A DNA stretch of 64,000 nt from Tribonema minus (lineage: Eukaryota; Sar; Xanthophyceae; Tribonematales; Tribonemataceae): contig JAFCMP010000013.1 of NCBI GenBank assembly GCA_017506865.1, positions 124,001 to 188,000 on the forward strand, read 5' to 3'. Each line of letters starts with the position of its first letter. Position 1 is the first letter of the stretch. Positions 1 through 64,000 of the stretch are shown here, piece after piece. Under the pieces are notes generated by a model, which was not told where the DNA came from, did not search any database, and worked only from the letters and a program-made list of their open reading frames with translations. The translations under genes and the position numbers were made by a program.

Positions 1-1022
1 ACAATGTGAGAGCTGCATTGCAGCTGCTGGGGCGATGGTCTCTTGTGTGCTTGGAGCACGAGGACATCATGATGCCTGAGGTGTGGGACGAAATCGAGTG
101 AGCAGACAGCTGCTGAACAAGGCTGCACACACCTGTCAGTGACTGGGGTCTTACAGTCGTTGGCATTTACGGCATATACGTCATAGCCGGCGCGCTTACC
201 ATCATGATGGTCAGGGCTGGAGGACTAGAGTATCCAACACAATGTTTAGGGAAGCGGCTTCAGCGGTATATGTGACGTGGAAGCTGAGCACTCACTTGGC
301 AGAATTTCCAATTGATGATAACACTCTGATACAGTATCATATGCTTCATACTTCAAAGTAACAAATGTGTGAGTGTATTGTCACATGCGTGCGAGGGTTT
401 GCATGTGCGCCCAGTGTCAAGGTGAAGCTCTGAATATCTACATGCTGCAGTGAAATGGGATGCAGCACCGTGAAGAATGCGACGAGCGCGCAGCAATTCG
501 CATGCCACAGTGACAGTGTGCAGGTGTGTGACGGCACCAGTGATCAAACAGCAGACGCCGCTGCGCAAAGCAGAACTGCAGCAGTCCAGACTCAAGTATC
601 CGGGTGCGCGGTGGGTACACATATATACCTAGGGATGCTGCACTCATCGGCAGCACCAACAGCAGCAAGTACTGATATAAAGGTATACCAAGGTACGCCA
701 GACAGCACTGGCAAGCGCATGCCGCGCAAGGAGGGACGCCTAGGCATATTCATACAACAGCATTACTGTAACAGCAGACAGCGCAAGGCGTTGCATCTCG
801 ATCATCATGATGTGGCATTGGAAAATTTTATTTACTGGTGCAAAGCAAACCGAAGTAGACACTATGCCCCGGCCACCTATGGAAACCGTTCGGTCACACT
901 AGCCAGCAGAGTGATGTTAATGCTGAGCGCTGCCTCAACTCAAGGACGCCTGCGCGTCATGTTCCCTTCGACAACAGAGCAACGCGTGCCGTAACGCACT
1001 CAGGCCTCAGAACAATTTCGAG
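1..1022. other. no supported gene
   Basis: I see no recognisable gene. An open frame at 455-994 (+) would give 179 residues, but it has no family resemblance, no splice context and a composition like the surrounding non-coding DNA. The stretch may be the 3' flank of the ankyrin gene to its right, which is transcribed leftward. Confidence 0.4.
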
Positions 1023-2179
1023 CTATGCCGCACTATGTCGTCCTACTGCACGTTGCAGCCGCAAGTACGCAGACCTGGAGGCGGCGTCGCAAGGGCAGCC
1101 GTTGGCGAGCGCCCATTCAACCGCTGCAAGCCTCTTGCGCATCAACTCAGAGCAATCATGCGGGGGTCTGCTTGCCTCGGTTATCAAACAACTGTGCCAA
1201 GGGCAACCCATGCTGCGGGCCCACTCCAACATCTCCACATTGCCGCATCTAGCCGCAGACCGACATACAGCAGGATGCAAGGGGCAGCCGTTTTGGTGGA
1301 GCCACTGCAGTGTTGCCAGCTGGTCACCTTCTGCTGCGGCTGCACACGCATACTCTGTGTCGGAACTCCAATCATGACTGATACTGCGGAGCCACACAAT
1401 TACATGGAGATGGCCGTGCTCGGCTGCTGCGTCAATGCTATATGGCAAATCGACAGGGCAATTGTTAGCGTGAGCCCACTGCAGCACCTCGAGGTGACCC
1501 CCTCTTGCCGCTTCTGCGAAGGTCTCGCCAATGTAAGAATAGTCGGCGCGGTCCCAGGGACAACCCTTTGCGCGTGCAAACTGCAGTACGCTCAGGCCGC
1601 CGCTGGCTGCGTAAAAGCACATATCAATGGACCAGGTGCACGGGTACCCTGCCGCAAACAGATACTCAAGAACCTCAAGATGGCCCCCTTCTGCTGCCTC
1701 GCAGCAAGCGCTCTCGTCCCAGGGGCAGCCCTCGGCGTGCAGCCACTGCACCACTGCCAAGTCCCCCCGCCTCGCTGCAGCTGCGCAAGTAGATGCATCC
1801 CAGGGACAATTGATCGTGCGAAGCCATTGCAGCACGTGCAGGTGACCGCCCTCTGCGGCTGCGGCGCAAACTTGAAGTTTCGTCTGCACACGAGCTCTCC
1901 AAGGAGAGGCGTTCGCCCAGTGCTGCAGCACCTCCAGGCTGCCGCAAGCGGCGGCGCATTTGAGCAGGTCACGCACGCAGCACCCGTTCGTAGCTGCCCA
2001 CTGTGCTAGAGGCACAGAGCCAACCATGGCTGGCACAGCTGTGAACTTGTGCACACGTTGCTGCTGCTGCTGCTGCTGCTGCAAGGTGCTCGTATACAGA
2101 GCGCGCCATGCGCAGCTGACGCTCGCGAGCTGCAGGTAGTGTCCCGACGGCATGACCTGGAGGACCTTGGACCACACAT
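1023..2179 (-). CDS. ankyrin-repeat protein with F-box-like N-terminus (5' exon not found)
   Basis: An open frame of about 385 residues carries some eight to ten degenerate ankyrin repeats of the type A-A-x-G-H-L-x-V-L-Q-W-L/A-x-x-x-x-C-P-W-D. This variant is common in large ankyrin families of algae, oomycetes and giant viruses. The first 30 residues (VWSKVLQVMP...SCAWRALY) look like the end of an F-box helix pair, which would suggest substrate recruitment to an SCF ubiquitin ligase; that is inference. A run of eight Gln follows. The frame has no ATG at its 5' end, but a good acceptor (tttgccctctcgcag) ends at 2180, so an upstream exon probably holds the start. Partner and function are unknown. 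Confidence 0.7.
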
Positions 2180-3476
2180 CTGCGAGAGGGCAAAGCCAAA
2201 GGAGATAGAAGCAACGTCACTAAAGAAGAGAGGATCACAGCACATATTACACGCTGACAACATGGCCTTCACAAGAAAGGTGCTTTGTACAGCTGGACTC
2301 AAACTGCCAGAAAATTGTTGCGAGAATTTTGTTCAGTGCAGAAGCCTTAACAACACAGCCATTGTATTTCTTGTGCAGTGGATGGTTCAAAAAAGGTCAC
2401 GTGCACCCCTTTCTCTGCGCTTGAAGGTTTCAACGGCAGAACATGTGCCGTTTACAAGGCCTGCAGAAGGCTACTTGCAGTGAGCTGAACATAGCCCCCA
2501 TAACCTCAGGCTTTTTGTTGTGATGCTGTTACTGTAGTGTGTGTTCTCAAGAAGAATGGGGGCAGAATGCAGGCACACCTTGCGAATTGTCAAGTTGATA
2601 CACCATAGTAAGTACGCTGCACCCGCACGCAAGCGCAAATGCTTCAAGTGCTGTTGTCTTGACCACATTTATGGGTGCGGCGAGGCGCAGTCCTCCAGCG
2701 TTGAGTGGCCACTGGTGCCAACACCTACATTCCGCCTCTAAGATACTTGGCCTATGCGGTGGATGACTGTGCACCGAGAATGCTTACACCCACCTCAAGG
2801 GCTTGTTGTGCATGCGCTTCACGACATGAAACTTACTATTGGCGCCCAATTACAACTGTTATGGTAGAAGCATGGCGTCAACGTGTCGAAACACGAAATC
2901 GAGCGGGCGCGGGGGCTACGAAAGCAGTGTGTGAGAGTTGTGTCATGTCCTAAGCCGAGAGCTGAGGGTGTTACTGAGAAACATGTACTTTTAAAAATGT
3001 CTGCAATTATCAGGATCATAACGATGTGTGTCTGACGCAGCATTGAAGGTCAGCAAGAGAACTTCTTGCTTGCCTTGTTGTGCTGTGCTCGCCTTGGCGT
3101 CACAGGCGGCAGCTAAGGACGCCCTATTGCTCTTTCGAGCTGACGCAGTGATTTTCGCCTTCTTCCGAGCCACCACGGTACAGCCGCCTTCAATTTGGCT
3201 CTTACAAACCACTGGTTCCCCTTCGCGAACGTTTCCGTCGTCAACTTCAAACGCCGTAACTTCAAAGCCGTTAAAAAGCCGTTGATGATGACGACAGACG
3301 ACAGTACAGTAGCTACGTAGGTGCGTCCCCTCCTGTGAAGTGGGCAAACAATAGAAGGCGCTACAGGTTCGACTGCCCAGCGGGACCGCTGAACAGCACA
3401 CGAGGCAGCAGCAGCGCAGCCTGCAGCCTACACCGCAACCGCTTGTCCTTCAGGAGGCCGAGTTCACAGCGCTAGC
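2180..3476. other. intergenic or upstream-intron region
   Basis: The 5' part of the ankyrin gene should lie here on the minus strand, but I could not identify the exon. A minus frame at 2991-3401 has a Lys/Ala-rich stretch (ARKKAKITASARKSNRAS) that could be an exon; I found no convincing splice sites or homology. Nothing else stands out. Confidence 0.3.
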
Positions 3477-4683
3477 ATGAATGATTCCTGTCTAGCAGTG
3501 GTCTCGTGCATGTCAGCGCACCCGCACAGCATCACAGTCGCACGATGGGGGGCTCGTGCTATGTGTCAGATGCTGGACAAACCTCAGCTTGTCGGCTTGA
3601 CGGGTTTGAGCGAGTGTCAGCTCAACTTCCGCGAAGCAGGAGCTTGCAGCGTTGTGGTGGCAGCCATGCAGCGCAATGCTATTGACGCGGACGTGTCCTG
3701 GCATGGCGTGAAGGTGGTTGCGTGCCTAGCCCAGGCGGATGCTGCAAACTGCGCAGCTCTTGGAGCGGCGGGGCTTGCCGAGCTGTTGGAAGAGTGCTGC
3801 GCGATTTCACCCAAGACACGCAGGCTCAGCACTTGGCGGCGCTCTCCATTACAAGGCTGGCCCAATGCTGTGATAAACATGCTGGTCTGGTAGCTGCAGG
3901 CGCTTGCGAGGGGCTTGTCAGAATGCTGGAGGCCAGTGTGCAGAACAAGCAGCTCGTGCTTGCTGCACTGGTGGCAGTGAAAGCGTCAAGCAATGCATGT
4001 GCAGCTCAACTTTGCGCAGCTGGAGCGTGCAAAGCAGCTCTTCGAGTGTTGTACACCAGCGCAGACGATATCAACATGCAAGATACTGTCATTTTGGCGC
4101 TGACAGGTCTTGCACAGGCTAAAGTCAACAGCGAGTGGCTCGGCACAGCAGGAGCCTGCAGTGCTGTCATGGGCAAGGCTGTGGGAGGTGGGTGTCCGCG
4201 AGCTGCTCACAACAGGTCTCGAGAGCAGCTGGAAGCAGATGCCATTACCTGTCGGCATGGCGCTGATCACAGTGGGGGCGCTGTCATGCACTCTATCAAA
4301 TGGGGCTGCCATATCTGGTGACCTGTGCGCTACGGTACTGGCGGTCATGAGTGGACATACGGAGGACGCATGCGTGCAGTCAGCGGGAGTGCACACAATT
4401 TGGCTGCTAGCAAGCGATGACGCCACGCGCCACGCGCTTGCAGCTGCGCAGTGGCGGCGTGCTGCAAGTGCTGGCCGAGGCAATGCTCGCACATCCAGAC
4501 AACTCGGAGATTCAGGAGCGCGCTACAGCCGCATCACGGCGCATCCGCTACAACACTGCGCGCCTCATCCTGTGGGCCATCCAGCAAATGTGCCGCGAGC
4601 TGCCGCGACGTGCGGTGTCATATGGCAGCAGGCTACTTCAACTTGGCTGTGGACTGCGGCACGAAGCGCGTGACCCCGCATGA
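3477..4683 (+). pseudogene. armadillo-repeat protein pseudogene
   Basis: Translation starts MNDSCLAVVSCMSAHPHS and then follows the paralogue at 9.0-10.3 kb through about six armadillo-type repeats (E-A-G-A-C-x-A-V-V-A-A-M pattern). The reading frame changes three times, near 3775, near 4180 and near 4435. At the second change about 35 residues present in the paralogue are missing. The C-terminal part (LAEAMLAHPDNSEIQERA) is recognisable in the last frame. No splice motifs explain the frame changes, so I call a host pseudogene. Armadillo repeats form a superhelical protein-binding scaffold; the specific role is unknown. Base-calling errors could explain single shifts but not the missing segment. 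Confidence 0.65.
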
Positions 4684-6054
4684 GTGGAGTCGTGAGTAGA
4701 GACGCACAGAGAAGACGCATCTAATCTACGCAACAGCATACAAGCTCAAGTGAGGCGCTGGTCATGAGTTTCAGTAGGCGTACACGTGTTCGGCATTTGC
4801 ACAGAGACAGTATACTGCTGGCATGCACTGCTTTCATAATATCGATGCCGGTGGTCAATGCACTGCATGCTGATGTGGTGTTTCAAAATTTTCGTTGTTT
4901 TTGTTTACGCAATGCTTGCTGCGCTCCTGTGCTTATGAAATTGTGTGGCCTGTGAGGTTTGATTACATGTGCATGCGCAGTGGCAATAAATTGTGCAACA
5001 CACTTGGTGGATGCCATATGATTTGTGCTTCAACTTGAATCATGCAGTGGCAAGCATGTTCTAAGCATGCGTCAATACCTCTTTGTCCGCATATGTGGCA
5101 CAGTGCTTTTGGCCTGTTACAGCACAGGTACGTATTTGATCATCATGCAGGGCACTACAGTACTTCGCAATGAGGCTGAGTGCATCTTCCGCTGTTCACA
5201 CAATCACATTGCGTCAAGCATGACTTGAGATGTAACGTCAGGCTGTGTGGCCTTTGCGTGCGCTCACATGCTTGTGAAAAATGTGCTTTGTTGGCTGTTG
5301 CAGCCTGAGCCGAGCACACATGTGCATCAAGCACCACGAAAGTCGATTCTGCACACACATCGCACGACATAGTACCTAACATACAAGGCTTTGTGCGCAG
5401 GCCACACGGTCACATTGGCACGCACAACGAGAGCCAAGTCGCATTGTGTGCTGAGACGTGTCACCTAGCTGAGGCGTGTCACCAGGCTGAGCCCTGTCGC
5501 CGTGTAACTGTAAGTGAGGCCATGTCGCCTTCAGCCAAGCTGCGTCATCTGGCTGTTTTTGATGAATTATGTAGTGGATCCTTACATAGTGCTTTGATGT
5601 CCACATACCGCACAGAATGGTGCAGCCAAAAGACAACGTGCCCTTGCACACGCACTTCATGACAAGGACTTTTTCACATGTCAAGTGGGGCATGCGCGTT
5701 AAAACAGAGAGCCTCCAGTAGAGCAAAGAGTTGCTTCACTGATGGTGCAAGAGAAGCATGCGTTGCTTCGAGTCCGTCCCAGCACCAGCGCTGCGAACAT
5801 CCATGGTCAGATATCCAACACTTGGGTGATTTGCAGAGCTTTGGACATCACAGCGACCGGTCAGGTGTGAGGCCGCATAATGCCCACAAAAGCCATCAAC
5901 TGCTGAAGCAGCATCTAGTCAACGCAGCTTTCAACACAGCAAACTTTGAAGGTACCATGCAAGGTGCGCAAAAATTGTTCTTCTATATAAATATTACAGC
6001 ACACCATTTCTGAATCACTTGGCACGGTCTTGCAGAAAGGCAGCCCCTCCCCTC
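4684..6054. other. no gene seen
   Basis: This is the region between the armadillo pseudogene and the end of the methyltransferase gene. Between about 5440 and 5560 there are loosely repeated gtgtcacc-ggctgag units. I see no supported coding region or RNA gene. Confidence 0.4.
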
Positions 6055-8216
6055 TTATCCCCCATTTTTGCCTTTTTTTGTTCCCTTTCGTGCGGATTTG
6101 GGCCCCCTTGTGAGGCTGGTAATCACCCCATGCAGTATGCCCGCCTCCGCCTGTGACATCTGCACTCTGCTGAGCATGCCACGCAGCTGTAAGTACACGC
6201 TCTCGCGATGCTGCGGCACCGGCTGGAATTCATTCTCATCTAGCGCCGTCTCAAGCCGATTACACAGCGCGTCTAAAACCCCTTGCTCCGCCAGCTGTTG
6301 CCCCCCTCGGACAACCATAACCCCCTCGGCACCCCCCTCCCCTCCCCCTTCACCACTCCCCTTGCTCGCTGCGTGCGCTTGCCACCACTCGTAGGAGAAC
6401 AGATTAACTGCCTGCGACAGGTTGAGGCTGGAGAATGCCTCAAAGGTGGGGATCTGTATGAGCGCTGCTGCGTGGGCCAGGTCAGCATTGCTCAGACCTG
6501 ACGCCTCAGGGCCATACAGCACGCCCGCGCGATCCGAGGGCGCGGCGGCGGCGATGGCAGCTGCTGCGCTGCGCGGCGTAGTGACGACGCTAGTCTGCGC
6601 GCGCAACGCAGAAAGGCGGCAGGAGCGTCAGCGAACGTCGCTGAAGGAGCTTGGGGCATAGTGACAGTACTATGTAGTCATCGAGAGGAAAGCAGTTTTG
6701 CCCAGTGAACAATGACGCTTGCCTGCTGCGCTGCGCGGCGTCGTGACAACACTCTCCGGCGCGTGCAACGCGGAGACAGCAGCAACGCTCAGGGAAAAAG
6801 ACGAAGCTTGGCTGCAGCACTGCGCAGCATAGTGACAGCGCTCGTCTGCGTACGTAATACGGAGGCGCACGGCAGCGGCGCACTGAGACGTTGACAGAGC
6901 GCGCATGCCTTCAGGCATGAGCGTGCAGCCATGCGCCTTTGGACTGCTCCGGGAGGGGTCCAGACAATGTGAACTATATAGGGCGTATGCCCAGCAGCGC
7001 CCAGGGATCAGTGCTCAGCAATGAGGGCGATACCTCTCGACGGTGTTGTGGTGATGCTGATCTGCGGCGCAAGAAAACATCGCTCCACACGGGTGGCAAC
7101 AGCGATGACGGGGGCAGCGCTCTGTGGCACCGCATCAGCACTGGTCTGCACGCACAGTCGCGTGTAGTGGAAACTGTAGCAGCTATGATTGCGCAGACAT
7201 GCGCAGCACAGGGGGCAGCACCGCGCCAAGCAAAGGACGAGGATGCGGGGCAGTGGCGCATGGTCATCATGTGACAACGCGCATCTGCGGGCAGGGACCG
7301 CAGCACCACAAAGCGGCAAGGGGGCAGCCGGCAGTCCCTTGGCAAGCTGTATGCAATGCAGCCCCTTCAATACAGAACACTGGTGACCACTACATACTGT
7401 GCATGACAGATATCGCATCTCGTGGCTAAACGCGTGTTGTCAGGCGAAGGGGAGGTCTTTGGCCGCCCGCCAACCAAGAGTTGTCAGCTGGCGTCATGAG
7501 ACCGCTGTGATGACGTGTACCCGCGCGCACACGTGCAGAGGCAAAGCTGCCGGACACAAACATGGTGGCTGTCAATAGATTCTCTGGAAGTACATTTAAC
7601 TTCAACTTCGATCCGCTGCCACCTGCTTGTGTTGACTTGCGTCCCAGCTCTTAAACTTACGTTTACTAAATTCATTCATCAAGCCTCCTGTCCAAATCAT
7701 CAGTTATCAGCAATTGCACAACCACATCCTTACCATGTCTCTGGCCCTCGCCGTAGTTGCATATACGGAGCTCAAATCTGCAACAGCTTTAGCCACCGAG
7801 GCAAAGCGCTGCGCCCCCCGCAGCACCTCCTCCGCGCCAGCTGCTCGCCTCACAGCCGCCTCGTCGAGGGGGTCGCACCTCGGCTCCACCAATCGCAGCT
7901 CAGCTAGACCAAAGTTCAGCATAGCCCTGGCGCAGGCTCCCACATTTTCGCTCAGGGTTGGACGTACCAGGACGATGACCGGAGCAGAGGCGCATTGTTT
8001 TCTGGCTAGACGCACGGCATCGCTTTTCTTCACAGGTGCTGAATGCATGATTGCCTCCGCAGGATTACCGACGGCACCGTACAGCTTGGCGAGGTCGCTG
8101 GAGGCACTGCGTCTTGGTGGCCTTGATGCTGTGTGTAGGACGCGAAGCGATCTTGTACCAGGGAGTGTTACAAGGCTAGCGAAGAGAACAGCCATCTTCA
8201 CCCTTGCAGCTGCCAT
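6055..8216 (-). CDS. trmJ: TrmJ/SpoU-type RNA 2'-O-methyltransferase, probably organellar
   Basis: There are two exons, 8216-7734 and 6594-6055, giving about 340 residues. The donor is ATG|GTAAGG and the acceptor gcgcgcag|ACTAGC; both sit in phase 0 and join RARDM to TSVVTTPRS. SPOUT trefoil-knot motifs are clear. Motif 1 is VIVLVRPTLSENVGACARAM with NFGLAELRLVEP after it, then YATTARARDM. Exon 2 holds GVLYGPEASGLSN and IPTFEAFSSLNLSQAVNLFSYE, the AdoMet-binding loops. The C-terminal helices (RGMLSRVQMSQAEAGILHG) match the TrmJ tail. TrmJ methylates ribose 32 of tRNA. The start could be Met at 8216 or 8195; the leader (MAVLFASLVTLPGTRSLRVL, then Arg-rich) looks like a transit peptide, so plastid or mitochondrial action is inferred. 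Confidence 0.85.
6550..6880 (-). repeat. echo array of the trmJ exon 2 acceptor
   Basis: The working junction (about 6560-6620) is repeated at about 6720-6780 and 6815-6870, with weaker traces to about 7290. Each copy keeps the ctgcgctgcgcggcgtagtgac-like exon start and the flanking Cys/Arg-codon-like intron end. Confidence 0.6.
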
Positions 8217-9046
8217 ACCAGGTGCCAACGAGTGATCAACTTCCACTTCAACTGCTTCTTCAACTTTTTGGGCAGTTGTGAAGGTTTTTAAGTGAACGGG
8301 GGGGGGGCTGAATTGGAAGCAGTGACTGATTTCAGGTGTGAAGGGGTGTCTGACAGTGCAGCATGCGATCCCACTGCGACAAGTCTTTGGGCTGCATTCT
8401 CCTGTGCGCCGCTCCCAGCACCAGGAAGTCAGAGCACTCAAAGATCAAGCAGCATGTGACATGGCTCAGCACGAGGTGACATGCCTCAGCGCGAGCTGTC
8501 ACTGCTCATCAGCTTGAGCGCACGGTGACACTGACACTGCGTGACTCACGATGATTTGCACGGTTCATCGCATGGTGACATGGCTCAGTGCAAGATGATG
8601 CTGCTCGGCGTAGGTAGAACATGCCACCGTTGTTTGCACACATGCAGCAGGTGACATGATGCAGCCTCAAGAGGCACGTTGAGCTTCACCTTGATTTCAA
8701 TGCCACTGCGCATGCAGGCATCCTTGCCTCACAAGCATTTTGAAAGCTGCCACCTGTACAGGCAACAACTAGCCCAAGCAATCGCTGGAAAACACTGCAT
8801 GGAAACAACTGAAGAGTCAGCTTTGATAAATTCATTGCCTGCCGTGTTGCTGTTTGTCACCGGGAGCTTTCCCACCTGCAACTGTCCCCACACTAGCGTT
8901 GACCAAATGTAAACACTCACCGCCAGTGTGTCACGTGCCCCATGTGCACTGCAACGCCCTAGACTACATTGCAGGCGCCCCAATCAATGATTGTGTGTCT
9001 CCCGCCAGCCCTCCGAGAGTCTGTGCGGTGCGCAACGCGACTCTAC
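8217..9046. other. 5' flank of trmJ; degenerate short repeats
   Basis: Between about 8440 and 8600 the motif gtgacatggctcag recurs loosely four or five times. I see no gene. The 3' ends of nothing obvious lie here except the armadillo gene at the right border. Confidence 0.4.
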
Positions 9047-10329
9047 TCACGACTCTACTCCCGCAGCGTCCTGCGTCCGCGCTGCAGCAGGCCGTCGATC
9101 AGCCTGCCGCCGTGCCACACTGCACGCCGCAACAGGCTGGCGCACCAGCGCTGAATGCGCCGCAAGAGGGGGCGCCGGGGCGTCACGGATGAGCACTGCT
9201 GCATCTGCAGCGCACTCCTGTATGTCCGAACTGTGCGGGTGCGCGCGCATCGCATCGGCCAGAGCTTCCAGCGCGTTGCACCCGCGCAGCTGCATGCGCG
9301 CGCCATCGATGCGCGCCAGGGCTTGAATGACGTGGATGCCTGCTTGCTGCACGCCTGCATCCTCCCCGTGTGTATTCATTGCTGCCACTACGGCAGCGCC
9401 GATGTCCCCGAACTTGGCCAGGGCGTTCGGGCAACTGCACAGCAGCTCAGCGACCGTGATGAGGGCGCCCTGGATGTTGAAGGGGCTCTGCTTCCAGGTG
9501 CTCTGCAGGCCTGTTGTGAGCAGCTCGCACGCACCCTGCTCAAGCAACCTCGCCCTGTTGGTGCTTTGGCTCGTGGCCAGGTTCAAAATGAAGGCAAGTC
9601 CGTTGCGCTGTATAAACGGATGTGTCGGGTGGGCTTGCATGGCTGCAATGATGGCCCGGTAGACTCCTGCTGCGCCGAGCTGTTCCCTGTTGGCATCAGT
9701 GACTGCCGCACTTGCTATCGCCGCAAGCCGTTGCATGTGGATATCGTCACTGCCAGACTTCACTCCGCGCAACGCTTTGCGTGCCTCAGCCTCGCCAAGT
9801 TGATGCCGGTGTGCAGCCCTCTCACTGCTTAACAGTAGCACTGTCGCCTCTGCGCGTGCAAGCTGTCGCGCCCTACGTCGGCCTGAAGCACACTGACGAG
9901 CCCCTCGCAAACGCCTGAAGCCAGTAGGCCTGCCTGGTTTGATGAATATTGTGCCAGCAGTATAATGGAGTCTGCTGCAAGCTGAAGTGTCTCTGCGTCC
10001 CTGAAATGGTGCAGCACTGCCGCAGCTGCTTGGCACGCTCCCGCCTCTCCCAGTGCTGAGCAGTTCGCCTCATCGGCATAAGCAAGGTGCCGAATCACTT
10101 GCACGCCATGCCGAGCCTTACTAGCGTCGACAACGTTAAGCTGCATGACTGCCACTACCGCGTCACAAACTCCTGCCTCCCGGAGCTTGAGCTGGCGCTC
10201 CGCCATCGCTTCTTTGACGAATTGAGCTTCCAACAACTCTAGCACAGCGCGTAGGCCCCATCGTGCGACTGTGACGCTGTGCGGATGCGCAAGCATGCAT
10301 GACACCGTCGCCAGGCAGGGGTCGTTCAT
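9047..10329 (-). CDS. armadillo-repeat protein (one apparent frameshift)
   Basis: The protein begins MNDPCLATVSCMLAHPHS at 10329 and runs through seven or so armadillo-like repeats (GEAGACQAAAAVL, LGAAGVYRAIIAAMQAHP, LEQGACELLTTGLQSTW, FGDIGAAVVAAMNTHGEDAG). Total length would be about 425 residues. Near 9870, after GLVSVLQADVG, the frame shifts by one base and then stays open to 9047. The paralogue at 3.5-4.7 kb shows what is expected across this point, so the shift is a mutation or sequence error rather than a missed intron. Role unknown; armadillo repeats bind proteins. It is the better kept member of an inverted pair. Confidence 0.6.
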
Positions 10330-11177
10330 GCTCGAGTAGGCTGTGCTTCACACAGTAACTCGAACCTTCCCTTTCAAACTGAGAGAAGGCAGGCTGCTAA
10401 TTCCTCAACAATTTAAAAAATCAAACCTCGACCAAGTCAGTTCAGCTGCTGCCGCCTCTGGCTCGCTCACTACCCCTTTTTGAGGTCATGATGTGCAAGA
10501 GCATTGCATCATCCTTGCTACAGTCACCTGCTCTAGACCCTTTCTCCTGCTTACATGTATGCCTGAATTATGCTCAAAGTGAAGCCAGGGGTCATTAGCC
10601 TTGCAGTCATGAACAAAGGCAAAGCAGAGTGAAACTGCGACAGTGCACCAGTGAGACCACAAGCATGCTGGATCAAAAATCAGGTTCATCTAGATTTGCA
10701 GACAGAAACATGCAGCGGCCAATACTAAGTGCGCGTCAAAACAGCTGCCGCTCCAGAGTCACCACCAGCGGTCACCTTCAAGGCAAACCGGGCTGGGATA
10801 GCCCCAGAGGCACTGTCCAAACAACACACAACGGGAAGTTGCGGCGGCTGCACAGAAAAACTGTACTGAACGCGGAGAGAGGTGAGGCTGGTGCTGCGCA
10901 AACGCCGCCGAAAGCGGGCCGACTGACCCTGCAGCAGCCGCCGCACGTTGACACGTGGTCATTCTGCAGTGACAGTTCCAAATTGAGAAACCGCCCGCAT
11001 ACAAAACACGCGCGCGCGTGCGCCGCCGTTGCCGCTGCGCCAGCGAGCCCATTCCTCAGCACACCAAACACCTCGAACGTTGAAGGCTGCGGTCTTGATT
11101 GTGGCGTACAGTACAGAGTGAGGCTGGAGTTGTTTTGTGTTGTTTTGTGTTGATGAGGTGGGTAGGTAGGTATGCAC
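10330..11177. other. no gene seen
   Basis: This lies between the armadillo gene start and the CHCHD2-like stop codon, both on the minus strand, so it holds the armadillo promoter and the CHCHD2-like 3' flank. Several frames are open on both strands but none has a recognisable product. Confidence 0.4.
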
Positions 11178-13752
11178 TTAAGCGAACTGCTGGTGGTTCG
11201 CCTGGCACGACTGGAGGCTCTCGTACAGGAACTGGCACGACGCCGCGTTGCCGTTCTGCTCCTGCAGGCACTTGAAGACTGTTGACACAAGAGCAGCGGG
11301 GACATGTGGGGGGAGGGGGGAGAGCTGGTGAGATGAGAGGTTGGCAGGCATTTGAACTTGAAGTTGGGACATGTCGCAACAGGACGCCGCGCACATACGG
11401 GAGGGATGCTGAGGGTCTGACAAGCGCTGTCACAAACACATGGCACTCACACTACTGGGACACAATCTACTGAAACTGCCACGACAGGCGTCCGCTAGGA
11501 ACTGGTCCTGCAAACGCTGGGCGGCTGCTTTACATGCTTGTTCACAAACCAAACTCAGTGGCGTTGGCGTCACCTCACTGTGACGAGTTTCCTAAGCATC
11601 AAAACTCAACTCGCTTTTGATCCCTGAGTCACTGCATACAAAACATGAAGAGCCATGGTGTGCCAAACTTCCACCTGGTGAAGCACATCGCAACAGCATG
11701 GAGTTGCCACACGGCTCAACTCCTATCAGTGACAACGACCACCGATGCTGGCACAGATGATCGTGGAAACTTGTGGTGGCAGTGTTCAGCACGGGTACGC
11801 CAACCATCAGATGACCAAACCGTGATGTGCCTGCTGTTGATCGCAAACACGGTCACCCAAAAAGCAGCCGCCAAAGGACACGAGCGCATCGCACAGCACT
11901 GTCGAACGTCAACTGCTCAACTGCATCTGCTACTATGCCGTTGAAAATCTCAGGTGCATCTGCTGCATCTGCTTGTAGTTAGCTTGATGATTGTGCTGTG
12001 CATGAGCTAGTGAGATACGCAACTTGGCTGACTGGCAGCAATGCGTGCGTTCTTCACTGAATGTCGCAGCGCGCACCCGCAAAGCTGTATGTGTCATGTT
12101 CTTCACTGAATGTCGCAGCGCGCACCCGCAAAGCTGTATGTGTCATGACAGAGTGACAAGTGCTCCGCACAAGCCGCGCATGTGTCTGTTCTACATCAGC
12201 AACACGCTGGACAACCTGTCGGGAGCTGCTGAAGTGCTGATGGGTATTGTGCCTCTTAACTGTACTTTCAACTGGAGGTATACTCTCAATTAATGGGCAT
12301 GCAGCACTTCATGAGGTTTTACACTCCGCGTCTTGAAGCCCTGCTGGCCTAACCCAAACCCTAACCCTGGCCCTATGCCGGCTGCTCAGCACCTTACATG
12401 TCCTGGCGGCCCTGCTTGACACTTCATGACATGTGCATTTGCCTGCTTAACTGCTGGACCAGTGCTAGTTGTGCCGTCCATCACAACGGCAGCGCCAGAC
12501 TGCTTAATGCTATGTACGGCTTCGCCAAAATGTGTGTCAGTTGTTGCCACATACCTCAACACTTTATGTGGATCAATTGCCAGATACCGTACTTGCCTTT
12601 TGACTGCCGCTGTCCCGTGCTGGAAGCTCAGCCAACAACAGCAGTGCTACAGCACGGTGCTGGCCACCACTACAACGAAGTGCTGCGGGTACTGCTCACC
12701 GCAACATCAAACTCACAGTTCTGCTTGTCGTTGTCGCACGCCATCGCGGCTGACGCAAATGAGCAATATGGCCCTGTCTATCATGGTCAACGCAATGGTC
12801 ACATCAAACTCACAGTTCTGCTTGTCGTTGTCGCACGCCATCGCTGCTGACTGCTGGTTGTACTGCCCGCCTGAGACGCCAGCGGCAGGCTCCTGCTGCT
12901 GCGCCGCCTCCGAGCCGCTCCCGCCAAATGATCCCGCCACTGCCCCTACCGCACGGTGAGCCATCGCCGAGCCAGTGCCGAAGGCGAAGCCCTGAGGGAA
13001 GAATCAAATCAGGTTGAAGAATGAACATCATGAGTGAAATGATGTGTGCAGCATCAGCGGCCGGGCCGCATCAGAGCCACTGGTGATGAAAGTGCGGCGA
13101 TGCACACTTCACAGCAAGCACGATTTGCCCACAGGACGGCTTCAAGCTTCATCGTCGAACCTCTTGCTCACAGTTTTAAAAAATAAAGGTACCCACCTGA
13201 GCCACGGTTGAGGCCATGCCGGAGAGAAGGCCACCACCACCGCCTGAGGAAGGCGGGTGCGCCGGAGCAGTCTGCTGCGGCTTGGGAGCCGGTGCGGGTG
13301 CACGGGCGGGTGCCCTGCAGAGCAGAGGGCGGCGGGGGGGAAATCGACGTCAACATCAGGGCGTGCGGGATGACAGCACAGGCTGCAGCTGCCAGTGGAC
13401 ACCATGTGAGGTGGGAAAAGGCAAGTTGGAATTAAGCTGCATCCTCCAAGGATGCAGCGAATACCCCAGGCCCAGAACAGCCTGTCAAGGCAATCCTGTC
13501 AAGAGACAAACATCGGGGAGTGGCTCACCTTGCGGGCGCAGCCCTCCTGCCACCGCCGCTGCTACGTCCCCTGTGAAAACGGAAAGACCAGAGAGATGGG
13601 AAGGGACATCGCACAACTCGTTGGCCCAGGCAGCTCAAGCACCAAATGTTCCTGACGCTGACTTCTAGTGCATCTTGATGTGACACAACCAGCAGAAGCC
13701 GACGCCGACTGCAGGTGTGCTCGCGATAGAGAAGCGAAACCCACCTTGCCAT
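11178..13752 (-). CDS. CHCHD2: CHCHD2/CHCHD10 (Mix17) family twin-CX9C mitochondrial protein
   Basis: Five exons join in frame: 13752-13745, 13570-13529, 13314-13197, 12991-12814 and 11278-11178, giving 148 residues. All donors are GTGGGT or GTGAG and all acceptors CAG. The N-terminus is basic and Ala/Pro/Arg-rich (MARGRSSGGGRRAAPARAP), as in mitochondrial CHCHD2. The central hydrophobic part reads LLSGMASTVAQ then GFAFGTGSAMAHRAVGAVAG, the family signature. The CHCH domain has exact twin spacing: C-x9-C-x10-C-x9-C (ACDNDKQNFFKCLQEQNGNA, then SCQFLYESLQSC). The first half of that domain comes from exon 4 and the rest from exon 5, so the cysteine pattern itself confirms the splice. Family members are oxidatively folded by Mia40 in the intermembrane space and affect MICOS and respiration. 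Confidence 0.93.
12050..12147. repeat. perfect 49-bp tandem duplication
   Basis: Two identical 49-bp units (12050-12098 and 12099-12147) lie in the last intron of the CHCHD2-like gene. Perfect identity implies a recent event. Confidence 0.95.
12704..12850 (-). repeat. duplicated exon 4 donor of the CHCHD2-like gene
   Basis: The last about 30 nt of exon 4, the GTGAGT donor and about 10 nt of intron (12801-12850) are repeated almost exactly at 12704-12751, 97 bp into the intron. Both copies keep a perfect donor, so two equal-looking 5' splice sites follow the exon. Use of the distal one would insert sequence between the second and third CHCH cysteine blocks. Confidence 0.85.
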
Positions 13753-14812
13753 GATGAAGTCTCTCTTGTCTCTTGCTGATTAGCTGCTGCTGCTTGCTTG
13801 CCGTAAGGCTGAACTGGTGTGATCACGAGGCACCCACAAGTACATACCCATCAAAAGTGGATCGTTCCAGCACCTATCCGGCAGCCCTAATAACAGTGTT
13901 CTAGAAGCCGAGAGAGGCCTCTAGAACTGCAGGTCATGTCAAATCGCTGGACATACATCAAACGCATACGGTCAGGAAAGCAGTGTTGCACTTTCACTGA
14001 AACATGCAGCTGCAAAAACAGACACCTCATCAGGACCAGCGTGTTGACCTTCTCGTTATGGGTACAGTAGTTTCAATTGACAGGCTTCACGGACCACTTG
14101 CCGCAGCACTGCTGCCATGGGGAATGAACAGTTAAGCTAGGCTACACAAACTCAAAGGAAAATGATCGACCGGCACCGCCATCACGAACCCTCAACAGTT
14201 CCCCCACCCTGTACCCCCTTTGATGAAGCTCATGGACGCAAAGCCGCTGGCTACTGTAGTTCAACTGTGACGCTCACGTCCGTTGAGACGGCTTGCACTT
14301 GCTGTGCAAGGACGGGCTGGTCACCTCTACGTATGCACCCTCGAATCACGCATTCCCACCCCGCCCATATGACTATACTTGACTCAATGTACAATGCGTG
14401 CCTAAATAGAACACCCATAATGAGCTCGCGGAGTGGAGCCGCTAGCCCCCTCCCCCCAAACATTACACCCCTGACGCCGGCCAGACACTATTCTTGCACA
14501 AGGATGTGTGCAAGGCAGTGCGCGAGGGACGCAGATACCAACCGACGTGAACCCTAAGACTGCTCGCACATGAATGGGCGGCCAAAAGGGGGGATAGGCC
14601 GGGGGGGCACCATGCTCCGCCTTCACCAGACAACTTCCCCAGACGACCTCGTTCAGCGTCTCCGAGGAGGGGCGAGGGGGGGGGGGGGGTAAACACCTTT
14701 GAGCCTCCCCCTGACACCCCCACTCCGCTGGTGCGGGGCAGAGAAGGGGGAAACCACCATGAGCCTCCCCCTGACACCCCCCTCAGCCCCCCTCCCCACC
14801 CCCCACCCCGTT
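13753..14812. other. CHCHD2 promoter side and bZIP 3' flank
   Basis: The right part (about 14580-14812) is very C-rich on the plus strand and contains a duplicated block, gagcctccccctgacacccc at 14701 and 14761, 60 bp apart. It lies just past the bZIP stop codon and is probably its 3' untranslated region. No gene seen. Confidence 0.4.
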
Positions 14813-17800
14813 CTACTCCTGGTCGAGCTCCATGGCGAGCGCGCCCATGCCCGCGAACGTGAACAGCGGCGGCGGCGCGCCCTCCTCCCCGAGGTCGTCG
14901 ATGGGGTCGCGATTCCTCGCGGCCCACGTCAGCAGGCGCCCCATCCCCCTGTCCCCCGCCGCCGCGGCGACGGCGCGCTCAAGGCGGCAGGTATTGGGCA
15001 CTGGCGCTGCAGCAGCGCTCAGCGCTGTGGTGCGCGCGAGCAGCGCGCCCGCGCAGCGCAGCAGCTTGGCGAGCACGAGCGCCTCCAGGAGCTCGTCCGC
15101 GTCGCACTTGGGCTGCGCGGGCCGGCAGCAGTAGGTAGGTATGTAATGAGGATTAGGGCAGTTGCAGCGACGGCGTCAGCCCGTAGTCCGCGTCGCGCTT
15201 GGGCTGCACGGCCGGTAGCAAAAGTAGGGTGATATGTATTGTGGACATGTTGAGGACAATAACCCCCGAAACGCATGTAGCAACAGAGTAGCCGTCAAGT
15301 GTTGGCGCGAGTCGCGTGGGGTTGTGCGGTCAGCGGGAGCAGCGTGCAAACCTCGAGCATGATGAGCTCAGCTCATCCACGTGGTCGGTCAGCGCGGCCA
15401 GAGCATCATGTGAAAGGGGCGCGTTTGTAAGGTGACAATAGGTCTATGTTTGGCACCACAAGCCCTGCACCGCTGTCGCCGCTGGTGCCAGGCACAACTG
15501 CTATGAGCTGTGGGGGGTGCTTGGGTGCGTGTGCAGATGAACTTTATGAGCTGGTGTGTGTCACAGTGACCATGCTGACCGTTGTAGCCTCTGGTCGACC
15601 ATGTATGCAACAGGCAATTAACATCCAAGCAAGGCTTGTCACAGCAAGTTCAGCAGCATGAGTGTAGCCTGACACAATGGCAGCGATCAAGTCTTGTTTA
15701 TGCGCCATGGCATCCAAAGTTTCACAGATCACTGCCACCACAACCGCTAATCTACCAGTTCATGGCAACACTCAAACAAATTCGACACCAAGGTGCAATA
15801 TAAAACTTTCACAGAGTTGCTATGGATCAGTTGCTGCATGCGGTGCAGATTATGACTCTTCGCGGTTGAATGACGCACCACGCACCAGGACGAGAGGCAA
15901 CACCAGTGTGGCAACAAGCCAGCGTCATGTTCAAGGTGAGAGACCCATAGAGCATATAGCGTGATAGGACATGACGCACCAAACTTCTCAGCAGCAGCAG
16001 CAGCCTTAACAACTTCAACTCAATTGCGACATGCCGTGCCCAGTGACCATAGACAGGTTGAAGTTCACATACTTCGAAGTATACTCATTTCGCGCCAGCA
16101 GCAGGCCTGGACTACCCACCGTGCCGCCATTATACATGACCCCGGCGCCAACAGCCGCCGCCAGCCCCCTATCCAGCCCCTGCAACGGCGCCGTCGCCGC
16201 TTCCATATTTCCCGCCTGGCTCGCAGCCGCCCTTTCCGCCGCCAGAGGCAGCGCCATGGCCTCCTCAACGCCGAGCGACAGCTCGTAGGCGTGATGTTGA
16301 AGTTGGACGGCGTGGTCGACGCGCAGCTGCTGGCGACGCTCCTCCGGCGGCGCGTACAGGCTGTCCGACGCGACCGCCGCGGACTGCGCAGGCTCCCGCG
16401 GCGCTGCAGCCAAGAAAACCAACAAGGGGTGGGCATGGGTATGGGTGTGGGTATATATACGAACTGCAAATACATACATACAATGCTGCTGGCGACGCTC
16501 GTCCGGCGGCGCGTACAGGCTGTCCGACGCCACCGCCGCAGACTGCGCAGGCTCGCGTGGCGCTGCCGCAGAAAAACAAATCAAAGAGGGGTAGGTATGG
16601 GTATGAGACGGTAAGTGCAAAAAAGCATACATACATGCTGTCGGCGCATATGCGAGGCTCTGCGGCCACAGCGGCAGAGCGGTAGGTATGGGTATGGGCT
16701 GCAAATGCATACATACATGCTGGCGACGCTCTTTTGCGGCTGCGCACAGGCTGTCCGACGCAACCGCTGCAGACTGCGCGGGCTCGTGTGGCGCTGCGGC
16801 AAAAGGGTAGGTAGGGGTATGAGCTTCAAATGCATACATACATACTGTACCGGCTGTGTCCGACGCAACCGCCGCGGACTGCGCAGGCATCGTGCGGCAC
16901 TGCGGCAGAGGGGTAGATATGGATCTGAGCTGACATGAGCGGCAGGTGCGTGCATACACGCAGTCACTGCACAGCGACGCGACCGCCGCCGACCGCGTGG
17001 GCTCCGCTGCGGCCGCGGCCGCAAGGCTGTAGGTATGGGTATGAGATGGGACACAAACCAACATACATGCTGTCAGTGCATACATAGCGTACAGGCTGTC
17101 AGACGCCACCGCCGCAGCCTGCGGGGGCTCGTGCGACCCAGCATTTGGTGACTGCCATGGCACTGCACGACGCCATTTAGCGTGATGCTGATTTGCTGAC
17201 GGTGCTGTGGTGCACAAGAGCAAGATGCTCACACCTCCTGCTTGGTCACGCCGTGAAGACACTTTCAAAAAAGCGAAGGCTGCACCGCCCCAGTTGCTGA
17301 CGTGACGCCAAGATCAAGTGCAGGTGCCAGTGCTTTGGCAGCTGATAGCTACTGTTCTTGGCAGCTATTGTTCTTGGCAGCGCAACGGATGAACGACAGT
17401 CCACGCCGAGATGCAGCAGCAGGCTGCGAGCTGCCACAACTGCTGCTCCGCCGTTTTGACTGAGACCAGAGGTAAAACTCATGCTGAGCTGGGTGCGTGG
17501 AAATTGGTGCTATAATTCATGGAGCGGCACTGCAGCCGCACTTAACTGAACCCGGACCTCCTGCAGTGACCAGTGCGCTCTAATGCGCATCGCCCTTTCC
17601 GCCGCCCTGCGATGCCTGCTCTAATTCAACGCCTGAAAACCAGCAGACTTCAACAAGCTCTGCAGCAAAGCGCGACCGGCCCAGCGCCCGGCACAGCTCC
17701 TCAGCACGCCCCCTGCCCCATCAGTGCCCCCTGCTGTGCACCACCCTCTTCGAAACCGGCTCTACTCTGATGCTCAACAACAACTTCAACAGCAGCAAAC

Positions 17801-19262
17801 TTCAACAGCAGAAGCACACCCCTCACCAGCGCCCTGCGCAGGTCGTCAGCGAACCCTGCTGCACCGCCCTCGGCAACACCGACACTGCTCTGATGCTCAA
17901 TGACAACTTCAACAACAACAAACCGCTGAATCACCCAGCGCCCTGCGCAGCTCCTCAGCACGCCCCATGCCTCACCAGTGCCCCCTGCTGCATTGCGCTT
18001 GGCGACACCAAATTCTACTCCGATGCTCAATGGCAACTTGTATTATGGCAACTTCAACAGCAGCACCCAGCGCCCCGCGCAGCTCCTCGGCACATCCCGT
18101 GCCTCACTGCTGCCCCGTGCTGCACGGCTCTCGGCGACACCAACTCTGCTCCGATGCTCAATGACAACTTCAACAACAACAAACTTTGACAACTTCAGCC
18201 ACAGCAAACTTTAAATGATGACTTACCCAGCGCCCTGCGCAGCTCCTCGGCGCGTCCCTCCCCCCAGCGGTGCCTGCGTATGCCTCCTCCAGGCGCTGCG
18301 ACTTCGCTCTGATGCTAAATGACAACTTCAACAACAGCCAACTTGACCGTCGACTCACCCAGCGCCCTGCGCAGCTCCTCGGCGCGCCCCTCCCCCCAGC
18401 GGTGCCCGCGTATGAGCCCGAGCGCCTCCTCCAGGCGCTGCGACTCCGCCTCACACAGCTCCACAGTGCTCTTCTTGCGCTGCCGCCGCATGCGCGCCGC
18501 CGCGCGGCTGCGTGCGAGCCGCTGCTGCCGCCGCTCGTCCTCCGCGCCGCCGCCGCCTGCGCCCAGCGCGAGCACGCTCATGTCCGGGCACGAGGTGATG
18601 CTCCGCATGCCCCCCGACTTCGGCAGCGACGCGGGGGGAGGCTTGCCGCTGCCGCTGCTGCTGCGCTCGGTGCGCGCGTGCGCAGAGGGCGCCAGGTGGT
18701 GCGCGCGGCTCGGCGGCGGCAGCGGCGGCTTCGGCAGCTCCCGCGGCGGCGGTGGCGGCGGCGGCGGCGGTGCGTCCATTTGTTGAAGATTGGGGCAGGA
18801 GTGGAAGCGGCGCTTGAGGCTGCCCTGCGTGTCCTTGAGCTCCTGCGGCGTGGGATCTGCCTGGAATCCCGGCTCCAGCAGGGTGTCGCTTTCGTCCGCC
18901 AGGCCTATGCTGTAAGACCTGCTGTCTCTGAAGAAGAAATCGTCCTCGATGGCCTCCGTCTCGGGCAGAGGCGACAGCGGCATGCCGATGTAGTGCCTCA
19001 GTTCGACAGAGCTCGAGCTGCGCGTGCCGAAGCTTCGGTTGGGGGGCGGAGGGTCGTTCCGAGGCTCCACTGCAACATCAGCCCCCGAGCCAAAAGGGCT
19101 GTCGAGGTCAGCGAAAAACATCAAGCCGGGGTCGACAGGGTCGCCCAGCTGGTCGAGGAGCAACGATAACCGGGGTTCTTGCTCGGACTCAGTTTTCAAG
19201 AGACCATTGCCGCTGTCGACCAGCATGGCGTCCAGCTCGCTGAGGGGGATGCCCACATCCAT
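14813..19262 (-). CDS. bZIP transcription factor
   Basis: Three exons join in frame: 19262-18359, 16403-16120 and 15112-14813, giving 495 residues. Exon 1 starts MDVGIPLSELDAML and carries an acidic region, a Pro run (about residue 190), then a basic region at about 241-262 (RLARSRAAARMRRQRKK) followed by a short weak zipper (Cys, Leu, Ile at heptad spacing). This is a DNA-binding bZIP. The Asn that is nearly invariant in bZIP basic regions is Ser here. Exon 2 gives a long helical tail (PEERRQQLRVDHAVQLQHH), and exon 3 ends AMELDQE. A short piece at 15360-15410 (ALAALTDHVDEL) may be an extra exon. The phases agree (1/2 then 0/0), but exons 2 and 3 are less certain than exon 1. Target genes cannot be inferred. 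Confidence 0.75.
15090..15225 (-). repeat. echo of the bZIP exon 3 acceptor
   Basis: The acceptor and first about 20 exon bases (about 15100-15130) are repeated at about 15185-15220. Confidence 0.6.
16330..17150 (-). repeat. echo array of the bZIP exon 2 acceptor (about 7 copies)
   Basis: The working acceptor plus the first 60-70 exon bases (encoding EPAQSAAVASDSLYA) is repeated upstream at about 16485-16570, 16640-16680, 16715-16800, 16840-16910, 16960-17030 and 17070-17145. Most copies keep the AG and the reading frame of the exon start. The array even produces one long open frame across 16015-17268, which is an artefact of in-phase copies. Confidence 0.85.
17690..18430 (-). repeat. echo array of the bZIP exon 1 donor (about 6 copies)
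   Basis: The 3' end of exon 1 (encoding GEGRAEELRRALG) and its donor at 18359 recur at about 18230, 18070, 17940, 17830 and 17690, every 110-160 bp. A linker related to gatgctcaatgacaacttca recurs between the copies. The copies decay with distance from the exon. Confidence 0.85.
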
Positions 19263-19905
19263 GACGGCACGGGCACGCCGAGGCGCCAAACAGTCAAACA
19301 CTCGGATGTGTTTGATGTGCCTGCCTATGAATGAATTGTGTCCGCCCGCTGTACACAGCCTCAGGCCTTCAATGAAGCTGTGCACCACGAGCGAGTCTGC
19401 TGCTGAGGCGATTTCCCTTGACTTTGCTGCAGATCTCTCTGATGGAGCTCAAGCTAATGTGTCTTGTTTTAGCACATCTTGTGAATGTTGAGGTTGGGTT
19501 AGTTCGAGAACGTCTCTAATAGCAAGTCGCAAAACGAAACGGCATTCGACTGTGGGCGCGATGCCTGAAGTACTGGCAGCATCGGCACGGTCGTCGGCGC
19601 GCATGAGTACAGCGAGAAGCAACAAAAATTCCTCACTCGCCGCAGGAGCCAGCAGCGCTGCGACTGCACGAGCTGGAGCATCTGCAGTGATCGCACAGAC
19701 GTCACGATCCGAGGCCGATGGTACCACTGCAAGGTCGAGCGCAAGCACGTCGGTGTGGTCAACGTCACGGGGGAGGGAGGGAGGCTACAAGCCTGCGCAA
19801 ACTTGTCGCAGCAAGGCGGCATCTGAGCACCAAGACAAACTTGACAGTGGCCGCTTGAGCCAGCGAACCCACACCGATGCCGCCTGCACCACGCGGTCAT
19901 CAGTA
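19263..19905. other. probable bZIP 5' flank
   Basis: Upstream of the bZIP start (transcribed leftward) and of a possible small gene on the plus strand. I see no clear promoter motif. Confidence 0.3.
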
Positions 19906-20100
19906 ATGAGCACGGCACGGGTCGAGGCGACGCTTGCAGCTCTGGAGGCGGAGCGAGCGTCGCTGGAGAAGCGATTACAGGAGGTGGACAAAGAGTTGCA
20001 AGCGGAGGAGGGTCGTGCCGCTGCCGCTGACACCAAGGCTGCCAAAGGCAGGAAGCAGCATTTTCACAGAAAGGTGGCACAAGGGGCACGAAAATACTGA
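19906..20100 (+). CDS. possible small coiled-coil protein
   Basis: From an ATG at 19906 the frame reads MSTARVEATLAALEAERASL and on through KRLQEVDKELQAEEG, a regular amphipathic heptad pattern, then a Lys/Arg-rich end. The open frame extends upstream to 19552, but that part is low-complexity Ala/Ser/Thr/Arg. It would be divergent from the bZIP gene. No family is recognised and a splice donor near 20080 is possible, so the end is uncertain. Confidence 0.35.
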   Translation: MSTARVEATLAALEAERASLEKRLQEVDKELQAEEGRAAAADTKAAKGRKQHFHRKVAQGARKY

Positions 20101-20751
20101 CACGTGCACTCAGGCAGCTACTCAATGTTCATTTCTTTCTACCACTGCAGGTCGCATGTCATTTTTTTATGTCCTGGTCGTCAACGTGAGCATGAGCCGA
20201 TGCAGGCAACTGAAATGCCATCGCACTCTGCAGCGCCAGTAAACTCAACGCAGGTTTGGAATGCTTGAGCATTTATCAAAGCCCATAGGTCTAAATGCAC
20301 GCCACAGAAGCCCGCTTTGCAGATTTGCAGTATGTTTGCAAAGAAGGCTGCCGGCGAAGGCACTGATGGAGCCCATTTCATTGGTCTTCATGCGTCCAGA
20401 ACCGTAACTGTCACGTGACCATATGTGCAGCGTACAAGCACTATGCTCTACCGGTATGTGAAGTGCGGAAGTGTGCAGGCGGCAACATAGCCGCTTCTAG
20501 AGCCTTGAAAAAGTTACCACTCCCTCCAGCGCTGGATTGTGCCCGGGGTGGGATATTGTGTATTTGTGAGCACAGGATGGCAGTTGTTCAATCATGTGTT
20601 TGTGCGGCTACCGGTTGTATGCTCTTGGCTGTCGGTACATCAGGTTTCAAGCAGTGCTGATTGACGTAGCATGGTGTGTGACAGCAGTTGTGAGGTGCAA
20701 AGCGCTGGTTGAAACTGCCAGCAAGCAAGCGTTGGCGCCATGTGTGGTGAG

Positions 20752-20986
20752 TAGGGTTGCCAAAACGGTATTATTGAAAAAATACGGTCAACGGTATTTG
20801 TAGCGTAAACCATGCTGATCTTGACCACAGCTTCGGGTGCCCTGAGGTTTATCTTCGGGCTTACTGTGCCGGACGCAAAAATGGTATCGAAGTTCTCCAA
20901 AACCTCAATAGGCAGGAGTTTACGGTCAAATTACGGTACGATTTACGGAGTATATTTGTGAAAAAGGTACGGTTTTGGCAACCCTA
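20752..20986. mobile_element. non-autonomous hAT-type DNA transposon (MITE), 235 bp
   Basis: Terminal inverted repeats begin TAGGGTTGCCAAAAC on both ends and extend imperfectly (AC-G-GTA) to about 19 bp. The element is flanked by a perfect 8-bp target duplication, GTGGTGAG (20744-20751 and 20987-20994). The 8-bp duplication and the T/CAGGGTTGCC-type end are typical of the hAT superfamily. It has no coding capacity. The intact duplication suggests a fairly young insertion. Confidence 0.9.
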
Positions 20987-21486
20987 GTGGTGAGTATTAC
21001 TGCTATGCAGCACTGACGCTCTGGCAAAGGCGCACTGCTCTGTCCATTGATTGATGCGTGCGATGTGCTCTTTTCGCAGTGTCGCTGAGTTTTTCGCTGA
21101 TCGCAGTGTTCGAAGGCATTGGAGAAGTGCACCCTTGAAAAGGCCATGGGTATGCCTTGACCACGCATGTGTAATGTACCACATGCGTTTCGCGAATGCG
21201 TTTCACGAATGCAATCAAGACCTGTCCACACTGGCAGGTGGCAGGTGCTGCATGGAGCAGCATTGAGAGCATATAGCGCACTCGTTCACGAGTATACGTG
21301 CATGCGGTACATGCGAGAGCGATGCATAGAGCATTGAGAGCGTCTGATGCAGCTCTACAGCCACGGCGGAGCGTCAACTTGAAGTTTTGCGCTTTGTCAC
21401 ACCATTGAAACAGGGCAATAGCACAATTGCCACACGGGCACCAGAGACAGTGTGGGGATGGTCCTGATGCCAAAGGCAGGTATGTA
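20987..21486. other. CFAP57 3' flank
   Basis: Lies downstream of the CFAP57 stop codon at 21487. I see no gene or clear polyadenylation signal. Confidence 0.35.
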
Positions 21487-24400
21487 TTACGAGGCCTCCA
21501 CACTGGATTCGGCGTGAATGCCGAGTGCGGCCATCGTTTCTGGTGTGAGGCCATCCATGGGAGGCAGTATCTCCTTGCTGTAGGCGCGTTGGGACACCAT
21601 GCGGCCCTGAGATACATGGAGGTGAGAAACAGACGGCTAGGGTTAGGGTTACGATGAGGATTGAAAGGAGGGTTAGGTAGACGGATACATTGACTGAAGT
21701 ACTACAAGGAAGAAAAAATCTATATGCTTGTTGGGATACCCATGTCGCACCATCCAGTCCTGAGGTAGGTACACAGAGGTGATAAACATGCAGCTGGGTT
21801 AGGGTTACGATTAGGATTAGGGGGAGGTATAGGTATATAAATACATTGACTGAAGTACATGAATGCATTGACTGGCCGCCACGCCCTTTGTGAATCATGG
21901 GTGAATCACTGTCAGCCGCGCCACAATGCTGGCTTCAGCACTGATCGCTCGAGGGCGCGAAGCACCACAGGTGGGCCAGATCCGACCACCTGAAGTTGTG
22001 TTGTCGAATCAGATAGCGACGCCGCACAAACATGAAAAGGCAATCAAATCAGTGTTGTTTCCACATAGCGTCTCACCCCCGCAACAGCCTCATCCATCTG
22101 TCCACTCCCGCTTGACTCCGCTCCGCACGTCACTGCTCATAGCTCGCCTAACCCGAACCTTAACCTACCCCTCACCCTAACCCTGACCCTAGCCGTAATC
22201 CTAACCTAAGCAAACAATGTGATGATGTAGAGCACTGCAGTTGAGCCAAGCCTCATGCCCTGCCATGTACTGTTTATTGTCTCTCCTTTGTATCCGCTCT
22301 TGCTTGGGCGCAAGGTAGCTCACATGTGTGTACTTCTACATGAGATTGAATTAAACTATTGAAACGGATGATGTCATAGTGCGAAATGAGGCAGTACAAA
22401 CTGCTCAGCCATGCGTGTACTCCGGGCCTTCATGAAGACAAGTCTCTTGGTAATTGACACCAGGACGCGTCTCCGCTGCCAGGCAGTCTCGTGTCAGCAG
22501 TGTGCTTCTGACGGCCAGGGGAAGCGTTTGCGCATTTGTGAAACTTTCAGTTGTGAAACCTGACAACGTGAGGCTTCGCAACGCTCAGCGCGCAACGCCA
22601 CCACACCAGCTCATAACGGCAATGGCAAACGAAGCCCGACCTTGTGTTGCTTCCCAAATCACCCCGCGCCCTAACCCTAACCCTACTTGCGCCGCAGTCA
22701 CCATCAAATTTAAGGATACATATAACCTCAAGCGACTCGATCGGGTCGCGCAACTCCTGCATGCGCGCCCTGTTCGCTCCCTAACCCTAACCCTACTTAC
22801 GCCGCATTCACCACCAAATAGGAGGATACATACATACCTCGAGCGACTCGATCAGGTCGCGCAGCTCCTGTATGCGCGCCCTGTTCGCGCCGATCTGCCC
22901 CATCAAATCCTCCTCCCCCTCGCGCGAGGGGCTACGCGGGGTCCTTCCGGCAGTTGCGTAACCGCCGTAACCGCCGTCGCCAGGGTCGCCGCCTCTGGGG
23001 GTGCTGCCCGCAGTCGCGGCGGCCGTGCCGATGGGGGAGCGCGGCGTGTTGAGCGATGCTGAACGCTGAGCACTGCCGAAGCCGCGCCGCTTGAGCTCGT
23101 TCACCTGTGAATACGGGCACAAGGGGGACACGTTGGGGGCAGAGGGTGGTAGTGAGTTGGTGGCATGGGGTAGGTTTGGAGCACAGCGGGCTGGCTTGTG
23201 GCATAAGTACTGCTACTGAGTGTTGAGCGATGCTGTGCGCTGAGCACTGCCGAAGCCACGTCGTTTGAGCTCGTTCACCTGGGGTTGCATTAATTAAGGG
23301 CAGAGGGTGTGATCGTGAATTGCTGGCACTAGGTAAGGCTGACTAATGTTCTACTGAGTGTTGAGCGGTGCTGTGCGCTGAGCACTGCCAAAGCCGCGCC
23401 GCTTGAGCTCGTTCACCTGTGCACACACACAGGCGCAAGAAACGCGCATTCAAGAGAGCGCGTTGAGGGCAAAGGGTGGTTGTGAACTGCTGGCACCGGG
23501 TAAGTTTGGAGCACAGCAGGTTCACTTGTGTACTATTGAGTGTTGAGCGATGCTGTGCGCTGAGCACTGCCAAAGCCGCGTCGCTTAGGCTCGTTCACCT
23601 GTGCACACGGGGGCACAAAGGGGTCGCATTGATCAAGGGCAGAGGGTGTGATTGTGAACTGCTGGCACGGGGTGAGTTTGGAGCACAGCAGGCTGACTTG
23701 TACTGCTGATTGTTGAGAGATGCTGAGCGCTGAGCACTGCTGAAGCCGCGCCGTTTGAGCTAATTCACCTGTGAACACGGGCACAAGGGGGTCGCAGCGG
23801 GGGCAAGGGTGGTTGTGAACTGTGGGCGCGGGGTAAGCTTGTAGCACGGCAGGCTTGTGGCAACAACTTCAATATCCAAGTTCAACAATGAGTAGCCAGA
23901 TTACAACGTTGCACCTGCACCAGCAGCGCGTGCTTGGTGGCCCTCTTGGCATTGCGCTGCGCGTTGGTGTCCTCAATGTATAACCTCAATTTGTACGTTC
24001 AACAATGACATCAAAGTCGCACCTGTGCCTGCAGCGCGTGCTCGGTGGCTGCGCTGAGCGTTGACGTCCCTTATGCAAAACTTCGACTTGCAAGTTCAAC
24101 AAAGAGTAGCCATCAAGTCGCACCTGCGCCTGCAGCGCGTGCTTGGTGGCCCGGTTGGCATCGCGCTGAGCATTGACATCCCCCTATATAAAACTTCAAC
24201 ATACAAGTTCAAATCAATGTCGCACCTGTGCCTGCAGCGCGTGCTTGGTGGCCCCGTTGGCGTCACGCTGAGCGTTGATGTCCTGTATGAGCAACTTCAG
24301 CTTACAAGTCCAACAAAGAGTTCTCGCAAGTTGCACTATTAGCAATGTCAACTTGCAAGCTCAACAATAATAATCACAGATTCGCACCTGTGCTTGCAGC

Positions 24401-27400
24401 GCGTGCTTGGTGGTCCTGTTGGCGTCGCGCTGAGCGTTGATGTCCTGTATGAGCGCCAGGTTCTCGCGCATGCAGCGCGCGTTCTCCGTCTTGTGCGCCG
24501 CCGCATCCTCCGCAAATCGTTCGCCCAGCAGCGACAGGCTGCGCTCCAGGTACTGGCGGTGTCGCCTGCGCAGGGTTGACGTTAGGGTGGGGGTTCGGAT
24601 AATATTATTATATTTGTTAGATTCAGGCTTAGGCTAAGGGTATGTAAGGGGTATTGTGGTGCCCTCTGCAAACCTCTATGACAGGCTGCGCTCCAGGTAC
24701 TGGCAGTGTCGCCTGGGCAAGGTAGGGTTAGGGTTAGGGTTCAGTCAATGTCGTTGACAGATTCAAGCACACGGCTAAGGGTGTGTAAGGGGTATTGTGG
24801 TGCCTTCCGCAATTCTCTCGCATATCAGTGACAGGCTGCACATCAGATACTGGCGGCGTCGCCTGACAAAAGGTTTGGAGTTGCGATGATTGTCAAAGTG
24901 TCAGGGTCTGGGCTTCAGTTCAAATCACGCTTTCATCGACAGAGCAAACCTAAACCTAATCCTACTCCTAGCATTAACCCCTGGTGGCACCAAGCCATTG
25001 CATATGCTGTCGTTTAAATTTCACAATGCAGCGCTGTCAACTGCTGTCATCGCCACTGACCAGTTGTTGATGGTGCATAGAACTGATGAGGACAATTCTT
25101 ACATCACTGCGTACCGGTACTCGCACTTCGTAACAGCACCGGCGCGCCATGAATGGCGTCGATTCAATACGTACCGGTACTCATACTGCACGTTGATGTC
25201 ACGGCATTTGAGCGGCAGTAAACAAGGTACATCTGTAGTAGCAGTGACTCTCCATTGATACTTCAAAGTAGTACTTCCGCCAAAAAATAAGTAAAGTGTA
25301 CCAATATCTTCATGGTTTGTGGAAAATAACCAGCGTGAACACCATTCATAAATATTTTGTATTGTCGTTGTCATTTTTGTTTGTTCTAGTTGTTTTAATA
25401 AAGTGAAGTATTGATTTGGTACGTACCGGTACTCGTACTGCACGTTGATGTCTACGGCATTTGCGGGCGTTTCCGGTGGCACGTGCGCCTCGTGGAAGGT
25501 CTTCACCGCAGCGCGCAGCCGCACCGGGTCCTGCGAATCAGTACACACATATCCACAGGCGTTAAGAGAACTCATTGGTTCACGGTCATAAACGCCTGCA
25601 CAGTAATGTACACCTATACATGTGCCGCACCGGATCCTGCGCATCAGTACATGCATACACACACATTAATATGCCATACACGTCAGTATAAATACATACT
25701 GTGAACACGAACGTCAAGAGTACATGATGTACTCTTGCATTTTTGTCCGCAAAGCCTGCGTAGTCATACATACATACCGGTGCGCAGCCGCACTGGGTCC
25801 TGCGCATCAGCACATGCACATACATATTGTTATGGAAACGAAACAAAAGATCGTAGAGCTCTAGGTGACCAAGGATGGTTAGCCGCAAGTGCCTTCCACC
25901 AATAACCGTGGTCGCCGCTGCTGCAGTAGTTGGCCTCGAGTCAAACAGTGCCATCATATCCACAGGTCAAAATGACTTCTGTGTGCAGCTTTTTAGCGTT
26001 TGAGGGCATGGGTGTTCAGTATGGAAAGGTCTCACGTGTTCGGTAGGCCAGCTCCAGTTGGTAGCCCAAACAGGAGGTGCAGCTTATGTAATTACATACA
26101 TACGTTCGCACTCGGCCACGCCTGCTGTTCCAGCATGTCGACGGCGCCACGCGCATCATCATGTCTCAGCGCCGGTTTAAGCAGGGGGACCCCGCGGCAC
26201 CGATGCTCTTCTGCGGCGCCATTGCTCAGTGCTTGAAATGGTTCAATGAGGCGGCGGCCGCGCAGCGCGCGCGGAGGCGGATGGGCGCCTACATGGACGA
26301 TGCCAACGTCCGAACAGGCGCTTGCACGCTGACTCAGGATGACATACAGGCGGTGGCGCAGCTCAAACAACACTTGGCGGAGGTGGGGCTGGAGCTAAAC
26401 CTCACCAAGTCACGCGCGCTGCCTGGCAGGGGGCATGTGGTGACAGACCACGAGCGGCAACTGCTGCAGCAGCTGGGCGTTCAGCTAGTGGGGGATACGG
26501 ATGAAAATCAGAACCGTGGAGCTGTGTTGCTGGGGGTGCCGGTGGGCCACAGCAGCTTTGTGGACGCATGGCTGCGCAGGGAAGCGGGTGCAGGCGGGGC
26601 AGGGGCTCGATTTGCAGAGCGATGCGCGCGCCTGACATCTCCGAGGGCTATGTTCAGGTTACTGCGCTACTGCGTGGTGCCTCGCATGACGTACTGCCTG
26701 CGCACCATTCCCACTACGCAGACAGTGCCAGCCGCCAAGGAGTGGGATCGGGTCACGCAGTGGGTGCTTGAGCACTCAATGGGCCTGCAGCCACCAGGCC
26801 AGACCTGGCGCCAGTTTGAGCAAAGTGGGGCCCACTTCCATCTGGCAGCGCACGGCCCAGCCTTACAGCAAGCGCGACTCCCAACACGGCATGGCGGCCT
26901 TGGCATTACCAGCGCCTGCGACATCGCTGATGCTGCGTTTGTGGCGGGCACGTTGCAAGCGCTGCAACCAGCACTCTCTGGATGGGCGGGGGTGCTGCAG
27001 CAGGCGGCTCCTCAAGCGGCTGCAGACAACGCTGCTGAGGATGCGGCAACACAAGCGGCACCGGCAGCAGCGGCAGCAGCACCAGCACCAGCAGCATCAG
27101 CAGCGGCAACTGTTACAGCGGCAGCGGCGGTTGCCAGTGGAGGCGCGACCGCTCCGGCAGCGGCAACTGCATCAGCGGCTGGCCGCGCTTATGGCGCAGC
27201 TATTCCGGCAACACACGACGCAGCTGCCGCTGGATCAGGGGCCGCGGCGGCAGCACAGGCGGCACCAGCGGCAGCAGCAGCAGCGACGGCGCACGGCGCA
27301 ACTACTCCGGCGGCAGCAGCAGCGGCGGCAGCAGCAGCTGCTCCAGCATCAGAGGCTGCTGCAGCAGCGGCAGCACATGTTGCACCTCAAGTGGCCTCGG

Positions 27401-30400
27401 CGGCATCACTAACTGCAGCATCAACAGCAGCGGCTGCGGGCATAGGCAACACAGCTGCTACAGGCCCTACTAGCCTAAGGGCTGCTGCAGCACCTGCAAC
27501 AGGAGCAGCGTCGGCAGGCGGCGCCGCAACCGTGCCGGCTGCGACAGCGGCAATGGCGGTGGCAGCGGCCAATGCGGCAGGTGCTGCACCAACACCTGCG
27601 GCAGCAGCAACACCACTGGCAGCAGCAGCAACGGCAGGCGGCGCAGCTGCAGCACCAGCGCACGCAGCAGCGGCAGCCGTCAATGCAGGCGCTGCGCGTT
27701 CCACACCAGCAATGCTACAAGGCGCAGCAGCAGCAGAGGTGGCGCGCCTGCCCCTCATGCGGACGATCGCCACAGCTGCCACATCTCTACGTGCAGCAAC
27801 AGGTGACAAGCTGGAACATATACTGCCACCAGCGCTAACGCCACTGCAGCAGCAACCACCTACGCAGCAGCCGCCGCTGCGGCCGACAGCAGGTGGTGGC
27901 ACTGGTGCGGATGCTGCTTGCGTACTTGACGCCAGTGCTCTGCAGTTGCAGTGTAGCCTGAAGCGCCCCAATCAGAGTGCGCTTGCAGATGCCGTCGTTA
28001 CCGAGCTTGCAGATAAGGTGGAGGCGGACCTGCAACAGCTGCCGCAGGGCACGCAACGCACGCAAGCACTTGCTCGATTCCGGTCGCAGCGCCACATGCA
28101 CTCGATCGGCATGGCATTCCTCAACGAGCCCATGTACTCCACAACGGCTTCGTTCGATGGCCTATCCTGGCAGCTGGCCGTCAAACGCGCCATCGGAGTA
28201 GAGGAGCAGACGGCAGGCGGCACCCTGCATGCACGGCTGTGTCAAGCGCCACGCGTCAAGGCGCACGACACCATCGTCCACAATAGCGTCAAGAGGGCCA
28301 CGCAGCGCATTCTGCGGCAATACCTCAAAACGGGACTGGTGGACGAGGACTACACGCCGTTTCTGGGGTCCGCCGGGCCGCCGGGGAGTCGCAGGATGGA
28401 CATCGTGATGCCTGCCGACGCCTTCCCGGTGACCGGCTACGACGACCCGACACGCCACCTACCGCTCATGGTGGATGTTACCTGCTTCGAGGCACAGGTG
28501 GCGTCGCGGGCGGCGAAGACTGCAGCAGACCCCGAGCGATGCTGCCGCGACCAAGAGGCCGCCAAGACTACCCACTATTCTGGTCATTATGATCAGAATT
28601 GCTACAAACTTGCCACTTTGGCAATAGGGTCATTTGGCAGCATCGGGGAGCAGGGGCGGAAGCTGCTGGAGGCTGTGGCGACGGAGTATGCCAGCAGGAT
28701 GTCAGTGCCCGGAGGAGCGCGCCCTAAAGCTCTCAAGGGCATCGCCCTGGCGCGCTTACGCTCGGCACTGTCGGCAGCGCTCCACATGGCGTACTCTGGC
28801 CGTGTCATGACACACATGGCAGAATCCAGGGGGGGGGGGCACATGGAGGAGGACGTAGGGGAGGACCCCGAGATGCCATTTGGCGGCGGCGGCGTTTGAG
28901 TGGTTGTCGTTGCGACACTTTCAGACTGTCATACGACATGTAGATTCCTTACAGCTAGATGCCAATCATCTGGGCTTTTTCGCGCCCTGAGCGAGAATTA
29001 ATAAAAAGTACATAATACATACTGTAAACACAAGCGTCAGAAGAGTACGTTGTGTACTCGTGCACTGCTGTTAACAAACGCCTGCGTACTGATACACACA
29101 AGTGGGCATACAGGCTTCTGGTACTTTAAAAGTCCCTGCCAGGGCACAACGCAACACACCTAACCCTAACTTTAACCCTTACCGTAGCCCAAAACCTAAC
29201 CCTCGCTGCACAGCTCATGCGGAGATTTCACACAAGTGATTGATGACTTGTCGCCTAGAAGTATCCAGGGACTTGTATTTAGTGCCTCTCCTGTGGGCGT
29301 GTGAAGCTCAACTTGCAGTCTGCCTCATCGCATTTATGCGCTGCATGCACTCCAGCAGCTCCTTCGGCTAAATATGCATACTTGCCACACAGCATGTGCC
29401 TAAGATTCGCAGTAGATGTACTAACAAAGCACTGGGTCCCGGAGTACCTCTTGGACAGGTGAACTTCAAGCATAAAGTTCACGCAATTCATCTTTCCAGG
29501 TGCGGCTGAAGTACACCTCATTACCTGTATGTACTGCATGCACTCTAGCAGCTCCTTGTGTAGCCCAAGCATGAAGTTCAAGCAAGAAGTCAAAGTAATT
29601 CATCCTTTAAATTGCAGTTTGAGGTACACCTCATCACCTGTATGTACTGCATGCACTCCAGCAGCTCCTTCTGCAGGCCGCGGCGCACGGACTCCTGGTC
29701 CGCAATGCGCTGCCGCTGCTGCAGTATCAGAGCCTGCGTGCTGTCCAGCTGCGCAGCGGTATGGGACATGGGCCAAGGTGCTTGGTTAGCAGCAATTTAC
29801 TACTTCGAAGTACCTGACTTAGCATCCGACGTGTACGCGCATGCTCCCACCCCTGACCCTCTGGGGGCGGGGCACACAGCGATCAATGGGTGCCTCGAGT
29901 AGGGTAAGGGTGGGCAGCGCGCTGAAGTTGCTGCAGTATCCGAAACTGTGCACTGTCCAGCTGCGCAACGGTGTCAGACGCGGTTTAGCATGACACGGTT
30001 TTTAGCAATCCAGCAAACGTGTGCCGGAAGCATGAATGCGCATGTAGCCCCCTCCTGCTCAGCGCTGTCAGACGTGAGGTGAGCAATTGCTTTGTTCAAC
30101 TCAGGTCATGTCTGATGAAACCTTGACAGGTACTGGAACAGCGGTTCATGGTCAACTTCAACTCGCTTGGCACCGACAGGAGTCATTAGGCCTCAGCTGG
30201 ACTGACCGCTTGACCCGGATGCGAGCCTTGTGATTTTTCTGTTTCAAAAACCTATCCTCACCTTTGCTCGCAGCTCCCCGATGAGGTTGTCGAGCTGAGC
30301 GTTGCTGCTGTGAAACTGCTCCAGCTCCCCGTCCATGCCCTGTTGCAGCATGCATCAGAAGGTTGAGCACTGCCTCGTGCGCAGGCAGAATATTGGCGGT

Positions 30401-33400
30401 TACAGCCGTTACAGCATGCATCAAAAGGTTGAGCGCTGCACTGTGCGCAGCAGACGTGAGCAGGTGGCAGCCGCTGTAAAGTGCTGTGCTCGCACTGATA
30501 AACATGCATTAGCGACAGCACCCAGAACTTGAGGAGTGCCAATCCATTATTACGCGAGAAGGCGCTTCAGCTTGCTGTCTGTGCCCTGGAACAGCACAAT
30601 GCGGAGTCACCAACACGGGGTTAAGCAGAGTCATGGACTCTTGTGCACAAGAATGCAGGCAACAGACGTACTGTCCTGGCCTAACCCTAGCCCTAACCCT
30701 AACTCTAACCCTAATACAGCATGCCATGGGGACATCTACAGACAGGGGCGAAGCACCGCAGCGTGCATGGGAGGCTGTGGCCATATGCGTTTGAAAACGC
30801 ACTTCAAGCCTGAACTACGCAAGTGTAGGGTGACCATTCCCTGTCTACGGCCGCAACCTCCTGAATGGCAAATGATGCCAGCAATTCATTTCGCTTGCTT
30901 ATCTGTTGCGTGTGGTGTACATGTGTGCTCTTGTCGCGCCGCAATGCCAATGTCATTTAAATCCGAACTTCAAATGTGCCCTGATGACATAGAGTCGCAC
31001 TTCTTAGGTTAAAAAAATAGGGTTAGCAGTCCAAATTCAGTGCATACATGCATACCTTGATCTGCTCCTTCATTGCGGCGATCTCGGTCTCCCGCGGCTC
31101 TATCTGCCGCTTGAGCTCCTTGATCTTGTAGTCGAGAACAAACTTGAACTTCTCCAGCTCCTGATTCTTCTTCTTCAACTCGTAGATGCGCTTTTCCTTC
31201 TCGCCGATGGTGTCGTCACGACCCTTGATCTGCGCCGCAGTGAATGGAAACATATCAAAAGATCGTAGAGCTCTAGGTGACACAGTGATGAGCCGTCAAT
31301 TGAATCCCTTCTACCAACAGCCGTGGTCGCCGCTGCTGCACATGAATTGTGAGCAGTTCAGGGGCGCATATTGCATTCACTCACCTCGCGCTTGTGCGCC
31401 GCAATCTCGCGCTCCAGTCCCTTGATCTGCGCCTGCATTCAATATACGCGCGCAAAAGAGAAGACAGAGAAAAATGCGTGCGCAATGATCAGATTAAGGG
31501 CAGATGCGTGAGCTACGGTTGATGCCAGAGTTCTGATTGATCATGAGGTTATGTAGGGTTTGGGTCATGGTTAGGGTTGGGTCAGCACCCGCTTCCTGGC
31601 GAAGACGAAGTGGTCGCATTACGTGACGATGCACACGGGTTCATCAGATGTGACGTACCCGAGGCAGTACTGCGCTTGCACGGATTGCTGAGAGCAAGCT
31701 GAGCTTGCTAGGGATGTGCATACAACACCTTTTGAGATCCTTGAAGTGAATTTGGGCAGCTTCAAGTTAGGGTTAACGTTTGCTGGAGTCCACTGCTCTG
31801 GCACAGGAACCAGCAGAGCTTGCGGAGACTGTCCCTGGGCTCGCTCCTAGCAGAGCGTGCAGGAGATGAGAGACGTTGCACTGGAGCGTGAGGGTTAGAA
31901 CTGAGCAGGAAACGCTGCGCGTGGCAGAATATCCATACAACCTTGCTCACTATACGCGAACCATGCGCACACTCCGCAGCAGCCGAGGAGGAGCGGCAGG
32001 ATTAGGGTTGGGGTTAGGGTTACAACTAGGGTTTGGCGCTGAGAGATGAATGCGACGAGTGAGGAATGAGCTTGCAATCACATGCTGTGGACGCTGTATA
32101 CCGTGATGTGACCCTGACCCTAGCCCTAACCCTGACATAGCACTGAGGCAAACCTAAAGCCTATGTACAGTCAGCTCCACCCTTGCTCTAGACCCAGCTG
32201 CAATTTCGTCTAGGGTTTGTAGAACCCCAAGGGCACACACTCTAAGAAGCGTGAACAGCAAGGCTCAGAATGAGACCCCCAAATAGTATACTTGCAGGTC
32301 CGTCTCTATGGCATCTCCATTACCGTACGTTTAAAAAAAGTCGAAGTGAAGTGCAGGTGCAGGTTTACAAAGGTAGGTTTAGGGTCAGGGTTAGGGTTAG
32401 AAAGGTAGGGTTTACCTGCAGCTCTCTAGCGTGCAGAGCATTCGACAAGGGGACCCCCCAAGCGTACAAGTGTACGTGCAGTTCCATCTCACTGGCATGT
32501 CATGTACAGTACATCATCTGAGCTATTTTCGCGCCCTGAGCGAGAATTGATAAAAAGTACAGTACATCAGAAGTCAAAGTTAGGGTTAGGTGCAGGGTTA
32601 CGCTCACAAGTAGGTTTTACCTGCAGTTCCTTCTCCCTAGCGTGCAGAGCAAGGTTCTAGGATGAGAGGACCCTCCAAGTGTAAAGTGTACACATGTATT
32701 TGCAGGTCCATCATCAGAACAAGTCCACGAGTACTTGCAGGTCCATCACGCTAGCATTTGCTGTACATATAGAACAAAATTGCAGTACATCAGAAAACAC
32801 AAACAGGGTTGGGCGCAGGGTCTTATCAGGGCTTACCTGCAGCTCTTTCTCTCTAGCGTGCAGCACCCGCATCTCCTCCTTCTGGTCCTCAATGTCCTTG
32901 GTCAGGACGGAGAACTTCTTGCGCATAATGCCGTTCTCGCCTTTGTAGCGCAGTGTTGCCTGCACAACAACATGAAAACACAACGAGCACACGTAACATT
33001 AGTCATTGTTACCACGAGCACATGTGATGTGACAACAGAGATGCACCACATTATGTATAACTCAATATACGACAAAGTGTCCATAGTCTAATCTTGCGCA
33101 GGATGCCGTTCTCGCTTTGTACCGCAGCGTTGCCTGCACGTAAACCAAGCGATACTTCATTTAAGTGTCATATGGTGAAGTATTACAAGTGATACGTCAT
33201 GTTAGTGCCATATAGACTGTACATGTGTAATCTTGCGCTTGATGCCGATTCAAACGCAGCGTCTTGTGCATGATGCCATTGTCCTTCCTGTACCGCAGCG
33301 TCGCCTGCACAAGACAACGCCACAACGAGCACATGTGTTGCTACATCGGAAACGCACGACACTTTGTACGTCTAAATTGATCTCACCCTTGTACCGCAGT

Positions 33401-36400
33401 ATCGCCTGCACACAACAAGCACACAATGAGCACATGTATAGTTCATGCATAGTTCCCGCTTACTTAGAGCTGAGCTGTACCTCAAATCTGCCCTTCAGGT
33501 CCGATATCTCTATGTACATGTCCGTGCATACCCACAAATCTGCCCCAACATCGATGTGAGTTTAAAGCTTTTACATGCCTCTCGCTCGGAGCTGAGCTGT
33601 GGCGTCTTTGTGGCGCAACTCTCTCTGTGTTACTGCTTTGCTTTCAGTTACTTGCATACCTCATGCTCCCAGCAGAGATGTGCCGCATAACATATAGTGC
33701 TCATACAAAAGTACCTCCCGCCCAGAGCTGAGCGGTGTCTCGAATCTGCCACGCAGACGCAAAATTTCAGTAAAAATACCTACATGCCTCTTGATTAGCC
33801 GTGTCGGGCATCCCAAAATATATATATGCACATACACACATACCTCGCGCTCGGAGCTGAGCTGTGCCTCAAGTCTGCCACGCAGGCGCAATATCTCAGT
33901 GTGCAGTAAATACCTACATTCTGTGTGGATACAAACTTCAGATTACATACTTCAAAGTACATACCTCTCGCTCGGAGCTGAGCTGCCTCAAATCTGCCGC
34001 CCAGGCGCAATACCAATACCTACATGCTGTGCAAACATATACATACCTCGCGCTCAGAGCTGAGCTGTGCCTCAAATCTGCCCCGCAGGCGCGATATCTC
34101 CGTGTCGATGTCCTCCTCCAGCTGGTCTCTCGTCTCTGCGCACTCTCTCCTGAGGCCCGCTTCCTCCGCCTCCAGCTGCAGCGCCAATCACCAATGTGCA
34201 GTACATTCAGTATATTCTTAGCACACCATGGAGTTTGGGGCACAGCACCGTGAGGTATTCCTGAAACAGGGCCCTTCGGTGATGGAGGCAGCTGGGAGCA
34301 GTCGATTTACAATGCCTGGACATTGTGCAAAATGACAATGGGTACGCTGATAATTAGGATTAGGGTAAGGCCAGGGTCAGCTCATCTGTGCAGCGCCGAG
34401 TGTGCGCACAGCGCTATAGGGTACCATTGAAACGGCTCCCTTTGCCTCCGGGTGCGGTGTGCAGCGGCGATGTGCACGCGACTTATCAGTGCTCAGCGAC
34501 CATGTACACATGAATCATCAGCACGCTACCGAGTGGGTGCTCGGCACTGACGAGCGTCCGTGTGCAGGCCCTCTTGAGTGATGACGTCAGTCGGGAGGGC
34601 TCGATTGGCAATGCGTGGCCTAACCCTAATTCTAACCCTCACCCCGACCCTAAACCTGCCCTAATCTCAACCCTACTTCTCTTCACAAGGCCCACTTCCT
34701 CCACCTCCGGCTGCAGCACCAATCAGCGACGTGCATACATGCAGTGTATCGATGCCGTCAAAGGTGTGCACAGTGCTGTGAAGTGTTTGCGCTGTAAAGT
34801 GTTTGCGCGCAGGTGCTCCCGAACGATCAAGTCTGCTGCAGTCAGTCACCAACACGCGGGCAGGAAAATCAGCGATGTTGCATGCATGCATTGTATTCAT
34901 GCCGTCAAGTGTGTGCGCAGCACTGCGAATTGTTCACGCGTGGGTGCTCCTGAACGACCAAGTCAGTCAGATGCAGCCAGATATATCTACGTGCGGCAGG
35001 CGACGGCTGTTTCAACCCGGACCAACTTGGGGTTAGTGTTACCAAAACCTGATCCTTGCCTTCGGCACGCCAGCATACATGCTTCTACATACACTAGTAC
35101 TGCGCTCAAGCCATCACCACTCCCAGTGAAACAGTAAGGATTGAAGTTAACTGAAGGACTACTACTGCCATTCGAAGATTATTAGATCGACTTTTGAATA
35201 TCAGAGCGTGTTTTGCGGCGTCAAAGTACGTGCACAGTCAGTACACAATACGTGTTCCCCTCAAGTCACGCAGGTCTTGCTCAGATCAACCAGCCTTGGG
35301 ATTTATCATGCTATCATTAGACTCGCCACCACACCTCAAAAATAGTTGAAAAATGGGTATGGGTAGGTATATCATGCCATGATACTCACGTGTACATACA
35401 TACCTGTTGCCGGAGCTGCATGTCGCGCTCTAACTTCTTCTCAAATTCCTGTCGTTTGCAGCGTGGGGTGGAGCATGCGCAGTAGTGCGTGGTCAGTGCA
35501 AGCACAATAGCCATTGCACTCAGCTTGATTTGGCTTGCACCAACATTGCAGGCACACAAGCCTTAGAGTTAGGGGTACGGTTAGCATCACAAATAGTTGT
35601 ATGCCTCGGCACCTCCGTCAGTCACTCACCAATGTAAAGCATAAAGTAGCTCAAGAGAATCTGCAAGTGCTGATTGAGTGGGGCCAGGCACGGAGCGTGT
35701 ATGTTGTGAATCCCGGCATCCACGCAGCGTGTTGCAGTCAATCCTCGAGCGACATTGCCAGACACCCCAAGAGGTTGGCCAGGTGCGACAGTTACTGGCG
35801 CAGCGTCATAGAAACGGTTTCATTTGAGCACACAATGATCGCGCTCTTCGGGCAGATGAGCAGGACCGCATCAATAGCAAGGATAGAGGCTGCAATGGCA
35901 CGCAGTAGTGCACGCAGTAGTGCAGCGTCATACTTCATTTATAAAGAAGTGCCAAACAGGAAAAACAATTCGTTGGTTGGGATCATGAAAGGCGCATCTC
36001 TGACGGCGCAAGTGGGATGTCACGACACGTTCATACTAGCAAACAGAAGTCCACAAGCTTATACGAGATCAACATTGTATACGCACGATGCAGTCGCGTA
36101 CTGGCAAACACAACCATGCTAGTAGCGTCCAATCTGGGCTGGCACTGCGGCGCGCTGCTCACTCTACTTGGGCGTATGCGCGCACAGACACAGACAATGC
36201 GCAAATATCATTCAGTTGCGCACTCCAAATCAGTACCGCCATGTGCCTATTTAGGCTGACCGGACTGACAATTGGCGCGTACCGGGCACCAATCCTTATT
36301 ACGCCCGGGTGTGTTTCCTGGCATTCTCAATTAGGCCTGGTGACATATTCGCCGTGTTGACCTAATGGTTGCGTGGCCCTATTGTGTGCTCGCACGGTCA

Positions 36401-39400
36401 AGCAAATAAACCGGAACGCCATAGCAGGAAAGCAGATGGCGAGTGCCATGCTCACGAGTGTCGTGATGTCGACGTGCAGTCTGTTTGCAGCCGCACAATG
36501 ACGGCCTCCCCCCCCGTTCACTACTGTTTCTCAGTTCGCAAAACCAACCTCACCTGGAAGTTGATTTCTTTTTGCCGAAACCGTTGCAGAAGACGGCATC
36601 GCGCTCACGGGTGGTCATTGTGTGCTCATTTGGGGTGTTTCTGATGCTCTGTCCTAATTAGGCCTGGTGTTTTTGTGCGTGATCCCAATGCAGTGTACGA
36701 GTGCTTTATTTCACGATGCTTAATGTTGGCCCGGTCGGCCTAATTAGGCACATGACGGTAGCACCGAGATTGTACTTGCGACGGACCTGAGCCAGCTCTG
36801 CGGCGTACTTCTCCTGCTGCGAGACCATGAGGGACTGCTGCTCGACCCAGCGCTTGTGCTGCGTTGCTTTCTCCTGAGCGAGCGCCTGAGGCATGCAGCG
36901 CATATGCAACGCATCAATTTCAAGTGTCAGAAAAAGATGCTGAAGTAGGGAGAGAAAACAAAACAGTACGCCTACAGTTTGTGCTTTTTCTGGGCGAGCG
37001 CTGAGGCATGCGGCGTACCAACTTCAAGTCACCACAGTTGAAGAAATGCTAACAGAAACCTACAATACACCCACTGGTGCTGCGCCGCCTGTCCAAGCAC
37101 CTGAGGTTGTTTAGCTTATCAACTTTGAGTGACTATAGGGGAAAAATGACTATAAAGCTGCAAAACGGTACACTACGCTGCTTGGGCTGCGTCGGTGTGC
37201 CCTGGGTAGCCGCCTGAAGCGTGCAACACACCGAAGTTCACATCATCACAGTTGAAGAAATGCAAACTCGTCCGACAATGCACTACACCCGCTTGTGCTG
37301 CGTCGCCTTCTCCTGAAGGGTGAGTGCCTGAGACATGCAGCACATCGACTTCAAGTACCACTTCAAGTACAAAACACATCAACTTCAGGCATCAACAGAT
37401 GGGTTCTGAGAACGTTGCAACAAACCCGCACGCACGCTTGTGCTTTGTCACCTTCTCTTCGGAGCGAGCTCCTCAAGTATTGCAATGTATCGATCGGGTT
37501 TTTGAAGAAGACCCACGATTAGAGTCAGCGCACTGCCCACGATGATGCACTGACATCAATGTCATTACATGCCATGACACACCTCGGAGTGGGGCGAGGA
37601 AAAGCGTTGGGATCGGGTTGGGGGGTACAATGCTGACATGAAAGTTGGGTCAGGCGTTGCGACTAAAGTTATGGTTAGGGTTAGGGTTAGGGTTAGGGTT
37701 AGGGATGGTTGATATGGTTAGGGTTAGGATTAGGATTAGGGTTAGGGATGGTTGATGTGTAGCTCTGCCATGACATGCGAGGTTGGTGTTAGTATCAACC
37801 GCATTGACCGAAACGTAGGGCTGGGTTCAAGATTTGGTGCGGATGAAAAGCTCCAGGTAGGGTTAGGGTCAGAGTTTACTCTAACCCTAGCTTTTACCTA
37901 GGGCAAGCACACTGACCTGGAACTTGTCCAGCTCGGCCATGACTCGCTGCTGGTACTCGCTCTCCAGAGCCTGCAGAGAAAAAAATTGAGCAAGCGGCAG
38001 TTTCACTTTCACCGCACCGCCAGGATGATGTTTACAAAGAAATACAGTGGTGGAAACCTGACAACTCCGAACCACGTGCTGCAAAGTCGTGACATACTAC
38101 AGTTTCGCTTGTGTTGGGTGGCAGGTGAATCTCGAGTAATTTTGAAAGCAGTACATGACTTGAGGCATATAGCACTAGCTGGAAGCAACAACAGTGTAAA
38201 ATGATATTAAAAGCATGTCGTTTGAACACGTGCGAAGTGCAGCCATTTGTTAACCAAGAGCATGTGCAATGAGTGCGCACAACCTTCTCACAGAAGTGAA
38301 AAAACTGAGCGCAGGCGCTTGACAAGACATGGGCACAGGGCGCAAAGTGCAAGAAGGTGCTAGAGAGCTGCAACACTCGCTGATGCAACAAGCAATGATA
38401 CTCAACAAAACATTGAAGTGTGCTCCACAGAACTGAAGACTTCGACAAAGTGGATGCTGGCAAGGCAGTTGCAGGGTGCAAAGTGCAGCGGCAGCCAAAC
38501 CACAGTACGTGCTGATGCTTCTCCTCCATTAGCCGCATGCGCTCCTCTCGCACATCACTTTCTTTCAAATTGTGTTTGAAATGTAGTCTAGCAGGAAAAT
38601 GCAAGGTCGACGAGACAAGTGCGCAGCAAACTGCAACGTGTCGCGCGCAGTGGAAACAGCAACCATGCTGAAATGGACAAGTGCAGAGGGTGCACGCACA
38701 GCGCACTGCCGACCTGCTCACATCATGTGTTCCACTGAAGTGGGCTCGAAAAGTAGTACTTCTGTAGGATAATGTAAGTCGACACGACAAGTGCGCAGAG
38801 CGCTAACCCTAACCCTAACCCTAACCCTAACCAAACCATAACCTTGTTCCTAGCCCACTGCTGACCTGCAGCATGTGCTGGTGCTTCTCTTCCATTAGCC
38901 GCACGCGCTCCTCTCGGTCCTGCTCAAAATCTGTCTTCTCCTCTTTCTGCGGCGGCGAACTCGTCGTGGCGGCGGCAGCGATGCAGGTCATGTACCAATC
39001 GCGCTGGCACTTGATGTGGGTGCGTCACATGTTGAACAAGACCAGGTGGGTGATACTTCAAGTATGCTGGTGGTGCAGGTGCGTCACATGCTGAACAGGG
39101 TCAGATTGTGAGCTACTTCAAGAATGAAGTTGAGGTGGTCGTGCAGAGGTGGAAGGTGGGGTCATATGTCATGCGAGACCGACATGCCGCATGACACCCA
39201 GGTAGGTAGCCTCATACAGGGTGGGGGTCAGTACGCGGCAGCAGTGGCAAGCAGCAAGGACGGCGCGCTAGCCCCAGCCTAACCCTGAACCCTAACCCTA
39301 ACCCCAACCCTCACTCTTGCGCGCACTTCTTGGTATGTACGTATATATGCAAGGGCGAATCGACAAACAAGTTCATCGTCGAATGATCAGGAGTCACTCA

Positions 39401-42400
39401 GTTCTGCAGCAAGTGCGGCAACAATGATTGACTCGTCAATAAATGAAAAAAGGGTTAGGGTTAGGGTTAGGACCTCTGCAAGGCATGCTCAGCAATGAGA
39501 AGTATCAATCCTAATCAAGAACAGCGTGCTCACCAGCAGTTCGTATTTGGTGCGGCTCTGCTCGAGGTCTTGTGTGTACTTTTCAGTGATCTCCTTCAGC
39601 TGCTCGGCGTAGTTCATGTCCTTCAGCCGCAGCTGGTACTCGTTGTGCAAGGCCAGCTCATCCGCCTGTGAGCGGGGGAAATGAGAGGGGGGGGGGGGGG
39701 GGGGGGGTCAACACATGCATGACCCTGTGATTGCATTCACTTGCAGGGGGGTGAGGGGGGGGGGGGAACATGCGTGAGCCTGTAATTGCATCCACTAGCA
39801 GCTAGGAGTACTCGTCATGGAGGCCAGCTCATCCGCCTGTGAATGGGGGCAATGGGGCAGAGGGCGGGGAGGGGGGGGGGGTATGGACCAATGCGCATGT
39901 GTGCGTGTGTGAGCACAATTTTCTTTGCTAGCAGGCAAAGTACTCATCGTGCAGGGCCAGCTGATCCGCCTGTGTGTGAGTGGGGGAACGGGAGGGGGGC
40001 GTTGGGCAAGGGGCTATGTTTGCATAGTATTGTGCATATGCGTGAGCCTGTGAGTGCACTCGCTAGCAGCCAAGGTATGCGTTGTGCAGGGCCAGCTCAG
40101 CCGTGCCCTGTCATTAGGGGTGGCGGAGGGCAGTGTGTGTGTCACAGTGTGTGTGTGTGTGTGTGCACTTGTGAGAGCCGGTGAGTGCATGAAGCAGCAG
40201 CTGGTTCATCCATGCAAAGCGGGGCAGATTTGGAGGTGCGCTCATGGTTCGGTGATTGCAATCAGCAGAGTTGCAGCTGGTACTGTCGTGAGGGGCCAGC
40301 TCATCCACCTGTCGCCAGAAGGGGGAGGGGGGGGCGGGGGGGTACGTGCATCCCTACCCCTCACTCTCACATGAAAAACATACCTACGTACCTTGGCCCT
40401 GAGGTCCGCCATGAGCGCTGCCTTCTCCTCCTGCAGCACTAGCTAACCCTAGTACTAACCCTAACCCCATACACAAATCATACCTACCGTAAATGCCCCA
40501 GCAAACGCCCCCCCGGGCGAGCGGATCTGGGACTTTGCACAGCACGCCCATGGGCGTATACAGGGGGGGGGGGGCTGTACAAGGGGGGGGGGGGGGGCTC
40601 AGCTCAGCTGCTCCATTTTGAATCGGCAGCTAGCAGAGAGGGCGTTTACAATGGGGCGGGGGCGTTTAAAGGGGAGGGGGGCGTATATTGGGGGAGGGGG
40701 CGTATTTGGGGGGGGGCGTATTGGTTTACGGAGCTCAGACAGCGTGAACGTAGGTGGCGATGGTAAACAGCGACGCGGGCGCTGGCAGCAGTGCTGAGTT
40801 AGAGGCTGCTGCAGCTACAGCAAAGCCTGCTGTCGCCAGTGCAAAGCGGGTGTACCCTGACCCTGGCTTTGAGCTTATCTTCAGCAGAGGCAAGGGAGGT
40901 AGAGTGTCGTACAAGCCAGAAATAAAGCTGCAGCTCCTGCAGTACAGCAGGATGCTCTGCGTCGATGGCAACCCAGTTGGCTACACCGGTGTATACGCTC
41001 ACTTCGGCATGCCTGTTTCTAAGCGCCTCCGTGACTGGGCCAAACACAAGCAGAAGCTCAAGGGGGCTGTGTCGTGTGGGAGCCCCAAATCAACTAGAAT
41101 GGGCTTTCCGTACTGTTGAGGGGGGGGGGCGACCACGGCGAGCTGCCAAAATGGTCGCTAGGGGGCTTTTACAGGGGGGGGGGGGGCGTTGTTGCCCACT
41201 TTGCCCCGGCAAGCACGCCCATGGGTGTTTACAGGGGGGATGGGCTTGTACATGGGGGGGGGCGTTTACTCGGGCATTTATGGTACATACCTTAGCCATA
41301 ATCATACCTACATACCTTGGCCCTGAGATGCGCCATGAGAGCGCTGCCTTCTCCTTAAATCATACCTACGGGCCTTAGCCCTGAGGTCGGCCGTGAGCTA
41401 CCTACGTGCCTTAGCCCTGAGGTCGGCCGTGAGCACAAATCATACCTACATACCTTGGCCCTGAGGTCTGCCATGAGCGCTGCCTTCTCCTCCAGGTCGC
41501 CCCTGCTGACGAGCACCTCTTCGGAGTGAGCGAGGGGCACCATTTCAGTGGCCTTGGCGCCGCCTGCCGGCGGAATCAACATATGCGAGTTGAAGTTGAG
41601 GTTGCAGTAAGTTCACGAGTGTGCGTCCTGTGTCGCACTTTGTCATCACAAGCAAACAACAGCGCTGTGCCGGCTTGCCAGCACCGGCATACTGGGTATG
41701 TGTATGCGCACATGTACCTGTCTACATATTAGCCGAAACCCTGGCACCGTGCGGTATTGCCGGCTCAGGTTCAGGGCTAGGCGCGTGTGGGGGATTGGGG
41801 CAAGCGTCAAAGCAGAAGTGCAGACTAACGGCAGCACAGCAGAGCAGCAGACGAAAACATGGCTGCACTGCATATGCTGTTTGCTGGTGCCTCGTCCGCT
41901 AGATCACTCATCAGTGGCGCTTTCAACAAAAAAAGTGGCTACAACTGTTGCTGCCGGTACTTTGCACAGCTTTGTCCTCGAACATGCAATGGGCTGCCGC
42001 CGAACTATAGGTCTAGGGGCAAGGGCTAGGGCAACGGCTGCTGTCAGGGCTCACCTTGCCAACCCCAAATGCTAAGGCGGCTAGCTGATGTCACAAATGC
42101 TAATGCTCTTTGGAAACCAGACTGTGGCGGCTGACGACTGTGCCCTTAGACGAGGTGCAGCACAGAATGCGTTGACTGTGAATGTTAGACACCAAGAATC
42201 AGAATACATACAACTAGACCCTGTATATACTTTGTAAATGAGGGATTGAGCAACATGGACCGGTAGGTATATTGCACAGACCTGTTGGCGTGAGCCTGTC
42301 CTGCCTGACCCCCTTGACGTCAAACACAAACATACTTTAAAGCACACTGCTTTAGCATACAAAGCATACTCGTTGTTTATGTGTATACTCCGCAGTGAAG

Positions 42401-45400
42401 GACCAACTTCAAGTGTTGTCCTCTGAACTATGCATATAACCAGTACCTTATGTCGCACACACGCGGTTGCGTAAGCCTGTCCTGCCTGACCCCCTTGACG
42501 TCAAACACAACACTTACCTTTGCACATTGTTCTTTGATGTTGTATACTTTGAAGTTACATACAAATGTCAGTACATGCGTATACGCTGCATGTGCCGGTA
42601 GTGGTGGTGCACCCACCTGGTTGTGTGAGCCGGTCCTGCCTGACCCCCTTGACGTCAAACACAAACAGGCACCCGCCCTCGTCCGCCGCCAACAGCACCT
42701 GATCGTCCGGGGTAATTGCCCTAGCATTGAACACAGACATGATTGCAATAGCAGCGTGTGAGCATCATCTCTGTCGTGTTTTTCAACGCGGAGGTAGCAT
42801 GAGGCGGGGTTTGGTTTTGCGAAGAGCATCCCGTCGTCCGCCGCCAGAAGCACTTGATCATCCGGAGTAATCGCCCTGGAAGCGGAACACAAACATGATT
42901 GTCACAGCAGCGTGTGAGCATACATTATGTTGTCTTCTTGAACGTGGGGGTGACATGAGGGGTGGGGGGGTGGGTTTGCAATAGGCCGCAACAGCATTGG
43001 GGCAATACAGCAGGCTTGACTGAATGCAAGGCAGGCAACAGCAGTCAGAACTGGCAATACACTGGGGGTGATCGCTGAGACAAATTGCGAGTGGCGTTGG
43101 GAACGAGCACTTCAACCTCTGCTTGTCCCGAGCCGGGGGTGATGTGAAGGGTGTTGCAAAAACGCATCAACCTGAAATTAAATCTGGGGTGACGGCAGGG
43201 GTTAGGGTTGGAGAGAGGCGGAGCCCCCGCAAGGCAGGGGTCAACAGTCAGAATTGCGACAGGCAAGCATGCATAAGTACACACCGAAGTACACAGAAGT
43301 ACATGATGCGGCACACCCGCGGCGATTGGGCGCCCAATGCATACAGAAGCGACAGTAGAATTTCAACTGGCAGCACGATCCCTCGATCACAAGGCGATTG
43401 TTTCCCTGAATGTATGCGTCAAGCACTCGGCAGCGGGCACCTTGGCATCTGTGCAACCTGTAACACTTGCGTAGGGCATGAGTCGCAAGTGACTCTGACT
43501 CTAGACTCAGTCCAATGGCGCACACTTGAGGAATGGAAGTGCCAGACGTGACACTTCAAGAACAGACAGACATAAAAGGCTCTCTCCAGTTCGGTCAGTG
43601 TGGAGTAAAGTAAAGGCCTGCAGCATGGCTCAACGCAGCGGCTCTATGCACCTGCTTGTTCACTTCCGCTTGTCGTACGTACCCCTCAAAAGTCAAAAAG
43701 AAGGGGGGGGGCACATGGAGGAGGACGTAGGGGAGGACCCCGAGATGCCATTTGGCGGCGGCGGCGTTTGAGTGGTTGTCGTTGCGACACTTTCAGACTG
43801 TCATACGAAATGTAGATTCCTTACAGCTAGATGCCAATCATCTGGGCTTTTTCGCGCCCTGAGCGAGAATTAATAAAAAGTACAATAAGGTTCACCGATT
43901 ATGCTATAGAATTTATCACTACGCTCAATACTTCATTAGCCAAATATCATTAGGTTCACCACTGGTACCATAGACTTTATCATTACCCTCATTACTTCGA
44001 CTATGAGATTGATAGGCTCACATGCGTGACACGGGCGCGTAGACTTGTCGACGTACTCTCTACCGGCCCTCCAAAAATAGATCATCGGTGTTCACCGCTG
44101 ATACCATAGAAATTATCGCTACACCCCACACTTCAACTGAAGTTGAAAGGCTCACATGCGTGACACTGGCGCGAATGATGTACTTCAAAGAAGCAATAAC
44201 ACTTCCCAAACTCGAAACGTGATACTTCAACAATAAAGTTAAAGGGCTCAGCGTGACACGGGCGCTTACACTTGTCGAGGTGTCAATGCAGACCCCTCAA
44301 AAGGTGTACTGGTGATGCCATAGAATTCAGCACAGCACTCATTACTTTAACTGGGAAGTTAACAAACTCACATGCGTGACACGGGCGCGCCGAGGCAGGG
44401 GTACTCCACGAACTCCCCAATGGGCCCCCCAGTTGGAGCAGCCGGATTGGGTAGAATCAGGGGCAGGGGGTATGCTCTTACAGCCCCCGCTTTGCCTCTC
44501 TCCGCTGTGCCTGCGAAGAGAACACTGGAACCCTCGGTGTGCGGCAGCGCTAGCTGTCCAAGCACAACGCCTGCATCAATCTCCTTTGCCTGCAACATAT
44601 CGCATGTGCATTTAGGGGGTGATGTGAGTGACCATACTGGTGCATATTGCTTGGGTTGACGTACTTTCCTCAAATGGTGAGTTAACGGTGACTAGACAGG
44701 GACAGGGTTGGAGTTAATCAAACCGGTGTGTGGTCTGAATTTTGCTATGCAGAGGATGAAGTGTTCTATGCAACAGATGGTTGAAAAATGGCCAAATAGA
44801 GTCTTTGCTTGGTTTGAAGCTATTCCAGCTGTTCGAGCACGGCGCCTGCATCAATCTCCTTTGCCTGTAACGGGGAGTGTGTGCGGTAGGGAATGGAGGC
44901 GACTGAATGGGTGCACGAGCTTTTGGTGTGATCCATGCACCACAACAAGGGCGCCAACTGCAACGGAACTTCATGATCAAGTATACCCCAACTTATGTTG
45001 TCGTAGTTGCTGATTTGTACGTTTGTACACTTCAGACGTATAACTTAGCACTTCAAGTGTGCCGTGGTGAGGACAGCCGCTTCCAGTTCTTGCAGGACGC
45101 GGTCGCTGCCGACCATAAACACAACAGACTTCATGCTAGCAAGTACTTTGGTGATCTTAGGGTTACGGTCAGGTCAGGGGGAGGGTCATCGTGCATGCAC
45201 GTTGTGCATGCACGTCGAAAACATACAGGCCTGAGTGCAAGTGCAAGGCTCTTACTGTGGTGAGGTCAGCCGCTTCCAATGCTCGCAAAACTCGGTCGCT
45301 GCCAACGGCAAAGACGGCGCTCTGGTACTGTGAAGTGCATGTTGTGATCACCTAGAGGCGTACATGGTGGTTTGGGTGCGTCTAATACATGTACTTCGCG

Positions 45401-48400
45401 AAGCATGCGTTTCGGCATTTGTTTTAGAATTTGTGTAACGCTCTCACCGTTGTGAGATCAGCTGCTTCCAATTCTCGCAATACGCGGTCACTGCCGACGG
45501 CAAAGACGGCGCTGCCGCACGACAGCGCGCAGGAAAACAGGGTCCCCTTCTGAATGAACTCACCTGCACGCGCAAAGCAGCATTGGCTTGGTGAGTATCG
45601 TGTGCTCGCTGATTGCTCGAATGCCAGTCTGAAATTGCATCACAAATGGAACCGCAAGGCGCGTTTGGGCAGTAGCAGCACTTGATGTTGTAAATGAAGA
45701 CTTTGAATCTGACTCACCGACTCTCTCGGCCTCGTCCACGTCCCATTTTCTGTGCAAAGCAGCACTGGGTTAATGGGTATCTCACTGGTTGCTAGATTGA
45801 CGGTCTTGCTTGCATTGCAAATGAAACTGCAAGGCGTGCGTCTGGACATAAGCAGCACTCGAAGTCGTGCGAGTGCTGACTCAGAGTCTGACTCACCAAC
45901 TCTCTTGGCCTCATCAACATCCCACTGGTACACGGCGCCGTCCTGCCCGCACGACACCAGCCGCGCATCGTTCTTCTCCCAACGCACGCTGCGCACCTGC
46001 CAGTGAGCAACAAGCAAGAGTTGGGGGTTAGGGTAGGGGTAAGCCTACAAGCAAGGGAGGACATGAATCACATGTTGCGTGCTGTGTCAGGGTGCGCGAA
46101 GCGGAGTGCATTGCGGTGATAGGGTCAGAGCTGGGAGTAGAGTCAAGGTTAGGGTTAGGCGTAACCCTAAGTCTAACCCTAATAAAGTAGGTAGCAGCGC
46201 AGCGATCGTACACAGAACGAACTGTTTACTTAGGGTTTGGCTGATCGTCACCGTAGGGTTAGGTGTCTGCCGCTCATCGTTCTTATCCCATCACACACTG
46301 TGGACCTGTCAGATCCCTAGGTTAGGGTTAGGGATAGGGTCGTTGGTCGGGTCTGTCTGCGATGGATAGGGTCAGGGTCAGGTCTGTCTGCGTGGTCTTG
46401 CCAGCGTACGAGGGTTAGCGTTAGGGTTAGGGTTAGTGTGGAGCATTCTACCGCAGTATTCGCGCCACATCGTGGAAGTGGAAGCAGCGGCTGCTATAGT
46501 AGTACTACGGCTGCTATAGTAGTGCTAACGGGTGCGCATGCGATGCCATGCGTGTCCCTGGCCTGAAGCGCGTGCCTCGAGCTAACCCTAAACTTGGGGT
46601 TTTGATGGAAGTTGGAAAATGTGGATTGTGTGCGTAGTTTTGTGCCCCTCAGCTCCGCCAGCTTGTCGAGTGTGTAGGCCTTGAGCTACCCTACACTCGA
46701 TTGGCATGACCTACAATCAATTGACATGGCAGGTAGAATCGGAGTAAGGGTTAGGGCTAGGAGTGTGTGCATACCTTGCCGTTGTGCCCCCTGAGCTTCG
46801 CCAGCTTGTCAAGCGTGCAGAAGTAATGTTAGAGTTGAGGTAAGAGTTGCGGTTGAAGATGTATATTTCAAGCACCCACCTTGCCGTTGTGGCTTCTGAG
46901 CTCTGTCAGCTTGTCGAGTGAATAGACCATGAGCCCAACCCTTGCCTAAGTAGTGCTTCTACACTAGGTTTGTCTCATAGGATTGAGCTCAGAGTTGTTG
47001 AAGAAGTATACTTCAAGTACGTACCTTGCCGTTGTGCCCTCTGAGCTCCGCCAGCTTGTCGAGCGTGCAGAAGTCGAGCTAACCCTAACATCAGGGTTGT
47101 GATCACAACCAGGATTAGGGTCAGGAGTACATACCCTTCCGTTGTGTCCCCTGAGCTCCGCCAGCTTGTCGAGCTATAGAAGTCGTAAAGATCATGTTGT
47201 TTCCAGTCTAGATCACTACTTCTACTTCAGTCTTGGGCATTGAGGTCAGAAGGACGGTCGAATATGTGTACATACCTTGCCGTTGTGCCCCCTGAGCTCC
47301 GCCAGCTTGTCGAGCGTATAGAAGTCGTAAAGGGAGATCATGTTGCCGCTGACAGCTGCAATAAACTGCCCCCCCGTGCTGAACCGCACTTCGCGGCACT
47401 GCTTGATCGGCAGCTCCCTGCGTCAGTGATCACCGCAAGCGGTTTAGTCATATGAGGCATGTAGGTAATGGACCACTTTGAACTGTTCACGCGTGCTGAA
47501 CTGCGCCTTGTGGATAGGCAGTTCCCTGCACCAGTGATCAGCGCAGCGGTCTCGCCATTGAGATATGCCGATAACAAAGCGGGTGATTGTAGGTTTTCCC
47601 CACACCTCACGCCACTGCTGTTCCCTGCTACAGAGATCAGCGCCTAACCCTAACCCTAACCCTCAATCAGCCCTTTGTTGATCTGCCAGGAGCTTGAGAG
47701 CCGGGGTACACTCAGTTGCAGTTGTCATTGGTATTGCGTGATGCCGGCCATCCTGCCTACTGCAAATTTGAAGTAGGTGCAAATCCCCGAGGCACCGCGT
47801 GATACGTAGCCTCCCGCAGCAGCAATCGGCGCATTACTTCATTTCTCGAGGGTCAAAAGCGGGGATGCACAGTGTTTGGCTGCGATGAGACCTGGTGCTT
47901 CAGGGCAGGTTAGTTCCCCAGATGTGATTTTAGTATACATACATGTATGACTCTCTGTTGTTGCTCTTGCCTGCATACGCGCAAATTGTCCACCACAATA
48001 TATATATTTAAGCTACACGCTCTTGCTTGTGGGCCTAGAGGTCATCCACCAGCATGTGCATGAGGCGCAGCATGTCGCTAGAGCCAACTGCCGCGTGCTG
48101 CCCGGAGCGGCGCAGCGCCATACGGTATGTATTACACTTGAAATCAGCCCTTGCATACTTCATGAAATATACAATGGAGTATATTAGTATGTAGAAATGT
48201 ATCACTCTTGCCTGTACGCCCGCAAGTCATCCACAAGTATGTGCATGAGGCGCAGCTTGTCGCTGAAGCCGACCGCCGCATGCTGCCCAGAGGGGTGCAG
48301 CGCCAGGCTGAACGGTTCCTCAGCAAAAGAACGCGCCAGGATCAGTCTGTGCTCGGAAAAGTTCCAGATGCGGATGCTGCGGTCCAGAGAGCTCGTCGCC

Positions 48401-51400
48401 ACAAGGGACTGTGAGCAGCGCATCGCAAGGCGGAGCGCGCGTGAGAATCCAGCCCTAGCTATACATACGTGCAGAGCCGCGCTCATTGAGATGTGACGTT
48501 GACTGCACGCTTGAATGATGCCTCAGACAGACGAGGCAGCACGAGGTTTAGAAATTGTGCAAGGCGCCAAGGAGCAGCACAGACAGCTCGGCATGACGGA
48601 AGAAGCTGAGCAGCTGCCACTGGAAGACTGAACACGCTCAATTGTGTTGGTAGCGCTGTCCAGCCACGCTGCGCGCTGCTGTAACTGCCAAACCTGCTGC
48701 AAGTGCCAATGGAGCTCGTTGGCACGAGCGACTGCGCACTGCAGATTTGAAGTTAGGGTTAGGGTTAGGGTTAGGCGGGGCGTGCAAGCATAGCCCTAAG
48801 CACAGAGCGCGCTCATCGAGACCGAGCATGCGCAACACTGCTGCAGAGCACTGCTGCGGCCACATGAAGCAGTCACATATGGCGGCCCGACGCTCGCCTG
48901 TCAGTTGCACGCACGCGGCTAGCCCTGTGACGTTGCTGGGGCCATGAATGCCTACCTACATAGTTGGTCTACTGAGTGTCAACCCTAGCTTAGGGTTAGG
49001 TTAGGGTCGCCGACGCGTCACGGGCCTTTTTTAGAGACATCTAGCCTGGTGATGCTGCCGGTGCCATGGAAAACGAGATCACTCTGGTCAGGGTTGAAAC
49101 CAGCACCTTCAACAAGCACTCTGCACAGCACTGCTGCAGCTAACGAAGCGATGACCAATTCTGCTCACCTTTCGTTCACATATATCTAGCTCTGTGATGC
49201 CGCCAAGGCCATGGAAGGGATGCGCTTAGTGAGGGTGAGGGTTGAGATTAGCACCTTCATACCACTGCTGCGGAGCGCTGCTGCAGCTAACAAAGCGATG
49301 ACCGACACTACTTGCCTTCCGCTCACATTTGAAACCCAACACCTTCAAAGTACTGCTGCAGGGCTGCTGCGACTGTGCGAAGCGATTACAAAATCTCACC
49401 TTTTGTTTGCATACATCCAGCCCTTTGATGCCACCGGGCCTGTGGAAGGGATGCGCCTGGTTAGGGTAAACGTCAAGATCAGCACCTTCAAAGCACTGCT
49501 GCAGGGCACTGCTGCAGCTAGCGAAGCAAGGACCGGCAGCACTCACCTTTCGCTCGCATACGTCTAGCCCTGTGATGCCGCTGCGGCCATGGAGGGACGC
49601 GCTTTTTGAAATCAGCACTTTCAGAGCACTGCTGCGGAGCGTTGCTGCAACGCTCCTTGCCTTCCGCTCACAGTTGGGACCCAATAGCAACAAGGCACAA
49701 CTGCAGCTGTGCGAAGCGATGACTAGATCTCACCTTTCGTTCGCATACGTCTAGGCCCGTAATGCCGCCAGGGCCGTGGAATGACGCACTCACTGGCTGC
49801 CAGTCTTCGTCTCTGACAACATGGCCCGTCACCACGGTCATATACAGCTGTGGGCGCAAAGAACGCGAGGTGCAGTTGCACGAAGTCGGTTACGAATTGT
49901 CATTGGCAAATGCACATGACAAGTACACAGCTGCGGCACAGGCGAACACGGGAAAGAAGGTATTGGACAGAGTTTGGCAGCGCTCATGTACAGCTGTGGC
50001 GCAGGCAAGTGCAGAACAAGGTAGGGGAGGGGGGTTGGCAGCGTGTGTTGAAACGTTGAAATTCAAATGCTATGAGCTATGTAGCGAATGTGATGTAGAA
50101 CAATATTGGAACGAAGGAGTCTAGATAGTACCATGATGAAAGCAGAACAAACAAGCATAAATATCTCTTGCCTCGCCGCCTGCCCTAGCCCCGTCCGTGA
50201 CCTTACCTTAACCCTAAGCCTAACCCTGACCCAAGCAATGACTGCGCACTCTCGCGCTTGGAAGGCGACCAAGGAAGTAAAGCCACATTGTAGCACCATT
50301 CAAACGCTTTTAATGCACTTTTTTTTGAAGTATGGCGGAAGCAGTCACCTGATTCTGATTGGTCACGGCGCACGGGCGCGAGACTGGACAAGAGTGCCAT
50401 AATGGCAAAATGCACAGAGCACTTAAACTAGAACTGTACGTGGTTCTGATTGGTCGCTGTGCAGAGAAGCTCCTTGTCGAGGCACAGAGCGAGGCACGTC
50501 CCCGCGCCCCACAAATACAGCTACAATACACATAGTTATTGAAGTACCTGTCTCATGAGTCCTTGCAGTTCACCTTGGAATATAACTTGAAGTACCTGGT
50601 TGTGGCTGGTCGCCGCGCACAGGCGTTCCTCATTGGGCACAGCGCGAGGCATGTGCCCGCGCCCGCCCCCTCCTCACGCTCCACTAATGAGCATGACGAA
50701 AACACTTAGCTCACATGATGCTTCAACTTGAAGTATGAAATTCAACTCAAAGTACATACTTTCTTCAAGTTGAAGTACCTGATTCTGATTCGTCGCCGCG
50801 CACAGACGCTCCTCGTTGGGGCACAGCGCGAGGCACGTCCCCGCGCCCACCCTCTCCCCGCGCCACGACCGCATCACCATGAACGCTTGAACTTAGATGA
50901 TGCTACCACTGGAAACAGCATGTACTTCAAGTACATACTTCAACTTGAAGTATTTGATTGAAGTTGAAGTACATACTTCAACTTGAAGTACCTGATTCTG
51001 GTTGGTCGCCGCGCACAGGCGCTCCTCATTGGGGCACAGCGCGAGGCACGTCCCCGCCCCCGCCCCCTCCCCGCGCCACGACCGCATCACCGTGAACACC
51101 GGCACCTTCGCGCCAGCGTGCGAATATGTATCCGCAACCAGCGCCAGGACGCGGTACGATCCGTCCGAAAACGCGGCCACGAAGCCCGTGCTACTGCTGA
51201 GCAGCGCTGTGACGGCGGCGCCGCCCGCTGCGGCGGCGGCAGCGCTGCCGCTGCTGCCGACGCTGCCGCTGCTGCTCGCGGCTGGCGCTGCTGCGGCGTC
51301 TGCGGAGCGGCGGTGGTGCGGCGTGGCGGAGGTGTATTGGAGAAAGGATTTACGTGCAGATAGATGCGAGCAGCGCCAGGGGCAATTTGCAAGCGCTGAA

Positions 51401-54400
51401 GGTGATTGCATGCCGGACGCTGCGCTGGTGTCGATCGATGGCGTGATTTTAGTGCGGCCATGTGCTGCTGCTGCTGGGGCGGCGGCGGCGGCGGCTGCAG
51501 TGGCGGCGGCGCTGCCGCTTCTGCTGCGCTACACGCACCTGATTGTTTTACTGGTGGCGCTGCAATCAGGGGGAAACAACCGGGCACCTTGGGGTGTGCG
51601 TGCAGCAATGCGGGTAGCTCTACGTTCAAACACTTGTTCACGAACACAATGCGCGAAGCCAAATTGGTGTGCTGGGCATGCCGGTCTAGAATTAATACAG
51701 AGTAGTAGAATTTTGAGTAAAATTAAAGAGTACATTAAGGCAAGCTTGGCCTCAATCAAAGCCCTCGGGGGCGTTCTTGCGCACTCAGCGCGACTTCATT
51801 AGAAAACATTCAGGCAACTTCGAAGGGCACCTGTGCTGCCAGTGATGCGGTCCATGGTGCACAGAAGTTTGCCGCCCCGGAAGAGCAGCAACGCGCCGGT
51901 CTAGAATTACCAAGGAGTACATCTTAAAAGGCAAGCTTGGCCTCAAAAGTTTGGGGGCGTTTTGGCGCCCTGAGCGCAAATTCCTTACAGAAGCAATCAC
52001 GCAACTGCGAAGGGCACCTGTATTGCCGGTGATTGGGTCCATGGTGCACAGCAGCTTGCTGCCATAAGTAATGGCATCCAATTGCAACTGCACACTTACC
52101 TCCACGTATACACTTCCGCATAGTGGCAGTACCTGTGCTGCCGGTCATGGGGCCCATGGCGCCGCGGAACAGCAGCAGCGCTCCGGTCTAGGATTAATTT
52201 TAAAAGAGTAATAATTAATTTTGTTTCAACTTAAAAGAAGTACATTGAGGCAAGCTTGACCTCAAAGCCTTGGAGGCGTTTTCGCGCCGTGAGCTAGACG
52301 TGATTAGAGATACATTCCTGCGCAGAACATACCTGTGCTGCCAGTGATTGGGTCCATGGTGCACAGCAGCTCGCCGCCCAATACAAGGCAAGCCTGACCT
52401 CACTGATCTGGGCGTTTTTGTGCCCTGAGCGCCAATTCATTGCAACACATTCCTGCGCAGAACATACCTGTGCTGCCAGTGATGGGGTCCATGGTGCACA
52501 GCAGCTCGCCGCCGCGAAAAAGCAGCAGCGCTCCGGTCTCGGTGCCCGCGACCACGCAGTCAGACGGCGCGCGCAGCCAGCAGTGCGCGGTGAATATGGG
52601 GCTGATGTCGGTGCGCGGCGCCGGCATCGCGCGCACCTACAGGCGGCAGCAAGGGGCAACGAAGCGTCGTCGTTGCAGTTCAGTACGTCCATTTATAGTG
52701 ATGTCTATGACATTTAGAGCCCTTTGCTGAAACAGTCGACTGAAAAGCGAGCACTGTGCGCAGTCAAGGCGCAACTGTCGGTGCGCGGCGCCGGCATCGC
52801 GCGCACCTACATCGGTAACAGGAGGTGCCAAAGCATTGTTGTTGCGGTCAAGTACGTCCTTCTGTGAAGAACTTGGAAGGATCGGAACATTCTATGGGTC
52901 AACCAAGAAAGCATGTTTTGAAGTGGGTTTTGCGGTGCCTAAGTCCGCAGTGCACGGTGAAGACGTAACTGCCGCAACTGCCGTCGGTGCGCGGCGCCGG
53001 CATCGCACGCACCTACAAGGATTAACAGGGGGCAACACAGCAATGTCATCGCAGTTGAGTCCCTCCATCTATTAAGTGGTGTTTTTTTGACATGGAGAGC
53101 CCATTGACGAAGCAGTCGCCAGCACCATTTGCGGTGAAACGAAACTGCCGTGACTGTTTGTGTGTGCTGCTGGCACTGCGCGCACCTACTGGGAGTAACA
53201 AGGGGCAACAAAGCATTTTTGCTGCAGTCAACTATGTCCGTCCCTAGTGCAGCTGTCGCATTTTGCGACCCATTCTTGGAATGGTCAACAGAAAACATAC
53301 TTCGTCTTGAGGGAAGATTGCTTTCCGACAGTTGAGCGATCGGGAGTACTTCAACCCGAGGTTCACGTCTGGGTAGTGAGAGCTGGCGCAACGGGTCCTG
53401 GTGACGATGTAGCTGCCATTTGTGTGCGATGCATGCAGACGTGGCCTCACTGGTGCATACGGAAATTCACACAACAATGCTCAGGTTGAGCTCCAAGCAA
53501 TCTACGTTTCCAAGCAGACGTGAAGCAGCACGAGGGTTAGGGTTAGAGTCAGGCTAACCCTAAGAGCGACATGTGCTGGCTGGTGTAGTGGCCACTCTGT
53601 GTAAAACATCCGCATGAGAGCGAGAACGGCATCTGCTAGGGCGCATTCCAACTTTTACATTGCGTCCAACATTGGCAAGCCAAGGCACTCCCGCAAGCAG
53701 CAACGCTCACGAACCCACTGCTGAGCAGCATCGCTCAGCGACATTCAGGGAGCAGCACTGCTCAGCAACGCAGCCATTTTGCACAGGCCGCGTTGCACAG
53801 CGGCGTTGCACGAGCAGCATTGCTCAGCAGCTATGTAGCATCGCGCGGGCTTTGCACAAACAGCATTGCTCAACAGCAGCGCACGGACACCCACCTCGTT
53901 GTCGGCGAACCTGTAGAACCGCAGGGACCCCCCAATGGTTGTGCACAGGAGCGACGTGTCCAATGGGCTGCGAGGGCACGCATGAAAGCGCAGCGCAGAT
54001 GAGGTTACAGGCGTTTCTGGTCGAGGGGGAGTCAACTTTTGAAGTTTGATGTGGTGACAGGGCATCTTTTCCAGTCCAGCGGCACGTCAGCTGTTGCAAC
54101 AGGGTACCAGCGGAGAGCCACCTTTCGCGGCAAGACCATCCTGCTTTGCGGTCCCAGCGGAGTGTCTGCTGTTGAAGCAGGGGGCACAGGCCTCACGGGT
54201 ACAGGGTTCCAGCGGAGAGTCAACTCTTGAAGCAAGAGTGAACTCTTCAAGCAATTTGAGCATGCTGCTTCAAAGCGGCGCCATTGCTGAAGCGAGCCAG
54301 TTCCTCAGAAAGCATGCGGGGATGAGAAGGATGCCTGGAGTTTCACATGAAAAATATCAAGGCCACCTACAGGTGGCGACAGGACACACATATTACGTAC

Positions 54401-57400
54401 TTCCATGATGACAACAGCACGGTCTGGCTCACATATCATTGGCGAAGATGTATATTTACGGCTCCAAGCGCGTTTGATGTCAAAGTATAGATTCGAGGCA
54501 CATGGAAGTTCAGGCCCAATTCAACTACAAGGAATGGAACTTGCGAGTCACAAGTGCCTGAAAGAGCAGGCGCTGATGGTAGTATACTATAGCGTGGCAT
54601 GCTGACTGAGCAGTCGTTGACGGGATATGCATAAAGAGTTTGACTTGTAGAAAGAGTCTGACTTACAGCAAGAGCTTGACACACAATCAGAGTTGAGAAC
54701 TCTGAATCCCAAATCACGAGTCACAAGGACTTGAACAAGCAGTCGTTGACGGGGGTGCTACACATGAGTTAGAAAAGATTATTTCAACTCCGAGAAGACA
54801 TTGACTCGCGAGTCGCAAGTACCTGATTGAGCAGTCATTTATGGGTGCATGCAGGAGCAGTCGTTGATGAGTAAGACTTCGACTCATGAGTCACAAGTAC
54901 CTGAAGGAGCAGTCGTTGATGGGGGTGTGCGGCGCGCCCTCGCACGCGCTCGCGGACGCCACCACACGCGCCTTCGCCCACGCCCAGATCGTCAGTTGCC
55001 TGCATGCAAATGCAACGCTCAGTGTGAGCACACACACCATCACACCGTTACATCGCTCAGCACTGGCGATGTTGCAGCGCTCAGAAGAAAAAAAACCACC
55101 ACACTCACGCGCCTTCGCCCATGCCCAGATCGTCAGTTGCCTGCACGCAATCACAACACTCAGGCGCTCAGCACACACACCACATCACACCGTTGCAGCG
55201 CTCGGCGTAGGCAATGTTGCAGAGCCCAGAAGACAAATAGCGCGCCTTCGCCCATGCGCGGATCGTCAGTTGCCTGCACGCCGTGGCAGCGCTCAGCGTT
55301 GAGCAGACCGTCACACAGCGCTCAGCATTGGCAATGTTGCAGCGCTCAGAAGAAGAAGAGATGCTCACAGCGCAATGCCGCAGCAGCGCTCGGCGTTCGT
55401 GTGTCGTCACAGCGCTCAGCATGAGGGCGCGGCATCACCGCTTAGCGCACATACGCTGCGACAGTGCTCAGCATACATGCGCTGTGACAGCGCTCAGCGT
55501 ACATGCGCTATACTAGTACTCAGCTTAAGCGCGCCGTGAGACTACAGTGCTCAGCGTAAGCTTCTGCACAACTGCAGGCGCCGTGTGCCGTCTCACGCGC
55601 CGGACCATAAAGGCGCTGCTATGTCATCCTTCAAAAGTGGTAGGTACGTATGGTGTGGTCAAACGCGGTCAGCAGTGCTCAGCGCGAGCCGTTGCCACTT
55701 TTGCATGGCTGCACGCAGAGCGCTGTCGCGAATGGCGCTGCTGCATACAGATCCTTGCAACGAGAGTACTCACATAGTGCCGTCACCATGCGCTATAATG
55801 ACTTTTTATTTATTCTCGCTGAGGCAGCCCGCCCAGGCAGAAGGCAACGCTCAGTATCGCACTCATGCATACCACTGCGAAATTTCAAATTGAAGTATAA
55901 TACTTCTGAAGTATGTAAAATTGAAGTACGTGACAGCGCTCACCACGTCGGTGGCCCGCCCAGCGTCAACAGCAGGTGCGAGTCATGACTGAAGGCAACA
56001 CTCAATATCGCCTTCATACTACTGCAAAAGTGAATGCAGTGACTAAGCACAATTGAAGCATGTGATAGCGCTCACCAGGTGGGTGGCCGCAGCGTTAACA
56101 GCAGCTGCGAGTCATGACTGAAGGCATCGCTAACTATCTACTTGTCGCATTTACTACCTCAAAATTGAAGTGTAAATGACAGAGTCAATGCTTCAAAATT
56201 GAAGCAGAAGTATATGACTCACCCTGTCGGCGGCCCGCCCAGCGTTAACAGCAACTGAGTCGTGACTGAAGGCAACGCTCAGTATCTCGCGCCCGTCCTA
56301 AAACTGCGAAGTTGAAGTGAACTACTTCAAAGAATGTAAAATTGAAGTATGCAACAGTGCTCACCAGGTCGGTGGCCCGCCCAGCGTCAACAGTAACTGT
56401 GAGTCATGACTGAATGCAACGCTCAGTATCTCGCGCCCGTCCCCCTCCCCTGCCGCCACGCTCTTGCGCTTACGCAGCGTGCGCAGGTCGTACAGGCTCA
56501 CCACCGCGCGGTCGCCTGCTTCCGCGATGGCCACAAACCTGCATTTAAGGTGAGCGGCCGTTTCAATCTTAGTGTAATGCTCAGGGTTAGTGGGGCAGTC
56601 CCAAGGGGCAGCGTGCGCAGGTCGTACAGGCTCACCGCTGCACGGTCTAGCGCCTCCGCAATGGCGACAAATCTGCAGATGCAGCGGCAGCAGCGCTCAG
56701 TAAAGGTCAAGTTTTGAAAGCGCAGGGGTCGGGGGGCGTATACATTGTACAGCCCCCAATTTTAAACGGCTGAGGCATAGTGATGAGTCGTACAGGCTCA
56801 CCACCGCGCGGTCTCCCGCCTCCGCAATGAACACCAACCTGCAGAGCGGCAGTTGCGACAGATTGCGGGGATAACTTGCGTGAGGGTGGTTGGGGGTGCA
56901 TATAACCCCCTGTTTGAAGGTGCCGAGAAGTGGTCAAAGCGGGTCAGTTTGTGGCAAGCTTGAGGTACGTTCCACCGCGCGGTCTCCCGCCTCCGCTATG
57001 GCCACAAACCTGCAGATGCAGCGGCAGCAGCGCGTGTTGAACTTTGAGTGTGCAGCTGGGTGGGGGGGCGTATACAGCCCCCCGTTCTAAGGGCGGAGGC
57101 GAAGTGATGTGTTGACGTTTGTGAGCTGGCCCTAACCCCAGCCCTAATCCTGAGCCTAATGTCAACCTCACCCCAACCCTAACCTAAGCTCGAGGTGTTA
57201 GGGTTAGGGTTAGGGTTAGGTTAGGCCGCTTAGGGTTAGGGTTAGGGTTAGGGTTACCGCGCGGTCACCAGCCTCCGCAATGGCCGGAAACCCGCAGAGC
57301 GGCAATGGCGCAACGGTTGGAGACCTCTTATGTCAAGGGGTCAGACATCCAGCCCTTGTTTGAGGCTGGTGAGAGAAGTGGTCAAATGGGGGCATTTGGT

Positions 57401-58693
57401 GGAGCCCTGGAGGTGTTCTGCTGCGCTTGGAGACATCGCCTGATGCGTCGTTGTCGTCTGACCCAGGTTTTAAGGCCATCTGCTGCACAGGGTGCGGTTA
57501 TACGCTGCATGGCCGTGCCGGATGAGCGCATGCAATCAGCTTCTGAATCAGCTGAACTTGTACATGCTGAGCTCCTAAGGCGCAGTGCAGACTAGACTGC
57601 TGCGTTGACGCAAACTTCTCGATTGCATAGGCAACCCGGCCTCCCTTGGGCCTTTGGTAATCCAAGTCCACAAGTACACGCTGAGAATCGGCACTGTCCC
57701 GTCCATCTCAGCATGAGTCAATCCAGGTGGAGCGTGAAGCTGAAGTTCAAGATGTCACTTTCATGCGCGTTTCGCCATTAGGTTGAGCAGCACTGCCAAT
57801 GAGCTGCTCGTTTCTGTCAGTAGCATATCTCTTCCTGCGCTTCACGGCGTACGCGGCCATGCAGCTGCACTAGGGGCAAAGTCGTCCAGTCTAAAGACGT
57901 CCGTGACATTGCTCAGCCACGCGCCAGATGTAGCAGGCATACGCGACAACGACCGCATGACCTGTTGCTGCGCCTAGCACAGACATATCACCGTGCTATT
58001 ATGGCATGCCGCCAACCGGCAAGGCATCAATGCACTGCGATTAAACTTCAAGTTGCACCAACTTGCAGTCAGGCTGCTTGATGAGGGGCCTAGCCCATTG
58101 CACATATGCCTCACAGAGCCACCGTACCTTCCACTGGGGCACAGGGCCATGGCTGTAATCCCCTCCCCCCCCTCGCTGGCCGGTATGAACCTCTGCTTCC
58201 TGTCGGCAATCGTGTGTACCACCACGCAGTGGCCAGCCACGTACACCACCGTGCCAGCATCCATGAACGCTGCATTGCCTGTAGAAGCGATGGGCGTGCA
58301 ACATCAAACGAACATGCTCGTGTAAGATCACCCTGGGTGTGACCAGCGCCACCAACCCTTGTCCAGGCTCTCTTTGCAGCCGCTTGTATGAGCTATCGGT
58401 GGTAAGCCTGCCTGTCCACTGCGGGTCAACTTCACGCACAGATTCTCGGGCACACTCCAAATAACAGCACTCATCAAAGTTTAGATCGTTGTTGGAACAC
58501 CAGCATGTGTTCCGCTGCACGCCAGCCAATAAAGCTAATTCAGTCACATGGAACCCGCAAGGGACGCCAGCCACAATCTAAGTGAGAGAAAATGCCCAAG
58601 TGCAAGTAGTCGGATGGTACAGGCATCGACTTCACCTGAAACTTTGCCGGCCAATCCAAAGACATATCGATGGCTAAGAGTAGCTGTCGCCAT
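21487..58693 (-). CDS. CFAP57: CFAP57 (WDR65) cilia- and flagella-associated protein, 30 exons
   Basis: Exons: 58693-58636, 58278-58128, 56538-56365, 54999-54901, 53967-53895, 52636-52468, 51299-50992, 49847-49734, 48408-48212, 47417-47276, 45996-45897, 45563-45448, 44589-44372, 42720-42617, 41563-41454, 39665-39534, 38946-38866, 37970-37917, 36885-36787, 35448-35404, 34175-34047, 32959-32837, 31432-31385, 31229-31056, 30339-30262, 29748-29638, 25530-25427, 24565-24388, 23104-22838, 21606-21487. They join in one frame of 1291 residues (human CFAP57 is about 1250). Every intron is GT-AG except intron 9, which is GC-AG. Residues 1-690 form WD40 propellers; residues 700-1200 are coiled coil. The protein belongs to the axoneme, where it is needed for a subset of inner dynein arms and normal waveform. 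The gene is therefore good evidence that the organism swims. The very C-terminal exon reads [16 protein letters not shown] and is the least conserved. Confidence 0.95.
21560..21800 (-). repeat. echo of the CFAP57 exon 30 acceptor
   Basis: The acceptor and first about 35 exon bases (to 21606) are repeated at about 21720-21775, with the ctcag acceptor intact. A shared TTAGGG-like linker and a tacattgactgaagtac block follow both copies. Confidence 0.7.
22715..23780 (-). repeat. echo arrays on both sides of CFAP57 exon 29
   Basis: Acceptor side: the exon start (encoding [19 protein letters not shown]) and its CAG recur at about 23213-23285, 23352-23420, 23533-23605 and 23705-23775. Donor side: the exon end ([14 protein letters not shown] and GTATGT) recurs at about 22720-22770. 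A linker related to gggcagagggtgtgattgtg separates the acceptor copies. Confidence 0.88.
22838..41563 (-). CDS. CFAP57: CFAP57 exons 15-29: coiled-coil region
   Basis: Landmarks in order: exon 15 [20 protein letters not shown]; exon 16 [19 protein letters not shown]; exon 22 [20 protein letters not shown]; exon 24 [35 protein letters not shown]; exon 25 [20 protein letters not shown]; exon 27 [18 protein letters not shown]; exon 28 [35 protein letters not shown]; exon 29 [16 protein letters not shown]. Exon 29 also carries a Ser/Thr/Pro/Gly insertion ([20 protein letters not shown]) likely to be disordered. Exons 16-26 are all multiples of three with phase-0 introns on both sides. Confidence 0.92.
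23910..24450 (-). repeat. echo array of the CFAP57 exon 28 donor (5 copies)
   Basis: The exon end (encoding [18 protein letters not shown]) and GTGCGA donor at 24388 are repeated at about 24215-24285, 24117-24175, 24020-24065 and 23910-23970. The linker contains aacttcaacttgcaagttcaac variants. Confidence 0.88.
25105..25815 (-). repeat. echo arrays on both sides of CFAP57 exon 27
   Basis: Acceptor-side copies of the exon start (DPVRLR and its CAG) lie at about 25620-25650 and 25775-25812. Donor-side copies (NVQYEYR with the GTACG donor) lie at about 25105-25135 and 25160-25205; the NUMT now sits between the working donor and its echoes. Confidence 0.75.
25277..25413 (-). other. nuclear mitochondrial insertion (NUMT): start of cox1
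   Basis: On the minus strand an AT-rich island encodes [12 protein letters not shown] (ATG at 25374-25372) followed by [20 protein letters not shown], the near-universal N-terminus of cytochrome c oxidase subunit 1. About 40 bp of AT-rich leader precedes the ATG. Composition differs sharply from the GC-rich host DNA. The match ends at about 25277, where host intron sequence resumes. It lies inside CFAP57 intron 27, about 12 bp from the donor. Lys is Glu at one position, so it is either slightly decayed or lineage-specific. The edges are approximate. Confidence 0.85.
25832..25924. repeat. dispersed 93-bp repeat, copy 1
   Basis: Shares the core gatcgtagagctctaggtga and the end ccgtggtcgccgctgctgca with 31244-31342, with a more diverged middle. 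It lies about 170 bp upstream of the truncated LINE in the same intron. Confidence 0.8.
26092..29012 (+). mobile_element. 5'-truncated LINE (non-LTR retrotransposon)
   Basis: The element lies antisense in CFAP57 intron 26. Sequence similar to a reverse transcriptase starts abruptly near 26092 inside the palm domain, so the fingers and any upstream part are missing, as is usual after incomplete target-primed reverse transcription. It ends with a 3' tail finishing aattaataaaaagtaca near 29012. Fragments of the same 3' end occur at 43703-43884 and 32521-32562. No target-site duplication is obvious. Confidence 0.85.
26161..28899 (+). CDS. partial LINE reverse transcriptase with Ala-rich linker and C-terminal nuclease-like domain
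   Basis: The frame is open for 912 residues, and in-frame coding continues upstream to about 26092. Residues 6-18 are the palm motif [13 protein letters not shown] and residues 44-47 the catalytic YMDD. A thumb-like region follows to about residue 280. Residues 280-560 are an extreme Ala-rich tract with Thr, Gly and Pro. The last 220 residues contain RRMDIVMP (about 745), [10 protein letters not shown] (about 769) and E-x2-K-x2-H-Y (about 799). Their spacing recalls the restriction-like (PD-(D/E)XK) endonuclease at the C-terminus of early-branching LINEs; that assignment is inference. The ATG at 26161 is unlikely to be the native start because the polymerase is incomplete. Confidence 0.8.
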   Translation: MSQRRFKQGDPAAPMLFCGAIAQCLKWFNEAAAAQRARRRMGAYMDDANVRTGACTLTQDDIQAVAQLKQHLAEVGLELNLTKSRALPGRGHVVTDHERQLLQQLGVQLVGDTDENQNRGAVLLGVPVGHSSFVDAWLRREAGAGGAGARFAERCARLTSPRAMFRLLRYCVVPRMTYCLRTIPTTQTVPAAKEWDRVTQWVLEHSMGLQPPGQTWRQFEQSGAHFHLAAHGPALQQARLPTRHGGLGITSACDIADAAFVAGTLQALQPALSGWAGVLQQAAPQAAADNAAEDAATQAAPAAAAAAPAPAASAAATVTAAAAVASGGATAPAAATASAAGRAYGAAIPATHDAAAAGSGAAAAAQAAPAAAAAATAHGATTPAAAAAAAAAAAPASEAAAAAAAHVAPQVASAASLTAASTAAAAGIGNTAATGPTSLRAAAAPATGAASAGGAATVPAATAAMAVAAANAAGAAPTPAAAATPLAAAATAGGAAAAPAHAAAAAVNAGAARSTPAMLQGAAAAEVARLPLMRTIATAATSLRAATGDKLEHILPPALTPLQQQPPTQQPPLRPTAGGGTGADAACVLDASALQLQCSLKRPNQSALADAVVTELADKVEADLQQLPQGTQRTQALARFRSQRHMHSIGMAFLNEPMYSTTASFDGLSWQLAVKRAIGVEEQTAGGTLHARLCQAPRVKAHDTIVHNSVKRATQRILRQYLKTGLVDEDYTPFLGSAGPPGSRRMDIVMPADAFPVTGYDDPTRHLPLMVDVTCFEAQVASRAAKTAADPERCCRDQEAAKTTHYSGHYDQNCYKLATLAIGSFGSIGEQGRKLLEAVATEYASRMSVPGGARPKALKGIALARLRSALSAALHMAYSGRVMTHMAESRGGGHMEEDVGEDPEMPFGGGGV
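29325..29690 (-). repeat. echo array of the CFAP57 exon 26 donor
   Basis: The exon end ([11 protein letters not shown]) and GTGATG donor at 29638 are repeated at about 29510-29565 and 29325-29370. Confidence 0.8.
31244..31342. repeat. dispersed 93-bp repeat, copy 2, filling CFAP57 intron 23
   Basis: Matches 25832-25924. Intron 23 runs from 31384 to 31230 and is only 155 nt, so this repeat makes up about two thirds of it. Confidence 0.8.
32400..33420 (-). repeat. echo arrays on both sides of CFAP57 exon 22
   Basis: Acceptor-side copies ([11 protein letters not shown] with its CAG) lie at about 33095-33140, 33230-33310 and 33385-33415. Donor-side copies (LHAREKELQ with GTAAAC/GTAAGC-like donors) lie at about 32610-32655 and 32410-32450. 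Confidence 0.8.
32521..32562 (+). mobile_element. LINE 3'-end fragment (about 42 bp)
   Basis: The sequence attttcgcgccctgagcgag and the following aattgataaaaagtac match the last 42 bp of the LINE at 26.1-29.0 kb with about two or three differences. It is a very short 5'-truncated copy in CFAP57 intron 22. Confidence 0.8.
33460..34110 (-). repeat. echo array of the CFAP57 exon 21 donor (6 copies)
   Basis: The exon end ([15 protein letters not shown], donor GTATGT at 34046) is repeated at about 33955-34012, 33838-33895, 33715-33765, 33575-33630 and 33465-33510. Nearly all copies keep ctcggagctgagctg and most keep a GT at the right place. One echo of the acceptor side of this exon is at about 34690-34740. 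Confidence 0.9.
35449..36235. other. CFAP57 intron 19, part without repeats
   Basis: A plus-strand frame (35535-36122, 195 residues) is open here but has no recognisable domain or splice context. I treat it as intron. Confidence 0.35.
36236..36758. mobile_element. TA-flanked MITE, 523 bp
   Basis: Ends are inverted repeats of about 37 bp with about 30 matches: left CCGCCATGTGCCTATTTAGG, right (reverse complement) CCGTCATGTGCCTAATTAGG. The flanks are TA on both sides (36234-36235 and 36759-36760), the usual target duplication of Tc1/mariner/pogo elements. The element also has a direct repeat of aattaggcctggtg near each end and no coding capacity. It lies 25 bp inside the donor of CFAP57 exon 19. 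Confidence 0.75.
36840..37480 (-). repeat. echo array of the CFAP57 exon 19 acceptor
   Basis: The exon start ([12 protein letters not shown]) and its CAG at 36886 recur in decayed form at about 36985-37020, 37075-37110, 37180-37210, 37285-37340 and 37425-37470. Confidence 0.7.
37673..37753. repeat. interstitial TTAGGG tract
   Basis: Five perfect ggttag units followed by decayed units, with a duplicated ttagggatggttgat block. It lies in CFAP57 intron 18. Confidence 0.9.
38512..38930 (-). repeat. duplicated CFAP57 exon 17 donor end
   Basis: The exon end ([16 protein letters not shown]) at 38866-38930 is repeated at about 38512-38570 with a gtacgtgctgatgcttctcc border. Confidence 0.75.
38803..38833. 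repeat. interstitial CCCTAA tract
   Basis: Five ctaacc units in tandem in CFAP57 intron 17, opposite in orientation to the tract at 37.7 kb. Confidence 0.9.
39620..40320 (-). repeat. echo array of the CFAP57 exon 16 acceptor (5 copies)
   Basis: The exon start ([10 protein letters not shown] with its CAG at 39666) is repeated at about 39815-39845, 39940-39975, 40070-40110 and 40285-40315. Copies are followed by poly-G-rich linkers. Confidence 0.85.
40487..41283. mobile_element. TA-flanked DNA transposon, 797 bp, pogo/Tc1-mariner-like
   Basis: Inverted ends of about 29 bp: left CCGTAAATGCCCCAGCAAAC, right (reverse complement) CCATAAATGCCCGAGTAAAC, both followed by a C-run. TA lies on each side (40485-40486 and 41284-41285). 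Long G-runs occur inside. It interrupts the exon 15 echo array, so it arrived after that array formed. It is too short for a full transposase. Confidence 0.82.
40754..41119 (+). CDS. possible transposase N-terminal fragment (helix-turn-helix)
   Basis: A 121-residue frame inside the transposon. Residues 45-105 ([18 protein letters not shown], then [20 protein letters not shown]) resemble the N-terminal helix-turn-helix of pogo-type transposases, which binds the inverted repeats. No DDE/D catalytic domain follows, so the element is non-autonomous or the catalytic exon is lost. The resemblance is by eye only. Confidence 0.5.
   Translation: MAMVNSDAGAGSSAELEAAAATAKPAVASAKRVYPDPGFELIFSRGKGGRVSYKPEIKLQLLQYSRMLCVDGNPVGYTGVYAHFGMPVSKRLRDWAKHKQKLKGAVSCGSPKSTRMGFPYC
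42285..42885 (-). repeat. echo arrays on both sides of CFAP57 exon 14
   Basis: Donor-side copies ([16 protein letters not shown]) lie at about 42470-42512 and 42285-42335, and are strikingly well kept (ctgacccccttgacgtcaaa in all). An acceptor-side copy ([15 protein letters not shown]) lies at about 42830-42880. Confidence 0.9.
42617..58693 (-). CDS. CFAP57: CFAP57 exons 1-14: WD40 region
   Basis: Exon 1 gives [19 protein letters not shown] and splits a Gly codon with exon 2 ([27 protein letters not shown]). Exon 3 has [19 protein letters not shown] and [17 protein letters not shown]; exon 4 has [13 protein letters not shown]; exon 5 [19 protein letters not shown]; exon 6 [20 protein letters not shown]; exon 7 [20 protein letters not shown]; exon 9 [17 protein letters not shown] then [20 protein letters not shown]; exon 10 [20 protein letters not shown]; exon 11 [20 protein letters not shown]; exon 12 [20 protein letters not shown]; exon 14 [19 protein letters not shown]. 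Each matches the corresponding blade of CFAP57 in order. Exon 7 also contains an Ala/Ser/Gly linker absent from animals. Confidence 0.93.
43703..43884 (+). mobile_element. LINE 3'-end fragment (about 180 bp)
   Basis: Nearly identical to the last 180 bp of the LINE at 26.1-29.0 kb: the codons for [19 protein letters not shown] and stop, then the 3' untranslated tail to aataaaaagtaca. I see about one difference in the tail. It starts within the G-run, which suggests truncation there. It lies in CFAP57 intron 13, antisense to the host gene. Confidence 0.9.
44000..44880 (-). repeat. echo arrays on both sides of CFAP57 exon 13
   Basis: Donor side: the exon end (GAPVSRM, GTGAGTT) recurs at about 44225-44260, 44145-44180 and 44010-44050. 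Acceptor side: the exon start ([10 protein letters not shown]) recurs at about 44818-44875. Linkers share a caccgatgatgccatagaatt-like block. Confidence 0.8.
45050..45520 (-). repeat. echo array of the CFAP57 exon 12 donor (3 copies)
   Basis: The exon end ([20 protein letters not shown]) and donor are repeated at about 45250-45325 and 45063-45115, still readable as [11 protein letters not shown] in the nearer copy. Confidence 0.88.
46640..47640 (-). repeat. echo arrays on both sides of CFAP57 exon 10
   Basis: Donor side: the exon end ([15 protein letters not shown] with GTATGT) is repeated at about 47130-47180, 47018-47075, 46878-46928, 46765-46830 and 46645-46685. Acceptor side: the exon start (ELPIKQ) is repeated at about 47500-47550 and 47610-47640. 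Confidence 0.9.
47960..48280 (-). repeat. echo array of the CFAP57 exon 9 GC donor
   Basis: The exon end ([17 protein letters not shown]) with the unusual donor GCAAGAG at 48211 is repeated at about 48030-48115 and 47960-48000. The two echoes also read GCAAGAG, so the GC donor was copied, not GT. Confidence 0.8.
48890..49800 (-). repeat. echo array of the CFAP57 exon 8 donor (about 6 copies)
   Basis: The exon end ([16 protein letters not shown] with GTGAG) is repeated at about 49550-49605, 49395-49450, 49160-49225, 49030-49075 and 48893-48950. Linkers contain agcaccttcaaagcactgct repeats. Confidence 0.9.
50340..51080 (-). repeat. echo array of the CFAP57 exon 7 donor (5 copies)
   Basis: The exon end ([20 protein letters not shown], donor GTACTT) is repeated at about 50775-50890, 50590-50680, 50430-50510 and 50345-50385. 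The nearest copy extends 110 bp into the exon. Linkers are built of tacttcaacttgaagtac units. Confidence 0.92.
51760..53200 (-). repeat. echo arrays on both sides of CFAP57 exon 6
   Basis: Donor side: the exon end ([26 protein letters not shown]) is repeated at about 52330-52380, 52130-52195, 52003-52065 and 51820-51905. Acceptor side: the exon start (VRAMPAPRT) is repeated at about 52775-52815, 52983-53018 and 53150-53190. Donor-side linkers contain a block like the LINE 3' tail (gcgccctgagcgcaaatt). Confidence 0.92.
54540..55290 (-). repeat. echo arrays on both sides of CFAP57 exon 4
   Basis: Acceptor side: the exon start ([11 protein letters not shown] with CAG) is repeated at about 55105-55150 and 55238-55285. 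Donor side: the exon end (INDCSF with GTACTTGTGACTC) is repeated at about 54845-54870, 54815-54840, 54720-54760, 54605-54625 and 54540-54580. Confidence 0.85.
55825..57305 (-). repeat. echo arrays on both sides of CFAP57 exon 3
   Basis: Acceptor side: the exon start ([18 protein letters not shown] with CAG) is repeated at about 56600-56690, 56785-56850, 56960-57035 and 57255-57305. Donor side: the exon end ([19 protein letters not shown] with GTGAGC) is repeated at about 56218-56285, 56075-56140, 55935-56010 and 55828-55870. A single exon is thus framed by eight imperfect images of its own edges. Confidence 0.93.
57197..57256. repeat. interstitial TTAGGG tract next to an echo
   Basis: Two blocks of three or four ttaggg units separated by gccgc; the second runs directly into the outermost exon 3 acceptor echo. 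Confidence 0.9.
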
Positions 58694-58873
58694 TCTGTGC
58701 TCGTCGCGTCCGCGACCTGCTCAGTACCGTCCGCACTCCAGCTCGCCTCTGCCTCCGGATCCGTTTTACAGTTACGAACGCAGTTGAAGTTAAACCTGAA
58801 AGAGAAACTGTGTCTTTTGCTGGACCCGTGCTGTGATATAGAATCACACCTGGTGTGCTGACCGAAAAACGCC
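58694..58873. promoter_or_regulatory. divergent promoter region of CFAP57 and FNTB
   Basis: Only 180 bp separate the CFAP57 ATG (58693, -) from the FNTB ATG (58874, +), so both 5' untranslated regions and a shared promoter must fit here. I see no convincing TATA box. The left half is GC-rich and the right half moderately AT-rich. Confidence 0.6.
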
Positions 58874-61800
58874 ATGGAGGAGTACTACAAGCGACTGGAG
58901 GTGCAGACAGATGGCTGCCCCACCCGCACCACAGTGGATCAAGCGGAGTGCGAGCGCACCTGCACCGTGAGCATGCTACCACTGCACATGGACGATCTCT
59001 CGGATCAGGAGGTGCTGGAATTCCAGAACAGGGGCATTCTGAACGAGTCCGGCGACATCGTGCTCATGAGAGCCAAGCACATTGCCTATCTGCGCAAAGG
59101 GCTGAAGGTGCTGCCAGCGGGCTTTGTCGCACTCGACGCCAGCCGACCCTGGATCATCTACTGGATCACCCACTCCCTGGATCTGCTCAATGCCCTGCGC
59201 TCAGATGATGACGCAGCCATCATAGCCACACTGGCCAGCTGCCAGCAGCCCACGGGAGGGTTCGGCGGGGGCCCCCAGCAACTGGCGCACTGCGCTCCCA
59301 CCTACGCAGCGGTGCTGACGCTGCTGCTGCTGGGCACAGAGGCTGCCTACAGCGCCGTGGATCGTTCCGCGCTGTACCGCTTCTTCACGTCCATCAAGCA
59401 CCCCAGCGGGGGCTTCAGGATGCACGAGGACGGCGAGGTGGATGTTCGGGGCACCTATACGGTGATCTCCATTGCAGCACTGCTCAACATCCTGACCCCA
59501 GAGCTGGTGCAGGGGGTGGCGGAGTATGTGCTGGCGGCGCAGACGTACGAGGGGGGGTTCGGGGGGGAGCCGGGGAACGAGGCGCACGGGGGCTACGCGT
59601 TTTGCGCTTTTGCCACGCTGGGTATACTCGGGCGCGCGAGGTGAGTGGCAGGATCTGTTGCAGGATTTGTTGTCTTACACATGGAGAAGCAGGTGAGGCG
59701 GACATGACTCAGGAAGAAACTTGCAGCCTCAATGGGGTGCTCACTTGGCTGTTGATGTTGATGCGATTGTCAGCGGTTGGCTTACTGCAAGTGCGACGCT
59801 CCTCCTTAACTCTGTTGCTGTGACGTGTGATGCGAGCACTGCCGCACTAACATCGCAACAGCGTGCACACTCAACGAGGGGGCTTCTTGCAAGCTTAGTG
59901 CTCTTCCATCACAACGGCAAAGCTGAAACAGGCAGCATCGACTGCTGTCTCAGGGTTGAGGTCAGGCTTAGTCCTAGCCCTAACCCATTTTGCACTTCCG
60001 CAGTTATAACTGTGCATCTCTTGCTTTGTGTGTGTTTCGTTCGTGTGTGTGTCCACATTGCAGCAATGCGCGGCTCGACTCGCTGAAGTGGTGACGTGCC
60101 ACCATCAGCGCTCAGCAACCGGTACCATGATTACGAGCGCTGTTGCCACTGCACGCAGTGCGCACGCGCGCTTTCATGCATCTACTGAGCATCTCACCGT
60201 CAAGCGGCTCGTCCCATGCTCTTGTGAAGGTTCTCTCCTCCCAGCATGGCGACTGAGCCTCGCACCGGTGTAAGACCTACATACATGCAGGCCATAAACT
60301 TATGTGCGTGTGTGTGTGCATGCCTTTACTTCGCAGCGACGCCGTTCTGGACTCTCTGGAGTGTGGTGGCTGTAACACCAATGACCTCAGCAACTGATAC
60401 CATGACTATCAGCGCTGATAACATGGCACACAGTGCTCACGCGCGCTTCCATGCATTTCAGCGACAAGCAACTTGTTTAATGCTCTTGTGTGCGTGTGTG
60501 TGCATGTGTGCGTGCGTGTGTGTGCATCCCTCTATTGCGCAGCGACGCACGGCTGGACTCCGTGGAGTGGTGGCTGTCAGCGCTCAACAATTGATAAACA
60601 ATTGATAAAGTCATTAATTGTGACTCTCCTCGAACACACTGCTGCACGCGTGTGCGCTTCCAGGGCCATCACATACTTTTGCGTGTACGTGTGCATCCCT
60701 CTTTTACACAGCGACGCGCGGCTGGACTCCCTGGAATGGTGGCTGTGCCACCGCCAGTGCTCAGCAACTGATACATGACCTAGTAGCGCTGGCGCCACTG
60801 CACGCAGTGCGCATGCGCGCTTGCACGGTTCTCTCATGCATCTCACCGTCAAGCGACTTGTCTCATGCTCTTGTGTGTGCATCCCTCTATTATGCAGCGA
60901 CGCCCGGCTGGACTCCCTGGAGTGGTGGCTGTGCCACCGCCAGATGCGCCTGGAAGGGGGTTTTCAGGGGCGCACCAACAAGCTTGTCGATGGCTGCTAC
61001 TCATTCTGGCAGGGGGGCACGCTGGCGCTGCTGGAGTACGTGCGCAGGGGGCGCATTGGGGAGGTGACGCTGCTCAGGGGGGGGAAAGAGGGGGGGGCGA
61101 TTAGGCCAGAGCACGGCGAAAGTCCAGAGCCAGGTAATTTTGAGCTGTTGAAGTACCATGATAACATTATGCTGGAGTATGTGCGCAGGGGGCGCATCGG
61201 GTAGGTGACGCTCCTCAGGGGGGGAAAAGAAGGTGGGGCGATTAGGCCGGAGCACGGCGAAAGTCCAGAGCCAGGTAACGTCATACTTCCTGAAGTCCCA
61301 TGTATGCTTGGGGAGGTAAAGTTGTGCTTCTTGAAGTGCCATAACAGTATGTTGGAATTTGTGCGCAGGGGGCGCATTGGGGAGGTGACGCTCCTCAGGG
61401 GGGGAAAAGAGGGGGTCAATCAGGCCCGAGCAAGGCGACAGTCCAGGGCCAGATACTGTGTGCTTCTTGAAGTATCGTGATAACAGTATGCTGGAGTACG
61501 TGCGCAGGGGGCGCATTAGGGAGGTGACGGTCCTCGGGGGGGGGGGGGGCTATGCGGGGGGAGGCGCGACCTGAGCCAGGTAAGAGCTTACTCCAGGGTA
61601 CTTTACCATAGTCTTACACGCTGTAGTGCTGGGCACACATTCATGTTTCTTGAAGTACATGATAATAGTATGCCGGAGGTCATCTGCGCGGAGCGCATTG
61701 GAGAGGTGACGCTCCTCGGTGCGATGCGCGCGATACGGCGCCAGCAACGTGGAGAGTTCAGAACCACAGTACATACCATGGTACAAATTGGAGTACGATT

Positions 61801-63764
61801 GGAGGGGGCGCATTTGACCTAACCCTAACCCTAACCCAAGTATGCGGAGGCGTTTACTGGAGAGGCGGACGTCACCACCCATGCTATGCATGCATGCCGA
61901 AAACAAAGTGTATCATGGCTCCTGGAGAATGGTACCGTATGGCGGTGTGCGCTTCATACAGTGGCGTTTCTTTTTTTGAGGGACACATACGCGTCGGCCT
62001 GCACAGAGGAGCAGACGGCGCAAATGCAGCGCCGTCCCGCAATGGAATTTGTGGAATCTGACTTCCTTTGCCCTTCTTTGCGGTGATCGCCTCCTGCAGA
62101 GGAGCAGATGGGGGCAGACAGACGACGGGACTGCCTTCATGCACCTACTTGGGGGTACCCACTGAAACCCATGCACGCCAACCTGTGTGTGCCCGTTTCA
62201 CCCATGAATTCATTATATATTACATGCACCAAGTGGGTCCAGCCCTGGTGATAAAAGTGTGTGTGCTGACTGTACCCCCTCTCTGTCCTGCTGTCGTGCA
62301 GAGGAGCAGATGGGAGCAGACGGTGTTACTACGTTCATGCACATGGTGTCGGCAGCGGGCAGGCGGCACAAATGCAGCGCCATTTCGTAATGAAGTTCAT
62401 GTATATGCTTACTTCCTTAGCCCTAGTTTGTGTATGCTGACTTTCTTTGCCTTGTTTGCGGGGTGATCGCCTCCTGCAGAGGAGCAAATGGGGGCCGATG
62501 GCGTGACCACGTTCATGCACATGGTGTCGCCAGCGGGCGTGCACAGCGGCGCGCTTGCCTACAATCAGCGCGACCTGCAGCGCTACGTACTGCTCTGTGC
62601 GCAGCAGCCGGAGGGCGGGCTGCGAGACAAGGTGCGCAAGCGCTGCTGAAGGTTTGGTTACTGGGAAAGAGTTGAAGTTATGGTAGGGTTAGGGTTAGGG
62701 TTCGGTTGTTGGGGTTTTGGTAGAGTTAGGGTTGCAATTAGATACAGTAGTAAGGTTAGTGACCTCCAGCGCTACGTGCTGTTTTGCGCGCAGCAGTTGA
62801 AGGGCAGGCTCCGAGACAAGGCGAGGATGGCTGCTGAAAGTTTGGTTATAGTATTAGAGTTGGGGTGATGGTAGGGTAAGGGTTGGAATTCGGCAGTAGG
62901 GGTAATGGTAAGGGTTACGGTTAGAATCAGGCAGTAACGTTTGTGACCTCCAGCGCAACGTGCTGCTGTATGCGCAGCAGCCAGATGGGGGCCTCAGAGA
63001 CAAGGTGAGCGCTGCTGCTCAGGGTTTGGTTGTTGGGGTTGTGGTAGGGTTTAGGTGGTAACGTTGTGACGCCCAGCGCTACGTGTGGCAATGCATGCAG
63101 CAATTGGAGGGCGGGCTTTGAGACGAGGTGAGCGCTGCTGCTTAGGGTTAAGGGTAGCCCTAGGCTAGGGTTGGAGGGGCATGAGCACCAGCTTCACCTG
63201 CACCGCTGCGCACTGCTGTGCGCACAGCAGCCGGAGGGGGGAACTCAGAGACAAGGTGAGCACGGCTGCTGAAGGTTTGGTCTAGTGAATACGGTTAGAG
63301 TTGGGTCATGTTAGGGTTAGGGTTAGGGTCAGGGTTAGGCAGTGGGGGTTATGGTGCGAACTAGAGTGGCCCTGCTCAAGTGGAGATGGCCCCTCACTGT
63401 CAGCGTTGCTGTTTGCACAGCGCAAGAACGTGTCAAGGTCTGGCTTAAGTCACCCAAGCAGCGATCATCCATTGTGTGCGCTCTGACCGTGAACTTCAAA
63501 TATGCCTTGAGAACTGACAGTGCCGCTCTGCAGCACTTGAGGCATAGACTTTGCCTGCGACTATGTCTGTATCCTTCCACCCATGTGCGACCAGGCCTGC
63601 ATTATGCTACTTCACGTGCTACTTCACAAACACAAATGCGCTGTCGCTCCTACCCCTAACCCTCCCTCTCGCGCTTTCTCTCTCGCAGCCCGGCAAGACG
63701 CGAGACTTCTACCACACATGCTACAACCTGAGCGGACTCTCTGTCACACAGCACTGCCTGACAG
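58874..63764 (+). CDS. FNTB: protein farnesyltransferase subunit beta (continues past window)
   Basis: Exons 58874-59640, 60898-61063, 62482-62631 and 63689-63764 give about 387 residues; the last 50 or so lie beyond the window. The enzyme transfers farnesyl to a CaaX cysteine together with the alpha subunit. Prenyltransferase QF repeats are clear: GGFGGGPQQLAHCAPTYAAV, GGFRMHEDGEVDVRGTYTV, GGFGGEPGNEAHGGYAFCAF, GGFQGRTNKLVDGCYSFWQ, GGLRDKPGKTRDFYHTCYNL. The zinc ligands are present: Asp and Cys in KLVDGCYSF (exon 2) and His in DFYHTCY (exon 4). Exon 1 starts MEEYYKRLEVQTDGCPT with a good context (gccATGG). Exon 3 is placed at cagag|GAG to keep frame; its edge is uncertain by two bases. The YFVQ-type Trp/Tyr residues fit FNTB rather than the geranylgeranyl paralogue. 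Confidence 0.94.
60060..60940 (+). repeat. echo array of the FNTB exon 2 acceptor (5 copies)
   Basis: The working acceptor (gcag|CGACGCCCGGCTGGAC at 60898) is repeated upstream at about 60060-60110, 60335-60380, 60538-60590 and 60705-60770. Every copy keeps CAG and the SDARLDSLEWWL codons to a large extent, and most share an upstream tgtgtgtgcatccctct polypyrimidine tract. Spacing is about 170-270 bp. Confidence 0.93.
61030..61725 (+). repeat. echo array of the FNTB exon 2 donor (5 copies)
   Basis: The exon end (LEYVRRGRIGE with donor GTGACGCT at 61064) is repeated at about 61170-61215, 61350-61400, 61490-61540 and 61675-61720. All copies keep gaggtgacg or taggtgacg, so up to five donor-like sites follow the exon. 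Confidence 0.93.
61990..63270 (+). repeat. echo arrays on both sides of FNTB exon 3
   Basis: Acceptor side: gcagaggagca with the following codons (EEQMGADG, and TTFMHMVS in one copy) recurs at about 62000-62030, 62093-62130 and 62295-62365. Donor side: the exon end (DLQRYVLLCAQQPEGGLRDK with GTGAGC) recurs at about 62760-62820, 62943-63010, 63070-63130 and 63195-63260. The outermost copy is preserved better than some inner ones. Confidence 0.92.
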
Positions 63765-64000
63765 GTCCGACAATGGCGTTTGTATTGTTTCATCACTTGG
63801 ATTTATCGGTTCTCAAGGCCACATCATGGCTTTACTGATACGACAACGGGCCCCACAAAATGTATTCATGCCACAAACATACTTGCGGTCTGAAGTACAC
63901 TTTGGCGATGTTGTTTAGAAGTGATCGGCAATGTGCACTGCGACACTTTCAAGGTGTTCACAAAGGCACATGCAGATTCTAGTTTCATGCTCGCAAGTGT

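Follow-up and report, generated by a model that had tools for sequence, protein, structure and literature searches.

The window analysed here, 64,000 nt of the Tribonema minus genome (GCA_017506865.1, contig JAFCMP010000013.1, 124,001 to 188,000 of the forward strand), contains genes for farnesyltransferase beta (FNTB), CFAP57 and a SpoU methylase, all with modelled exon borders. The FNTB borders were obtained from tblastn and spliced alignment with homologues, and those of CFAP57 from continuity with the solved CFAP57 chains together with splice sites placed by eye; repeats were used for neither. A metagenomic lineage has an FNTB 74% identical to this one. The SpoU border near 6594 is weaker, having been picked among CAG candidates because repeats appeared there. 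As described in the initial annotation, exon edges recur in direct orientation in the adjacent intron. These copies, here called echoes, are real in FNTB and CFAP57 and less certain in SpoU (Table 1). At a score of at least 34 with a 60-nt exon edge, 4 of the 6 FNTB junctions carry echoes, 12 in all; in CFAP57, where five introns give 10 junctions, 6 of these carry a total of 13, and two further CFAP57 donors, 50992 and 52468, add four each. For FNTB intron 3 the scripts had the acceptor one base off, and zero echoes were counted at it. Self-BLAST shows full-unit tandem homology over 61029-61543, covering the FNTB exon 2 donor array, and the array of CFAP57 donor 50992 includes a full-unit tandem pair of 337 nt at a distance of 183. 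Over the window as a whole direct repeat pairs (178, of which 165 lie within 3 kb) outnumber inverted ones (19), and dense local direct repeats also occur at 16-18, 22-24, 32-35 and 54-57 kb, other places to which the initial annotation may refer.

Table 1. Exons and echoes in the window (positions within the 64,000-nt stretch; a slash marks the splice junction).
Feature	Position	Strand	Remarks
FNTB exon 2	60898..61063	+	cag/CGACGC ... GAG/gtgacg; tblastn and spliced alignment with homologues
FNTB exon 2 acceptor echoes, span	60064..60757	+	AG precedes all four
FNTB exon 2 acceptor echo	60712-60757	+	similarity 0.96
FNTB exon 2 acceptor echo	60543-60577	+	similarity 0.94
FNTB exon 2 acceptor echo	60337-60377	+	similarity 0.85
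FNTB exon 2 acceptor echo	60064-60104	+	similarity 0.86
FNTB exon 2 donor echoes	61170..61523: 61170-61204, 61350-61384, 61489-61523	+	GT after all three
FNTB exon 3	62480..62631	+	gcag/AGGAGC ... GACAAG/gtgcgc; tblastn; acceptor by eye
FNTB exon 3 acceptor echo	62302..62360	+	weaker matches farther upstream (self-BLAST)
FNTB exon 3 donor echoes	62761..63255: 62761-62820, 62945-63004, 63074-63127, 63197-63255	+	also at the protein level
Donor echoes, CFAP57 exon ending 52468	51831..52378: 52333-52378, 52133-52162, 52018-52063, 51831-51890	-	
Donor echoes, CFAP57 exon ending 50992	50349..50838: 50779-50838, 50596-50654, 50441-50499, 50349-50379	-	
Donor echoes, CFAP57 exon 49734-49796	49169..49603: 49547-49603, 49400-49447, 49169-49216	-	
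Donor echo, CFAP57 exon 48212-48408	48027..48085	-	GC at real donor and at echo
CFAP57 exon	47276..47417	-	donor /gtatgt; continuous with solved CFAP57 chains
Five donor echoes, CFAP57 exon 47276..47417	46633..47191: 47135-47191 (0.98), 47025-47076, 46880-46926, 46775-46824, 46633-46678	-	
Acceptor echo, CFAP57 exon 45897-45996	46269..46305	-	
Donor echoes, CFAP57 exon 45448-45563	45063..45315: 45256-45315, 45063-45113	-	
Acceptor echo, CFAP57 exon starting 44589	44827..44864	-	
Acceptor echoes, SpoU methylase exon starting near 6594	6723..6845: 6723-6753, 6811-6845	-	border less certain

Beyond the window, 20 kinesin loci, selected for spread-out exons and so favouring long introns, were searched with 40-nt exon edges against their own introns at a score of at least 32. 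Among 110 donors 26 had a match, and among 110 acceptors 30 did; the controls gave 1 in 1100 for unrelated introns, none in 220 for the reverse strand and none in 25 for segments from mid-exon, so that the matches are more than chance would give. When the junctions of FNTB and CFAP57 are added, 64 of 234 have echoes in their own intron, a proportion (27%) that may be too high given the choice of loci; edges match the intron on the wrong side in 2 of 172 cases, and the gene's remaining introns in 1 of 920. The polarity first described, with acceptor edges echoed upstream and donor edges downstream, is thereby confirmed. At locus L044 an echo was taken for an exon, giving a false 'intron 7437'; this item is inside the 110-donor and 110-acceptor, median intron-length and GT/AG counts and was left out of the codon-position, gap, 234-junction and later counts. 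The first CFAP57 intron was misplaced for the GT/AG retention counts, giving no echo there, and was left out of the 234-junction count. The supposed genome-wide spread holds in so far as echoes reach far beyond the window, at 14 of the 20 kinesin loci (13 contigs), but six loci have none and 56 of 104 sampled introns of at least 400 nt are echo-free. Kinesin introns with junction-linked repeats have a median length of 984 nt as against 597, and echoes are absent from all 13 sampled introns between 200 and 400 nt long but present in 17 of 21 above 1300 nt, in support of the suggestion that introns grow next to the exon.

The homologous part of an echo consists of about 50 nt of exon and 17 nt of intron, separated from the exon's own copy by a spacer with a median of 182 nt, and copies are spaced about 65-370 bp apart. 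Junctions were thought to carry one to six extra copies with 30-110 nt of exon; one to five are found, with an exon part of 31-66 nt (10-90%), mostly under 70 nt and at most 124. Identity is highest at the junction and drops on either side, exon parts being better kept than flanks, and an unrelated spacer often adjoins even young echoes. Partners turn up within the spacer's own intron for 64 of 99 spacers, and in control introns for 2; for example, the exon-adjacent spacer of the FNTB exon 2 acceptor array resembles those at 60110-60226 (83%) and 60386-60492 (74%). One 74-nt filler occurs only once in the genome. Two spacers searched genome-wide matched only themselves or their own array, and mobile filler, or an intron made by an introner or transposon, was rejected on this ground. 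The exon-internal end of the echoes has no excess of splice signals (AG at 24 of 53 against a 38% background, GT at 10 of 46 against 39%), and an origin as pseudo-exons was rejected. An origin from spliced RNA was rejected since arrays viewed by eye, though not counted, continue into GT or from AG and not into the next exon. Proto-splice-site duplication would, as derived from the model, put copies of an exon at the far end of the intron, whereas donor echoes lie at a median of 0.23 of the intron from the donor and acceptor echoes at 0.22 from the acceptor.

Junction-linked components make up 61 of 91 (0.67), and the ratio of junction pairs to intron-only pairs is 1.40-1.67. In length-matched simulations with uniform placement steady introns had a share of 0.33-0.40 and a ratio of 0.37-0.48, growing introns a share of 0.48-0.63 and a ratio of 0.48-0.74, and at 85% identity the upper 95% limits of the ratio were 0.66-1.17. 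A 3-fold border preference in growing introns gave a ratio of 1.15-1.50 and a share of 0.67, and a 6-fold preference in steady introns 1.36-1.49 and 0.63, again length-matched. For the component share alone, two of the three settings of uniform growth attained the observed value, at 0.60 (95% 0.52-0.68) and 0.63 (0.55-0.71). A simulation with shorter introns and no preference (tandem-run medians of 530-560 nt against the observed kinesin median of 721, seeds not fixed) gave a share of 0.56-0.59 and a ratio of 0.94-1.58; the sufficiency of random placement that it implied was overturned by the length-matched runs. A simple expected ratio of 0.12 was dropped in favour of simulations since it was based on a 65-nt target. 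Whole-unit tandem duplication, simulated with unmatched intron lengths, predicts that 30-49% of exon parts exceed 70 nt (8 of 84 reach 70), that 65-92% of young echoes have a matching intron flank (10 of 21 observed) and, with seeds not fixed, that 12-40% of junction pairs of at least 85% identity are full-unit (0 of 32 in the kinesins). Most intron-only pairs are likewise short copies far apart, so shortness is not peculiar to junctions. In the length-matched runs random tandem duplication with selection gives too few junction pairs, and a 3- to 6-fold border preference fits. The polarity is explained by selection alone and needs no special process, because selection removes duplications that lie within exons, and the outer copy has to remain attached to its exon. 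The tie to the junction originally proposed thus has partial support, from the excess at borders and not from the polarity, and this excess is probably one of rate rather than of detectability.

The echoes decay about neutrally, with 4 stops against 6.5-9.7 expected. GT is present in 41 of 57 (45.8 expected) and AG in 42 of 50 (40.2 expected), so the splice dinucleotides are often kept, as had been noted, but not above the neutral level, and all 20 gaps in echoes are frame-shifting, none being a multiple of three. Echoes are therefore hardly retained as reserve splice sites, contrary to the suggested role in alternative splicing or buffering. Also in support of growth next to the exon, mean similarity to it is 0.915 for the nearest and 0.866 for the farthest echo (Wilcoxon p=0.014, 24 kinesin arrays), although the nearer echo is the more similar in only 42 of 65 pairs. 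Were echoes under selection for a function, be it as decoys, spare splice sites or alternative edges of the exon, one could understand why exon parts outlast flanks, why there are 4 stops in 1368 codons and why differences are 2-3 times more frequent at third codon positions than at the first two (0.086/0.058/0.180 for positions 1/2/3), also among changes private to one echo (0.146/0.128/0.239). The third-position excess goes beyond what neutral decay and an equal synonymous drift of the exon would produce together. Yet where the exon third position is A or T, 48% of echoes differ, which points to change in the exon itself, and we tentatively ascribe the excess to drift and polymorphism of the real exon. 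With the neutral loss of GT and AG, the frame-shifting gaps and the lack of any acceptor or donor excess at the other echo end, function is very improbable.

Assembly artefacts or mixed haplotypes would have to account for echoes in the window and at kinesin loci on 13 contigs, for copies 74-100% identical to the exon edge with differing spacers, and for FNTB exon 1, a second haplotype copy of which was sought and which is single copy in the assembly; this seems extremely improbable. Under plain random tandem duplication with selection and no border preference, the excess would be only apparent, intronic copies turning over faster and vanishing sooner. In its favour are the 18 of 45 window arrays with a full-unit tandem pair, the partners shared among spacers and the shorter-intron simulation, but the length-matched ratios, including the limits at 85% identity, fall below those observed, and exon-part lengths and young flanks misfit, making it a genuine possibility but a rather unlikely one. 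Junction-anchored copying, with a target of ~70 nt at the splice site and unrelated or locally templated filler laid down between copies by staggered-break repair or template switching, agrees with the short homologous part and long spacer, the often unrelated flanks of young echoes, the identity peak and the unique filler. It does not account for the same-intron partners of spacers, the short and distant intron-only pairs or the signal-free exon-internal end, and uniform placement of such events gives a ratio of 0.16-0.18, so that ~60% would need to be forced to borders (not length-matched); we regard it as quite unlikely. It is doubtful, too, that copying of ~70-nt length prefers borders genome-wide and deposits exon edge and splice site without the rest of the intron, in a two-ended accretion that would leave a fossil record of exon states.

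The best explanation, to which we give an even chance, is that introns grow via small, local, border-preferring duplications filtered by selection. Repeated duplication of DNA across exon-intron borders, as first suggested, is supported by the echo counts, the direct orientation, the polarity, the kinesin loci, the full-unit tandem pairs in the window and the partners shared among spacers. Speaking against this explanation are the short exon parts, the unrelated flanks of young echoes, the lack of full-unit pairs among kinesin junction pairs of at least 85% identity, the share attained by uniform growth and the third-position excess. Frequent small direct duplications would lengthen introns, with borders struck several times more than the rest of the intron. 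A duplication within an exon would break the protein and be lost, while one across a single border would be neutral, the outer exon copy staying joined to a working splice site, and would leave the edge of the exon, splice site included, stranded in the intron, acceptors upstream and donors downstream. Repeated events would build arrays, in which stranded copies decay about neutrally and spacers erode or are replaced. The molecular step may be staggered-break fill-in or template switching near the border, and splicing presumably ignores the echoes.

Intron lengthening is an old question commonly answered with transposons. Related small tandem duplications include those of patch-mediated repair in rice and the paired-nick duplications of plants. 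Intron gain from tandem coding duplication likewise duplicates exon sequence, part of which becomes intron, but it makes a new intron, whereas here it is an existing one that becomes longer, with the echoes of each exon edge lying at that edge's end. In PMC8355091 small tandem duplications at DNA breaks are explained by break-end fill-in and end joining; they are small and local like echoes, but echoes accumulate at splice borders over long periods and many young copies have no full-unit homology. The direct repeats near intron borders that PMC11782384 attributes to break repair also lie near splice sites, but are 4-30 bp pairs linking 5' and 3' borders, and echoes are about 50 nt, in up to five copies and on one side only. 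Introners (PMC12730881, PMC11782384) are intron-making transposons that also add intron sequence repeatedly genome-wide, but the echo arrays, as judged from the two spacers searched, have no shared element. Tetrahymena LRR introns, according to PMC6564038, grow by what is attributed to retrotransposon insertion and shrink again; echo introns likewise lengthen, but by exon-edge copies. We judge echo arrays to be a novel form of local duplication. They provide another countable route to long introns, at about a quarter of sampled junctions and in 31 of 44 introns of at least 900 nt in a sample that favours long ones, and exons beside near-identical competing splice sites offer a natural test of how the spliceosome chooses its site. 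The border preference, if confirmed, would link damage or replication trouble to gene structure.

BLAST found 178 direct and 19 inverted repeat pairs within the window, which covers 124001–188000 of contig C13; 165 of the direct pairs are no more than 3 kb apart. With exon borders placed by homology, exon edges are seen to be repeated in the adjoining introns, as the initial annotation had proposed. These decayed direct copies of an exon edge with its splice site, here termed echoes, number 12 in FNTB, at four of six junctions, and 13 in CFAP57, at six of ten; two further CFAP57 donors have four each. An acceptor of a SpoU methylase gene, at a less certain border, has two. The clearest array is in CFAP57, where the last 46–57 nt of an exon are copied five times at a spacing of 105–145 nt, with 85–98% identity. 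The top-scoring named homologues of FNTB are mostly from stramenopiles (Ectocarpus, Aureococcus, Chrysophaeum, Triparma and Phytophthora), with a metagenome protein (74%) the best match overall. The source is thus probably a stramenopile and may be an alga; the presence of a CFAP57 gene suggests a flagellate.

Outside the window, in the intron-bearing 158 Mb assembly, echoes were found at 14 of 20 kinesin loci. These are regions whose several exons are strewn across kilobases, taken from 140 matches to PF00225, a choice that biases the sample to long introns. When the regions were aligned, with splicing, to kinesins of the genome itself, 125 introns emerged, of which 110 were retained on exon and intron length. 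The 40-nt exon edge was found in its own intron for 26/110 donors and 30/110 acceptors, against 0/220 on the reverse strand, 0/25 for mid-exon segments and 1/1100 in other introns. Pooling the kinesins with FNTB and CFAP57, minus two bad introns, gave echoes at 64 of 234 junctions, compared with 2/172 for the wrong-side intron and 1/920 for other introns of the same gene. In this pooled set, echoes occur in 0/13 introns of 200–400 nt, 6/26 of 400–600, 11/34 of 600–900, 14/23 of 900–1300 and 17/21 above 1300 nt.

Matches extend 31, 50 and 66 nt into the exon at the 10th, 50th and 90th percentiles of 99 echoes and merely 3, 17 and 59 nt into the intron; in exons of at least 120 nt, the exon part is shorter than 70 nt in 76 of 84 cases. 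The median period is 157 nt and the median spacer between copies 110 nt, and 64 of 99 spacers match another stretch of their own intron (2/99 in control introns). Among 21 young echoes (at least 93% identity over at least 35 nt) the intron flank resembles that of the real junction in 10; counting likeness to another echo's flank as well gives 11. The inner ends of echoes have no excess of splice signals.

Of 57 donor echoes 41 still have GT, and of 50 acceptor echoes 42 still have AG, where exon identity predicts 45.8 and 40.2. In 98 kinesin echoes all 20 gaps shift the frame, and mismatches at codon positions 1, 2 and 3 are 0.086, 0.058 and 0.180. At third positions that are A or T in the real exon 48% of echoes differ, an indication that the exon itself has turned over. 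Echoes contain 4 stops, against 6.5–9.7 expected. The third-position bias is also present among changes found in a single echo (0.146, 0.128 and 0.239), and neutrality falls short of explaining it in full unless polymorphism, or drift of the exon between copyings, contributes. Mean exon likeness is 0.915 for the nearest echo and 0.866 for the farthest (p=0.014), the nearer being the more exon-like in just 42 of 65 pairs.

Introns sampled from the window and loci L032–L051 contain the heptamers ACTTCAA and TTGAAGT at 11–16 times the base-composition expectation, with the core hexamers ACTTCA and TGAAGT reaching their highest density within 50 nt downstream of donors; these are possibly a splicing motif or a piece of a small element.

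Features of the window and of two sampled loci outside it (L044, L050)
Position	Strand	Observation
3393–4673; 9047–10347	plus; minus	Apparent copies of one armadillo-repeat-like gene, judged by eye
9047–10069	minus	Weak ARM match (part of 9047–10347 covered by the domain scan)
25380–25580	minus	Translated fragment that we take to resemble the start of cytochrome oxidase subunit 1; assembly search matched only itself and a 43-nt neighbour, with no mitochondrial source found
26092–28899	plus	Long open frame with reverse transcriptase match (PF00078) and alanine-rich middle
37668–37756; 46413–46437; 57197–57256; 63310–63339		Examples of telomere-like short runs (TTAGGG / CCCTAA) dispersed in introns
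47276		End of the CFAP57 exon with the clearest array
48211–48212	minus	CFAP57 intron, apparently GC-AG; GC also in its donor echo
50924–50991		Example of the heptamers
L044, 3923–5106		Intron with a near-complete copy (124/127 nt) of the next exon, which would be why that exon's donor edge occurs on the wrong side
L050, 8489–8993		Intron in which just 25 nt (GTACTTCAACTTCCTGTTATTGCAG) separate the innermost donor echo from the innermost acceptor echo; read by eye, as if a tiny ancestral intron had grown only outward

Among the top-ranked open-access PubMed Central papers retrieved, no title or abstract opening mentions exon-edge arrays in introns. Closest to the pattern are PMC8355091, on small tandem duplications arising at breaks; PMC2891723, on intron gain when an exon is duplicated; and PMC11782384, on short direct repeats beside intron borders.

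The proposed clustering of repeats at exon borders held against random shifts, 61 of 91 kinesin repeat components being junction-linked where 22.7 were expected. Generative simulation, in which tandem duplications with the observed periods land at random and exon-breaking events are discarded, is a fairer test than shifting existing components. The kinesin introns (median 721 nt, mean 877) have a junction-linked share of components of 0.67 and a ratio of junction to intron-only pairs of 1.40–1.67. Uniform placement comes close to this in short simulated introns (share 0.56–0.59, ratio 0.94–1.58). With introns near the observed length it misses, both for steady introns (0.33–0.40 and 0.37–0.48) and for ones that start short and grow (0.48–0.63 and 0.48–0.74). 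Weighting border-crossing placements 3-fold fits with growing introns (0.67 and 1.15–1.50), as does 6-fold weighting with steady ones (0.63 and 1.36–1.49); steady introns at 3-fold give 0.56 and 0.84–0.97. Since the simulated exon stays unchanged, the model takes into account that the exon copy decays more slowly. Intronic sequence turning over faster than exon-derived sequence lies outside its assumptions and could mimic some of the junction excess.

Duplication of whole units, exon part and spacer together, predicts exon parts over 70 nt in 30–49% of simulated cases, whereas 8 of 84 real ones reach 70; matching flanks in 65–92% of young echoes, against 10/21; and full-unit pairs at 85% identity or more in 12–40%, against 0/32. 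Heavy spacer deletion in the simulation makes this misfit smaller, but it is still present. Pairs confined to introns are likewise mostly short, widely separated copies, although three are exact tandem duplicates. A copying step that takes short tracts is therefore a candidate.
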